From Tubiluchus corallicola (taxonomy: Eukaryota; Priapulida; Priapulimorpha; Priapulimorphida; Tubiluchidae): a stretch of DNA of 64,000 nt. A program made the position numbers and the translations under genes. The number at the start of each line of letters is the position of its first letter. Position 1 is the stretch's first letter. The notes under the pieces are model-generated. The model saw only the letters and a program-made list of their open reading frames with translations. It did no database searches and was not told where the DNA came from. The stretch spans positions 30,001 through 94,000 of the forward strand of contig JAQGDQ010000676.1 of NCBI GenBank assembly GCA_030141605.1. Reading direction: 5' to 3'. This document shows, piece by piece, positions 1 through 64,000 of this stretch.

Positions 1-697
1 AGCTCGAGATGATAACGATGAAAATTAATATTTTCATTTCAGCTTTTGCTTTCTCTATTTATGCGCCATAAAGCAGCACTGGAAACTCAGGAGAAATTAT
101 AAAATTTACAGAGATCCGAATCAATTATGGAAACGCATATTCGTCGTCTACTGGTATGTGATTTGCTATAAGTTAACAATGCGTCGGCTCCTGATGATAA
201 TGATGACAAGTAATATTTTCATTTCAGCTTTTGCTATCTCTGTTCATATTCCACAAAGCAGCACTGGAAGCCATGGAGACTTCGTGAAATTTACAGGGAT
301 CAGAATCAATTATGGAAACGCATATTCGTAGTCCACGGGTATGTGATATGTTACTTTGTTTTCTCTGTTCATTCACCACAAAGCAGCACTGGAAACGATG
401 GAGAAGTTATGAAATTTACAGGGATCGGAATCAATTATGGAAATGTATATTCGTCGTCCACGGGTATGTGGTTTGTTACTTTGCATTCTCTGTTCAAACT
501 CAAGAGATATTGTAAAATTTACAAAGACAAACATAAATTATGGAAACGTATATTCGTCGTCCACGGGTATGTGGTTTGCTATAAGTTAACAATGCGTCCC
601 AACAAGAAAATAATATAATGTTTGCTTCTATCATCATAACATCTCAACATTATTAAAATGGTCTGTCTGACATTTCATTCCACACAACATTAACGTC
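1..697. repeat. Diverged direct-repeat block, first copy
   Basis: Imperfect units of roughly 100-190 bp share a core (ATTATGGAAACGCATATTCG) and 'CTCTGTTCAT...CACAAAGCAGCACTGGAA'. The block ends with a ~110-bp tail (about 587-697) that recurs almost identically at about 2678-2788. Short ORFs here are by-products of the repetition. I see no gene. Confidence 0.75.
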
Positions 698-741
698 CTA
701 GCAGGATTTATTGGAAAATCCCACAACAGTCACCTCCTCAT

Positions 742-930
742 ATGCATGTACGTAGGCATGTACGTATGTATGTATGTATGTACGTAAGTACGTACGTATG
801 TATGTACGTATGCAGGTACGTACGCATGTACGTACGTACATACGCATGCACGTATGTATGTATGTATGTATGTGTGTGTGTGTGTGTGCATGCGTGCATG
901 TATGCATTTATGGGTGTGTGTGTGTGTGCT
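742..930. repeat. Microsatellite (GTAC/TATG, then GT)n
   Basis: Tetranucleotide runs of GTAC/GTAT/TATG grade into a (GT)n tract. ORFs rich in His/Thr or Tyr/Val on either strand are artefacts of the simple sequence. Confidence 0.9.
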
Positions 931-1221
931 CACCCGAGTAATTTAAGCAATATATGTGCTTTATTGTTAATGCTGTTGTTAAACAAATGTTTATATAAAA
1001 AATCCAAGATGGCTGCACCCATGAAAAAATTTAAAACCTTCGCGGGACGCACTCCCAAGCATTTGGTTGCTACAAATACCTGGATTAGGTCTGCAAGCCA
1101 TTAGACCCATTGAAGGCGTGGCCTAATCGAAACTTGTCCAATCACATTCAGCGACAGCATTGCTTTTTATCCCAGGCTTATCGGCGAGCGAAATGCTGCC
1201 ATTCATTCAGCTTGGGTTCTC

Positions 1222-1885
1222 GCTGCCCAACTACAAGTGAATGTCTACATGCATCGCGTGGTTTGTTTGAGCCATTGTTTAATACGTACGGGTACAACTA
1301 CAAGTGAATGTCTATGTGCATTGCGTGGTTTGTTTGAGCCATTGTTTAATACGTACGGGTACAACTACAAGTGAATGTCTAAGTGCATCACGTGGTTTGT
1401 TTGAGCCATTGTTTAATACGTACGGGTACAACTACAAGTGAATGTCTAAGTGCATCGCATGGTTTGTTTGAGCCATTGTTTAATACGTACGGGTACAACT
1501 ACAAGTGAATGTCTACATGCATCGCGTGGTTTGTTTGAGCCATTGTTTAATACGTACGGGTACAACTACAAGTGAATGTCTACATGCATCGCGTGGTTTG
1601 TTTGAGCCATTGTTTAATACGTACGGGTACAGCTACAAGTGAATGTCTACATGCATCGCGTGGTTTGTTTGAGCCATTGTTTAATACGTACGGGTACAAC
1701 TACAAGTGAAAGTCTATGTGCATCGCGTGGTTTGTTTGAGCCATTGTTTAATACGTACGGGTACAGCTACACATGAATGTCTATGTGCATCACGTGGTTT
1801 GTTTGAGCCATTGTTTAATACGTACGGGTACAACTACAAGTGAAAGTCTATGTGCATCGCGTGGTTTGTTTGAGCCATTGTTTAA
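1222..1885. repeat. 67-bp tandem array, about 10 copies
   Basis: Head-to-tail units with 67-bp spacing (GGGTACAACTACAAG recurs at 1290, 1357 and so on), few substitutions between copies. Each unit carries TACGTACGGGTACAA and 'GTGGTTTGTTTGAGCCATTG'. No unique spacers, so not CRISPR-like. I see no exon at either edge. Confidence 0.9.
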
Positions 1886-2229
1886 GACTTACTGTAGTTG
1901 GCAGAGTTCTGTACAGCTGCTGCGAAGTGCTAGTCTACTAGATTATAGTTGATGTGGTGTTCAGTTCACCTGTTTTATGAATTACCATAGTGTTTAGACT
2001 TTTCATTTTGTTAATTTCAGTTTTTAGTGCATCAGTATTTTCATTGCTTTAGTATAGTTTTCCTGATCATAGGAGTTTAGTGTAGTGTTAATGTAGTAGT
2101 TGGACTTTCGTACGGCAGAAGTGCATGTGTGGTACGCACTGAATAGATTGTGGCTAATCCATGTTGTTGGTACCAAATTACCCTGGATAATGGAAAGGAC
2201 GGTGATAATTGTGGAAACATCTTTGACTG
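1886..2229. other. Unique AT-rich spacer
   Basis: Lies between the 67-bp array and the second repeat block. No exon, RNA gene or transposon end is recognisable. Confidence 0.4.
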
Positions 2230-2788
2230 TGATGACACAATAATATTGACCAGCTCGTGATGATAACAATGACAAGTAATATTTTCATTTCAGCTTTTCT
2301 TTCTCTGTTTATGCGCCAGAAAGCAACACTGGAAACAATGGAGAAATTGTGAAATTTACAGAGAGCCGAATCAATTATGGAAACGCATATTCGTCGTCCA
2401 CTGGTATGTGGTTTGTTACTTAGCTTTCTCTGTTCATTTGCCACAAAGCAGCAATGGAAGCACAGGAGAAATTGTAAAATTTACAGAGATCCTAATCAAT
2501 TATGGAAACGCATATTCGTCGTCCACAGGTATGTGGTTTGTTACTTAGCTTTCTCTGTTCATTTGCCACGAAGCAGCATTGGAAGCACAGGAGAAATTGT
2601 AAAATTTACAGAGATCCTAATCAATTATGGAAACGTATATTCGTCGTCCACGGGTATGTGGTTTGCTATAAGTTAACAATGCGTCCCAACAAGAAAATAA
2701 TATAATATTTGCTTCTATCATCATAACATCAAAACATTATTAAAATGGTCTGTCTGACATTTCATTCCACACAACATTAAGGTCCCAA
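2230..2788. repeat. Diverged direct-repeat block, second copy
   Basis: Second copy of the block at 1-697, same orientation. It holds three ~125-bp units with the ATTATGGAAACG core and the same ~110-bp tail. Content between the two copies (698-2229) is unrelated, which suggests a dispersed element or an old segmental duplication. Confidence 0.75.
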
Positions 2789-3358
2789 TTTTTCTAAATT
2801 AACAATTTTAATTAGCTAGGACGTAAAGGATAGCTTTAAAACAATATACAGCTTTGGTACAAGCGACAGACTGCATCATTGAAATTGAATTACATTACCT
2901 AATTGTAGTCTAGATCTGCGTCAATCACGATAAATACCAGATGTTACAACTCTCCCCATTTGGAATTCTTAATGGAGATTTTAGTGGTAACCTCCCTTTC
3001 TCCCGAGTCGCTACCTCAACCCAAAAAATAGTGTAAACGCGATCTGTACCAAACAACGTTAAAAAATTGGGGGAACACAGCAGGTAGCACGGGGGTGTGG
3101 GGCACCAGTGCACTTAATTAACTGCCCCAATGCAACGTGGTAGATTGAAGTCAATATTATTTATCTTTCGCTTTTGACTTATGAAGCCACTAAATTTAGG
3201 AACTTGCATTTATGAAGCCACTAAAGTTAGTAACCTGCACCATGCAAAGAAAAATCTGTCAAAATGTAGTACAGTCTTGGAGTAATAAGAGCAAAAATAG
3301 AAACGAATGAATGATTTACACTGTATGCCTCAGAGACACTTTCTGAAACTTTGTACAG
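2789..3358. other. Non-coding, upstream of Ig exon
   Basis: AT-rich. The last ~20 bases are a plausible pyrimidine tract and 3' splice site (TTTGTACAG) for the exon at 3359. Nothing else identified. Confidence 0.4.
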
Positions 3359-3513
3359 GGTGTCCCCTGACTGTTTCTACACAAACTTTATCAATGCCAG
3401 CATTCGTATGAATAACACCAGTTTTGCAGAAGATGAAGGCACGTACATGTGCAAGTATTTCAGACAACCAAACATTGAACAGGAATCCCAGAATGCAAAC
3501 ATGACTGTCATAG
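3359..3513 (+). CDS. Internal exon of an Ig V-set cell-surface protein
   Basis: A 155-nt exon bounded by TTGTACAG| and CATAG|GTATGTC. The frame enters on the third base of a codon and leaves after the first. It encodes the second half of an Ig V-like domain: the E-strand region SIRMNNTSF, the F-strand motif DEGTYMCKY with its cysteine, and a G-strand end NANMTVI. This pattern is typical of nectin/CD200-like surface proteins (family knowledge). The partner cysteine, other Ig domains, signal peptide and membrane segment are not in reach, so this is a partial gene. Oddity: the last 15 exon bases plus the donor form the first unit of a 37-bp tandem array. A degenerate gene fragment is possible, since no neighbouring exon was found. 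Confidence 0.7.
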
Positions 3514-3834
3514 GTATGTCATTAAACATATGCAAACATGACTGTCATAGGTATGTCATTAAACATATGCAAACCTAACTGTCATAGGTATGTCATTAAA
3601 CATATGCAAACCTAACTGTCATAGGTATGTCATTAAACATATGCAAAACCTAACTGTCATAGGTATGTCATTAAACATATGCAAACCTAACTGTCATAGG
3701 TATGTCATTAAACATATGCAAACCTAACTGTCATAGGTATGTCATTAAACATATGCAAACATGACTGTCATAGGTATGTCATTAAACATATGCAAACATG
3801 ACTGTCATAGGTATGTCATTAAACATATGCAAAC
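3499..3834 (+). repeat. 37-bp array anchored on the Ig-exon splice donor
   Basis: About nine head-to-tail 37-bp units (one of 38). Each contains the 3' end of the Ig exon, AACATGACTGTCATAG, followed by the donor GTATGTCA and about 14 intron bases. Unit 1 spans the real exon/intron border at 3513/3514. Donors recur near 3551, 3588, 3625 and onward. Later units vary at CATGACTG versus CCTAACTG. Confidence 0.9.
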
Positions 3835-4082
3835 TCGATAAGATATGGTATGATAAGAGTGCTCTTTCATACTTGTTCTAGAGAGAGACTTAAAAGTTCA
3901 TACTGCAGGTTGTTTTCTTGAAATGTACTTCACTTTTAAGACGTCCAGCAATAATTCAGAGCCGGAAGAGTAGGATTCGTAAAAATTGAATCTGACGACT
4001 TAGACGACAATGATGAAGTGATGGTTCAACAACACAGTCGACAAATATAATCGTTTAGTTTTGAACCGTTACAAAATGAAAG

Positions 4083-5045
4083 TGAAAAACATCATTTCCT
4101 ACGGTTTCACTGGTAGCTCAGCACCTTGTAATGCAAATAGATTAAAAGATAATACCTGTTTTTCTAATGTAAGGATAATACAGATAGATTAAAAGATAAT
4201 CCATTTTTTCTAATATAAGGATAATGCAGATAGATTAAAAGATAATCCATTTTTTCCGTTAAGTGCTGAATTTCAGTAATATACAGTGATTGAACAGTAT
4301 AAAAAAAGTAATATTACCAAAATTAAATGAAACTGACTCTGAATGCATGGTAATTATAAAAAAGCAACTTTAAAGTAAGAAAGAATCGAATATATTGATG
4401 AAATGATACAAATTGGAATTTTTTGACATGATATTCTTTTTCTTCATTGTAAATAAATTGCTTGATGAAATGATATGACTGTTCGTAAAATGTTATTGTG
4501 CAGAAATGTATATTGGAGTTTTTTGACTTGATATTCTTTTTCTCCATTGTAAATAAATTGCTTGATGAAATGATATGACTGTTCGTAAAATGTTATTGTG
4601 CAGAAATGTATATTGGAGTTTTTTGACTTGATATTCTTTTTCAATATGTTTGCTTAACCCTTGTAGGGTCACGATTCCCCGCCCCCCACACCATAATTGC
4701 TTATTGCTTGGATATTTTTCGTTGTGTATTGTAAATAAACAATTTTTGTATTTAAACAAATCAGATATTTTTATTCTGCTTGTATACTCCCATAAATGAT
4801 GTTTAAACTAAATGTATAATTGAAGGAAAAACGATGTATTAACGAGAACACACAACATTTTAACAACACATTTAATAACACACCACAAGCAGTTGCTGGG
4901 TCAGCTTTTCAACAACATTTTAACAACGCATTTAATAACACACCACAAGCAGTTACTGGGTCAGCTTTTCATAAGATCCATATTAAAAAACGAGCGATTA
5001 TTACACGTTTACGGCTAAAACATTTGATAATAAAAAAGTAAACAA
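4083..5045. repeat. Duplicated non-coding block, copy 1
   Basis: Matches 7225-8800 in the same orientation, starting at CATTTCCTACGGTTTCACTG. It contains about 2.5 units of a ~100-bp tandem repeat (4385-4650), then a segment with two 'CACACCACAAGCAGTT' sub-repeats. Small Lys/Tyr/Phe-rich ORFs on the minus strand come from the repeats. Not coding. Confidence 0.8.
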
Positions 5046-5836
5046 TGACAATGTATTGTATGTTGTGAAAATGGGTGGAGGTGGTACGTTTTGTTTGCTG
5101 TTTTCACGCTTGCTTTCTCGTCTGTTTAATTCTTTGCTTACTGACTTTTTGCTGTTTCGAAGTTTAATCCAGGTTGTGGCGTTGGCCAGTGCTGCTCGGT
5201 CACCTGTACCTGCTGCGCTTCCCATCCAGTTTGTGGCATTGGGCAGTGTTGATTAATCACCAAAACCAAAAGCTTTACATTCCCGCCACAGATGCCGCCT
5301 CGTGCACGAATTTGTAAGTAAGATTAACAAAAAAAGGCTAAGTCTGGTACACAATCCTTCTATGCTTTTATACTTTATCAAAACACTAAATATTCGATTG
5401 TGAAAGAATGTTTGTTAACTAAAGCCAGGTTTGTGGCATTTCAAACAGGTTTGGTTTCAATCTTTCTCTGACAGTAAATTAAACCAGTTTTAAATATCCA
5501 ATTGTGAGTGAGTGTGAACATAGTACCCTCGACCTGAGACCCTCAACTAGCAACAATGCGCGTTTATTCAAGTAGTGTTTTGATCTTCAATGTTGTTCTT
5601 TTGTCTTTTGCAGTATAACCTCTTCCACCGTACGAACAACTACCAGTAGTCCTACCGCAGCCGGCCGCCATTGTTGTCGTACATTTACAAATATAATTAA
5701 TTACATATTTACAATACATACATACATGAATATAATAACAATACAATACAATACAATATAATATAATACAGAAATGACATTTATTAACTTTAATAATTAT
5801 ACTTGAAAGTGCCAAACAATTATTTGTATGTAATTA
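5046..5836. other. Non-coding between duplicated blocks
   Basis: AT-rich with CAATA-type simple sequence near 5740. No gene or transposon end is supported. Confidence 0.4.
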
Positions 5837-7200
5837 ATCCTCCATCATAAACGTTGAAATTTCATTTAATTCAGTCAAGATACAAAAAGAGAAATCTCTT
5901 GCTTTTATTGTATTTCAAATATCCACGGCCGGAGATACTTTAGAAATTTGATCTTCAGTTAGTTTGCGTTCCTCTTTAAATATGTCTAATGGTTACGTTA
6001 ATTACGTTGTGCACTTAATATTTAATTGTAATTTCTTCATTTGGTTGCATTAGGCAGATGGACACAAAGCATTAATATCATCATAGAGCTAATAGAGCAA
6101 GTCCCTCTATATAAGCCTATAGTGCTAAATTATAGTCAATATTATGGTGCACCTAAATTGAATTTATATTGTGCTTCATAAGGTGATTATTGTGCTTTAG
6201 TGCATAGTGCTACTTGTAATAACTATGCTATTCATGTAAATGGTAATATGTAAGTAAACATTTATGATAGTTAACTAACACGATAGATTTGTGAAATTTG
6301 TAATGTGTGAATCATCTCAAGTTATAAATGAATAGAAAAATGTTACTTGAATGAAATAATGATGTATTTTATTATGGCCACATTTTAATCAAATCTTGTC
6401 TGCTTCTTGTTGTTGGTTTGTGCTCCTTTGAAATAGGAAGTACGAATGACTAAATGAAAATGATTAAATGGTCAAAGTAGTGAGACACAAACAATTAAAA
6501 AAATACATATCGAGGTTTACTTTAAAAATGGATAATCGCATAACCCTATGCTAACGACAATCATAAAAAGATTTCTGAGAGTTTCAGTCCTGTTAACCAG
6601 GTTAACCTACCATAGGTCTCTCCCCTGAGTTTTATTAACGTAAAAATCACATACTATAAAACAAATTTTCGATAAAAGTTAAGTAATAACTCACGTTTAC
6701 TAATAGCACAAGTTTGATAATACTGGACGCCCTTGGCTTTGAGTTATTAAAAAAAAGGCTTTATTCATATCTGTGACCTTGACCTTATATGTGGTTCAGT
6801 TAAAAGACGCCAACAAGGATCACTAGGTCCGAATGTGCTAAGGATTCCCTAACAGCATGCCAAATTTCGTGACTCAGATGAAACCATTACTGACTTCATT
6901 AAGGAAAAACTATTTTGATACATAAACTTTACTTAGTTGAAAACTTAAAGTTGATACTGATACAGTGGCGGCTCATGGTAGCGTAAAACAGCAGCACCCC
7001 CTATTTTCATTCAATATTATCTATAATATTCAATACAATAAGTCTTTTCTTCAGTTCTTCATTTATACTTGTGCAGAATCAAAGCACGCGAGGGTAGTAC
7101 TGTTTGCTTCACAGACTAGGGCAGTGCGCTCCAGCAACATGGTGTTTGGCTGCTGTGCACATGTCTGAGCCCAGGTAGAGAAAGTACTGTCGCTCACACA
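5837..7200. repeat. 1.35-kb duplicated segment, copy 1
   Basis: Nearly identical to 9935-11315 in the same orientation, with a third truncated copy at about 9285-9530. The right part begins with CAGTGGCGGCTCATGG at 6965 and is also related to 21640-22560. That suggests a mobile repeat ended by 'CAGTGGCGGCTC'. No conserved ORF. Confidence 0.85.
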
Positions 7201-7224
7201 GTTTGTTATCAGTCGTCACGTGAT

Positions 7225-8810
7225 AAAAAACATTATTTCCTACGGTTTCACTGGTAGCTCAGCACCTTGTAATGCAAATAGATTAAAGGATAATACTTGT
7301 TTTTCTAATGTAAGGATAATGCAGATAGATTAAAAGATAATCCATTTTTTCTAATATAAGGATAATGCAGATAGATTAAAAGATAATCCATTTTTTCTAA
7401 TATAAAGATCTTTTCGGAATACGGTGTACACTAAATCCGTTAAGTGCTGAATTTCAGTAATATACAGTGATTGAACAGTATAAAAAAAGTAATATTACCA
7501 AAATTAAATGAAACTGACTCTGAATGCATGGTAATTATAAAAAAGCAACTTTAAAGTAAGAAAGAATCGAATATATTGATGAAATGATACAAATTGGAAT
7601 TTTTTGACATGATATTCTTTTTCTTCATTGTAAATAAATTGCTTGATGAAATGATATGACTGTTCGTAAAATGTTATTGTGCAGAAATGTATATTGGAGT
7701 TTTTTGACTTGATATTCTTTTTCTCCAATGTAAATAAATTGCTTGATGAAATGATATGACTGTTCGTAAAATGTTATTGTGCAGAAATGTATATTGGAGT
7801 TTTTTGACTTGATATTCTTTTTCTCCATTGTAAATAAATTGCTTGATGAAATGATATGACTGTTCGTAAAATGTTATTGTGCAGAAATGTATATTGGAGT
7901 TTTTGACTTGATATTCTTTTTCTCCATTGTAAATAAATTGCTTGATGAAATGATATGACTGTTCGTAAAATGTTATTGTGCAGAAATGTATATTGGAGTT
8001 TTTTGACATGATATTCTTTTTCTTCATTGTAAATAAATTGCTTGATGAAATGATATGACTGTTCGTAAAATGTTATTGTGCAGAAATGTATATTGGAGTT
8101 TTTTGAATTGATATTCTTTTTCTCCATTGTAAATAAATTGCTTGATAAAATGATCACGTGACTGTTCTGAAGTAAAACGGAAAGTTGAAATCGGGCATTA
8201 CTCATATTGTTGATTGAATTTTTCCGTATCTATGCAGTAGAAAGCGCAAGTTAACGCTTACACTTCATATTTTTTGATTAAGCTGAAGCTTTTTTCATAT
8301 TCATTATGTATAAATTTGAGTGGTTTCTTGTAATTTGTGTAATATCTTTTTCATTTTTGTTATATACAGTCCATAAATTCTTTGTGCTGTAAATATCCTT
8401 TATTGTGTAAATATGCATTGGTATATCTGCCTACATAATTATTATTACTGTTAACATTCATATTTTATTTTCGATATTCTTCGAGTAGTAATTTTGAGTA
8501 GTAGCTTTCAATATTTTTTCAAATGCCAAATGTATTGTAAATAAACAATTTTTGTATTTAAACAAATCAGATATTTTTCTTCTGCTTGTATACTCCCATA
8601 AATGGTGTTTAAACTAAATGTATAATTACAGGACAAACGTCCTACTAACGAGAACACAACATTTTAACAACGCATTTAATAACACACCACAAGCAGTTAC
8701 TGGGTCAGCTTTTCATAAGATCCCTATTAAAAACGGGCGATTATTACACGTTTACGGCTGAAACATTTGAAGACCTAAGAGCGATAATAAAAAAGTAAAC
8801 GATGAAAGTG
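7225..8810. repeat. Duplicated non-coding block, copy 2, with ~100-bp array
   Basis: Second copy of 4083-5045. Here the internal ~100-bp unit (TAAATAAATTGCTTGATGAA core) is expanded to about six copies (7575-8160). The array-length difference shows local expansion after the duplication. Confidence 0.85.
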
Positions 8811-8984
8811 CCAAACAATTATTTGTATATAATTAATCCTCCATCATAAAAATTTCATTTAATTCAGTCAAGGTACAAAAAGAGAAATCTCTTGCTTTTA
8901 TTGTATTTAAAATATCCACAGCCGAAGAAAATTGTTATTTTGCTCGGACTGGGCTTTCTCATAAGATAGCAATTAATTATTATG

Positions 8985-9930
8985 TTAAGGTAAAGTCAAT
9001 GCTGTTTAAATTGCATTAAAAATCGAAGATGAGAAAGTACAAATCTTATCATGGGGCGTGCGGGGAATAACTTCTACAGAATGCTGTAGGCGCGTGTGTG
9101 ACGTGTGGCTTTGGGATTGGATAAAACCTGTTATGATGGCTACGTCATTCACCGTGTTTTGCTGCTATAGGTACGTAAACAGGAGACGCGCTAGGATCTC
9201 GCGTCATAATTGTAAACCCGGAGAGGTTTCATAACAACAAAACAACTGCGAGTTTTAGACTGCGAAGGGAAGAGAGAAGACATCATAAACGTTGAGATTT
9301 CATTGAATTCAGTCAAGGTACAAAAAAGAGAAATCTCTTGCTTTTATTGTATTTCAAATATTCACGGCCGGAGATACATTAGAAATTTGATCTTCAGTTA
9401 GTTTGCATTCCTCTTTAAATATGTCCGATGGTTACGTTAATTACCTTGTGCACTTAATATTTAATTGTAATTTCTTCATTTGGTTGCATTAGGCAGATGG
9501 ACACAAAGCATTAAAATCATCATGTAGTTAAACACATACACGTGACAGTCTTACATTTCCTGTGATTAGCAAAAAAAAAAGAATTGAAAACTGTCATTTT
9601 GCTCGGATAGGGCTTTCTCATAAGATAAGAATTAAATATTATGTTAAGGTAAAGTCTAATTTGCATTAAAAATCGAAGATGAGAAAGTACGAATCTTGTC
9701 ATGGGGCGTGCGGGGAATAACTTCTACAGAATGCTGTAGCCGCGTGTGTGACGTGTGGCTTTGGGATTGGATAAAAGCTGCTATGATGGCTACGTCAGTC
9801 ACCGTGTTTTGGTGCTACAGGCCCGTAAGCAGGAGACGCGCTAGGATCTCGCGTCATAATTGTAAACCCGGAGAGGTTTCATAACAACAAAACAAGATAC
9901 TGCGAGTTTTAGACTGCGAAGGGAAGAGAG
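8985..9930. repeat. Tandem ~640-bp duplication
   Basis: The segment with 'CATGGGGCGTGCGGGGAATA' occurs at about 9050 and 9699, with the same order of flanks ending in 'GAGGTTTCATAACAACAAAA'. It lies between the truncated and full copies of the 1.35-kb repeat. Confidence 0.75.
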
Positions 9931-9934
9931 AAGA

Positions 9935-11315
9935 CATCATGAACGTTGAAATTTCATTTAATTCAGTCAAGATACAAAAAGAGAAATCTCTTGCTTTTAT
10001 TGTATTTCAAATATTCACGGCCGGAGATACATTAGAAATTTGATCTTCAGTTAGTTTGCGTTCCTCTTTAAATATGTCCGATGGTTACGTTAATTACGTT
10101 GTGCACTTAATATTTAATTGTAATTTCTTCATTTGGTTGCATTAGGCAGATGGACACAAAGCATTAATATCATCATAGAGCTAATAGAGCAAGTCCCTCT
10201 ATATAGGCCTATAGTGCTAAATTATAGTTAATATTATGGTGCACCTAAATTGAATTTATATTGTGCTTATAAGGTGATTATTGTGCTTTAGTGCATAGTG
10301 CTACTTGTAATAACTATGCTATTCATGTAAATGGTAATATGTAAGTAAACATTTATGATAGTTAACTAACACGATAGATTTGTGAAATTTGTAATGTGTG
10401 AATCATCTCAAGTTATAAATGAATAGAAAAATGTTACTTGAATGAAATAATGATGTATTTTATTATGGCCACATTTTAATCAAATCTTGTCTGCTTCTTG
10501 TTGTTGGTTTGTGCTCCTTTGAAATAGGAAGTACGAATGACTAAATGAAAATGATTAAATGTTCAAAGTAGTGAGACACAAACAATTAAAGAAATACATA
10601 TCGAGGTTTACTTTAAAAATGGATAATCGCATAACCCTATGCTAACGACAATCATAAAAAGATTTCTGAGAGTTTCAGTCCTGTTAACCAGGTTAACCTA
10701 CCATAGGTCTCTCCCCTGAGTTTTATTAACGTAAAAATCACATACTATAAAACAAATTTTCGATAAAAGTTAAGTAATAACTCACGTTTACTAATAGCAC
10801 AAGTTTGATAATACTGGACGCCCTTGGCTTTGAGTTATTAAAAAAAGCTTTATTCATATCTGTGACCTTGACCTTATCTGTGGTTCAGTTAAAAGACGCC
10901 AACAAGGATCACTAGGTCCGATAGTGCTAAGGATTCCCTAACAGCATGCCAAATTTCGTGACTCAGATGAAACCATTACTGACTTCATTAAGGAAAAACT
11001 ATTTTGATACATAAACTTTACTTAGTTGAAAACTTAAAGTTGATACTGATACAGTGGCGGCTCACGGTAGCGTAAAACAGCAGCACCCCCTATTTTCATT
11101 CAATATTATCTATAATATTCAATACAATAAGTCTTTTCTTCAGTTCTTCATTTATACTTGTGCAGAATCAAAGCACACGAGGGTAGTACTGTTTGCTTCA
11201 CAGACTAGGGCAGTGCGCTCCAGCAACATGGTGTTTGGCTGCTGTGCACATGTCTGAGCCCAGGTAGAGAAAGTACTGTCGCTCACACAGTTTGTTATCA
11301 GTCGTCACGTGCTTA
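9935..11315. repeat. 1.35-kb duplicated segment, copy 2
   Basis: Copy 2 of 5837-7200. It differs by few substitutions (for example ATGTCTAATGG versus ATGTCCGATGG) and short indels. Downstream of 11310 it continues with 'CACGTGCTTACAGTG', sequence also present near 22430, so this copy extends further than copy 1. Confidence 0.85.
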
Positions 11316-11456
11316 CAGTGAATGAATCAAGCTTAAACTGCGACAATTTAGGCTCTTAGTAAGCAAAAAATATTTTTTGTTTAGGATTTTATGAAATTTA
11401 TGTATAAATTTTTCAATGTTTGTTTGTTTAAAATTACAATCACGACATGAAAATTA

Positions 11457-11914
11457 CTGTATTTTCCCGTGTATAAGAGACCCTTTTTTGCTCAGAATTT
11501 TCACTTGGGAGTAAGTCTTTTCAATAAGATGCATAAATTGTGACACTAATGATTTTAAAGAAATAAGTGCTCTACAACTGTTTTATTTCGAATAATTATA
11601 GTTTCCTTTCAATAAATCTTCTCCATGGCTAAATTCTAATGATAAAATTAATGTACCGGGTAAGTTATTATTTTTTTAAATGTCAAAAGAGGACAATGCC
11701 ATTTTTGAGCAGAGTGACTCCTCTGATGATGAACTGGCTGGAATTGCTGAAGGTCTGACTCCAGTTGATATTTTTGATGAGAGTGATGAGGAATTTAATG
11801 ATTTCTATGATGAATAAAGTTACTCATTACCAAAAAACTTTTTTCCAGAATTTTTGCCTAAAAATTGAAGGGGTCTCTTATACACAAGGGTCTCTTATAC
11901 ATGGGAAAATACGG
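11457..11914. mobile_element. TA-flanked MITE-like element (pogo/Tc1-type)
   Basis: Terminal inverted repeats of about 27 bp: the left end reads CTGTATTTTCCCGTGTATAA and the right end is its complement ending GGGAAAATACGG. TA lies at 11455-11456 and 11915-11916. The right TIR core GGGTCTCTTATACA occurs twice in tandem. The interior holds a short acidic ORF. Confidence 0.75.
11680..11817 (+). pseudogene. Residual acidic tail of a pogo/Tigger-like transposase (tentative)
   Basis: A 45-codon ORF inside the TA-flanked element, with Asp/Glu-rich composition (QSDSSDDELAG, DESDEEFNDFYDE). Tigger/CENP-B-type transposases often end in such acidic stretches (family knowledge), so I infer a C-terminal relic left in a non-autonomous element. 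No catalytic residues are present. A chance ORF is possible. Confidence 0.4.
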
Positions 11915-12086
11915 TACATATGTCTCTTTTATTTTACACAGTATTAAAACAAGGGCTAAACATTTTCTGAAAGAGGAGCACCTCTCTAATTTTTGCTATG
12001 AGTCACCATTGTACTATAGGCTAACATGCTAAAAAGCGCACTTACACTAGCATACTGCAGGTGGATTTACAAGGAAGACTTATTCA

Positions 12087-12210
12087 CAGGGCACTTTATT
12101 TATGACTTTTCTTGCAAAATAGTCATAAATAGTCATAAATAAAATCTGAAATTAGTATTAAATAAGCTATTTATGCAATTTATGACTAAAGTCATAAATA
12201 AAGTGCCCTG
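12087..12210. mobile_element. 124-bp hAT MITE with perfect 8-bp TSD
   Basis: Ends CAGGGCACTTTATTTATGAC and its complement GTCATAAATAAAGTGCCCTG. It is flanked on both sides by the identical octamer CTTATTCA (12079-12086 and 12211-12218). The interior repeats AGTCATAAATA. An 8-bp duplication is the hAT signature. Confidence 0.9.
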
Positions 12211-12218
12211 CTTATTCA

Positions 12219-13640
12219 GCTGGAAGCCGCAATATGCACTTACAATCTTAATCTTATGCAGCATTTCTTTATATTTTCAGCCCTGGTTTATTTAGATCCA
12301 AATTTTTACCCTTTGTGAAGCCATTTTTGTACTTTTGCTCAGATGCGCATGAAAATCTCATTGCGATCACTTTTAACTTAAAGGAAAAACCAACCCTTGA
12401 ACAACATTTATTACATTTTAATACAGATTTGAAAATATTGAAATCACCACACAAAATATGTGCATAAAATGCCTTGCTTAAAAATGCAAAAGAAATTTAA
12501 ATATTTTTTTCTCCCGCTGCCGACATGTTTGCTGAAAATTTCTAAAATGTTTCTCAAATACTAAAACTGGCTCAGTTTGTCGCGAGTGACTCTAGAGGAA
12601 TTATTTTGTGACACGTAGGAACACAGTAGTAAGTAGTCTGTTAAGCAGACAGCATGTGGCAAACACGACTGTATCATTGCTTTCGTCTTAATTTTTGTAA
12701 TACTTTGTGTTTTATAGAAAATTCAACTTTCTGTTGCTATTGTCACGGATTCCCGTGATTGAGTTCTACTCTGCTGTTAGACCTTTCATTTACAGTATTG
12801 CAAACTAGTTTATTCCGGTTCCTACAACCTTTGCAAATCTACCTAGAGTCATTTAATTAGGTTAACCTTGAATTATTTATACGGGCTTCATTCTAAAGTT
12901 ATAAATTCCTTCGTCACCCTTGTACAGGTGACCATTTGACGCTTGCTATTCTTACAAGCAAATGTCATATGATCTGCCTAATTCGTTAGGTTATTTTTTT
13001 CTCTTTTCAACAGTTTTTATAGTTATGTGCTGATTTGTGCGTTATATATGTAGCATTGGTACACTGTGTTTATAGTATTAACTATGAGATAGAGTGAATA
13101 ATTATCTATGATTGGTTCTCCTGTTATGGTAGAAAGTAATAATGTAAATGCGCCAAATCATGTAAGTTGAAATAAATTATATTCTGGGTGGCCACTCTTT
13201 TAATCAAATAGTTGTGCGGTTTTTATTAAAAGTCAAGAATTAATCTAAATTATATATTTCAATAGCAGCATACCATTTTAATTAACAACTCGTAAACTTA
13301 AGCGTTATGCACCTTTTTCTATAAAAACAAATTAGACTAAATACATTCCCACGTATTTGTTTAATTCTAATCAACAAATTAAGAACCAGGTCGATGTCTA
13401 TCCCACAAACTTCTGAAAAAGTGAGCATTTTTCACAGCTATTAAATCTTGAGTTACGTTAATTTCTGTGAACTAAAACAATCACCTATAATAGGAAGCCT
13501 GGACGCCATGAAAGAAAAAATAACAAACACTTGGTGGACTTTACTTTGCGTTCTTCGCATTGAGCGCACAGAATTGTGGGTATGATTCGGATTTTGCACA
13601 TAGGACTATGGGTACGCGCGAAATTCTACCAAGAACAGAA
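12219..13640. other. Non-coding
   Basis: AT-rich sequence with no convincing exon, TIR or tandem array on either strand. Confidence 0.4.
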
Positions 13641-13641
13641 A

Positions 13642-13830
13642 ATGGCTGCTGCATACAAGACTGTTGTAGTATCCAATGTGAATGATTGCGTTCGAATGAT
13701 CGAACAACATGAATTAGATACAACTCATTATGTAGTTGAGTCGCAGCAGAAGCGATTTCCTACACAACTTCCCGGCATCTTGGCTTGTGCTTTAAACTTA
13801 TTGAAAGAATTCTTGCTACATAAACAATAA
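13642..13830 (+). CDS. Hypothetical 62-aa ORF (weak)
   Basis: ATG in a good context (AAAATGG) opens 62 codons beginning MAAAYKTVVVSNVND and ending EFLLHKQ. The upstream 100 bases are GC-richer than the surroundings, and composition is less skewed than in repeat ORFs nearby. I recognise no family, signal peptide or membrane segment. It converges on the minus-strand gene ending at 13859, only 28 bases away. It may be a small gene, a first exon, or chance. Confidence 0.25.
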   Translation: MAAAYKTVVVSNVNDCVRMIEQHELDTTHYVVESQQKRFPTQLPGILACALNLLKEFLLHKQ

Positions 13831-13858
13831 CAAAAATAAGTTTTGATAAAAAAGGTAC

Positions 13859-13973
13859 TTAGCTTTTCAGCTTCGCCTTTGTTGGTTGCACCAATGTCTT
13901 TAATGGAGTAGAAAACGTATCCGTCTGATCTTTAATGAGAATTTTTGCTTCTGAAATCTTCTGTTGTTTCCTA
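13859..13973 (-). CDS. Terminal exon of an unidentified gene
   Basis: The acceptor TTTTTTTAG| precedes 115 nt that complete a split serine codon and then encode 37 residues rich in Lys/Gln (RKQQKISEAKILIKDQ..., ending TKAKLKS) before TAA. The phase matches the donor of the exon at 14519-14591 exactly. The basic, helical-looking tail has no motif I can name. Confidence 0.55.
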
Positions 13974-14518
13974 CTAAAAAAAAATCGATCAATAATAAAC
14001 AAGTTTCAACACATTTAAAAATTATAATTTATACATACTCGACTAAGGTGTATGCAGTTAATATTTCCATATTTTTTGCACAAAATTCCACAAGGAGACT
14101 GATTTTTCATTGCTAATAGCTGTGTTGCATTCATTTCTTATGATGCAGTTGGCTACAATTACTTATCCGCCATGCAGCATGTGTATACTGACAGCATAAC
14201 AGCGGACAAAGAAAAACAGTGTCTTTTGGAGCTTTTGTGAAAATAAGTTGAATAAAAAATTTAGTTGAATAGTAGAGATTGGGCAGAAGAAACAAAACAG
14301 CCTCTTTATGCTGCCTTCGTTGGAACTGCAAAAAAGTATAGCGAGTTTAGCATTACAACGAGCTGATTTAAAGCAAGACAGGACGATTTTTCATAATTAT
14401 ACTACGCCATTTTCGAGTCGATCTATAAAGTAGTATACATCTTAATACAATGCTGCCAAAGCGTTTCTGATAAATAATAGATTAAAAACTTAATTAATGG
14501 CAGGCGAGCCCAACTTAC

Positions 14519-14591
14519 CTTAATAAATAATGAGCCAATTTCAACAATTTACCGATGCCTACGTGTTCGACTTCCAGCTCCCTTACCATGT
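14519..14591 (-). CDS. Penultimate exon of the same unidentified gene
   Basis: A 73-nt exon between TTTTTTTTGTTCAG| and |GTAAGTT. It encodes MVRELEVEHVGIGKLLKLAH followed by YLL and two bases of a serine codon completed by the next exon. An in-frame ATG sits two bases into the exon, so it could hold the start of a ~61-aa protein. More likely, upstream exons exist but were not found. The residue pattern suggests an amphipathic helix. Function unknown. Confidence 0.55.
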
Positions 14592-16215
14592 CTGAACAAA
14601 AAAAAGAATCCAGTGTAGGGCGCCGCGTAACCCACTTGCCCAAATAGGACACTTCCGGGAAAAGGCATATGCCAAATTTGATACTTCCGGGAAAAGCAGT
14701 TTCATACACATGGGCAGCCCAAGTAGGGCAGTAGCGATTTCTGTCGGGAATCGAGATTTATGACATACTAAAACATAAAAGTAAATTTGTTTTAGAAAAA
14801 AGGAAATGATGGACAGTCCTTGACAATTTACAAATGTATTTTTACAACAATATCATCATAACATTAAACTAAGTATCTAATGCTTTAAAGAGAGAAACTA
14901 TGTAGGGCACATAACTCACTAACTCGTTTACTTAGTAGAAAAACAATTATTTGTCCAAGAGGGAGTGAAAGGCATCACCTGCCTGTCTATGAAACAAGAC
15001 AAAATAAAAAATGATATACCTTAATCAAATGTTGGAATCAGCTAAAAGTGTGCTTATTTCACTTCAAAGAAGATTAATATTGGCAAATATTCATTCTTCT
15101 AGTTCCGAATAAAATTCTTTTCTTTTATCAGATGTATAATAAATTATTCAACGTCTACTGACGTTTTTAATTATTATTCCATAAATTAGAACGACGGACG
15201 GTGCCAGTACGACTTAACGACTCAATTCGCGACCTGTCTCCAGTGTCCTACTTGGGCTAGTGGATTACTCGGCGCCCAACGTCCAACACGTACATTTTCA
15301 CGTTAAACGCCACGTTGACAATGTAATGTGTCACGTGACTGTGACAGTTTAACGTAGGTGCCGAAAGGGGTCAACTAAACGACTTTACGAAATTCCAGCC
15401 TTTTCCCGCGCCTGCTCGGTACGACTGTCACAATCGCTTCAGAGGCCAAGTTATCAAACAATCGAAACGATACGAAAAAGACTATTGTAAGCATAATTAT
15501 AACGACAAAATGAACTACCATATTAAAATATTCTCATTTAATTGCCATAATAACATAAAGTCAGATTCGACTTAATTTTTGAGCACAATGATCACTATTA
15601 CGCAAGCCTGGAACAGGAAACAACCTGTGTTGTCAATCAATGTTAGCTCCAAGTTACACTGAAAAGCACAGTTACACACATAAAATTACAATCATGTGAA
15701 CACCTGCCACTTGATTCTGCATGATTTGTTTTTTTTACGAAATTAGAAATTTATTAAGGAAGTACAAAAATTTGATGATCTATAAAATTAGCAAAGTACG
15801 CCAGTGTTGTGAAAATTAATGTATGCTGAGTCAACCAACAGCATAGTGGGCCACTAGATACTATGCCTTCGCTAATTCTCTTAACACAACTTGTTAATGA
15901 GTTAGATAAAAATTGTGTTGTTATCTGCTAGAAAAAACAATTAAATTACTTATTTTGTGAGTAATGGACAAATGTAGCATTAATATCTTTACTATTTACA
16001 GTGATGTATACATGTACTGATAACAAACCCTTGTACTACCTGTGCAATTATTAGGTGTCAAAGTAAGTTGAGCACACTTCACCAACATCCCAGAGCAACA
16101 ACAACAACAGCAATAGGAATGAAAAGAACGTTGACTTCTAGTGTCGTGCTTCTCATTCCTGCTGTGTCTAGAATTACAGTCATTGTGTGTGGGTCTATGA
16201 GTAAGTGCTTGTGTG
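14592..16215. other. Non-coding, possible promoter region
   Basis: 15180-15440 is GC-richer, with CACGTGAC and CpGs, and could be a promoter for the minus-strand gene (inference). A short stretch, CCTACTTGGGCT, recurs at about 14725 (as CCCAAGTAGGGC) and 15247. No exon is supported. Confidence 0.35.
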
Positions 16216-16220
16216 TGAAG

Positions 16221-16221
<1 letters not shown>

Positions 16222-16312
<91 letters not shown>

Positions 16313-16380
16313 ATGTGTGTGCATGCGTGCATGTATGTATGTATGTATGTATGCATGCATGTATGTATTGTATATATCTT
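16222..16380. repeat. (GT)n then (TATG)n microsatellite
   Basis: About 45 GT dinucleotides followed by GTATGTAT and GCATGCAT runs. All long ORFs here are simple-sequence artefacts. Confidence 0.95.
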
Positions 16381-17433
16381 ATGCAGTTCATTGACAAATA
16401 ATTTCAAAAAAGTGTAGAACATCAAAAAATCGTCCTGTTTTCCTTTAAATAATTGTAATTTCTTTCCATGAGGCACGACAGATGTCGGAAGGTATACTTG
16501 ACAGAATTTCACCTTGCAAACTCTAATAATTCAACAGCTACAGTCTAAAAGTGGCTGAAATTCCTAAATTACTAGGCAGTGAATTCAGAAGCAATTTATT
16601 CCATAAAAAAGCTTTATGATTCAGCAGAAACACCTGCTAGCGATGTAGTGGAACGGCAGGCTGAAGTGCCATAAAGTTTTACAGCCTAGACACAACACGC
16701 AGAGTTCAAACTGCTGCACATGGAGAGCCTGCAATGTTGAAAAGTGATTTGATTAGCAAAAGCTTTGCTGTCAGCATCCAATGTTACAGTCATATATGTC
16801 ATCATCATTTTATATTCCATCCTGTGGCACTAATGATCATATATGAGCTTCATTCATTACACCACTTCATTCTGTAGCACTAATGTTTTCTTTATCATAC
16901 GATTCACTTCAAATTTTCAGATTATTTCCATTATTTTTTTATCTTTCACAGTGTGGGACAATCTAACAAGCCCTGCTTTTTCATTGCCCGCAACACATTT
17001 ACATTTGTATATATATACAATTATATATATAGCAAACCTAAACTATGGTATATCTAAACTAGTTATGTGCTCAAAGTAAACTGCATACGAATTTACTAAG
17101 CAACATACAACAGCGATAATTCTCTTGTTTATCTCTCACCCCCACAGTGTTTTGAGAGTCAAGTTAGTATATTTGTCATGATACTGTACATAACGTTGTC
17201 TAGACACCAGTATTAAAGGAAGTAGCGATATCACTATGTTTGTTTACCATAGGTTGACCTACGTCTAAAGACATTTTTTCCAAAATTTGCTTCCTATTAT
17301 GTATCTTACTGTTTCTTATTCATTGAATTATTGATAACTTTTTGTATCTTTTAATGTATTAATTGTGTATTTGTGTTGATGTGAAATAAAAAAATAAACA
17401 GTCATGCTAGACTGAGTCTATATTTTAAATATA
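16381..17433. other. Non-coding
   Basis: AT-rich. Includes a TATATATACAATTATATATA stretch near 17010. No gene or mobile-element end recognised. Confidence 0.4.
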
Positions 17434-18230
17434 CAGGGTGTTTCAAAAGTCACTATAGCATGCTTTGATTTCAAATTTTGTTTAAACTTTTGTCTAATTT
17501 CGGCAAGCTCCTGCAAGAATCCAAAAACCCTGTTGCCATGGCAACGACAGCGAAAAAGATGAGATGCAAAATCAACCTGGCACGAGGACCTTCGATGTCC
17601 AACTAGAGTTTAGCTGAAAGTGACGTCACTGGACCACGCTGTTTTTGCATTATTAATGACGTAGTTTTTTGACAAGGCTCAGCCCTTCCAGCACTGATGA
17701 GTTGTGGTTAGGGTGAGCGTTCTCTACCAGAAACCGAATTCGAATCAAATCGAATTTGTGACTTTCGAATTCAAATCGAACCGTTCTTCTTCAGTATTTC
17801 GAATTCGACTGGAATTCGAATTGAGATTGAAAGATTTTCGAACCGCCAATCAAAATTGTTCTTACAAAGTCATGCATATTACTCGATTTTGTTCTGCAGT
17901 AAAATCACTAATAATTTAAATCACTAAAATCACTAATAATCACTAAAATCACTACTAATTGTGCCCAAAAGTCACAGCCAAATGATGCACACTGCATGAT
18001 GTTTCAATCTTTTTAATGATAACAAACATATGTGATTGAAGTGCTGAATTATTCGAATCTATAGTTTTAGGTTCGAATCGAATTCGAACTAAAAAAACTG
18101 GTTTGAATCGAATTCGAAGGTTCGATACTCACCCCTAGTTGTGCTCGACCTGTCACTGGTTAGATTGGTCCTGAAGCTTTTGAGCTCCCTGAAGAAGCTA
18201 GTGAAAATAGCAAACTTATGAGACACCCTG
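17434..18230. mobile_element. TA-flanked DNA element, interrupted by a hAT-like insertion
   Basis: Ends CAGGGTGTTTCAAAAGT and complement ACTTATGAGACACCCTG, flanked by TA. A second right end (CTTATGAATCACCCTG) lies at about 18326-18344, so a partial sister copy adjoins it. The interior has no transposase ORF. A 429-bp element with 8-bp duplications sits inside. Confidence 0.8.
17708..18136. mobile_element. Nested hAT-like element
   Basis: Imperfect TIRs (left TTAGGGTGAGCGTTCT; right ends GATACTCACCCCT), flanked by AGTTGTGG (17700-17707) and AGTTGTGC (18137-18144). The subterminal parts consist of GAATTCGAATCAAAT-type palindromic repeats on both arms. A related end occurs at about 37140-37225. 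Confidence 0.7.
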
Positions 18231-18344
18231 TATATATTACCATCTGCTCAAACTTTTAGTTCATCTGTACCAATTTTCAAACATTTTGTTTGCAAAAAAA
18301 ATATAGAAAAGCTGAACTGTATAGCAAACTTATGAATCACCCTG

Positions 18345-19356
18345 TATACATTACCACCTGCCTCTCACATAAATAATACATGTATATTCTCACTCACAGT
18401 ATGGCAATCAATAAGGCCACATGCTCTGATATCATGCACATTTTGTTATCGTCATATTCACACGTATATCTGCAACCCAAGAGCCTGATTTTTTACATGT
18501 AGACAATATATGTGCATGAGAGAATTGATTGCATCGTATGTGAGCAAGTGTGAGAGTTTGTGCAGACATAATTAGTACCTGTCCTTCGCATCTGTGTTTT
18601 TTCTTCTTTTAATCTTGAGATTCAGTCATCCTTGGCTTTTGTATGCCAATCCCACTTTTACAGCATCTAAATTTTGAAAAGTGTCCATGTAATGATGTAT
18701 TATTATTCTCTTCAATAACTTTCACCCATCTGTTCATTTTCGGGATTTTATCACCATTTCTTTCTTTAAATCATCTTTTTTCTGTTCATTCAAGCCATTT
18801 ATTAAATTAACACTGCGCACGTTTTCTTACAGTGTTGACTTGATATGTTTTCGTGTGCTGACAATTAGTTATCACAAGTTATAAACAAATATGTAATTAG
18901 CTTACTATAGATTATTACAAACACATTGGGCGTGTTAATCAATAGGCTAACTAGGCTACAGCCAAGGGCTCCAAAGTTTAATTGGCGCCACATTTTAGAG
19001 GAAATTCGTATTGTCCTCGGAAAATGTGTATACTTTCATATAAATATATTGTATCTATATCTCGTATATATATCATATATTGTAAAGCAGGCATTTTGTA
19101 ACACACCACAGACAGTTACTGAGCACATATTTCATATAGAAGTCAGGTAGCAAACAGATGCAAGGTATTACACAACAAGCAGTTGCTCAGCCTGCTTGTA
19201 CATAAGCGCTATGCAAATACATGTAATTAATAATGACCACATAAAAAGTTATTTAATGCGTTTCTAATACACCACAAATAATGTTTAATCCGCTCATTAT
19301 ATAGATAACCATAAATTCACAACAGGGACGGGTGAGACGGAACTATCAGCCTAAAG
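18345..19356. other. Non-coding
   Basis: AT-rich spacer. A copy of the 'CACACCACA..CAGTTACTG' motif from the 4.9-kb block appears near 19099. No gene found. Confidence 0.4.
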
Positions 19357-20205
19357 AAGGGGTGTGCAAACTTACAAGACCGATGTCACTGTCAGACATG
19401 ACGTTGCTCACTTGGAACACAAACAGCGATGTAATCACAGAACACCGCAAACTACCACGGAAGCCGCCATGAAAACACTCAAATGTGCAAGAAATGCGAA
19501 AGGCAATCTGATTGGCTGGCAGGAAGACCAATTAGCCAATCTCTAGGCTTCTATTAATCGGGCCTGTTGGCGTGTCCAGCGTCTTCTTGGTCATACCACG
19601 TAGAACATTTTGACTTGGGTATTTTACAAAATAAATTATAAATAAAATTATAAAATAACCAAGTCAAAATGATCTACCTACTATGACCAAGAAGACGACT
19701 GGGCAGACCAATTTGTAAGTAGCCAGCAAGCTGAAAAAGTGTGGTCGCCCCTGATATAACGGGGATTCCCAGATTCTATTTTCAGCTTAGGCTCAGTAGT
19801 ACACGCCTCAATCAGTGGCTATTTCATCGTCTCATCAGATGTAGTGTTCCTATAGATCAGAATCATGGATAAGAAAAAGAGGAAGATTGAAGAAGAACAG
19901 CGAGTCAAGACTGACTAATATGCACTGTACTACACAGACTGTGTGATACACATTACTAATATGCATTGTAATGAAATTACCACTATCTGTCGTGAAAGTA
20001 GAAATATATGGTTTTTAATATAAATTTTAATAACTCCTAAAATAGTTTCTTGAGTGTAGTAGTAATGATGTGCGCAAATCGAATGCAAAAAAAATCGTTA
20101 TCAGGTCCTACTGTATTTGGCTCCTTGACCAAACTGCACGTGGCCCACAGGAATTGCTGGAATGTTTAACGTGGCCCAGCTAGTCAGTTAATTTGCACAC
20201 CCCTG
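19357..20205. mobile_element. hAT-like non-autonomous element
   Basis: Left end AAGGGGTGTGCAAAC, right end TTTGCACACCCCTG. Flanks GCCTAAAG and GTTTAAAG match at 6 of 8 positions. The right ~150 bases match, in inverted orientation, the left part of the element at 22606-23128 (GGCCACAGGCAGTTTGATCA-like), so both belong to one family. No transposase ORF. Confidence 0.75.
19575..19700. repeat. Imperfect hairpin inside the hAT element
   Basis: GTCTTCTTGGTCATA at 19580 is complementary to TATGACCAAGAAGAC near 19682, and CATTTTGACTTGG pairs with CCAAGTCAAAATG. The loop is AT-rich. It looks like a small TIR element nested in the hAT copy. Confidence 0.7.
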
Positions 20206-21639
20206 GTTTAAAGCGTCGCAAAGTTTTGATACGCCCCTGTCATTGCACTTTCAACGGCTGTGCTCTTTCTGCTAGCAACTGGTATGCTAACCCTGTTCTC
20301 ACTGCACCGATTTTTACATATCTACTGTACATTGTACACCAATAGCTTGAATTATTTCACACTGCTTTAGTCAGCGGAAAGTCTATCTTGTGCTAAACAG
20401 AACGATTCACATTACCGCGATACACGATCAATACACGTCTTGTTCCAAAAGGCATGACGATGCATCAGTGTGTCGTGACAGGCCTAATAGCATGATACGA
20501 TTCGCCCCACTTGACATACCGCGAGAAATTCATCACTCAAACATACGCTTGTTGGACTAGACCAAGCTTAAGAACTAGTATAACAACAAAACTAGTATAG
20601 CAAGTCACACCACAAGCTTTAGCATCAATTGTATTATTTAGTGCCTTGGGGATAAGATTGACTACCCCTCCTGGGGCGACTGTGTCATCTTCTGGTTGCA
20701 AACTGAATGCCAGTTCACGCTGAATGTTGAACCTCTTATTTTCTTTGTAAATTGGCATCGAAGCGAAGCTGAATGTTTGCCAAACTAAACATTACTTGCC
20801 AGTTGAAAGCCAACAAGACTATTTTTGTTTCAGCTACAAATCTTTTTCAGTTTTAAGCTACGCCAGAAAGGACATTTGTTTTTTGTTAGACAAAATGTTT
20901 ACAGATGTAACAGCACAAGCATTTGCATAATTTTATTTACTATAACTGTTTGCTATTAATTTGATTTTGATCTGTTTTCCTATTCAAATCTTTATTTTGT
21001 TCTAACAATATTTGCTCGCCATGCCGAAATTAGTAGACTCACTATTTAGGGATGGCAGGCTAGATGACCTTTTGCTCTTTCGCCATCCCGCCCTTCTTTA
21101 ATCTTTCTAAATCATTGTTATATACTATTTATGATTGTTATTTTGAAGGCAAAAAATAAATTATCAATATAAAATCTTGTCTTGTGATGATCATTCATAT
21201 ATTTTATTATATTCAGTACGTGATAAAAAAAACATAAAAAATCTCTTTCGACTAGCTATTCGTTAACTAACATGCTAAAAAAAAATTGCGCATTGACAGC
21301 GACTTGAACTCGAACAGGAAATCAAACGTGGTAGAATTTATGACATAATACCTTGTATAGGAATAAAAAGAATAAAAATGAATATCACTTGGCTGAAGCA
21401 CATTTTTATTTCAACGCTAAAAAGAAACTCATAACATGGTTTACACAGCGTGTGAGCCAAGAACAAACCAAATCTAAATTCAGATCAAATCTGTATCTAA
21501 CATAAATGCCTAAGTAAAATGGTAAACAAAAATCAAATTAGTGTATATTTTATACGAGATTTTAAAGCAAAGCTGATACAGTATAATGAGCTTCAGACAG
21601 AACTGTACATCTCTGATGCAAAAATAGCAACAGCTTGAA
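20206..21639. other. Non-coding, weak non-LTR tail-like segment
   Basis: 20840-21190 includes 'CTTTCGCCATCCC', echoing 41420 (CTTTCGCCACCC), which suggests a decayed non-LTR 3' end. A 73-codon minus-strand ORF near 20540-20758 has no recognisable domain and is not called. Confidence 0.35.
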
Positions 21640-22560
21640 CCAGTGGCGGCTCGTGCATAAATACTGTGGAACTGCAGCACCCCCTATTTTCACTCAATAT
21701 TCAACCAATCAATCAATTTATTTCACTCCAGCAATACATGTACAATACATCAACATACAATATTATTGAAAATGTAGGTAAAAAAACAGTATAGGTAAAA
21801 AAACGTTGATAAAGTCAAATTAACCAAATAAAAAAAGTTGCTGTATGACACCTTGAAAGCTTGGCTTGTTAGGGTGGCAGAAATGAGTGAATGAAAGAAT
21901 GGTTAGGGTTAGTAGACATGATGGAATGGAAAAAATAGTAAGATTGGGGATAGGAAGAAGGAAGGGAGGAGAGGATGAGTGAATGAAAGAATGGTTAGGG
22001 TTAGTAGACATGATGGAATGGAAAAATAGTGAGATTAGGGATAGGAAGAAGGAAGGGAGGGTAGGATGAGTGAATGAAAGAATGGTTAGGGTTAGTAGAC
22101 ATGATGGAATGGAAAAAATAGTAAGATTGGGGATAGGAAGAAGGAAAAGAGGAGAAGAAACAACAACAGTGTATGTTTAATTTATAGAGTCATATTATCG
22201 ATAATAATTAATATAACAAGTCTTTTTTCTTTAGTTCTTTCTTTATGATTGTACGGAACCAGAACACGTGGGTGTAGTACTGTTTGCTTCACAGCTCAGC
22301 ACACTCGTGTGTTTATTGTGCGCATACGGCCATGCTCACATGTCTGAGATAACACGGTGCATGCTGCACTGCTAGCGTCTGCTGCTAGGTAGAGAAAGTA
22401 CTGTCCCTCACACAGTTTGTTGTCAGTTGTCACGTGCTTAAAAATCGTGTAACGGCATATTGTTAAACTGAGGCAATTTAGGCTATTAGTAAGCAAAAAG
22501 TTTAGGATTTCATCAAGTTGATGTGCAAATTTTTGTATGTTTGTTTAAAATTACAATTAC
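21640..22560. mobile_element. Diverged copy of the CAGTGGCGGCTC repeat with inserts
   Basis: Starts CAGTGGCGGCTCGTGC, then follows the 11054-11440 order ('GCAGCACCCCCTATTTTCA', 'ACACAGTTTGTTGTCAG', 'AATTTAGGCTATTAGTAAG'). Two extra pieces are inserted: an inverted non-LTR tail with (CAAT)n at about 21702-21790, and a ~101-bp tandem repeat. Confidence 0.7.
21880..22150. repeat. ~101-bp tandem repeat, about 2.7 copies
   Basis: The unit contains ATGAGTGAATGAAAGAATGG and 'GACATGATGGAATGGAAAAA', followed by a purine-rich GGAAGAAGGAAGGGAGG tract. Near-identical copies. Confidence 0.9.
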
Positions 22561-22605
22561 ACAATACATCATTAAAATTACATTTACATTTGTCTCGTTT
22601 TAAAT

Positions 22606-23128
22606 CAGGGGTGTGCAAATTATCTGACTAGCCGGGCCACATTAAACTTTCCGGCAATTCCTGTGGGCCACAGGCAGTTTGATCAAGGAGCCAAGTACAG
22701 AAAGGCTTAATAACGATTTTTTTGCATCCGACCTGCGTACGTCATTACTACTACACTCAAGAAACTATTTTAGAAGTTATTAAAGTTTATATTGCAAACC
22801 ATATATTTCAACTTTCAGGACAGATAGTGGTAATTTCATTACAATGCATATTAGTAATGTGTATCACACAGTCTGTTCATTACAATGCATATTAGTAACG
22901 TGTATCACACAGTGTGTGTAGTACAGTGACATTAAGCTACAACCGTCTTGTAAGGGTTAATGGCATCCGATCTAGTAGAAAAAACTACCCGCACTATCTT
23001 TGGGATCGTGGCACGGACTTCAGCTGGATACACTCAATTAATCGCCCGGGCCACACTTTCATTAGGTTGACAAATCTCTTCGCGGGCCGCAAAAATTCTC
23101 TCGGCGGGCCGCAATTTGCACACCTCTG
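22606..23128. mobile_element. 523-bp hAT-like non-autonomous element
   Basis: TIRs CAGGGGTGTGCAAA and TTTGCACACCTCTG, flanked by TTTTAAAT (22598-22605) and TTTTAAAG (23129-23136). The interior contains GCGGGCCGC-type GC-rich subterminal motifs near the right end. No ORF. Confidence 0.85.
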
Positions 23129-24093
23129 TTTTAAAGAATGACAAATTTTGTGAAGCAGGACCTCCACTAATTTTAATTAATTACGAGATGGCACTGGCTG
23201 GAACACATTAAAGTCAAAATATTCACATGTGAAGGTATAAACTCAGCAGTATAGAATTGAAACTACAAATCACAAAATAAATACAACGAAATACACTAAT
23301 CACTAATCACTGGTATTACATAGTTATGTACTTCCAAACCAAAACCGTTCACAAGTCGGCATAGTTGAAACTACGTTACAATGTTTCAAAGCAGAATGCA
23401 CCAAAACTTTGGTCAAATATCAAATATTTTTTATAAATACAAATGCTAAGTACATTGGGCTTTTATATTCTAGTATCAAATTATCAAGAAAATGTTCAAA
23501 AAATACTATAAATCTAATTTTATAACCCTGTACCCAGTTTTCTGGGTAGAAACAACTACTGCATTTGTCAAAAACTGGTATTTTCAAACTCTGATTGTAG
23601 CTCGTGGAAGCAATCATTTTGCTTCGGGTTTTTCTGTTGACAAGCCCAGATCTTCTTCAGGAAGAGCCCGCCTACTGGATATAAACATAACTTCAATGTG
23701 TTCTTGCAAAATCCATAGCAACCAACATTTGTGCGGTTGCTAAGTGTTTTGTAGAAACGTGACAAAAAACAATGTCTGACTTTAACAGTGCTTTTCTCAA
23801 GATTATGTTTTTGAGTGTGCAGCCTGCACCTCAACTTTAACGTGGATTATCTCAGTTTAGAAATAACATAGAGCGATGAACTTGGTATGAAAATGATCCT
23901 CATGAAAAGATTCAGGATATGTGAATAACTAGAAAAGTTTAATTGCCGACTTATGTACGATTTTGCTAAGCAAGCTCACAGTTTGCGATTCGATATGAGA
24001 TTATAAGAGAATTATACGAAGCATGATGTAAGTCGGAACATATTAAAATGGCTGTACATTGTGCGCTAACTTGAGGCTTATCATAACGTAGAA
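23129..24093. other. Non-coding
   Basis: No exon or element end is supported. Short ORFs on both strands at 23420-23830 overlap each other and resemble no protein I know. Confidence 0.4.
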
Positions 24094-24101
24094 TCACTAG
24101 T

Positions 24102-25479
24102 CAGTGGCGTAGCTAATGGGGGAGGAAGGGGAGCAACCGTCCCCCAGCACGTTTTTTCAAAATTTGCACCTTTCAACAATTTTTTAGTTCATTAATTGAG
24201 TTGCTGAGTAATCTTTAGAGGGTTGAAACAGATAAAGTCCTTCCTTCGTTCTACAATGGAGGAGGATAGATTGTCTGAGTTTAGCTTTGCTCTCCATTGA
24301 AAGAGAGTTGACTACTGAGGTGGATTATCATAAAGAGGATAGATTGTCTGGGTTAGCTTTGCTGTCCATTGAAAGAGAGGTGGTTACTGAGGTGGATTGT
24401 AATAAAGAGGATAGATTGTCTGGGTTAGCTTTGCTGTCCATTGAAAGAGAGTTGGCAACTGAGATGGATTATAATAAAGAGGATAGATTGTCTGGGTTAG
24501 CTTTGCTCTTTATTGAAAGAGAGTTGGTTAATGAGCTGGATTATAATAAAGAGGTTAGATTGTCTGGGTTTAGCTTTGATCTCCATTGAAAGAGAGTTGG
24601 CTACTGAGGTGGATTATCATAAAGAGGTTAGATTGTCTGGGTTAGCTTTGCTCTTTATTGAAAGAGAGTTGGCTACTGAGATGGATTATAATAAAGAGGA
24701 TAGATTGTCTGGGTTAGCTTTGCTCTCCATTGAAAGAGAGTTGGCTAGTGAGGTGGATTATCATAAAGAGGATAGATTGTCTGGGTTAGCTTTGATCTCC
24801 ATTGAAAGAGAGTTGGCTACTGAGGTGGATTATAATAAAGAGGATAGATCGTCTGGGTTAGCTTTGATCTCCATTGAAAGAGAGTTGCTTACTGAGGGGG
24901 ATTATAATAAAGAGGATAGATTGTCTGGGTTAGCTTTGCTCTCCATTGAAAGAGAGTTGGCTACTGAGGTGGATTATAATAAAGAGGATAGATTGTCTGG
25001 GTTAGCTTTGATCTCCATTGAAAGAGAGTTGGCTACGGAGGTGGATTATAATAAAGAGGATAGATTGTCTGGGTTAGCTTTGCTGTCCATTGAAAGAGAG
25101 TTGACTACCGAGGTGGATTATAATAAAGTTATGAATTACTTTACTAGAATGAAGCCTAGATGAAAGAGACTGTTGTAGTTCCGTCATGATACATTTTCAC
25201 AATGGTTCATTTTGTTTTCACTTTACGTTTAAAATTAGAATAATTAAATAACACATCATGTTTTCATTGTTTTGAGATTCACGAGCCTACTGTAAACTTT
25301 TAATTGCATTTTGATTTTAAATACAAAATAACAATTATGCACTTCCTTTAAAATTGTATCTTCCTGCTGTTTTGATTTTAAACAGAAAATTAGAATGTAT
25401 GACCAATGCGTTAAAAATTGTTTGACACCTTTTTTATGTGCCCTACTCCCCCTAACTTTAGAACCTAGCTACGCCCCTG
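24102..25479 (+). mobile_element. hAT element with repeated transposase tail
   Basis: Ends CAGTGGCGTAGCTA and TAGCTACGCCCCTG, flanked by TCACTAGT (24094-24101) and TCACTAGC (25480-25487). The ends and 8-bp duplication mark a hAT transposon. About two thirds of the 1378 bp is a 72-bp array that encodes reiterated copies of the transposase C-terminus. The catalytic part is missing, so it is non-autonomous. Confidence 0.9.
24256..25163 (+). pseudogene. hAT transposase C-terminal (dimerisation) fragment, 12 tandem 24-residue repeats
   Basis: About twelve 72-bp units encode EDRLSGLALLSIERELATEV plus DYNK. The sequence ends VDYNKVMNYFTRMKPR and a stop. This matches the last ~35 residues of hAT transposases, where a DRLxGLALLxI...E helix and a basic tail close the dimerisation domain (family knowledge). 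Because the unit is 24 codons, the frame survives duplication. A 1-bp insertion near 24570, and one in unit 1 (GAGTTTAGC), shift the frame so that two overlapping ORFs (24287-24589 and 24513-25163) result. Units vary at a few residues (LSIE/ISIE/FIER; DYHK/DYNK). No catalytic DDE residues or zinc finger remain. It is an amplified relic rather than a working gene. Confidence 0.75.
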
Positions 25480-25558
25480 TCACTAGCAGATACAATAAAT
25501 GATACTCATATGTATCATGAGCATCATGAGCATATTCCATAATCTAAAATAACAATGA

Positions 25559-25644
25559 CTAGTAGAAGGAACCGACGTAGCTGATACTTGAATGATTCGC
25601 ATGAGGTAACGATCTGGGCTTCCAATATAACTGATTGTAACTCA
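25559..25644 (-). CDS. Membrane-protein gene, terminal exon
   Basis: The acceptor TTTTCCAG| precedes TG, which completes a Leu codon split by the upstream donor at 31856. It encodes SYNQLYWKPRSLPHANHSSI, then SYVGSFY and TAG. The in-frame junction across a 6.2-kb intron supports the model. The exon lies just outside the BEL/Pao element. Confidence 0.65.
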
Positions 25645-25785
25645 CTGGAAAACAAATTTAAAACTAAATAATATAAAACTAACTAATAAACTAACTAAAA
25701 TAAATAAACTCATTTAATATTTACAGACGATGCATAGTTTCTGCATTTCCATGACTGCAGACTTTTCAAAACATTTACAGTCAAC

Positions 25786-26159
25786 CTCGGGTATAAGGTA
25801 CTCGCTTATGAGGGACCACCAACACAGGTCCCGATTTTATGTAACGTTTTTCCTATGTAAAAATCTTCGTATATAAGGTACTCGGATATAAGGGACTTTC
25901 CGTCATAAGGGACGATATCTTCAGGTACCGTGTATTAGAAACCTTATTATTAATAATAATTAGAAACCGTGTAAATTACCTCGCATATGAGGGACCTTAT
26001 GATCAAAGCGAAATTGATCGATTTTTAAGCTCAATTTTTCGCAAACTCGGCCCTCAAACAGCTCAGTTTCAGTGGCCACATGCATCTCGCATCACTGAAG
26101 GAGCTTCCTACATACCATTTGCATTGAATGTGTAGCAACAATACATAAAAATATGGGTA
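25786..26159. mobile_element. Pogo/Tigger-like left end
   Basis: Begins ACAGTCAACCTCGGGTATAA, a typical pogo-like TIR, and repeats 'TATAAGGGAC/TATGAGGGACC' motifs. The complementary TIR (TTATATCCGAGGTTGACTGT) lies at about 26677-26697, inside the adjacent LTR block, and again at about 31341-31361 in the other LTR copy. Ends abruptly where the LTR block begins. Confidence 0.6.
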
Positions 26160-26757
26160 TGTGAAAAAGGCTTTTGTCAATATATGTGGCAACATAAACC
26201 AAACTGCTTTAGTGGCACAAACACTTTATTATTGACTCTCTTTCCTGTATACTACGCTGTGACTACTAGATTAAAACTGTAAAAGCTCAAATCAGTTGAA
26301 ACTGGTTAACCTTGGGTAATGCATATCAGAAACCAGTCAGGTGAGAAAATGATTCACTGTAGTCTAACTTGCTGTAAAGTTGTAATGTTACTAAAGTTTA
26401 TAAAGTTCATAAACAAACTCGTGAATCAGTTCACGACACAACAAGAAGAAGAACAACTCAAGTAAAGGTGAGAAAATGATTCACTGTAGTCTACCTTCCT
26501 GTAAAGTTGTAATGTTGCTAAAGTTTATAAAGTTCATAAACAAACTCATGAATCAGTTCACGACAGGGTAAAGATACAGAAAAGTACCGGTCTAGATACA
26601 CCCTCGGTCTGACTCAACATCGGCTATAAGGGACATCGGATATAAAGGACAATTTTTTCTGGTCCGGAGGTGTCCCTTATATCCGAGGTTGACTGTAGGC
26701 AGCCCATTATGCGCTAATTAAGTAGTTAACAAAAGCCAGAGAAGTAATAAATAAACA
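26160..26757 (-). repeat. LTR of the BEL/Pao element (3' in element sense), with internal duplication
   Basis: Direct match to 30951-31421. On the plus strand it starts TGTGAAAAAGGCTTTTGTCA. It is longer than its partner because a ~127-bp segment (GTGAGAAAATGATTCACTGT...) is tandemly repeated. The outer limit is uncertain because homology runs a little past 26731. Confidence 0.8.
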
Positions 26758-26761
26758 GATC

Positions 26762-27060
26762 GCAGAACTATTGCACGTCCTTGTGGAATCCAGAATCCAT
26801 CTTTTCTCAACTGAGCAAGCAAATGTTTTGGTCCTGCATGGCCAAGTCGTTCATGTGCATCTAGAATCACCAAACGAGTAAACTTGGATTCCTTAGGCAA
26901 CAAAATGGGATGGATTGTTCCATATGGTAAATTGGCATTCTGAATTCTGCCGAGGCTTCGGATTATTCCATCTTTATCTAAAAAGAGATCCAACTGTTTG
27001 GTTCGATAATGTTTCACATTTTTATTACTACCAGTCAAGGCTTTCAGTTCTTCTCCATAA
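26762..27060 (-). pseudogene. BEL/Pao integrase N-terminal zinc-binding fragment
   Basis: Encodes RSLGRIQNANLPYGTIHPIL and then HERLGHAGPKHLLAQLRKDGFW, the His-His part of the HHCC integrase domain. After WIPQGRAIV the family sequence stops and meets the LTR block at about 26760, so the core domain is deleted. The upstream join to RNase H is out of frame by one base near 27055. Confidence 0.8.
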
Positions 27061-28270
27061 AAAGCTTTTGTACTGCTTTAGTCCATATGAACGAAGCTTC
27101 TTGCAGATTTTCAGCCTTTATCTGGCCAGAGATACTTTTGCCTCGTATACGGTTCAAAAACATGTGAACTCGGCATGTCACACGAAGTAATTTCTGTAAA
27201 GATGAGAAGCGGCTGATATCCATTTCAAAGGGCATGACAGATGGAGTTTCTTCCAATTTGGGAATTTTCTCCTTGCCAGCATAGTTTCTTGACAAAAGTG
27301 CAACAGCTTCTTCTTCTTCTTGAAGACTTGGTGTACACGGCAGATCAACAGGCCATTCTTCATGATCTTTAGTGAGAAACTTTGGCCCTCCCCACCAAAC
27401 AGAGTTGCTGATCAATTGTGATACGGTACAACCTTTCGTTGCTAAATCAGCCGGGTTTTCATTTGTAGGAATGTAGCGAAAAATGAGAGCAGTGTTCGAT
27501 TTAATCTCTTTAATGCGATTCTCCACAACTAAACTTTTTAGACAAGTACTACGCAGCCACCATAGAAATATTTGTGAATCTGACCACATGTATTCTTGTT
27601 GGATTTCAAATCCAAGATGCTTCTTGACAAACGAAAGCAAACGTACACCAATCCAAACACCCATTAGTTCCAGCCTTGGCAATGTTGTGATCTTCTTTGG
27701 AGCTACTCTGGCTTTTGCCATGATAAAGTTTGCAGAACGGACGTCATCTTGGTGCTTTACTAGGTACACCACTGCAGCAAAGGCTTTAAGGGAAGCATCA
27801 GCAAAACAATGTAAATCATAAGTACATTCCTCATTGTTGAAGCCGATGTAGCGTTTAAGTGTTATGTCTGATACTGTTTTTAATTCGCATGTAATTTTAT
27901 TCCAATCCCTTTTGTAGTTTTCTGGAAGTTCCTGATCCCAGTCAAATTGTTCCTTCCACAACTGCTGAGTTAAGAATTTTGCAGGCATTGCAACAGGCAG
28001 AACCATTCCAATTGGATCAAAAACCCGTGCAAATGCTTGAGTGATGATTCTTTTAGTTGGAGTAGATTCAAAGTCACATTTTGGATGGATTATGTCCTCT
28101 TTAATGTTCCATCCAAGCCCAAGTTGCTTGACCTGATTAGAATTTACTCTGTCATGCTCTGGAATAGATTCCATAAACTCACTGCAGTTTGATGTGTATT
28201 CTCGAAGGTTAATTGACATTTGGGAAAATATTTCTTTACTCTCTTTATAGAGCAAGGCAGATTTGAACAT
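27044..28270 (-). pseudogene. BEL/Pao pol fragment: RT connection and RNase H
   Basis: A 408-codon open stretch. Residues ~1-160 match the region after the RT palm in Pao elements (KQLGLGWN, ARVFDPIGMVLPV, LWKEQFDWDQELP). The rest is RNase H-like: CFADASLKAFAAVVYLV, LPRLELMG, WSDSQIFLWWL, and the HPADL-type motif NENPADLATKG. The preceding RT palm with its YxDD box is absent: protease-like sequence runs almost straight into FKSALLYKESKEIF. The element cannot be autonomous. Confidence 0.85.
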
Positions 28271-28500
28271 TTTCTACCAACTGAATCAAGAAATACCCTT
28301 ACAGGAACTGACTGACCAGTTTCTTGATTAAAAAGCCATGTACTAGCTGTCTGGAAAAACACTGATGGTGTCACTGACATCAATGTGGCTGCTTCACTCA
28401 CACAGTTACTAATTGAAGAAGAAGCTTGTACCCAAGGTAAACCTGGAGTAAATGAAGCTTGAGACTGCGTCTCCACTGATGGCGTCACTGACATCAATGT
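28144..28500 (-). pseudogene. BEL/Pao protease remnant with ~114-bp duplication
   Basis: Encodes 'GQSVPVRVFLDSVGRKC', where the aspartic protease D-S/T-G triad should be but reads DSVG. A segment encoding FTPGLPWVQASSSISNCVS is tandemly duplicated (spacing ~114 bp), creating a stop at the copy junction near 28508. Confidence 0.65.
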
Positions 28501-28506
28501 GGCTGC

Positions 28507-28900
28507 TTAACTCACACAGTTACTAATTGAAGAAGAAGCTTGTACCCAAGGTAAACCTGGTGTAAATGAAGCTTGAGGTGTCCCAATTGATGGTGAAGAA
28601 CTCTGAGATGAGGCTTGAGAAATAGGCACTTCCTTTCCAAATGCTCGGAAACACATCGCTGAATTATGATTATCAGCTTGACAATGAAAGCATGGTTTAG
28701 AATGTGAATGTGACGATGTAGTGCTATGCACTTTTAAACAAACATTGCACAAGCCCAATTGTGTGGCTCTATTTTCTCGTGAAGGAATATCTGGAAACTT
28801 CTGACATCTATCTGCCCAATGAGACTGTCCACAGAATATGCACTTACTTCGCTGCTGCTTCTTAGTTTTCTTACCATTACCATGGGCATTGGAATCAGCT
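28507..28900 (-). pseudogene. BEL/Pao gag zinc-knuckle region
   Basis: Encodes cysteine/histidine knuckles: CIFCGQSHWADRC, then CNVCLKVHSTTSSH and CFHCQADNHNSAMC. This is the usual segment between the DUF1759-like gag and the protease in BEL/Pao elements. It is cut from the upstream gag by the 97-bp array. Confidence 0.8.
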
Positions 28901-29657
28901 AGTAAAGCATGGGCTGCAGACTGGATACCAGGCTTTGAGACTGTTGGTTTTTTTTCTGTTTTGCTCAGTCCTTGACCACCGGGCATTGGAATCAGCTAGT
29001 AAAGCATGGGCTGCAGACTGGATACCAGACTTTGAGACTGTTGGTCTTTGCTCTGTTTTGCTCAGTCCTTGACCACCGGGCATTGGAATCAGCTAGTAAA
29101 GCATGGGCTGCAGACTGGATACCAGACTTTGAGACTGTTGGTTTTTGTTCTGTTTTGCTCAGTCCTTGACCACCGGGCATTGGAATCAGCTAGTAAAGCA
29201 TGGGCTGCAGACTGGATACCAGACTTTGAGACTGTTGGTCTTTGCTCTGTTTTGCTCAGTCCTTGACCACCGGGCATTGGAATCAGCTAGTAAAGCATGG
29301 GCTGCAGACTGGATACCAGACTTTGAGACTGTTGGTTTTTGTTCTGTTTTGCTCAGTCCTTGACCACCGGGCATTGGAATCAGCTAGTAAAGCATGGGCT
29401 GCAGACTGGATACCAGACTTTGAGACTGTTGGTTTTTGTTCCGTTTTGCTCAGTCCTTGACCACCGGGCATTGGAATCAGCTAGTAAAGCATGGGCTGCA
29501 GACTGGATACCAGACTTTGAGACTGTTGGTTTTTGCTGTGTTTTGCTCAGTCCTTGACCACCGGGCATTGGAATCAGCTAGTAAAGCATGGGCTGCAGAC
29601 TGGATACCAGACTTTGAGACTGTTGGTCTTTGCTCTGTTTTGCTCAGTCCTTGACCA
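28882..29657 (-). repeat. 97-bp tandem array inside gag, 8 copies
   Basis: Eight nearly identical 97-bp units at 28882, 28982, 29079, 29176 and so on, each starting GCATTGGAATCAGCTAG (plus strand). The unit codes the gag linker GGQGLSKTEQRPTVSK, then SGIQSAAHALLADSNA. As 97 is not a multiple of three, each unit shifts frame and brings a stop (CSPCFTS*). Confidence 0.95.
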
Positions 29658-30670
29658 CCTAAGGTTCGAGCATCGATTTCAGTCTTAATCATCTGCTTTA
29701 AGGAATCCAGTGTCCATTCTCTGCATTCATTTCGCCGAGCTAAATCTGTTCGCACGCATGGAGGAAGTTTTGAATACAGCAGTGCTGGAAACATTGTCTG
29801 TACACTAATATCACCCAGTGATTGTAAAGCACGAAAATGCACCATACAAGCATCATGGACTTCCTGTAGTCCTATTATTGTGTCAGGAGCTTCCTTCATT
29901 TGGAACAATTTGAGAAAATGCTCTTGACGGACTAACTCTGGTTTATCATAGCGTTCGGTTAACAGCTCTACCATATGTCTGTAGCCTTCTGCCGTGGGTT
30001 GAAGCCCTTCAACTGTTGTCTTTGCCCTTCCTTCTAGAAAACTTAGCAAATAATTTGCTTTATCTATTAGTGAAAGATCATCTCTCTCATGCACAGCAGA
30101 TTTGAAGGCACCCCAGAAAAAGTTCCATCGCATGGGGTCCCCTTTAAATTTCTCAATGTGCAGTTGAGGAAGTTTCGCTTTGCACCGTCGTCTCACAAAT
30201 GTAGTTGCTGAATTAACAGTGACATGGTCATCGTCATTGCTGTCATCATCATCAGTAGCTGACGTATTTAACGCTTGACGTGAACCATATGCCTGAGACA
30301 CAGGTGGCTGAACTACTGTTGGTTTTGTTTCTCTTTCTAGCTCCAACTTCTCTTGAATCAGCATACGAGATGCATCGACTTGCTCAACAAAAGTTTGGAG
30401 TTGATCCAGTAAAGGAAAACTTTCCACTCGCAGAGCCTCCTTCTCTATCTCATCATCCATTGTCTCTATTAATTCATCATAATGTTTTGTTAGTTCAGCG
30501 AAGTACCTTTTCATGGATGTTTGTGCTCCTTCTACAGCTGCTCTATGCTGAACAAAGGTTTCCTCTGTTGCCAAAAAAGGATTATTGTCACCAAGAACTT
30601 GCTGTGCACGCTTAGTCAGTTGCTCAACTACTGAAATTAGCCTTTTCTTCTTCTGCGCTCTGGTATCAAC
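29640..30670 (-). pseudogene. BEL/Pao gag, DUF1759-like domain
   Basis: An open frame of over 320 codons, read from an upstream stop near 30675. It shows an N-terminal coiled-coil-like part (ELTKHYDELIETMDDEIEKE), an acidic Asp-rich linker, and the DUF1759 signature LPQLHIEKFKGDPMRWNFFW, then FLEGRAKTTVEGL and ERYDKPELVRQEHF. No ATG opens it near the LTR; the natural start may be upstream and broken. It runs into the 97-bp array and terminates there. Confidence 0.85.
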
Positions 30671-30950
30671 TGGAATTTTGCCTTACACTGCAAATAGAAC
30701 CTTTACAAAACAGCATACAAGGGTAAAGCCCTCCCCCGCACAAGGTAAAGGTAAAGGCAACAATGTAATACTGTGTTTAAGTAAAAATGTCAAAATGCTA
30801 TAGCAGGCAAACAGGTAGATACCACATAGAAGAGGGTAAAAAGAAAAAGAATTTACTGTGAATCACAAAATCAGCATAATGAAAATCATTTTACTCACAG
30901 TCCTTCTAAATGTTACAGCATACCCAAGTAGTAGTGGGCACTGGCACCAA

Positions 30951-31421
30951 TGTGAAAAAGGCTTTTGTCAACATATGTAGTAACATAAACCAAACTCCTT
31001 TAGTGGCACAAACACTTTATTATTGACTGTCTTTTCTGTGTACTATGTTGTGACTACTAGATCAAAACTGTAAAAGCTCAAATCAGTTGAAACTGGTTAA
31101 CCTTGGGTAATGCATATCAGAAACCAGTCAGGTGAGAAAATGATTCACTGTAGTCTAACTTGCTGTAAAGTTGTAATGTTGCTAAAGTTTATCAAGTTCA
31201 TAAACAAACTCATGAATCAGTTCACGACAGGGTAAAAGTACAGAAAAGTACCGGTCTAGATACACTCTCGGCCTGACTCAACTTCGGCTATAAGGGACAT
31301 CGGATATAAAGGACGATTTTTTCCGGTCCGGAGGTGTCCCTTATATCCGAGGTTGACTGTAGGCAGCCCATTATGCGCTAATTAAGTAGTTAACAGAAGC
31401 CAAATAAGTAATGAATAAACA
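30951..31421 (-). repeat. LTR of the BEL/Pao element (5' in element sense)
   Basis: Partner of 26160-26757. Contains CTATAAGGGACATCGGATAT and the complementary pogo-like TIR. The outer border is blurred by a 50-bp tandem repeat (31401 and 31478) and by an inverted copy of TTGGCTTCTGTTAACTACTT at about 31614. Confidence 0.75.
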
Positions 31422-31855
31422 GACCAGTAAAGAAATTGATACAGCAACTAAACACTAATTATGTATTTGCAAAACTCAAATAGGTAATGATTAAACAGAC
31501 TTGAAGAAAAGAAATTGTTACAGTAACAAATAGCTAAGTGTTTAAAAATAAAGTTAAACGAATTGAATTGCTTTATACATTAAGCAAAGGCTTAATGTAT
31601 TCATTACCTATTTGGCTTCTGTTAACTACTTAATTAATAATAGGGTCTGCCAATATAAACTGGTTGTATGTTTGTAAATTTACCACTGATGATGACAGCA
31701 GCAGCTTGTCGAAACGTTTGACACGATTTTGACTTTTTATTGTAAAAGTTTTAATAAAGTTGTGTTGTTTTTAACTATAAATGTTTTGATGCCCCTGTAA
31801 TCAAAAATTGCCTGAATAGAGATAATAATGACGATGAATATGATGCTTCACTTAC
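31422..31855. other. Intron sequence with Penelope/hammerhead-like motif
   Basis: 31686-31715 reads CTGATGATGACAGCAGCAGC, then TTGTCGAAACG. This is the CTGATGA...stem...GAAAC core order of hammerhead ribozymes, common at the ends of Penelope-like elements (family knowledge). I cannot show a full stem I, so it may be inactive. Confidence 0.35.
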
Positions 31856-31985
31856 AGACGTCTTTTGGTTGTAAAACCAGCTGCAGAATTTTACACGATT
31901 CCAGGCAGTTGTCAGCAGGAATGAGAACGATCCGTCTGTATCCAGAAACTTGAGCAATCCAGACATTGCTAAACTCCACTTCATC
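31856..31985 (-). CDS. Membrane-protein gene exon
   Basis: 130 nt between ATCGCTAG| and ACGTCT|GTAAGTG. It encodes DEVEFSNVWIAQVSGYRRIV, LIPADNCLESC and ILQLVLQPKDV. It enters at phase 0, as the exon at 35139 requires, and leaves at phase 1, as the terminal exon requires. Another frame is also open, but only this one joins both neighbours. Confidence 0.7.
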
Positions 31986-32049
31986 CTAGCGATAAAAATG
32001 GATACAAATAACATAATTTCTGTCAATAAGATTCATTTGGATCTTCAAT

Positions 32050-32142
32050 TTTGTGTCTGATTGTTTTGAGTTGTTTTAATTGTTATGTGTGTAAAATGGT
32101 TTCAAGTTGTTTTAATTGTTATGTGTGTCTATTTGTTTATTT
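32050..32142 (+). repeat. Upstream arm of the ~35-bp minisatellite
   Basis: About three units of 'GTTGTTTTAATTGTTATGTG' spacing, identical in type to the 33110-33928 array. They lie directly before the non-LTR fragment, which therefore interrupts one array. Confidence 0.8.
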
Positions 32143-33075
32143 CGATTCAGATATGATGGAGACATTTTTGACCTACGTCGACTCAAAGCAAGGACGAAGA
32201 CACGAATGATGTTCCTGCGTGAAGCGCAATATGCCGATGACATAGCTATCTTCTCTGACAACCCGGAAGACCTTCAGGATCTCATCGACATTTACAATGA
32301 AACTGCAAAGAGAATGGGACTGCGCATTAACAAAAGGAAGACTGAGACAATGAGTGTCGGCTCTAGCGACAGTGTCAATTTTACCATTGACGGAGAACAG
32401 CTTGGAAGTGTGCAACGGTTCAAATATCTCGGAAGTTACATCTGCTCAGATACTCGATTGGATACTGAAATTCATGCAAGAATTAATGCTGCAGCCAGCT
32501 CTTTCGGCCGTATGAGGAAACGTGTCTTCGATAACCATGACCTTACCATCGCCACTAAACTGCAGGTGTACAAGCAATGCATCATTCCGCAGCTTACCTA
32601 TGGTCAGGAAACGTGGACGCTCTATCAAGATCAGGTCAGGTCTCTTCGTGCGGTTCAGCAGAGACATCTGCGTCACATCCTTCGTATTCGCTGGGACGAC
32701 TATGTGCCAAACGAAGACGTGCTGGCTCGTGCCAAGATGGAAGATATCGAGGTTACGCTTACTAAGGCTCAACTTCGGTGGTTTGGGCATGTGGTCAGAA
32801 TGAACGATATGAGACCGACAAAGGCTCTTCTTCATGGAGAACTAACCAGTGGCTCTCGCAGTGTTGGTCGTCCTCTCCTTCGCTTCAAGAATAAGGTGAA
32901 GTTCTCTCTGAGGAAAGGTGGAATGTTGGACAAGCTGCCTTTCGCAGTTCACGACCGTCCTGCATGGAGATCCCTAGTCAACAACTGTGCCGAAAAACTC
33001 GATGAAGAAAGACGGATGCTTGGATACGCAAGAAGGCTCAAGTCGTGGATAAGAGATGGTTTCATGGACATCTGA
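32143..33075 (+). pseudogene. 5'-truncated non-LTR retrotransposon, RT C-terminal part
   Basis: About 310 codons are open. They begin before the RT catalytic box QYADDIAIFSDN (residues A-D-D), then MGLRINKRKTETMS, FKYLGSYIC and the post-RT region TYGQETWTLYQDQVRSLRAV, QQRHLRHILRIRWDDYVPNE and LRWFGHVVRM. These are typical of RTE/CR1-like non-LTR elements. The first two thirds (endonuclease and RT motifs 0-4) is missing. The frame is intact, suggesting a fairly recent insertion. It lies on the opposite strand to the host gene, in an intron. Confidence 0.9.
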
Positions 33076-33109
33076 CTCGCACTGATTTAGCCGTATCGGC
33101 TTCGACGTT

Positions 33110-33928
33110 GTACTACTATTTGTTTAAAATTGTTTTAATTGTTATGTGTGTCTGATTGTTTCAAGTTGTTTTAATTGTAATGTGCGTCTGATTGTTTCAA
33201 GTTGTTTTAATTGTTATGTGTGTCTAATTGTTTCAAGTTGTTTTAATTGTTATGTGTGTCTGATTGTTTCGAGTTGTTTTAATTGTTGTGTGTCTGATTG
33301 TTTCGAGTTGTTTTAATTGTTGTGTCTGATTGTTTCAAGTTGTTTTAATTGTTATATGTGTCTGACTGTTTCAAGTTGTTTTAATTGTTATGTGTGTCTG
33401 GCTGTTTCAAGTTGTTTTAATTGTTGTGTGTGTCTGATTGTTTCAAGTTGTTTTAATTGTTATGTGTCTGATTGTTTCAAGTTGTTTTAATTGTTATGTG
33501 TGTCTGGCTGTTTCAAGTTGTTTTAATTGTTATGTGTGTCTGGCTGTTTCAAGTTGTTTTAATTGTTATGTGTGTCTGGCTGTTTCAAGTTGTTTTAATT
33601 GTTATGTGTGTCTGGCTGTTTCAAGTTGTTTTAATTGTTGTGTCTGATTGTTTCAAGTTGTTTTAATTGTTATGTGTGTCTGACTGTTTCAAGTTGTTTT
33701 AATTGTTGTGTGTGTCTGACTGTTTCAAGTTGTTTTAATTGTTGTGTGTGTCTGACTGTTTCAAGTTGTTTTAATTGTTGTGTGTGTCTGACTGTTTCAA
33801 GTTGTTTTAATTGTTATGTGTGTCTGATTGTTTCAAGTTGTTTTAATTGTTATGTGTGTCTGACTGTTTCAAGTTGTTTTAATTGTTATGTGTGTCTGAT
33901 TGTTTCAAGTTGTTTTAATTGTTATGTG
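33110..33928 (+). repeat. ~35-bp minisatellite, about 23 copies
   Basis: Unit GTTTCAAGTTGTTTTAATTG followed by TTATGTGTGTCTGA/C. Short variants (29-31 bp) lacking GTGT occur. Cys/Phe-rich ORFs (CFNCYVCLAVSS) are reading-throughs of the repeat. Confidence 0.95.
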
Positions 33929-34289
33929 ATCAATTTTAGTATGATTCTTGTTTGGACTGATTTTCTCTTTGTTAAATTCTTACCCTGTGTATTTGAAATT
34001 ATTAGTCAAGAAATCTAATCTAATCTAATCTAATCTGGTCTCACGATGCCTAAAGTGGTAATTAAATTCTTCGAAAGTTTGTCCGTGGAGTCAGAGACTC
34101 TAGAGAAACATACTGGCTTTGATTCTGACTATGGTGACATCATTTTACAATCAGAATTTTTCGCAAATTCACTGTAGAGAGAGGATGTACACTAGTATCT
34201 CAGTTTGCCAGACCTAGCTTCTACGGATATCCGAAGAATCGGACAAAATCTGGACCGTTTAAAGTCCTGCATACTATGGACACAGTCCA

Positions 34290-34355
34290 TTGTTTTGCAG
34301 CTGACCGGTAGTTGGCGGGCCGTCACTTTGTTTACATCATTACATCAGTGTAACT
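34290..34355. repeat. Left arm of a 3-kb-spaced inverted repeat
   Basis: 'CTGACCGGTAGTTGGCGGGC CGTCACTTTG' is complementary, with few mismatches, to 37313-37380. Both arms contain TGTTTACATCA. It may be the end of a large decayed DNA element spanning 34.2-37.5 kb. Confidence 0.6.
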
Positions 34356-35138
34356 AAGCAACATGTAACGGCGAGTGTAACTTATATGACTGGAGCTGCC
34401 CGTACTAGACATTTCGGAGACAATTAGGTGATTGATTCTACATAACCGTGAATCTAATGCTCAGTGTCTAACCAGTTTTATGAGGTAAAAGTTAAAATAG
34501 AAATGTTGGTCACTAATCACTTACAACTGACAGCATAGTAAATGTTTTTTTTATTTTTCTTCACCATAAATTTACATTAATTTAACAATAAAATACACAA
34601 AAATACAAATGAACATGGAAGGGCGGCAAAAAACCAAAAGTTAGCGAGTCAACCACCCTTCTCAGAAAGACAGTAAACAAAAAGACGCTAATGACAGCAG
34701 AACACAACTATTAAAAAATACATAAACGTCCAAAACTACAAAAAACAAAAATACAACAACAGCAAAACAACAAAAATCAAAAACCAGTCGTTCCTAAATA
34801 TAGTCAAACATTAAACATAATTATATATGGTCCAAAACACAAAAGAGAATGTTTTAATGTTTAGAAAAACAACATTTACAAGTTAAAATTTAACTTGAAT
34901 CATGGTTATCAGATATGCGTAGCTAAACATTGTGAGATGAAAGTTAAATCTGTAACTGTAAGAGAAGTAACAGTTATCAACTTTTTGTTTTATGGAAGTT
35001 ATAACATGTATCTATAAAGAGACTATGGATACACATGCGAATAGCAAAAAGAAAGAAAAAAGGTAAAAAGGAAAAAGGTAAAAAGCATAGATAAACTAAA
35101 GTCTCTATATCCATCCTACAAAGAGACATAAAACTTAC
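34356..35138. other. Intron, low complexity
   Basis: A-rich stretches (CAAAAACAAAAATACAACAA), a small GGTAAAAAG repeat near 35060, and no exon. Confidence 0.4.
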
Positions 35139-35274
35139 TATGGTATAAACGCTGCCGTTTGGACCATCAAAATATAAACGTTTCTCCAATGAGACTTCCG
35201 TTGTGTTAGGAATGAAATACATTCTGTGAAATACGTGACGCAGCGCTCGTGTTGCTGCTCCGCGCTTCACCAAC
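35139..35274 (-). CDS. Membrane-protein gene exon
   Basis: 136 nt between TTGTTTCAG| and CCATA|GTAAGTT. It encodes LVKRGAATRALRHVFHRMYF, IPNTTEVSLEKRL and YFDGPNGSVYTI. It enters on the last base of an Arg codon begun by the 25-nt exon and leaves at phase 0. The FIP..EVSLE...DGPN blocks look conserved-protein-like, but I cannot name the family. Confidence 0.75.
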
Positions 35275-35779
35275 CTGAAACAAGCAAACCATGAAGTCGC
35301 TTAAACATTATCGAACATCGCTAACTGTTTTCATCTAACGAAAACTATTGCAACACCTATTAATTGTTTGGCTATTTTAGGGTTACCATATTGTCTGAGT
35401 TGAAAAAGAGGACACGGGTACTTGGCCTTCATTTCATCTGTAAATGCACACTGTCGTTTCGGCATTGCTACTTTCTAATTAACTTTTATCAGTTACGCTC
35501 AAAACTGCAAAACAGTGAAACTATAGAAATTTAAAGAAATTCACGTAAAAATAAAACAAAATGGCTCTGCCTAAAGTATTAAAAAAATTGCCGCCATTTC
35601 ACATTGCCAACTGTTTGTGGTGTCTTAACGTTTTTAAGCTTCGCTGGTGCCATCTTTACATGAAACAAAAAACAAATGCGTCATTTTTTCTACACAAAGC
35701 ATAGAACAAAGTACACGATAATGTCCCAACTCTCGTGCAATTTATGTGACCTTATAAACGAAGTAGTTATGCAGTTTAG

Positions 35780-35870
35780 TAAATCCAGGTAAATCAGACA
35801 TTTGTGCTCAGTGTGTCTTTGCAGTCATGCAGGTGAAATAAATTGATTGATTGATTGATTGTGATCTCAT
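35780..35870 (+). mobile_element. Non-LTR 3' tail with (ATTG)n
   Basis: GCAGGTGAAATAAATTGATT followed by ATTG repeats. An inverted relative with (CAAT)n lies at 21702-21790. This is typical of non-LTR 3' ends with microsatellite tails. Confidence 0.55.
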
Positions 35871-35905
35871 ACTTGCACTGAAGATATTAAACATCTTGCA
35901 CTTAC

Positions 35906-35930
35906 CTTGAATTAAGCATCCGCATCCATG
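35906..35930 (-). CDS. 25-nt microexon of the membrane-protein gene
   Basis: Bounded by CGTTTCACGCAG| and TTCAAG|GTAAGTGC. It supplies the tail of one codon, WMRMLNS, and two bases of the Arg codon completed by the next exon. Strong splice sites and downstream phase agreement support it. The upstream partner exon is missing. Confidence 0.55.
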
Positions 35931-36756
35931 CTGCGTGAAACGGGAGGAAGAAATTTTATTCTTACAAGTTTATTTCGCACTTAGCTACTTATCCTCACAT
36001 TCAGAAATGAAATTTTCTGTTCGGTTTGCCGATAATTGAACTTTCAGTTAAGATTTGGTTTCGGCGAAATTTATTAAGTTTCTTAGCCAAAATTACGGAT
36101 AAAATTCGATAGAGTTTCAGAAGTTTTACTAGTATTTATCCAATTTACCTCTTTTTCCTCCTGATGTTCAAAACTGCTGAAAAATCCTGGCTAAAATACT
36201 TCAAATAAAGCAAACAACTTGTGACAAGCTATTCCTGGAAATGCGGCGTATCTTCAGCGCTGACGACTGTGAAGTTTTGGGGTCTCCAGGCACACTCAAC
36301 CAAAATATCAAACCACGTTTGAAACTAACCACAGTTTGTGCAATGGTAGGCATCTTCCTTACGTGTCAAGGATGTTTGCTTAAGCAAAGATTGCTATAAG
36401 ATGCTGATGTGATGTCACGAACTCTACATCACACTGACATCACAGATGAGCACAGCGGTTTATGAGCATGCTTGTCACGGTACGGCACCTATTTTTCGAC
36501 CAGACAAATGTGACAAAAAGAAGCTTTTCTTAGTGGATTTGCTGAGCCACAGCCACACGTAGCTTTATAAGTTTAACAAAATTTAACTATCCAAAGCAAT
36601 TATTATTTAATCTAAGATTCAATTTAAAAAAAGCTATGGTAATTTTCAATATTTTAGCGGATTCTTTATTTTGAACTAATGTCTACACAATCGTACGGTT
36701 TTCCTTTAAACACACGCCGCAATACTGTAACTACGTATACGTCTTACTTATCCGAC

Positions 36757-37110
36757 TTACCAGTCCGCATGCATCCCGTTGACAGACAACGCAGCATCCA
36801 ACGCAAAAAACTCCCTCGGATGTCTCGCATCCTTAAGCGAAGAGTAGAATTCTACAGTACCGAGGTCCAGGTCTGCCTTGTACAGACTGTAGAGATTCTG
36901 CAGATTGGCTAATGTCACCTCTGTTGACATGGCATCCTGAATGAAATGTGAGAAAACCAAGGTCAAGTCAAACAAAATTTTTTCATGAAGATCTTTGTTT
37001 GAAATTTTCTTTGGCCATGTAATACCCAAAATGCTTCTGTAATCTTGCCTTTGAAACGCATCGATTTCAGCTTTACTTAACAAATTACTAGTGGTTTTAC
37101 TGCGGAACAA
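36757..37110 (-). pseudogene. Non-LTR retrotransposon C-terminal relic
   Basis: 117 codons with FQRQDYRSILGITWPKKISN matching the 'RxILGIxWxDKIxN' post-RT motif of non-LTR elements. The following part is unlike that family. Short, no catalytic residues. Lies in an intron of the membrane-protein gene. Confidence 0.5.
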
Positions 37111-37139
37111 AATCGAGTAATATGCATGATCTTTGCAAG

Positions 37140-37225
37140 ACTAATTTTTGCTGGTGATTCGAAAATCTCAATCTCAATTCGAGTTCAATTCAAATTTTCT
37201 TTCTCTTAGAGAATGCTCACACCCC
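37140..37225. mobile_element. Solo end of the hAT-like family at 17708
   Basis: Ends GAATGCTCACACCCCTAG, preceded by AATTCGAGTTCAATTCAAAT-type palindromic subterminal sequence. No opposite end was found close by. Confidence 0.45.
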
Positions 37226-37310
37226 TAGTTATCACGTGATCTGCATTGGAGTAAGTTTTTGCCGTGATAATTTTAAAAACCATCTGAAAACTTGCTATTT
37301 TAATGACACG

Positions 37311-37380
37311 TGGTTACACTGATGTACGTGATGTAAACAAAGTGACGGCCTGCCAACTAGCGGTCAGCTTGTGAAATAAT
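37311..37380. repeat. Right arm of the 3-kb-spaced inverted repeat
   Basis: Complement of 34290-34355 (GTAAACAAAGTGACGGCC... CTAGCGGTCAGCTTGTG). The flanking ~100 bases show weaker inverted similarity as well. Confidence 0.6.
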
Positions 37381-38190
37381 GTACTGGGTCCGTAAAAATT
37401 TTCTCAACGAATTTACGCGATTTACAAAAATGGCACTACTGGTCTTCCAAAAACTCGGAATTCCGCGGAAAATTCTCATCCCTGGAGATGTTACCGTCAT
37501 GAAGTCCATCAAGTAAAATGATAATAATATGGGATTTTCTATGATTGTGTATGTTTCATGGCATTGCTTTTATTATTTTACTAAATTTTCCGTATTTTTA
37601 TTATTTTACCTTTTTTATCACTGTTGTGGAGATCACTGGCACCTACTAGAATTAAAGAGAATATTGTAGAATGTTCCGTTATATAATAGAACAATCGTCT
37701 TACCTTGTAGAATGTTCTAGAAAGAAACTTCTAGAAGGTTCCCTGGCACCCTATAGCAGGCCGCTGAGAGAGACACTCGCAGATTCACACGGACGCCACT
37801 TACACATTTCTCTTGTATACTTGTATTTTCAGATACACTCAAACGTTTTCCAGATTTTCACGTTTACTGTAAACATTTCGCATTCCTTCATACTTTTGTG
37901 TTGCAGAATTCTCGCTTAATAAACTAGTTTAATTTGACGACGCGTTTTCTGATTTCTCTACGAGCCTTCCGAGAGGAACAAAACACAACAATCACATTCA
38001 ATGTACTTTTAACCAGTCAATATGCCACGGTCTTACATATATTTTATGAAATATATTTTTCAGTAATTTTTTTAGTAATTTTGCTGATCTTTTATTTGTA
38101 AGATGCATTTCATCATCACGTAATACTCCTTTAAAAATATTCAATAAATTATTATTCTTAACTAATGACAAATGTTAAACATAAATCTAC
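37381..38190. other. Intron sequence
   Basis: No exon that would bridge the phase gap was identified. Contains several 'AGAATGTTC(T/C)' repeats near 37667-37740. Confidence 0.35.
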
Positions 38191-38348
38191 CTGTATAAAG
38201 AATGGCAGACCTCTTTCACTATGAATCTGACTGAAATTTGTGAAGCCAGTTAAATCCAGTATTTGCTTGGCGCCCTCACACGGCCAGCAGTCAACAGGTG
38301 GAGCTGTGTACAGTGGATTTGAGAGCAAGCACTTGCTGTCGTATAAAA
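38191..38348 (-). CDS. Membrane-protein gene exon 2
   Basis: 158 nt between TTTGTTTTTAG| and ATACAG|GTAGATT. It completes a Val codon and encodes LYDSKCLLSNPLYTAPPVDC, WPCEGAKQIL, DLTGFTNFSQ and IHSERGLPFFIQ. The cysteine pairs (DCWPCE) suggest an oxidising, lumenal or extracellular location. Leaves at phase 0. Confidence 0.75.
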
Positions 38349-38559
38349 CTAAAAACAAACCATTAAAACTTTATAATTCTAACTACGTGAATGTAGAAAC
38401 TGGCTGTTTACTTTACAGACTTTCATTTCCCACTCGTTGCAAACTGCCATAGAAACAAGAAAAAAGAACATCAAACAAAAATAAAGTAACAAACGTGCAA
38501 ATAAATAAAGAACAAGGATTAACAAATTAATAACAAGCATACTGAAACAGAAAATAATG

Positions 38560-38765
38560 CGAAATTAAACCGTACATACACCATTAGAGAACAAAAACAA
38601 AATTTACCAAGAAACAAACTTGCTAACACATCACAAATCAACATGCATGCACGCCTACACAAAGTCACATACACCATTACAGAACAAAAGCAAAATTTAC
38701 CAATAAACCAACTTGCTAACACATCACAAATCAACATGCATGCATGCCTACACAAAAACACACAT
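38560..38765. repeat. ~102-bp tandem duplication
   Basis: Two copies of 'ACATACACCATTA(G/C)AGAACAAAA ... ACTTGCTAACACATCACAAATCAACATGCATGC', split here to mark the ends only. Confidence 0.9.
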
Positions 38766-39119
38766 ATGCATGTACTTTTAACAGCTGCAAAAAATCAATA
38801 ATTTGACATGATTGTGACGAAATAAACACCATCAGAAACTATCAAGCCAAGAAATAAATTCTTACAAACCTCTACATAAAAATAAGCAAAATAAATGAAC
38901 TTATTGAGGATCTATTCAGCAAACTTCAAGCCAATTTTCAGAAATCAACAGAGACATACAGACTCACTATAACACAACTACCGGCAGCTAGACCACGTAT
39001 AACAGGATTTTGCACTATTTAAAAGCTGTCTATGAGCACTCCAAGTATGTTAGACAAACACACCTACAGGTAATGCAAAATAACGCGATGCTCTCTAATC
39101 AACACACCTGACTTCAGCT

Positions 39120-39535
39120 ATACCCACGGTAGCCCAGAATATAACAGTGACCATAGTGCTGTGGCATTCCAGTATTATATGATATTATATGGGGTAATAT
39201 TGAGGTTATATATATATATATATATATATATACCCACTAGCCCAGAATATAACAGTGACCATAGTGATGTGGCATTCCAGTATTATATGATAACAAGAGC
39301 GTGTTGGGGTAATATTAAGGTTATATATATATATATATATATATATACCCACGCTAGCCCAGAATATAACAGTGACCATAGTGTTGTGTCATTCCAGTAT
39401 TACATGATAACAAGAGCATGTTTGGGTAATATTGAGGTTATATCCACGCTAGCCCAGCCAAAGTCATTCGAATATAATATGATAACAAGAGCCAGTGTTG
39501 GGGGTAATATTGAAATGATTTATCACTTGAAATAG
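39120..39535. repeat. ~115-bp repeats with (TA)n tracts
   Basis: About 3.5 units: AGCCCAGAATATAACAGTGA, CATTCCAGTATTATATGATA, GGTAATATTGAGGTTATA. Two units carry (TA) runs of 20-30 bp. Confidence 0.9.
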
Positions 39536-39604
39536 TTGGAATAATTTTTATAACATTGAATAGTAATTTAAATATAAGTTAGCTACCCAGCACAGGGTAC
39601 AACA

Positions 39605-40253
39605 AAGATGATAGATATTAATGCCATGACTCAGATATTAACACTATGACTAAGATATTAACACTATGACTCAGATATTAACACTACGACTCAGATATCA
39701 ACACTACGACTCAGATATTAACACTACGACTCAGATATCAACACTACGACTCAGATATCAACACTACGACTCAGATATCAACACTGTGACTCAGATATTA
39801 ACACTGCGACTCAGATATCAACACTACGACTCAGATATCAACACTACGACTCAGATATCAACACTACGACTCAGATGTTAACACTGCGACTCAGATGTTA
39901 ACACTGCGACTCAGATACCAACACTACGACTCAGATATCAACACTACGACTCAGATATCAACACTACGACTCAGATATCAACACTACGACTCAGATATCA
40001 ACACTACGACTCAGATATTAACACTGCTACTCAGATATTAACACTGCGACTCAGATATTAACACTGCGACTCAGATATCAACACTACGACTGAGATATCA
40101 ACACTACGACTGAGATATCAACACTACGACTCAGATATCAACACTATGACTCAGATATCAACACTACGACTCAGATACTAACACTACGACACAGATATTA
40201 ACACTACGACTCAGATATTAACACTACGACTCAGATATTAACACTAGGACTCG
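39605..40253. repeat. 20-bp tandem array, about 32 copies
   Basis: Unit ACACTACGACTCAGATATCA in perfect 20-bp register. Common variants at ATATTA and TGCGAC. No spacers. It lies in intron 1 of the membrane-protein gene, away from any splice site. Confidence 0.95.
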
Positions 40254-40561
40254 TAAAAACTATGATTATAGAATTTGTGATTCAAAGATGTGAATATAAT
40301 AGATCTTTGGCATTTAAATATTTGTAGATAATTAAATAATGTCTTCTGAACAAAGCTGTAACTAGTGTTACATAATTAACCATACTAATTAATGTTGCAC
40401 AAATAGGGGTCACTCGGGGCGATAAAATCAAGAATCAGAATTTATTAACCAAACTCTGAATTTGTCAACTAGGTGAACAAATTTCAAATTTACCATCAAA
40501 ACTTAATAACTCAGCAGATTACAATGCATTGACATTAATAATGAATTACAATTTAAATCAA

Positions 40562-40785
40562 AAGACCGGATGGTGTAGCTCATTGCTAGCGTGCTTGCTT
40601 CACTCGCAGGAGGTCGCGGGTTCAACTCCCAGACAAGTCATACCGATGACTTAAAAAATGGTACCACTGGTTCTTCGACCAAACACGCGGGTTTATCGAA
40701 GTAACGTGTGGGTAAGTAGTGTATTACTTAAGGTGTTATAACCGAACTATGACCTAAACGAAATTATTATTTTTATTATCGTTTA
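40562..40785 (+). mobile_element. tRNA-derived SINE
   Basis: The 5' part resembles a tRNA gene: A-box-like TGTAGCTCATTGCTAGCGTG (40574), a 5-bp anticodon-like stem around TTCACTC, and a B box GGGTTCAACTCC (40618-40629). The acceptor strands do not pair, so it is not a functional tRNA. An unrelated body (GGTACCACTGGTTCTTCG) and an AT-rich tail follow. Confidence 0.7.
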
Positions 40786-41384
40786 TCGAACATATTAATC
40801 ACACAAAATCTAAGTGACAACGTGAATTTTACATTGATTCTGAATTCATCTAGTAAGTAAGCCACCACTTAAATTATTAGTGTTGGTTCGCTACAGCTTG
40901 CAGAGTTATTGCCAATTACCACTGAGATTGAAGCTTGGCCAATTCTGTTTAACAATGAAAGGTTGTCAGCTGCCGTTTAAGCATCGAAAAATGTGAGAAT
41001 ATACTTAAGCATTAATGTTCACTTTCTGCTATTTTATGCACACGTATTATGTTCAATCTGGCCGTGGAGTGGTCATGTGAATGGAAATCATTTATTAAGA
41101 CTTAATCATTCATTCACTTTTGCTAGCTACAAGCGGAAAATTAATTCTATTTCTTCTACTTTGGCTCTAGGTCCTCATAACATTAACTTTAAATACGTAA
41201 TGGTTAAATTATTATTTAAAGATTGTCACGTGTGTCTCTTCTTTCCCATTATTGAACATTATTTTATTATAAACTAACACATTTGTATAACGTTCAATTT
41301 TCATTCGTCTTAAATGCAAAATCTGATATTTTTTAATTACTTGATACGTGCGCATTAACTAATTAATTATATTAGTAACAATCC

Positions 41385-41565
41385 CGAGAGGGTGGCTGAC
41401 CTCGATAACTTATAGTTCTTTCGCCACCCTTTCACCACAAATTAATAATTATATTGTACTTTGTAATATTATTGTCTGTTGTATAGATATATAAATCTGT
41501 TAGTTATGTATTTTGCTATTTTAAAAATGGTGATAAACTAATAAACTTACTTACTTACTTTTGTG
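41385..41565 (+). mobile_element. Non-LTR 3' end with (ACTT)n tail
   Basis: GAGAGGGTGGCTGACCTCGA then CTTTCGCCACCC and a long AT-rich stretch ending AATAAACTTACTTACTTACT. This 'CACCC ... (ACTT)n' layout is that of a non-LTR tail. Confidence 0.5.
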
Positions 41566-41691
41566 CTGTAATTCAACCTTTCGATTGCAATGATAAATAA
41601 ACTTAACAAAGTATTACATTGAAAAAACATCAATTTCTAGATCCTGAAAATAAGTTTTTTAAAAAAACAAGTATAAGAAATGAACCAATAC

Positions 41692-42139
41692 CTGTAATTC
41701 TCGGAAAGTATCGAACTACAGGTAAAGCAAAAATACGTAATTGCCGCATAACCGGGTATGCAAATCCTTGCGAACGACGAGCGACTATTTTCTGGCCAAT
41801 TGTTGTAGTGGTAAAAAACAGCACTACAAAGAAAAATGTAGCTATCACTAAAAGTTTAAACATCTTTCGCCGGTCACTTCTTGAGATATTATTTGTTGTA
41901 TTTGGTTTTACGTTTAGATGAGCTTGTTCGCATTGCTTATCATCAAATTCTAACCCAACTCTATCTACAAAGCTCGCATGTGCGAAGTGTTCATCTCCGG
42001 CAGACAAGCTGGTTATGCAATCTTTTATATCGTCGATAGAAAGGTTCCATGATTTCCCTAAATCACGTATGCTGGCAGCTTTTTCTAAAAACGTTTCATA
42101 AAAATAATTAAAATCATCTGTATCAGAGAGAGCTGCCAT
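41692..42139 (-). CDS. Membrane-protein gene exon 1 with start codon
   Basis: ATG at 42139 in a strong context (AACATGGC). An upstream in-frame ATG at 42259 is less likely. The 149 codons begin MAALSDTDDFNYFYETFLEK, with an acidic, helical, soluble N-terminus. A basic stop-transfer-like RSDRRK is followed by a hydrophobic helix (residues ~93-114, FKLLVIATFFFVVLFF), then FAYPVMRQLRIFALP. The donor is ATTACAG|GTATTGG, inside a longer open frame that reads on to a stop at 41630; I prefer splicing because exon 2 joins in phase. Likely a type II or III membrane protein of the secretory pathway. Confidence 0.75.
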
Positions 42140-42366
42140 GTTGGAAATGTAGTAATATGCAAAACAGTGCACCACCAAGGTAATATCTTCCTTTTCTTTT
42201 TTACGTTCGTATTCACGTCCACAACGACCAATCCGTGCGGGCGACTTCCGAGTGTTCAAACAGCTTTTACTCCGAGCATGTCATGTAAAAACATTATGCA
42301 TATACCAAAACAAAATTTACTTTGCGTGTTGAATTTACATTGCAAAATTACAAGAACTTGGTTATA

Positions 42367-42830
42367 GAGGATCACGAAGATTTCAGTATATGAAGAGCAC
42401 CCGTATTGCTGTTTGCCAGGAGGCAATTTTTAACACATTTAACAATAAGAACTACATGAAGTGTCAAGCAGATGTTTAACATTTAGAACGCCTGATCATA
42501 AATAACTATGGAAGTTTTTGCTGAATCAATCAAAGTGGTTTATTTATGATATTGCAGCAATGATCAGGCTGAAATAACAACAACAAAATAATTACATATA
42601 ATACTGCCATACCGCAAACAGCGTAAGTACAAATATAAATGTTTCGAATTATACTAATTTAATAATTGTTCCTTTAATCACAAAAGTATAACTGCAAATA
42701 ATATACCATTCTAAATGTTAAACATCTGCTTGACACTGCATGGAGTTCTTATTGTTAAATGTGTTAAAAATTGCCTCCTGGCAAACAGCAATACGGGTGC
42801 TCTTCATATGCTGAAATCTTCGAGATCCTC
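42367..42830. mobile_element. 464-bp MITE with ~120-bp TIRs and TA duplication
   Basis: Starts GAGGATCACGAAGATTTCAG and ends with the near-exact complement CTGAAATCTTCGAGATCCTC, flanked by TA. The arms are about 120 bp with only a few mismatches; the middle (~220 bp) is AT-rich. Tc1/mariner-type by target site. Confidence 0.9.
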
Positions 42831-43325
42831 TAAATAATTAGTTGCTTTAATTTTTCCTAAAAAAACTATTGATTTATATTACAAAACATATAGTTAGTAT
42901 AGTATAGTAGTTTATACCGCCCATCTCGAGCAATGTACATAAGTTCAATAACAAAAATACAGCAATATCATTACTTGGGATACAGAGGAACCGAAATATA
43001 GGAATAATATATTATATTAATACATTATATGAACAATAATTGAGCAAGTTGGCACCTCGAGATTTTATCTTGGAAAATTGCTTGATGTTAAACTAGTTTC
43101 ACAGATTGATATTGAGCTAGGTTTCATTCCCGCCATCATGTTCAACATTAACATTATGCCCGGCCTTTTATTAAGTGCTGGATTGTGATTGCAGTGAACC
43201 GAACTGTTGAATATCATATAATGCAGTTCATTTCATGCCTGTTTCTTGAACCAGCTTTCTCTTGTACACTTTGTCCAGCACTGCGAACTATACTCTGCCA
43301 ACATGATTTCTGTTGCATCTCAGCT
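42831..43325. other. Intergenic, 3' of OPA3-like gene
   Basis: Contains the presumed 3' UTR of the minus-strand OPA3-like gene. No other feature. Confidence 0.4.
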
Positions 43326-43748
43326 TTATCCCTTGTTATGCTGAAGTTGTTCAACTAATGCCTCCAATCTTTCAAGACGCGCCTTGTATTCTTCCAGTTT
43401 TGATTTGGCGTCTTTTTCCGTTGTTTTCTTCTTTTTACTTGAACTGTGCATTTGCCAGACCATAATGCCCAGTATAACAGACCAGATCACGGCTTCTTCT
43501 AACAAATCAGCTCCTACATTAACCGCCGCTTTAACGTCAAGTGGTTCTGTTTGTTGGGGAGGTTTCCCTAGAATTTTGCTCTCTGCGTTTGACTGAATCC
43601 TGTGGAAGGTGTGCGCTATGGGAAGGCACACGTGGTCTCTGAATTTATCACTCTTTTTTGCTCTCTGTTGAACAGGTTTAGCTAACGGCCGGGATAATCT
43701 TCGTACAACCATAATCCCCAGCTTTGCCAAAGGAAATGAAGTCGCCAT
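43326..43748 (-). CDS. OPA3: OPA3-like mitochondrial protein
   Basis: A 140-aa single-exon ORF. The start MATSFPLAKLGIMVVRRLSR matches the OPA3 N-terminus (FPxAKLxxLxxRxxSKPLA), a mitochondrial-targeting segment. Next come LAKPVQQRAKKSDKFRDHVC, the LPxAxxFHxxE/Q-like LPIAHTFHRIQ, and LGADLLEEAVIW-type sequence (VGADLLEEAVIWSVILGIMV) containing the hydrophobic segment. A Lys/Glu-rich coiled-coil tail (KLEEYKARLERLEALVEQLQ) closes it. OPA3 proteins sit at the mitochondrial outer or inner membrane and influence its morphology and lipid metabolism (family knowledge). Human OPA3 is 179 aa; many invertebrate forms are shorter. The lack of an intron could reflect intron loss or a retrocopy, but the ORF is intact. 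Confidence 0.9.
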   Translation of the reverse strand: MATSFPLAKLGIMVVRRLSRPLAKPVQQRAKKSDKFRDHVCLPIAHTFHRIQSNAESKILGKPPQQTEPLDVKAAVNVGADLLEEAVIWSVILGIMVWQMHSSSKKKKTTEKDAKSKLEEYKARLERLEALVEQLQHNKG

Positions 43749-44190
43749 GTTCGTGTTCTAAACTTAGAAACTCTTTACACGTGTTGCAGTTTTACAACTA
43801 CACCAAAGGCAGTTTCATAACCGAATTTTGAAATTTAAGTACACAATTTTTTTCATACTGTTTTACATTTATGTCAACAAAGTAAGTCCAAGACATACGC
43901 GACATTAAAACTCGTTTACACCGCTTACAAATATGCGAGAAACCACAACCATGCAACTCGGTTATTAACCCGGAACTGGCAGCGAAAGTCCATGCAGGTT
44001 CAGTATCCATGCAAGGGGTAAAATTGTAGCACCTGAAATTACACTATTTTAGTTCTAAATTAATTTTCAAACCAGCCATTGTTTGTTTCACATCAACTAC
44101 AGCAAATGGAACGACAGGTTTTTGGAGGAACTCATCATTTTGAGAATTGGCTTTCTAAGAATTCTCAAAACGGTATGAAGTTTTTCAAAA

Positions 44191-44610
44191 ATGTGTCATT
44201 ATCATGGGATACTGTGTTCTAAATCAAAATCAGGCATTGGCTTCTGGCTGCTCCAAAAACACTGCAAATGCCCCAAATCAACTCCTTTTTGTTGCCGTAC
44301 TGGGTGGAAAATCACTCTTGTGGGAAGCCGATTCACCACACCAGCAGAATCACGATATGCCCCAATCGAAGGTGAAGCCCTAGCAGTGGCAGATGCACTT
44401 CAAAAAGCTAGGTACTTTGCCCTGGGTTGTACAAACCTGACTATTGCAGTGGACCACAAACCATTGCTCAAGATCTTCAGCAACAGATCCCTTGATGACA
44501 TGGCCAACCCTCGCCTTAGGAATCTGAAGGAAAAGACGCTCCGTTTCAAATTCCAGGTCATACATGTCCTGCAGATGGCATCTCTCGACACCCGTCAATT
44601 TACTGTCTAG
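44191..44610 (+). pseudogene. Gypsy-type retrotransposon RNase H relic
   Basis: Encodes KSGIGFWLLQKHCKCP, the AESRYAPIEGEALAVADALQ motif with the catalytic Glu, and LTIAVDHKPLLKIFSN with the Asp, as in Ty3/Gypsy RNase H. It breaks off after KFQVIHV. No RT, integrase or LTR was found around it. It lies between the OPA3-like and annexin genes. Confidence 0.85.
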
Positions 44611-44619
44611 TCGTTTTTT

Positions 44620-46440
44620 TGTTACTCGAAATTGCCTTAAAGCGACGCTTTAACACACAATCTTGCTCTTGAAAACTTTCGTTCTTTTTTTTAGAAATTT
44701 AAATTTTCCATATCTGTACTTTAATTTTTTAAGTCCATTTTTAACAAACGTAAGACCACCATTTCCACCTAAAAAGCTCGATACAAGATGATACAAAGGA
44801 TACGAGCGGTCAAATCTAGGTACATCAGTTTCATGCCTGTTTATTTTATGGTCATGCTAATATGTATGTGTGTGTGTGTAAAGTTTATGTAATACAAAGA
44901 CACGGCTACATACTCCTTACATACTTTAAGCTTTTTACCCTAAATTTTGTGAATTAAGAAACCACCTAGTATGTTTATTGTGTATCTACCAACCATTATA
45001 AACAATTTATTGCAATATTTTCCATCTTAGTAAATATTTGAATAGTTGACTTACGTTCAATCACTACCCGTTCACCGACACGTAGCAATTGAATATTAAT
45101 TACATTGTTAAATTATAGACATTTTCTTTTAATTCATTACTGTTATATTGTACTAACATTTTTACTAACTGCTGAAAAAATTAACGAATTATGCTTCCAG
45201 CTGTCTCTATTGCTGTTGCTGACACTGCTTGTAACTCTCTGTTTTCCATCGCACTTCTTATCTGTGGAATAACAGAAAACTGCTTGCTAGAAAATCATAA
45301 TTTCTTCCGGTTTCTAGAACAGCATGAACAGAAGGGCCTACCTATATAATTTGATTTGCTAGAGTTCAATTATGCTGAACCGTCTGCCTTAAGTAGCCAC
45401 TGGCATTGGTTAGCCGATCCAAACATGAACACTTTTCCATGATTAAACCATGCACGAAGTTATTTTAATAGCAAAACAGTTTAACTACTTTAAAATGCCA
45501 AAGGTGATTTATTAATTTATTAGTCACTTGTATGCTTGTTGGAGTAGACTATGCCTAAAAAACACAAGAAGATTTTCCATATAGTACCCCATTTTCAAGT
45601 ACGGCAAAAAAGTATACATTTTAGCACAATTAATACCGCAAAAGCGTATCGGATAATTAAGCAACAGATTAAAAACTTAAACTAACATAATTTTAAACAG
45701 CAAAAACATTCCACGAGCGTGTTGCACGTGTTTGCGAAAGCGAAAATTGAAGTACACTGCTTCTGTAAGATATTCAGTGTTGTACTAAAACTAGGCAAGT
45801 TTTAACATTAAAATTTAAGTTTCAAATTTACCGCTGTGCTTAAGCATGAGCTGTTGAATGTGTGTAGTTCATCACAAACTAACATATTTGAACTGAGAGG
45901 TACAGCTGTGCAATGCTTTCCGAAATGCAGGCGCTAGTGCCCGTCTAGCTAGTGAAATGGCGAAATGCATGTAACAGTAAAGAACTAGTGACGTGAAATT
46001 ACGTTTGTGTGATAAGAATTCTTTCACGTGAGTGATTCCTAAAAAAGTAGTCTGTTTCCTTTCAATATTTTAAAGACCAGCAGCTTAAGATTGGGCCCGG
46101 TTTAGCTTTAAACACAATCATTAACATTATATTCATGCAAAAAACTCATAGTACATTCTGTGCCGATAGTTTCAAAACTTTCAAACATTTGCGTTTTCGT
46201 TGACCATTAGGTTAATAGTGGTTTCTTATATAGACGCAGCTGTTAGCCATTTGAGACGTTTTCAAAACTAACGCTTGTGCTGGTATACTTGGTATATTAC
46301 ACCATCAATGTATTCTGCGCTTATCATTATTAAGTGTTTTTATTAATATATTGGCCTCATATGAAGTGATGTTTTTTCAAAAATTCGCAAAAACTATACC
46401 ATGTGCATAACCTTTCCAAACACAATCGAAAGGTAAAAAA
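44620..46440. other. Intergenic
   Basis: AT-rich with no gene supported. A segment like 46440-46490 (AAGAACAAAGATTTTAAAGA) recurs at about 46677-46725. Confidence 0.4.
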
Positions 46441-46816
46441 GTTGCGTACTAAGAACAAAGATTTTAAAGATATTTCTTACATTATAAAAATTGTAGACCG
46501 TTTGAGCCATTGGGATAAAAACTGCAGAAGTTTTCGTTTATTTCTCACATATAATTGAGCTAAGGAACGTGATCTTATTGACATGCATGCCATAATTACT
46601 TGTATGCATGCCCTTTTCAAACACATAAAAGTCGAAATACAAAAGAAAAAATGCACATAAGATAATAATTTATTAAGAACAAACATTTTAATGATATTGA
46701 TTACATTATAAAAATTGCAGATGACTTTCAGTGATTATGATCAAAAATACACATCATTATTTCCCACATTGAACTCGATTTTTGTGCAACAGATGGCGCA
46801 ATCTGTGTACAGCAGT

Positions 46817-46867
46817 TTAGCTAACAAGAGCTGCAAGAATTTTACCATACCATCCTGAAGTATCACC
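46817..46867 (-). CDS. Annexin exon 8 (terminal)
   Basis: The acceptor TCTGTTTCAG| precedes GDTSGWYGKILAALVS and TAA. This is the last helix pair of repeat 4, where annexins usually read GDTSGDYxxxLLxL. Phase 0 entry fits exon 7. A polyadenylation-like AATAAA (minus strand) lies at about 46667. Confidence 0.9.
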   Translation of the reverse strand, partial: GDTSGWYGKILAALVS

Positions 46868-48237
46868 CTGAAACAGAGAAACAAAATGGCTGACAAGTAG
46901 CTAGTGCTGCATCCAATATACAAGTAAAATAAATATGTATAACAAGTTGAAAAACTGATGTTTTCAATAGAACGAAAGCAAATACAAACAAAAATATTGC
47001 TTTATTTCAATATAAAACTAGTACACCAATTACAAACGATATCAAACAAATTTAATAATAAATACAACTATGTAATACAAATTATATATATATATTAATT
47101 CTTTATTTGTCATTAAAATGGTTCACTCATTATAATAAAATTGAGTAAGCCTCAGCCTAATGTTAAAATAACAACACTGTTCAAGACAAATGCGTCCAGT
47201 GCATATTAAAAAAAACTAAAGTGCAAAACTAAGGCCTAATTATATATAACAAATGAACATATTTACAAGCACCATATTAAAATATTTTTACAAAACAATA
47301 TTACAAAAGTACATTAAATTTTACATGACATATTTTACACTATTTATACATTTGACATTACAAAACTAACATAACACGTATTACATTACATAATTTTTTT
47401 TAAATGTTACATTTTTAATCGTTTTGTGGAGTCAGGGGCGGGGGTAGATGAAAGTTGAGTCTGTGTAATTAGTATCAGATGCACAATGTGGAAGTTGAAA
47501 CCTGTTATGTAGATATTCTTTTAATTTCTTTTTAAAGTGGTGGAGAGATTCAAAGATAAATTCGAATGATAAAACATACTTTTTGATACAAAATTAATAC
47601 AGATAATTAATAGCATCACAAACTAAAGGAAATTAGAACCTATGCTTGCATGCTTGCATGCTTGCATGATTGCATGCTTGCATGATTGCATGATTGCATG
47701 CTTGCATGATTGCATGACCATCCATTGTACACGTATTTACATAACTTTTTTAAGACAATTAAAACACGCTGTGATTACAATTTTTAAAGCCAAAAAGCCT
47801 TATCAGAGTTGTGTGCACGCACAGTTGTTGTAGGACAATGGTTAGGTGTACCACAGCGGCACGTTTCAACTACAACCATCATGTGATATGTTACTAAAGC
47901 AAAGCTGTCTACTGCATCTGTTCAGTAACTATCACATGATATGTTACTGAAGCAAAGCTATCTGCTGCATCAGTTCAGTTGTTTTACGTGCACTTTACTT
48001 ATGCATTAGTCTGCAAGTGATTTACTAGCAGGATCTTACCTTGGGAACAAGTAAAAATGAACTAGGTAAGGTTCCAGCTAGATGTTAAAACTGTTACTAT
48101 TTCAACAACATGAGCTGCGAGGCGTTGTCAAGTGTACACAACTGCGTTGTCTGGTACACTTAACCTTTGATCTTCTCACGATCATCATCAATCGTTGGAA
48201 CTGTGAAAAGGCTCATCATGATGGCATTAATACGCAC
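46868..48237. other. Annexin intron 7
   Basis: AT-rich. Includes a GCATGCTT/GCATGATT octamer repeat at 47640-47720 and a duplicated ~60-bp stretch (TATCACATGATATGTTACTGAAGCAAAGC-like) at 47880-47975. No exon. Confidence 0.5.
47640..47720. repeat. 8-bp GCATG(C/A)TT repeat
   Basis: About ten octamers GCATGCTT/GCATGATT in register. Confidence 0.9.
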
Positions 48238-48413
48238 CTCAATAGCATGTTTCAGACCTACGCCGAAGTGCCGGAGATATTCCGCCCTTATTTGCAACAT
48301 GTCTTTTTCACATCGAGTGATGACAAGACGAATCAAGCCGGTTGTAGCGTGTCCTTTTACCATCTCGTTAAATCTTCTGGCAAAGTAATAGTCTTTGTCT
48401 TTTAACATCGTAA
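48238..48413 (-). CDS. Annexin exon 7 (repeat 4)
   Basis: Between TTTTTGCAG| and ATTGAG|GTGCGT. Encodes TMLKDKDYYFARRFNEMVKG, HATTGLIRLVITRCEKDMLQ and IRAEYLRHFGVGLKHAIE. It matches the repeat 4 pattern YFAxxLxxAMKGxGTDxxxL-IRxxxxRxExDLxxIxxxY, except that the calcium loop GAGTDD is replaced by GHATTG. Confidence 0.93.
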
Positions 48414-48944
48414 CTGCAAAAATTCAATTTCTGAGAAAAAAGTATATTTAAGTTTCCGAGACGTCGCAGTGTGACTCACTATCCAGGCTAGGCCTCCAAG
48501 ATGAGCCATTGCACCAGCAGAGGAGTCTCAGCTACGTTTGGATGTGAACAACAATAACAATATTTTCATATTTCGCATTTATTAGTCTAAGTATACATAT
48601 AATACAAAAAACAATTGATTTGAAATATAGTGACACTGCAGACAAACAAACAATTACTTTATAAAAATCGTTCGTGTTAGTTATTTTAGTTATTTAAATG
48701 AAAAGTTTGATGATTACTATTTAAAATAAATTGTCACTCATCTGGCTACATTTTCAATGATATCTTAATTACATAGTATATTGTTAATCATAAGAAACGT
48801 TTTCTCAACATAATCAATAAATGTCTTGATTAATTTTTTCTAATATTGTTCACGAACATTGACATAAGCATAACTTCCCAGAAGACTTGTCTTTTCCTTT
48901 AATGACAAACTCACTGTTGTTACATAAAAGAGCCAGCCTCTGTG

Positions 48945-48992
48945 AATCAACATGTTTATTGAGCAACATGTTTATTGAGCAACATGTTTATT
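48945..48992. repeat. 16-bp repeat, three copies
   Basis: AACATGTTTATTGAGC repeated three times directly before the palindrome's left arm. Confidence 0.9.
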
Positions 48993-50042
48993 GTTGGATC
49001 TCAGTAAGTATTCGGGAATAATTGAATAGAGTTTCCTGTTGTTTACTGTTTACAGTAACTGGACAGAAGAAAATTATTTAATTACTCTTGAATTTATATT
49101 TATATGGTATTTTCATCATACTTTTTTGAATTTTGCATAGTGCTGCCACCTTCAGGTGTTTTTGTAAAAATTGTTTAATCTTTCTCTTTGCTGTTTAAAT
49201 TTTCACTAACGTTTACAGTCTTTAGGAATGCATAATCTCTAAACCTGTTTATGACATCTCACTGATTTCACCTGCAATTTTGGTCACTTGGTCACTTTTC
49301 AAACCAAAAGTTTGGTAGCAGGAGAGTAGTTTAATGAATGGCGATCGTTTCGGTTGTTGAAGCCATTATCAAACTATAAATCAAGTCAAAAGAAGAATAA
49401 ATAATACATTAATGACACAAAGGCACAAAATGAAACTACAAAACAACAGAATAGAATTTAACTGATCAAAATAAACGAGGTTGAAATGGAAGAAATCGTA
49501 GAGAAATGAACAAAATTATATGCTAGGTAAATTTTTCTCTCAATTTCTTCCGTTTCAACCTCGTTTATTTTGATCAGTTAAATTCTATTCTGTTATTTTG
49601 TAGTTTCATTTTGTGCCTTTGTGTCATTAATGTATTATTTATTCTTCTTTTGACTTGATTTATAGTTTGATAATGGCTTCAACAACCGAAACGATCGCCA
49701 TTCATTAAACTACTCTCCTGCTACCAAACTTTTGGTTTGAAAAGTGACCAAGTGACCAAAATTGCAGGTGAAATCAGTGAGATGTCATAAACAGGTTTAG
49801 AGATTATGCATTCCTAAAGACCGTAAACGTTAGTGAAAATTTAAACAGCAAAGAGAAAGATTAAACAATTTTTACAAAAACACCTGAAGGTGGCAGCACT
49901 ATGCAAAATTCAAAAAAGTATGATGAAAATACCATATAAATTTAAATTCAAGAGTAATTAAATAATTTTCTTCTGTCCAGTTACTGTAAACAGTAAACAA
50001 TAGGAAACTCCGTTGATTTATTTCTGAATACTCAGATCCAAC
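48993..50042. repeat. 1.05-kb palindrome in annexin intron 6
   Basis: Two ~505-bp arms, nearly identical in inverted orientation, around a spacer of about 20-45 bp at 49497-49541. Outermost ~50 bp of both arms are pieces of the ~115-bp exon-derived unit (GTTGGATCT...GAATAGAGTTTCCT), in opposite orientations. Arms contain a Penelope-like TTGATAATGGCTTCAACAAC / CGAAACG motif. Confidence 0.9.
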
Positions 50043-52402
50043 TGTGCTAGCCGGTAGTCGTAATCATCAGCGGTTTCTCTTTTGACCACGTCTTCAATTA
50101 GCTCATTTGTAAGAGAAACTCTATTGATTTATTACGGAATACTTACCAAGATCCAACTGTGCTAGCCGGTAGTCGTAATCGTTAGCCGTTTCTCTTTTGA
50201 CCACGTCTTCAATTAGCTCGTTTGTAAGAGAAACTCTATTGAATTATTTCTGAATACTTACCAAGATCCAACTGTGCTAGCCGGTAGTCGTAATCGTTAG
50301 CCGTTTCTCTTTTGACCACGTCTTCAATTAGCTCATTTGTAAGAGAAACTCTATTGAATTATTTCTGAATACTTACCGAGATCTAACAGCGCTAGCCGGT
50401 AGTCATAATCATCAGCCGTTTCTCATTTGACCATGACTTCAATTAGCTCGTTTGTAAGAGAAACTCTACTGATTTATTTCTGAATACTCAGATCCAACAG
50501 CACTAGCCGGTGGTCATATTCATCAGCCGTTTCTCTTTTGACCACGTCGTCAATTAGCTCGTTTGTAAGAGAAACTCTATTGATTTATTACGGAATACTT
50601 ACCAAGATCCAACAGCGCTAGCCGGTAGTCGTAATCGTTAGCCGTTTCTCTTTTGACCACGTCGTCAATTAGCTCGTTTGTAAGAGAAACTCTATTGATT
50701 TATTACGGAATACTTACCAAGATCCAACAGCGCTCGCCGATAGTCATAATCGTTAGCCGTTTCTCTTTTGACCACGTCGTCAATTAGCTCGTTTGTAAGA
50801 GAAACTCTATTGATTTATTACGGAATACTTACCAAGATCCAACAGCGCTAGCCAGTAGTCGTAATCGTTAGCCGTTTCTCTTTTGACCACGTCGTCAATT
50901 AGCTCGTTTGTAAGAGAAACTCTATTGATTTATTACGGAATACTTACCAAGATCCAACTGTGCTAGCCGGTAGTCATATTCATCAGCCGTTTCTCTTTTG
51001 ACCACGTCTTCAATTAGCTCGTTTGTAAGAGAAACTCTATTGAATTATTTCTGAATACTTACCAAGATCCAACTGTGCTAGCCGGTAGTCGTAATCGTTA
51101 GCCGTTTCTCTTTTGACCACGTCTTCAATTAGCTCGTTTGTAAGAGAAACTCTATTGAATTATTTCTGAATACTTACCGAGATCTAACAGCGCTAGCCGG
51201 TAGTCATAATCATCAGCCGTTTCTCATTTGACCATGACTTCAATTAGCTCATTTGTAAGAGAAACTCTATTGATTTATTTCTGAATACTCAGATCCAACA
51301 GCGCTAGCCGGTAGTCATATTCATCAGCCGTTTCTCTTTTGACCACGTCGTCAATTAGCTCATTTGTAAGAGAAACTCTATTGATTTATTTCTGAATACT
51401 TACCAAGATCCAACAGCGCTAGCCGGTAGTCGTAATCGTTAGCCGTTTCTCTTTTGACCACGTCGTCAGTTAGCTCGTTTGTAAGAGAAACTCTATTGAT
51501 TTATTACGGAATACTTACCAAGATCCAACAGCGCTCGCTGGTAGTCATAATCGTTAGCCGTTTCTCTTTTGACCACGTCTTCAATTAGCTCGTTTGTAAG
51601 AGAAACTCTATTGAATTATTTCTGAATACTTACCAAGATCTAACAGCGCTAGCCGGTAGTCATATTCATCAGCCGTTTCTCTTTTGACCACGTCTTCAAT
51701 TAGCTCGTTTGTAAGAGAAACTCTATTGAATTATTTCTGAATACTTACCAAGATCCAACTGTGCTAGCCGGTAGTCGTAATCGTTAGCCGTTTCTCTTTT
51801 GACCACGTCTTCAATTAGCTCGTTTGTAAGAGAAACTCTATTGAATTATTACGGAATACTTACCAAGATCCAACAGCGCTCGCTGATAGTCGTAATCGTT
51901 AGCCGTTTCTCTTTTGACCACGTCTTCAATTAGCTCGTTTGTAAGAGAAACTCTATTGAATTATTACGGAATACTTACCAAGATCCAACAGCGCTCGCTG
52001 ATAGTCATAATCGTTAGCCGTTTCTCTTTTGACCACGTCTTCAATTAGCTCGTTTGTAAGAGAAACTCTATTGAATTATTACGGAATACTTACCAAGATC
52101 CAACAGCGCTAGCTGATAGTCATAATCGTTAGCCGTTTCTCTTTTGACTACGACTTCAATTAGCTCGTTTGTAAGAGAAACTCTATTGATTTATTACGGA
52201 ATACTCAGATCCAACAGCGCTAGCCGGTGGTCATATTCATCAGCCGTTTCTCTTTTGACCACGTCTTCAATTAGCTCGTTTGTAAGAGAAACTCTATTGA
52301 TTTATTTCTGAATACTTACCGAGATCCAACAGCGCTCGCTGATAGTCATAATCGTTAGCCGTTTCTCTTTTGACCACGTCTTCAATTAGCTCGTTTGTAA
52401 GA
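50043..52402 (-). repeat. ~115-bp array built on annexin exon 6 and its splice donor
   Basis: About 20 units plus the true exon end. Each unit repeats the last ~83 nt of exon 6 (from TTACAAACGAGCTAATTGAA to GATCTTG), the donor GTAAGTATTC, and ~30 intron bases. Some units lose the donor (CTTACC changed to CTCAG on the plus strand, for example near 50490, 51290, 52205). Codon variation gives NDYDYQRAL, NDYDYRLAL, DEYDYRLAL and RLAQ versions. At least two units have an in-frame stop (TCAAATGA). Confidence 0.95.
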
Positions 52403-52554
52403 AACTCGTATTCCACGATAACATTGTGCATGTGTGCAAAAGTGCGGACGGCAAAGAGCTTGTCGAACGCCCCCGCCACACCCTCCTCCTGCAACTTTCT
52501 AGCATCCTCTTGTTCTGTTTTGATGTTCATCTTTATAGATGGGTCTCTCTTAGC
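52320..52554 (-). CDS. Annexin exon 6 (linker and repeat 3)
   Basis: 235 nt between ACACTTTTCAG| and GATCTCG|GTAAGT. Encodes AKRDPSIKMNIKTEQEDARK, LQEEGVAGAFDKLFAVRTFA, HMHNVIVEYEFLTNELIEDV and VKRETANDYDYQRALLDL. This is repeat 3 with the E-D-A-x-x-L start; the GxxGTDE loop is replaced by GVAGAFD. The 3' 83 nt are the parent of the ~115-bp array. Confidence 0.93.
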
Positions 52555-53141
52555 CTGAAAAGTGTTTTAAGTAAAAGAGGATCCCAAACCCCAAATCTTA
52601 CCCCACTTTGAAGTATGGTAAAAAGTACTTGTGAAAGTCATTTTTGAAGTTGTTGTTCAGTCACTTTGTTATGATTGAGTTTAGACACACAGATAAGTAT
52701 GAATAGGAACCAAAATTTTCGAATCGGGCCCACCGGGAGGAACGGGGGGTGAAAAACCTCCAAAAATGGCCCTTTTTCGGCCGTTTTTTGCAAAGTTACA
52801 CGGCTGAGATGTAGAGAACGGGAACGGGCCGAGGGGGGTACTGGGTATGGATAGATAGCCCGCTCAGCGGTGGGTGTAGTAGTCTATAATAAATATAACA
52901 GAAGTGTTTATTGAACTACAGAAAACATGAGTAGCAAAACTGCTGCACTGAACATTTAGCAAAAACTAGAAAGCAAAAACAGTCAGTAAAACCTGTTTCA
53001 CAGCCAGTATACAGGTATTGAATTTGACCTATGCAGAGTTGCACAGGCTTCACAACAACCATTAATTTAACATAGGGAGAGATTGGTTCGACGGCCGTTT
53101 TAAAATTACAATAACCTGTTGTAACTAGTACCTGTACTTAC
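52555..53141. other. Annexin intron 5
   Basis: Contains a locally GC-rich, G-rich stretch (52725-52870). No exon or mobile element recognised. Confidence 0.5.
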
Positions 53142-53215
53142 TGTAATCAATGTGATAAGTAATTTTTGCAAACCCTTCGATGTATCACCCTTGATAGCAT
53201 CTATTAGCGTTTCAC
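53142..53215 (-). CDS. Annexin exon 5
   Basis: 74 nt between TTTTCTTTTAG| and GATTACA|GTAAGT. Completes a Gly codon and encodes ETLIDAIKGDTSKGLQKLLI followed by TLIT, the end of repeat 2 with the GDTS calcium cap. Confidence 0.92.
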
Positions 53216-53939
53216 CTAAAAGAAAATACAAAATTTAGGCAAAACTTATTCCACGCAAGTGTCAGTTAAAAGACAAGAAAAACCTCATTACAAACGATGC
53301 TAAAAACTTACGTGCTGTCTTAGAGCTCGTTTTGGCAACAATGCTGTATAGTTTGAAAAATTAAACTTCTGCAATGACCGGCGGTAGGTGCAGCCATTTT
53401 TACAGCTTCAAGCAAGTTTAGATAACATTGCGTAAAGTTTCAAAAAATAATAAAAAAAATAATCAGAGCATTTGTAGCACACTCTTCACTAACTAAGCGA
53501 AAGTTTAAATTACTTTATATTGTTAATAAGATTAAAAATACGTTTTAAGTGATTCACTGGAAAGGTATAATGGGTGACATTTTACCGGTTGGTGCAAAAA
53601 TTTTAAATTACTAAGAATTTTGTTGTCTAGTTACATGAGTCTTTCAAGTAGTTGCATCATTTGTCGTTGTATTATATAAATCCAGATCAAGTTTATAAAA
53701 TTAAATTACATCAACAGCATGTAAACGCTTAGCAGCGCACGGCAGCCATGATCCAGTCACATGGTCAAAAATATGGTTAGTCCAAAGCGACAATTTAAAT
53801 GTAAAATCACTGTGAGGTAAAAGGTTCACAGCCTAAACAGTAAGTTTAATCCTAAGTGATATAGCTATCGTGCAAGCATTGAAAGTTTAAAAAGACGATT
53901 TTGTTAACTGGATCACCTTCGCAAAGAATTAGTTTCGGC

Positions 53940-54180
53940 GCATGGTCAATTATTATGAAAGCATTGACATCACTGCATTGCAGTTTAATGATGAAAGCAC
54001 TGACGTCATTGCAGTTTCACGATGAAAACAGTGACGTCATTGCCATTTAATGTAAAAAGCTGTGACATAATTCAGGTTTAACGATAAAGGTTGTGGGTTG
54101 TGGCATCATTCCAGTTTAGTGATGAAGCTGTGACGTCACTGCAGTTTTACGGTGAAAACTGTGACGTCACTGTAGTTTCT
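53940..54180. promoter_or_regulatory. Tandem CRE-like sites in annexin intron 4
   Basis: Degenerate ~30-45-bp repeats hold four exact TGACGTCA palindromes (54001, 54032, 54131, 54162) plus related TGACATCA and TGACATAA. TGACGTCA is the CREB/ATF consensus (established). An enhancer role is inference; it could equally be a decaying tandem repeat. Confidence 0.45.
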
Positions 54181-54490
54181 GGAGCACATTTTTGCATGAA
54201 TCAAAAAAGGAAATGTTATTGTTGTGGTAGCTATCAGGTTAGCACTGGCTTTTCAGAACCATCTTAGATCCATCTCTATCGCCATCTAGCGGCCACAGTA
54301 GCTCATTTCTCTCTCACAAACTAACCTTTAAATTCACAACTTTAGGCAAACCTCGTCAGATGATTACAAATGATCACATATTTATTTTGGTACCCGAGAC
54401 TCTTTGGAACACCACAGAGCTGAAAATGGGTTATTCGGTAATGGGTCCATGTCACACTCCACTTAGTGACCCTTTCCAACTCTGACTTAC

Positions 54491-54593
54491 CATATTTGTT
54501 ATGCTTCGGGTATTCTTTCACCATAGCTTGCCGTTCTTCAAAAGATCTTGTGCACAGGATTTCAATCAACGTTGCCTCGTCTGTCCCTGCACC
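54491..54593 (-). CDS. Annexin exon 4 (start of repeat 2)
   Basis: Between TTTTTTTACAG| and AAATATG|GTAAGTC. Encodes GAGTDEATLIEILCTRSFEE, RQAMVKEYPKHNKY and one base of Gly. Canonical annexin: GxGTDE loop, LIEILCTRS and the Y..Y/F-G end. Confidence 0.95.
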
Positions 54594-54689
54594 CTGTAAA
54601 AAAACAGAAAAGAGATTCTAAGATATCTGTGTCAGTTCGTTAAATTTCGTTACCAAACTGTTTAAATTTTCGTGCATATCCAAAAGTTG

Positions 54690-57490
54690 ACGCAGAATAA
54701 AGTACGCAAAGTTGACATACTACAAGTCTACAAGCATGCAAAGTTAACCTACTACAAGCATGCAAACTTAACGTACTACAAGCACGCAAAGTTAACGTAC
54801 TACAGGCAAGCAAAGTTAACCTACTACAAGCATGCAAAGTTAACGTACTACAATCATGCGAAGTTAACGTACTACAAGCATGCAAAGTTAACGTACTACA
54901 AGCATGCAAAGTTAACGTACTACAAGAACGCAAAGTTAACCTACTACAAGCATGCAAAGTTAACGTACTACAAGCATACAAAGTTAACGTACTGCAAGCA
55001 CGCAAAGTTAACCTACTACAAGCATGCAAAGTTAACCTACTATAAGCATGCAAAGTTAACGTACTACAAGCATGCAAAGTTAACGTACTGCAAGCACGCA
55101 AAGTTAACCTACTACAAGCATGCAAAGTTAACGTACTACAAGCACACAAAGTTAACGTACTACAAGCATGCAAAGTTAACGTACTATACGCATGCAAAGT
55201 TAACGTACTACAAGCATGCAAAATTAACGTACCACAAAAGCATGCAAAGTTAAGTACTACAAGCATGCAAAGATAACGTACTACAAGCATGCAAAGTTAA
55301 CGTACTACAAACATGCAAAGTTAACGTATTACAAACATGCAAAGATAACGTACTACAAGCATGCAAAGTTAACGTACTACAAACATGCAAAGTTAACGTA
55401 CTACAAGCATGCAAAGTCAATGTACAACAAGCATGGAAAGTTAACATACTACAAGCATGCAAACTTAACGTACTACAAGCATGCAAAGTTAACGTACTGC
55501 AAGCACGCAAAGTTAACCTACTACAAGCATGCAAAGTTAACGTACTAGAAGCACACAAAGTTAACGTACTACAAGCATGCAAAGTTAACGTACTATACGC
55601 ATGCAAAGTTAACGTACTACAAGCATGCAAAATTAACGTACCACAAAAGCATGCAAAGTTAAGTACTACAAGTATGCAAAGTTAACGTACGACAAATATG
55701 CAAAGTTAACGTACTACAAATATGCAAAGTTAACGTACTACAAACATGCAAAGATAACGTACTACAAGCATGCCAGGTTAACGTACTACAAACATGCAAA
55801 GTCAATGTACAACAAGCATGGAAAGTTAACATACTACAAGCATGCAAAGTTAACGTACTACAAGCATGGAAAGTTAACATACTACAAGCATGCAAAGTTA
55901 ACGTACTACAAGCAGGCAAAGATAACGTACTACAAGCATGCAAAGTTAACGTACTACAAACATGCAAAGTTAACGTACTACAAGCATGCAAAGTTAACGT
56001 ACTACAAGCACACAAAGTTAACGTACTACAAGCATGCAAAGTTAACGTACTACAAGCAGGCAAAGATAACGTACTAGAAGCATGCAAAGTTAACGTACTA
56101 CAAGCAGGCAAAGATAACGTACTACAAGCATGCAAAGTTAACGTACTACAAACATGCAAAGTTAACGTACAACAAGCATGCAAAGTTAACGTACTACAAG
56201 CACGCAAAGTTAACGTACTACAAGCATGCAAAGTTAACGTACTACAAGCAGGCAAAGATAACGTACAACAAGCATGCAAAGTTAACGTACTACAAACATG
56301 CAAAGTTAACGTACAACAAGCATGCAAATTTAACGTACTACAAGCACGCAAAGTTAACGTACTACAAACATGCAAAGTTAACGTACTACAAGCAGGCAAA
56401 GATAACGTACTACAAGCATGCAAAGTTAACGTACTACAAGCATGCAAAGTTAACGTACTACAAGCATGCAAAGTTAACGTACTACAAGCATGCAAAGTTA
56501 ACGTACTACAAGCATGCAAAGTTAACGTACTACAAGCATGCAAAGTTAACGTACTACAAGCAGGCAAAGATAACGTACTACAAGCATGCAAAGTTAACAT
56601 ACTACAAACATGCAAAGTTAACGTACTACAAGCATGCAAAGTTAACGTACTACAAGCAGGCAAAGATAACGTACTACAAGCATGCAAAGTTAACGCACTA
56701 CAAGCATGCAAAGTTAACGTACTGCAAGCATGCAAAGTTAACGTACAACAAGCATGCAAAATTAACGTACAACAAGCATGCAAAGTTAACGTACAACAAG
56801 CATGCAAAGTTAACGCACTACAAACATGCAAAGATAACGCACTACAAGCATGCAAAGTTAACGTACTGCAAGCATGCAAAGTTAACGTACAACAAGCATG
56901 CAAAGTTAACGTACAACAAGCATGCAAAGTTAACGTACAACAAGCATGCAAAGTTAACGTACTACAAGCATGCAAAGTTAACGTACTACAAGCATGCAAA
57001 GTTAACGTACTACAAGCACGCAAAGTTGACGTACTACAAGCTCGCAAAGTTGACATACTACAAACATGCAAAGTTAACGTACTACAAGCACGCAAAGTTG
57101 ACATACTACAAACATGCAAAGTTAACGTACTACAAGCATGCAAAGTTAACCTACTACAAGCATGCAAAGTTAACGTACTACAAGCACGCAAAGTTGACAT
57201 ACTACAAGCATGCAAAGTTAACGTACTACAAGCATGCAAAGTTAACGTACTACAAGCACGCAAAGTTAACGTACTACAAGCATGCAAAGTTAACGTACTA
57301 CAAGCATGCAAAGTTAACGTACTACAAGCACGCAAAGTTGACGTACTACAAGCACGCAAAATTGACATACTACAAACATGCAAAGTTAACGTACTACAAG
57401 CACGCAAAGTTGACGTACTACAAGCACGCAAAGTTGACATACTACAAACATGCAAAGTTAACGTACTACAAACATGCAAAGTTAACGTAC
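54690..57490 (-). repeat. 24-bp array starting at the exon 3 splice donor, ~115 copies
   Basis: Minus-strand unit GTACGTTAACTTTGCATGCT + TGTA. The first unit starts exactly at intron base +1 of exon 3 (after AATGGCA). The array fills almost all of intron 3. The unit is built of palindromes GTAC, GTTAAC and GCATGC and has no stop in several frames of both strands, so long ORFs (up to 617 codons of STLTLHAC) appear but are not genes. In the exon 3 frame the donor reads GTA CGT TAA, a stop. Confidence 0.95.
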
Positions 57491-57616
57491 TGCCATTGCA
57501 TTGAATAGACATTCTATATCGTATTGTCGTGGAGGTTTCATCAAACCATCAATGACGATATTCATGTGTAATTCGCCCATGTCTAGAAATGCTGTACTTA
57601 ACCAAAATGCGAGGTC
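57491..57616 (-). CDS. Annexin exon 3
   Basis: 126 nt, phase 0 at both ends, between CTTCATTTCAG| and GGCA|GTACGT. Encodes DLAFWLSTAFLDMGELHMNI, VIDGLMKPPRQYDIECLFNA and MA. The 'LMxPPxxYDxxCLxxAM' block is the classic annexin repeat 1-to-2 junction. The expected K before GAGTDE is A. Confidence 0.94.
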
Positions 57617-57774
57617 CTGAAATGAAGGGAAAAAAGCTTTTCTTTTCATTTATAAACTGGGTATAATTGACAGACTAATTGAACTTGTTGGCGAGGCTGC
57701 AATGTACTGAGCATTTACATCGGAAAAGATATTATGCAGGCTGACATGACAGCTGATATATATATACCAGTCTG

Positions 57775-57890
57775 CATAATACCAGAATATATACACACAC
57801 ATGTATGTGTATACGTGTGTGTGTGCGTGCGCATGCGTGCGTGTATGTGTGTGTGTGTATGTGCGTGCGTGCGTGTGTGAGTAGGTGTGT
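57775..57890. repeat. (GT)n/(GC GT)n microsatellite
   Basis: Alternating purine-pyrimidine tract GTGTGTGCGTGCGCATGCGT and following. In annexin intron 2. Confidence 0.9.
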
Positions 57891-57949
57891 ATTTCATGTC
57901 AGCCTGCATACTAATTTGCATATATTGTAGATGGCACTAAAGGTGCTGT

Positions 57950-58550
57950 TGCACCAGTACAGTGAAAATGGTGGCGACACCTACATATAAAACGAGCTGT
58001 TGCAGTGGTAGGGTGGCGACACCTACAAGCAAAAAGGGGTGCTTTTGCACTGTTGCAGTGACATTGCAGCGACGCCTGCAAGCAAAAAGGGGTGCTATTG
58101 CACTGTTGCAGCGAATACAATGGTGACTCCTAGAAGCAAAATGAGGTACTATTGCACTGTTGCAGCAAATACAGTGGTGACACCTACAAGCAAAACGAGG
58201 TGCTATTTCACTATTGCAGCTGGTATGGCAGCGACATCAACAAGTAAAATGAGCTGTTACTACACTATTGCAGCAAGTGTGATGAAGACACCTACAAGTG
58301 AAATAAGGTGCTATTACACTACTGCAGCAAATACGGTGGTGCCACCTACAAGTAAAATGAGGTGCTATTATGCCATTGCAGCAAATACGGTGGCAATACC
58401 TACAAGTGAAAGAGGCGCTATTACACTGTTACCACGAATATGGTGGCGACACCTACAAGTAAAATGAGATGCAGCGTACATGGTGGCAACACCTCCAAGA
58501 AAAATGAGGTGCTATTTCACTGTTGCAGCGAGTATGGTGGCGACACCTAC
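57950..58550 (-). repeat. ~52-bp array beginning at the exon 2 splice donor
   Basis: About 12 units. The minus-strand unit opens with the donor itself, GTAGGTGTCGCCACCATACT, then CGCTGCAACAGTG and TAGCACCTCATTTT. It starts at intron base +1 of exon 2. Divergence increases away from the exon. Confidence 0.92.
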
Positions 58551-58645
58551 CTCTTTGTACCTCTTGCTAAAGGCTTCGTTGATTAGCAGCCGTTGTTCGT
58601 TTGTTCTGTTTGTGAGCACGTTAATAACTGCGTCTTCATCGGTAC
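58551..58645 (-). CDS. Annexin exon 2 (repeat 1)
   Basis: 95 nt between TTTTTCTAG| and AAAGAG|GTAGGTG. Completes Gly and encodes TDEDAVINVLTNRTNEQRLL, INEAFSKRYKE, an excellent match to annexin repeat 1 (GTDEDAIIxVLTxRTNxQR). The exon is enclosed on both sides by the same tandem repeat. Confidence 0.95.
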
Positions 58646-58743
58646 CTAGAAAAAGTATTAATAAATTCATATCATCAGTTTTCTAGTTGTCTGTCTGCAC
58701 ATGAGGTGACCTGTAAAGTGACGTATCAAAATATTGGGATGTG

Positions 58744-59372
58744 CTTGCTCACCTACAAGTAAAATGAGGTGCCGTTACACACCGTTGCAAGCATATGGTA
58801 GCAACACCTACAAGTAAAATGAGGTACCATTACACCATTGCCGCACATATGGTGGCAACACCTACAAGTAAAATGAGGTGCTATTACACCGTTGCAGCGA
58901 GTATGGTAGCAACACCTACAAATAAAATGAGGTGCCATCACATCGTTGCAGCGAGTATGGTTGTGACACCTACAAGTAAAATGAGGTGTTGTTACACCAT
59001 TGCAGCACGTATGGTAGCAACACCTACAAGTAAAATGAGGTACCATCACACCGTTGCAGCGAGTATGGTTGTGACACCTACAAGTAAAATGAGGTGCTAT
59101 CACACCGTTGCAGCGAGTATGGTTGTGACACCTACAAGTAAAATGAGGTACCATCACACCGTTGCAGCGAGTATGGTTGTGACACCTACAAGTAAAATGA
59201 GGTACCATCACACCGTTGCAGCGAGTATGGTTGTGACACCTACAAGTAAAATGAGGTGCTATCACACCGTTGCAGCGAGTATGGTTGTGACACCTACAAG
59301 TAAAATGAGGTGCTGTTACACCATTGCAGCATGTATGGTGGCGACACCTACAAGTAAAGTGAGTGCAACATT
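58744..59372 (-). repeat. ~54-bp array upstream of annexin exon 2
   Basis: About 12 units of the same family as 57950-58550, same orientation, more uniform. Each has TTTTACTTGTAGGTGTCG on the minus strand, which looks like both a 3' and a 5' splice site. It lies in intron 1, ~100 bp before the exon 2 acceptor. An inverted unit follows at about 59388-59475. Confidence 0.92.
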
Positions 59373-59822
59373 AAACTAGTGTAGACAGTGTATAGGTGTT
59401 ATAGCACCTCATTTTAATAAATAAATTTTATAGGTGTCGCCACTATATTCGCTGCAACGGTGTTAAAGCACCTTTAGTGCCTTATACAATTTATTAGACT
59501 GGGTGAAATGTCAATTTACTCATTAATGTACTTTCCAATTTCCAACAAGCATTCTTAAACTAACAAACATCTTACTCTTACTTAGTACGTATTTTGCTGT
59601 ACATGTAACTATTGTATACATCTTGTGCACTTTTTAATGTCACCATCGTCTTAGGTGCTTTTGTTATGCAACACAGCACTACTCATAATTTTATCTCGTA
59701 CCCCCTGATCTGTCGTCACATGCGAAGTATGTACGTTGTTTAAATATCTAATTTAACCTAAAAACAAGTTTTCTAATAAAAAGGGTTAACCATAACTTAA
59801 AGTTTCACTCTAATTTTATTAA

Positions 59823-60229
59823 CCCTTTCAGTCCCAAATTATTTTTTAAGAAGAAAAAAAATTTTGGCTTGGTACTTTTGTTCAGTATGTCCATCTTGTT
59901 TACACATAATAATTATCTTTTTTCTACCTGTGCCCGCTTGCTAAATATAGCCTGTATCCCACGGGATACATTGAGATTCAATGGAAGCATAAAATGTGCT
60001 TCATTTTGCAACTGCTGATAATTTTTCAAAGTATTTAAGACATTTAGTATGCATGCTATGCTGATCTGTACAAAGTCGTCTCTAAAGTACTGTATTTTAA
60101 CACCATTTTTAGTCGATTGTTATTGGCTTAAATCAAAATAACTATTAACAGATCAAATAACTGTCACTTTTAAAATTTTATTAATTTTAAAGGCAGAGAA
60201 TATTCTCGGATACAACGGATATGAACGGG
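59823..60229. mobile_element. piggyBac-like MITE, 407 bp, in annexin intron 1
   Basis: Ends CCCTTTCAGTCCC and GATATGAACGGG, flanked by TTAA at 59819-59822 and 60230-60233. TTAA targets with CCC/GGG ends are the piggyBac signature. The flanks match an uninterrupted paralogous stretch at about 61405-61500, which serves as an empty site. Confidence 0.8.
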
Positions 60230-60382
60230 TTAAATTTCGTGGCTTCGTTCCTAATGAAATCTGGCCTCGAAGTTGCATTTTGCCCCCGGAAACAATTCGT
60301 TCGGTTTTGCTCGTGAATCTTCGGGTCGCAAATCTTAGGCAGTTTAGAGTAGGGGTCTATTTGGTAACAGGTAAGAACTCAC

Positions 60383-60482
60383 CAGCTCCTTTTACGGCCT
60401 TTCTCAATGTCTCTGCATCTTTATACGGATTGAAGTTTTCAGCGGGGGTAACAGTTCCTGTATCTCCAGGCCTCGACGCCAT
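60383..60482 (-). CDS. Annexin exon 1 with start codon
   Basis: ATG at 60482 opens MASRPGDTGTVTPAENFNPY, KDAETLRKAVKGA and the first base of Gly; donor AGCTG|GTGAGTT. The FNPxxDAExLRKAxKGAG block is the canonical annexin start. No earlier in-frame ATG fits, and a non-coding AT-rich stretch precedes. A short N-terminal tail means no extra interaction domain. Confidence 0.94.
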
Positions 60483-60726
60483 TTTAAATTACCCAGAAGA
60501 TCTTGCAAACTCAACACAAATGAAGCTATCGAAGTACATACACATTTCAGTTGTTCAGATTCTGTTGTATATTTTAAAATTTAAATAATTATACAATTTT
60601 TTTGAATGGCATTTGTGAGGAATTAAATTTGCGATCGCGTTTGAGATTACGCGTGCAAAAGTTGCAACCGCGTTTGCGATGACGCGTGCGTAACTAGAAT
60701 CGTAACTAAGCGACGTTTACAATTGA

Positions 60727-60734
60727 TGACGTCA
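60727..60734. promoter_or_regulatory. CRE palindrome upstream of annexin
   Basis: TGACGTCA, 245 bp upstream of the annexin ATG, next to several GCGTGCG/TGCGTGA motifs (60640-60840). CREB/ATF binding is plausible by consensus only. Confidence 0.4.
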
Positions 60735-60839
60735 GCAATTTACATAGAAAAACGCATTTTCTCATAAGAGGATAAAGGTAAGAATCTGTCTGCGCGTAAT
60801 GCGTGATGCGTGATCCGTAATGCGTGACACGTATTTACT

Positions 60840-61940
60840 GTTTCCACGTTTCAGTGAAAACTATGCGTATTAGCAAAACTGACGGCCATCTTTCTGCCAT
60901 TTTTAACAATTTAACATTGTTATTCATGATAATTGAAAGTAATCATTTTTGGAAGCCAATTCGAAATTTCAGTGCAACAGTGAACAATACATAATCATAG
61001 CGGTAGAATTTTCTTATCGTTGTACCACTAGACAGAAGTACTCAAAGAAAATTGACGTTTGTGGATGCGTAACATTTTACAGGAAAGAAAACCACGTACA
61101 GGAAACAATGTACACCCCTCATATCACCGCTCAGTGAAACCGGAACTGCAGTTATAGAGATACTGATTTTTTTCGGCAAGTACATTTCCTGTTCCTTGAG
61201 GGAGCTGGCACTAAGCTTGCAACTAGGACACTGATCTAGTAATTGTTGGTACCAGCTGACATACCAGAAAGGTGCTTCCGTTAAACTACATTGTGCCTCT
61301 CATGATTTGAAGCCATGTTCACCGGATCTGCTGCCATAATTATGCTCAGTATGTACGTTGTTTGAAAGACGAAATTTTCTTTAATAAAAAGTGCTAACTG
61401 TAACTAAAAAATTGACAGTAATTTTATCAAATTTCGTGGCAACCGTCTTAATGAAATCGGGCATCAAAGTTGCATTTTCTTCCAAAACATTTTGCTCAGT
61501 TTTACTCGTGAAAATTCGGATAATCTAATTCTAAACAAAAGCGTTACCAATGACTGCGTCGTTTCTGTGATGGTAAATTTGTAAACAAAGCTTCTTCAAA
61601 ATGTCATTCCACTTATTGTAGGCATTGCGGCATCAACATTAAATCTGAGTATTCCATACACTCCTGTCTGCAGCTAACAGTGTAAGTTTTTTTCCTCCTA
61701 AAGATAGATTTGGTTGAAGTTGTTGAGCATCTTTATTTACCTCACCTATCCAAGTTTTTTTAGGTTTATCAGGTGGGTTTTTGCATGGTTTTAAGGCTTC
61801 CTTTAAGGCAATTCTTACTGGTGCTTCATTTGGTAATATTAGACATCTTAATCTGGACTTTTAAGCTCCAGGAAATTTTTTCGTTTTGGTTTATTAATCT
61901 TAATGTTTGATTATGTTTGGCCATCTTATCTTTAACTTTC
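60840..61940. other. Upstream flank of annexin
   Basis: No gene supported. 61360-61540 is a diverged copy of 59750-59822 plus 60230-60345 without the piggyBac-like insert. Confidence 0.45.
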
Positions 61941-61944
61941 CTTA

Positions 61945-62475
61945 GACTTCTATGAAATGTGTTAGTCAAATGTAACACGTGATAACCAACGCAGCTCTGC
62001 CGTAACTAAGGACTGAATTTTGCTGGTGCCATCTAGCGAGTAAAACGCAAGAAATTAAGCTCCAGGTTTAAGCTCCAAAAGACTTCCATGAAATGTGTTA
62101 GTCAAATGTGACACGTGATAACCAAATGCAGACTGCTGTAACTAAGGATTGAATTTTACTGGCGCCATCTAGCGAGGAAAACGCAAGAAATTAAAATCCA
62201 GCTTTAAGCTTCAGATGACTTCTATGAAATGTGTCAGAGTCAAATGTGACATGTGATAACCAAATGCAGGCTCTGCCGTAACTAAGGACTGAATTTTGCT
62301 GGCGCCATCTAGCGAGGAAAACACAAGAAATTAAAATCCATATTTAAGCTTCGGAAGACTTCTATGAAATGTGTCAGAGTCAAATGTGACACGTGATAAC
62401 CAAACGCTGGCTCTGCCGTAACTAAGGACTGAATTTTGCTGGCGCCATCTAACGAGTAAAACGTGAGAAATCAAG
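61945..62475. repeat. ~130-bp tandem repeat, four copies
   Basis: Each unit contains TGAAATGTGT, GTGACACGTGATAACCAAA, GCCGTAACTAAGGACTGAAT and GCGCCATCTAGCGAG. Copies are 85-95% alike by eye. Confidence 0.9.
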
Positions 62476-64000
62476 TTTCAGTTTTTCTTCGGAAATGACA
62501 CCTTCACACATGATTTCCGCTTATATAAACCATTAAGAAAAAGTTTAAAAAATATCAAGAAATCTTAGTTAGAACGTTTTCGTTCTGTTTTGTATAAAAC
62601 TGAAACTTTATACCATAATCAAATTCGATTTTTGATATTTATTTTTATACAATATGATATTTTATGCAATATTTTCAAAATCATGGTGACCAGACTAATA
62701 TTTCAGTCATTTGTTGTGACTGTGTATAATTGGTGTTTATTTGTGTTTTTTAGTGTTTATTTGTTCTTTAGATTAAAATTTAATGATGGACTAAAATTTT
62801 CAACCCATGATAACAATATTTTTCAAGTATTATTTAATTATTAGGCTATAGGAAGTATTTCTTGTGAAAAGGCAAAAAGAAACTTAAAATTTGTAACTTG
62901 AACTTCATTTATTCATTATGGCGTTGCAATCAGTGCACATTAATTACCATCATTACAATTATAAGTACATTTAACATAACTAACATACAAAACTACGTGC
63001 CAAGACTCTGAGCTTCGTAAAAGCCAATGACTTACCAACATGTATAATGTCTTAACTAAATTGTATTTTAAAGAAATAATTTACAAACGAAAAATAATTG
63101 AGTTAGGTTGATAACATTACGATGAAGTTATTTACAAATTTGCATAGTATAATAATAATTATTATTATTATCAAAATGTAATTTTGCATTCAATTTTCGT
63201 ACAATTGCTGTTTATTATTTTTTCGCTTTTTGAAAATCTGACTAGAATAAGTGATTAAGAACACAAATCAATTGAAGGCGTAGACAGAACCATCACTGCT
63301 CCTAAGTATATAATCTAATCCAAATTTATTTTTAAAGCTGTTATGTTTTTTGTGTAAGAATCACATTAGAGCTCTTTTGTACCTGTAAGCAATTTGTAAA
63401 AAAATGCAGTAAGGGTCAGCTGATCAAGTGACCAACAGGTCTTTCACTGCTCCTTCTCGGTTGCAATGAAATTGTCAAATAACCATGTCAACTTTAACAA
63501 TTATTAAGAAAATGAAGTTGTCACTCTGTCTATAAAATTTTTACATGCCACTTTATCTACTCTTGCTGTACATCAACTTTCTTATACCAATTTTTACCTC
63601 TTATGAAATCATAATAAATAGAGTCAAAAACTGCAAGCTTTATCAACGTTTTTTAAGTTTTAATGTGATTTTTTACTGTAAAATCACTTTAATCGACTGC
63701 AGCTTCAGTTTAAACAATTATTGTCTAAATTCATTGCTAATATAATACAATACAATAGTCATTGAACTTCATATTCAATCACATTCTCAAAATAATGAAA
63801 ATTTTCAAGCTTACAGACATTCATACATGTATCAGCTTGCTGGTGCAAATAAGAGCTTTTTGCTCATTTGTTATTATCACCATCATCATCAACATCGTCA
63901 TCTGAATCATTAATATCAGTTTACTTTAATTTTATCACATTTTATATTCATGGCGAATGAAAATTTAATCAATATATGTCAAACAAAGTTACTCATTGCA
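62476..64000. other. Non-coding AT-rich flank
   Basis: Highly AT-rich; small ORFs have no protein-like composition. Short ATT and CAT trinucleotide runs (63160, 63880). Nothing further seen. Confidence 0.4.

Follow-up and report, generated by a model that had tools for sequence, protein, structure and literature searches.

The 64,000-bp stretch of DNA analysed here (the window) raises the question of why tandem arrays lie directly against the 5' splice sites of four exons in two unrelated genes, one carrying an Ig domain and the other encoding an annexin.

Arrays at exon ends in the window

All four arrays proposed in the original prediction were recovered in place by TRF and genome search, with units of 37, 115, 24 and 54 bp. 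Overall, the window was repeat-rich relative to the other loci sampled, tandem arrays (period ≥10, score ≥80) covering 14455 of its 64000 bp and 4169 of 213071 bp at those loci. The units were of two types, two arrays repeating an exon tail (21 and 83 nt) together with the donor and two starting at the exon-intron border. De novo exon-signal scoring at the array edges, which was not used for counts, found the Ig exon and annexin exon 6 and gave low scores to exons 2 and 3.

The Ig V-set exon (3359..3513, + strand; PF07686 matched at E = 0.0008 with 20 bits, where the curated cut-off is 26) ends at the donor ATAG/GTATGT, the slash marking the border. Its 37-bp array (3493..3834, + strand; TRF: 9.2 copies, 98% matches; nine donors) has a unit made up of 21 nt of exon tail, the donor and 16 nt of intron, and the donor hexamer was retained in all seven copies kept for comparison. 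The annexin gene lies on the minus strand. Its exon 6 (52320..52556; donor CTCG/GTAAGT) runs into a 115-bp array (50004..52402) of 21 copies, the end of the exon itself included, with a unit of 83 nt of exon tail, the donor and about 30 nt of intron; a GT donor was found in 17 of the 21 copies, and one deletion was common to the other four. Exon 3 (57491..57618; donor GCA/GTACGT) shares base -1 alone with a 24-bp array (54728..57491; TRF, 115 copies) that occupies about 95% of the intron and has the donor hexamer GTA[C/T/G]GT in 106 of the 114 copies kept. At exon 2 (58551..58645; donor GAG/GTAGGT) the array starts at donor +1 (58012..58550; TRF 58012-58472, the genome search extending the match to 58550), as had been claimed, with a unit that measured 54 bp instead of the ~52 bp given originally.

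Two additions to the original prediction concern the same 54-bp unit, which also lies 5' of exon 2 (58750..59363, - strand; 11.4 copies) and, according to the genome search, occurs once in inverted orientation (59395..59463, + strand). Five of the ten rows of downstream copies could be kept, and the copy comparison was confined to the upstream copies, all ten of those kept retaining the donor hexamer. Read-through of the Ig, exon 6, exon 3 and exon 2 donors meets a stop 62, 23, 7 and 36 nt beyond the border, respectively, so that use of later donors would give early stops.

The annexin borders are backed by phase and homology, and the exon-2 donor was read in six paralogs. As originally noted, the pattern was not universal: the donors of coding exon 1 (60383..60482, from the ATG) and of exons 4 and 5 (60382, 54490 and 53141, respectively) lay outside all TRF-listed arrays, and TRF listed none where exon 7 (48220..48413, approximate ends) finishes. 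When the annexin arrays were placed uniformly at random, two donors were touched in 6 of 20000 trials and three in none. The arrays actually touch two donors by TRF coordinates and three with the genome-search extension at exon 2, an overlap that exceeds chance placement.

Relatives and borders of the repeat units

In 343.5 Mb, the units searched (exon 6 with its tail, the 54-bp unit, the Ig exon with its array, and C1769, a unit from a kinase gene described below) matched only their own locus or a close paralog. For these units the view that the arrays are not one satellite family therefore holds, and their confinement argues against a mobile element; a dispersed element was rejected on the 54-bp, C1769 and Ig units.

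Three exons related to the Ig exon were found by DNA search of the same 343.5 Mb. Two of them have one donor (L112 and L113), a third has three (L111) and the window has nine, so the array grew stepwise; L111 and the window have the same distal flank. Positions +7 to +28 of the intron after exon 2 are common to four of the six annexin paralogs, where they are single-copy, with identities of 15, 13, 12 and 10 of 22 (reached in 0, 1, 1 and 7 of 543 null comparisons), but shuffled local alignment of this intron start was significant for L076 alone (16/2000). The start of the 54-bp unit thus appears to be older than the array.

Direct repeats border two arrays at both ends, ATGCAAAC at the Ig array and GAGTTTC at the exon-6 array. 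The microhomology that had been suggested is supported at these two (8 and 7 bp), in words that a partial last copy would equally produce; they fall within exon and intron sequence and are not of the proposed AG/GT type. R-loop-linked repair, another origin put forward, was not favoured and was rejected as a cause on the sense GC skew, which took both signs across six arrays (-0.11 to +0.21).

Frequency at other donors, acceptors and intron positions

Donors elsewhere were taken from kinase exons (30 of 140 rows used) and myosin exons (63 of 93 rows used), giving 93 donors, four of them scoring under 2; 88 were kept under slightly narrower limits. New arrays combining exon tail and donor were found at 2 of the 30 kinase donor flanks, in two further genes (units C1769 and C662). 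Together with C1q exons in the window, they carry the recurrence past the four exons first reported. Among the 63 myosin exon matches, whose ends are not exact exon ends, no array of score ≥80 occurred at either end. Weaker or shorter repeats (scores 40-57) lay within 32 bp of two donor-side and three acceptor-side myosin match ends and were left uncounted.

The C1q exons form two clusters overlooked in the original prediction, one at 8..618 (+ strand) with units of 185 and 125 bp, where exons end at 153, 338, 463 and 566, and one at 2247..2680 (+ strand) with a unit of 125 bp, where they end at 2403, 2528 and 2653. GTATGT comes directly after every one of these ends. The C1q exon had 13 matches beyond the window's contig, all single-copy.

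Arrays were thus present at 2 of 88 donors, a rough rate with a 95% interval of 0.3-8%, compared with 7 of 236 nearby intron control positions and 0 of 61 acceptors (P = 0.51), the acceptors coming from myosin only. Of the acceptors of the two arrayed kinase exons, one had 2.4 copies of a 15-bp unit, a weak repeat with a score of 48, and the other had none. Under a birth-rate null, 0.21 donor-spanning arrays were expected among the 88 donors and two were seen (P = 0.019), a modest excess; for the window, itself chosen for the pattern, 0.25 were expected among eight donors and four were seen. Taken together, these comparisons do not bear out the claim that duplication is targeted to donors.

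Known systems and probable origin

The statement that no named system of this kind exists did not stand. The portions of PMC3087553 and PMC3902484 drawn on here describe amphioxus "mirages", tandem repeats over exon-intron boundaries that are of the same kind, and name Canestro 2002 (NAR) as an earlier source; Adh3 data and globin RT-PCR suggest that splicing is normal despite them (PMC3087553). As far as those portions go, the likeness extends to gene-specific units of widely differing length, to a unit made of exon tail, splice site and intron start, to splice signals retained in many but not all repeats, and to copy number that differs between locus copies, here paralogs (three donors in L111, nine in the window) and not alleles. 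Units differ from gene to gene here as well, and boundary-spanning units were found at the Ig exon, exon 6, C1769 and C662, the exon-2 and exon-3 arrays starting at the border. The array of 115 copies exceeds the amphioxus counts given in those portions, and whereas mirages there affect 5' and 3' boundaries (PMC3087553), the whole-exon C1q unit is the only one noted here that contains an acceptor.

The arrays are probably mirage-type minisatellites that arose by near-neutral local tandem growth across donors (probability about 0.7). A local tandem duplication would by chance take in the end of an exon together with the adjoining donor, a step aided, at arrays whose borders are still legible, by a direct repeat of 7-8 bp. 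Slippage or unequal exchange would then expand the array. The exon end and donor that come first would be left intact and the copies would land within the intron, so the change should be close to neutral while the first donor is used. Since any donor-spanning duplication appears to start at the exon, the fit with exons would reflect geometry and survival. Donor loss in 4 of the 21 exon-6 copies was evidently tolerated, which favours this reading. Several observations weigh against it: few donor-spanning arrays are predicted by neutrality alone, yet two were seen for 0.21 expected; GTACGT is commoner in arrayed donors than in others, as detailed below; and the exon-2 and exon-3 arrays start within one base of the border, which chance explains poorly; ageing of the exon-side similarity is our guess for these border starts. 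Ordinary intronic minisatellites (VNTRs) also grow in tandem and have similar copies and locus-specific units, but the arrays here take in the working donor and, at several exons, part of the coding sequence as well.

A process of this lineage that favours 5' splice sites when DNA is duplicated, for example one linked to transcription or to a motif such as AGTAC, would account for the excess over the birth-rate null, both at the 88 donors and in the window, and for the array-free acceptors. Of the six arrayed donors, three read GTACGT, compared with 2 of 87 others (P = 0.0015); the count falls to 2 of 6 (P = 0.020) when C662 is represented by its first donor GTACGC, both tests being post hoc. 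Such a process is nevertheless unlikely in view of the array frequency at intron controls, the non-significant difference from acceptors (P = 0.51), the array-free myosin matches, GC skew of both signs and the involvement of both boundaries in the amphioxus account (PMC3087553). Also unlikely is a stronger form of this view, in which duplication would occur with a bias towards 5' splice sites in active use, perhaps chiefly donors starting with GTAC, about one in 40 introns would start with a donor array, and the spliceosome would errorlessly take the first of up to about 100 near-identical donors.

Usefulness of the repeated donors as decoys cutting output through unproductive splicing, or of the exon-6 copies as alternative exons, is improbable. 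The retention of donors in the 24-bp, Ig, upstream 54-bp and exon-6 arrays and the early stops that inner donors would yield are compatible with it, but donor positions +1 to +6 vary hardly less than the whole unit (0.048 vs 0.055 in the 24-bp array; 0.050 vs 0.062 in the exon-6 array, where 56 of 115 six-base windows are equally low), and the upstream 54-bp array does not come after an exon end. Codon position 3 was more variable in the exon-6 copies (11/27 vs 11/55), but alternative exons were rejected on this test (P = 0.064); such exons would be separated by about 28 nt, which is very short for an animal intron. Insertion of introner-like transposons or of a mobile satellite carrying a donor might be read from the 54-bp unit flanking exon 2 on both sides with one copy inverted, but is already contradicted by the confinement of the units searched to one locus or close paralog, with no dispersed near-identical copies; the units also differ in length and sequence, and four annexin paralogs have the start of the 54-bp unit as a plain intron start. 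This origin is very improbable.

Intron gain by tandem duplication carrying AG/GT (Rogers 1989, Zhuo 2007, Gao & Lynch 2009, as cited in PMC3087553), of which potato RdRp is a reported case (PMC4974935), likewise duplicates exon and splice-site sequence in tandem. Here, by contrast, an existing intron was lengthened, and no new intron within a former exon was found in two cases, the exon-2 and Ig donors being present in array-less paralogs.

In the literature searched, mirages were described for amphioxus only. The present arrays, read as mirage-type minisatellites, suggest that the phenomenon may extend to an animal lineage beyond amphioxus. They provide a first rough rate of arrayed donors and a stepwise donor series (1, 1, 3, 9), and loci of this kind lend themselves to testing how splicing settles on one donor when many equal ones are on offer. 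In a myosin tree of 44 rows, with weak deep branches and no named cephalochordate, this lineage formed its own long-stem clade outside the vertebrates.

Donor arrays in the window and at other loci

All four donor arrays of the original prediction were confirmed on the sequence of the window (G000:C2181:30001-94000; 343.5-Mb assembly made up of 2344 contigs, G+C 36%), whose genes were animal-like by reading. At the end of the Ig V-set exon (3513, plus strand), the 37-bp unit comprised the exon's last 21 nt and a total of 16 intronic nt, which include the donor GTATGT. The three annexin exons, all on the minus strand, carried unrelated units: a 115-bp unit joining 83 nt of exon end to the donor and some 30 nt of intron at exon 6 (52320), a 24-bp unit running from base -1 in 115 copies at exon 3 (57491), and a 54-bp unit beginning at +1 at exon 2 (58551). 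The annexin exon borders were consistent with Pfam, solved annexins, phase, and the exon-2 donors of paralogs. Further copies of the 54-bp unit occurred upstream of exon 2 (58750-59363), along with a single inverted copy (59395-59463); the initial eight bases, GTAGGTGT, were invariant across the 10 upstream copies kept.

Outside the window, the donor side was inspected for 30 of 140 kinase-domain matches, picked from intron-split matches with their flanks unseen. Two of these donors lay inside arrays combining exon tail and donor, with a 71-bp unit on contig C1769 (10 nt of exon, then GTACGT) and a 25-bp unit on contig C662 (9 nt of exon, then a donor that reads GTACGC in copy 1 and GTACGT in copy 2). 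Two more kinase loci (L103, L091) had arrays scoring at least 80 whose start lay some 100 bp or further downstream of the donor. Among the myosin genes, 63 of the 93 exon matches were used, and an array scoring 80 or more adjoined neither end of any of them; the closest started about 115 bp past a donor. Short repeats scoring 40-57 came within 32 bp of the match end on the donor side in two cases and on the acceptor side in three. A single very long motor exon was seen in several myosin genes, located on G000:C1359 (three genes), C917 (two genes, oppositely oriented), C380 and C1844. Judged by eye, none of six donors in annexin paralogs was arrayed at +1; the intron of one paralog (L076) showed, also by eye, loose repeats of a word of the TTTGACCTT type about 170 bp past the donor.

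Growth of the arrays and predicted consequences for splicing

The view that the arrays do not form one satellite family was upheld by the genome DNA search, where exon 6 with its tail, the 54-bp unit and the C1769 unit each matched one locus and the Ig exon with its array matched the window and one paralog (91% identity), two more paralogs matching the exon only; these are matches found by a search that ignores very common words, and the result applies to the units just named. The Ig paralogs possessed one (L112, 77% identity), one (L113, 76%) and three donors (L111, 91%) compared to nine in the window, and L111 and the window shared their distal flank beyond the array, which indicates that the Ig array expanded between fixed borders. 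Direct repeats of 8 bp (ATGCAAAC, Ig) and 7 bp (GAGTTTC, exon 6) at the array borders are as expected for duplication through short homologies; a partial last copy would look identical.

Concerning exon 2, intron positions +7 to +28 were identical at 15, 13, 12 and 10 of 22 bases in four of six annexin paralogs (levels reached by 0, 1, 1 and 7 of 543 GTR sites, respectively), where the sequence was in single copy, and disagreed in the remaining two (2 and 4 of 22). Local alignment was a weaker test, with the L076 score reached by 16 of 2000 shuffles and the other five paralogs not significant. The first 28 nt or so of annexin intron 2 (58490-58550) were alike in L075, L076, L079 and L080, paralogs with exon tails that looked quite diverged. 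This likeness exceeds expectation for intron DNA and may reflect a conserved element or a read-through peptide.

The arrays most likely arose by duplication across a donor, which would keep the first exon end and the first donor intact, the remainder falling within the intron. As read-through past the first donor reached stops after 62 (Ig exon), 23 (exon 6), 7 (exon 3) and 36 nt (exon 2), protein would be obtained only with use of the first donor. Donor bases were barely better conserved than the remaining unit in both large arrays, and 4 of the 21 exon-6 copies had a common donor deletion, as expected if inner donors are bystanders. The donor hexamer invariant in 7 Ig copies and in the 10 upstream 54-bp copies counts against this, these sets being small and the upstream array adjoining no exon end. 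Variation in exon-6 copies was higher at third codon positions (11/27 vs 11/55; p = 0.064), an excess too weak for a functional claim. The proposed R-loop involvement was unsupported, the sense GC skew of the arrays ranging from -0.11 to +0.21.

Position relative to donors and comparison with amphioxus mirages

Using boundary-spanning 18-mers repeated within 300 bp with at most 3 mismatches, recurrence was detected at 2 of 88 donors, 0 of 61 acceptors (myosin only) and 7 of 236 mutually non-independent control positions from the introns of the tested donors. By this measure, donors did not exceed other intron positions, nor did they differ significantly from acceptors (p = 0.51). As an array that meets an exon must originate across the donor, summing the unit lengths per base offers a fairer expectation, namely 0.21 of 88 donors against 2 observed (p = 0.019); in the window, which was selected for the pattern, 0.25 of 8 donors were expected and 4 observed. 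Post hoc, GTACGT was found at 3 of 6 arrayed donors and 2 of 87 others (p = 0.0015; 2 of 6, p = 0.020, with C662 scored by its first donor), and GTAC-type donors at 3 of 6 and 5 of 87 (p = 0.008). The evidence being mixed, an excess of arrays at donors is possible and unproven: the donor-targeted duplication process originally proposed is favored by the sum-of-units excess and disfavored by the intron controls and the acceptor comparison.

The statement that no named system of this kind is known does not hold, as amphioxus mirages, tandem repeats spanning exon-intron boundaries, match structurally: according to the two reports, they can affect 5' as well as 3' boundaries, vary in copy number and leave splicing apparently normal (PMC3087553, PMC3902484). 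The window arrays are alike in the testable structural features. In a literature search that was thin on subscription journals, such arrays were found described only in amphioxus (PMC3087553, PMC3902484). In the myosin tree, built on a set without a named cephalochordate and with weak deep branches, the animal grouped with two other sequences in a clade that had a long stem and fell outside the vertebrates. If the lineage is not cephalochordate, it would be a second lineage with mirages. Related topics are reportedly treated in a study on tandem repeats modifying human gene structure (PMC2812944) and another on C. elegans intronic minisatellites (PMC4039745).

C1q exon copies and other repeats

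An exon coding for part of a C1q domain (PF00386 positions 1-37; E = 0.00018; 22.1 bits against a curated cut-off of 23.7) was present in tandem copies, overlooked in the original prediction, upstream of the Ig exon at 8-618 and 2247-2680. Their units consisted of the whole exon and its acceptor (185 bp) or of the exon tail, the donor and about 20 nt (125 bp), and the two clusters contained seven GTATGT donors. Beyond the window's contig, the genome DNA search gave at least 13 matches to this exon, all single copy. Relatives of both the C1q and Ig exons were present on contig C1436; a C1q-Ig gene family is therefore possible, of which the window exons may be part.

Elsewhere in the window, a 72-bp array of 12 copies (24262-25128) overlapped a stop-free frame of 220 codons (24501-25163). 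Long ORFs on the minus strand (26718-30682), putatively of a BEL/Pao-type retroelement, had a 97-bp array (28884-29659) among them.
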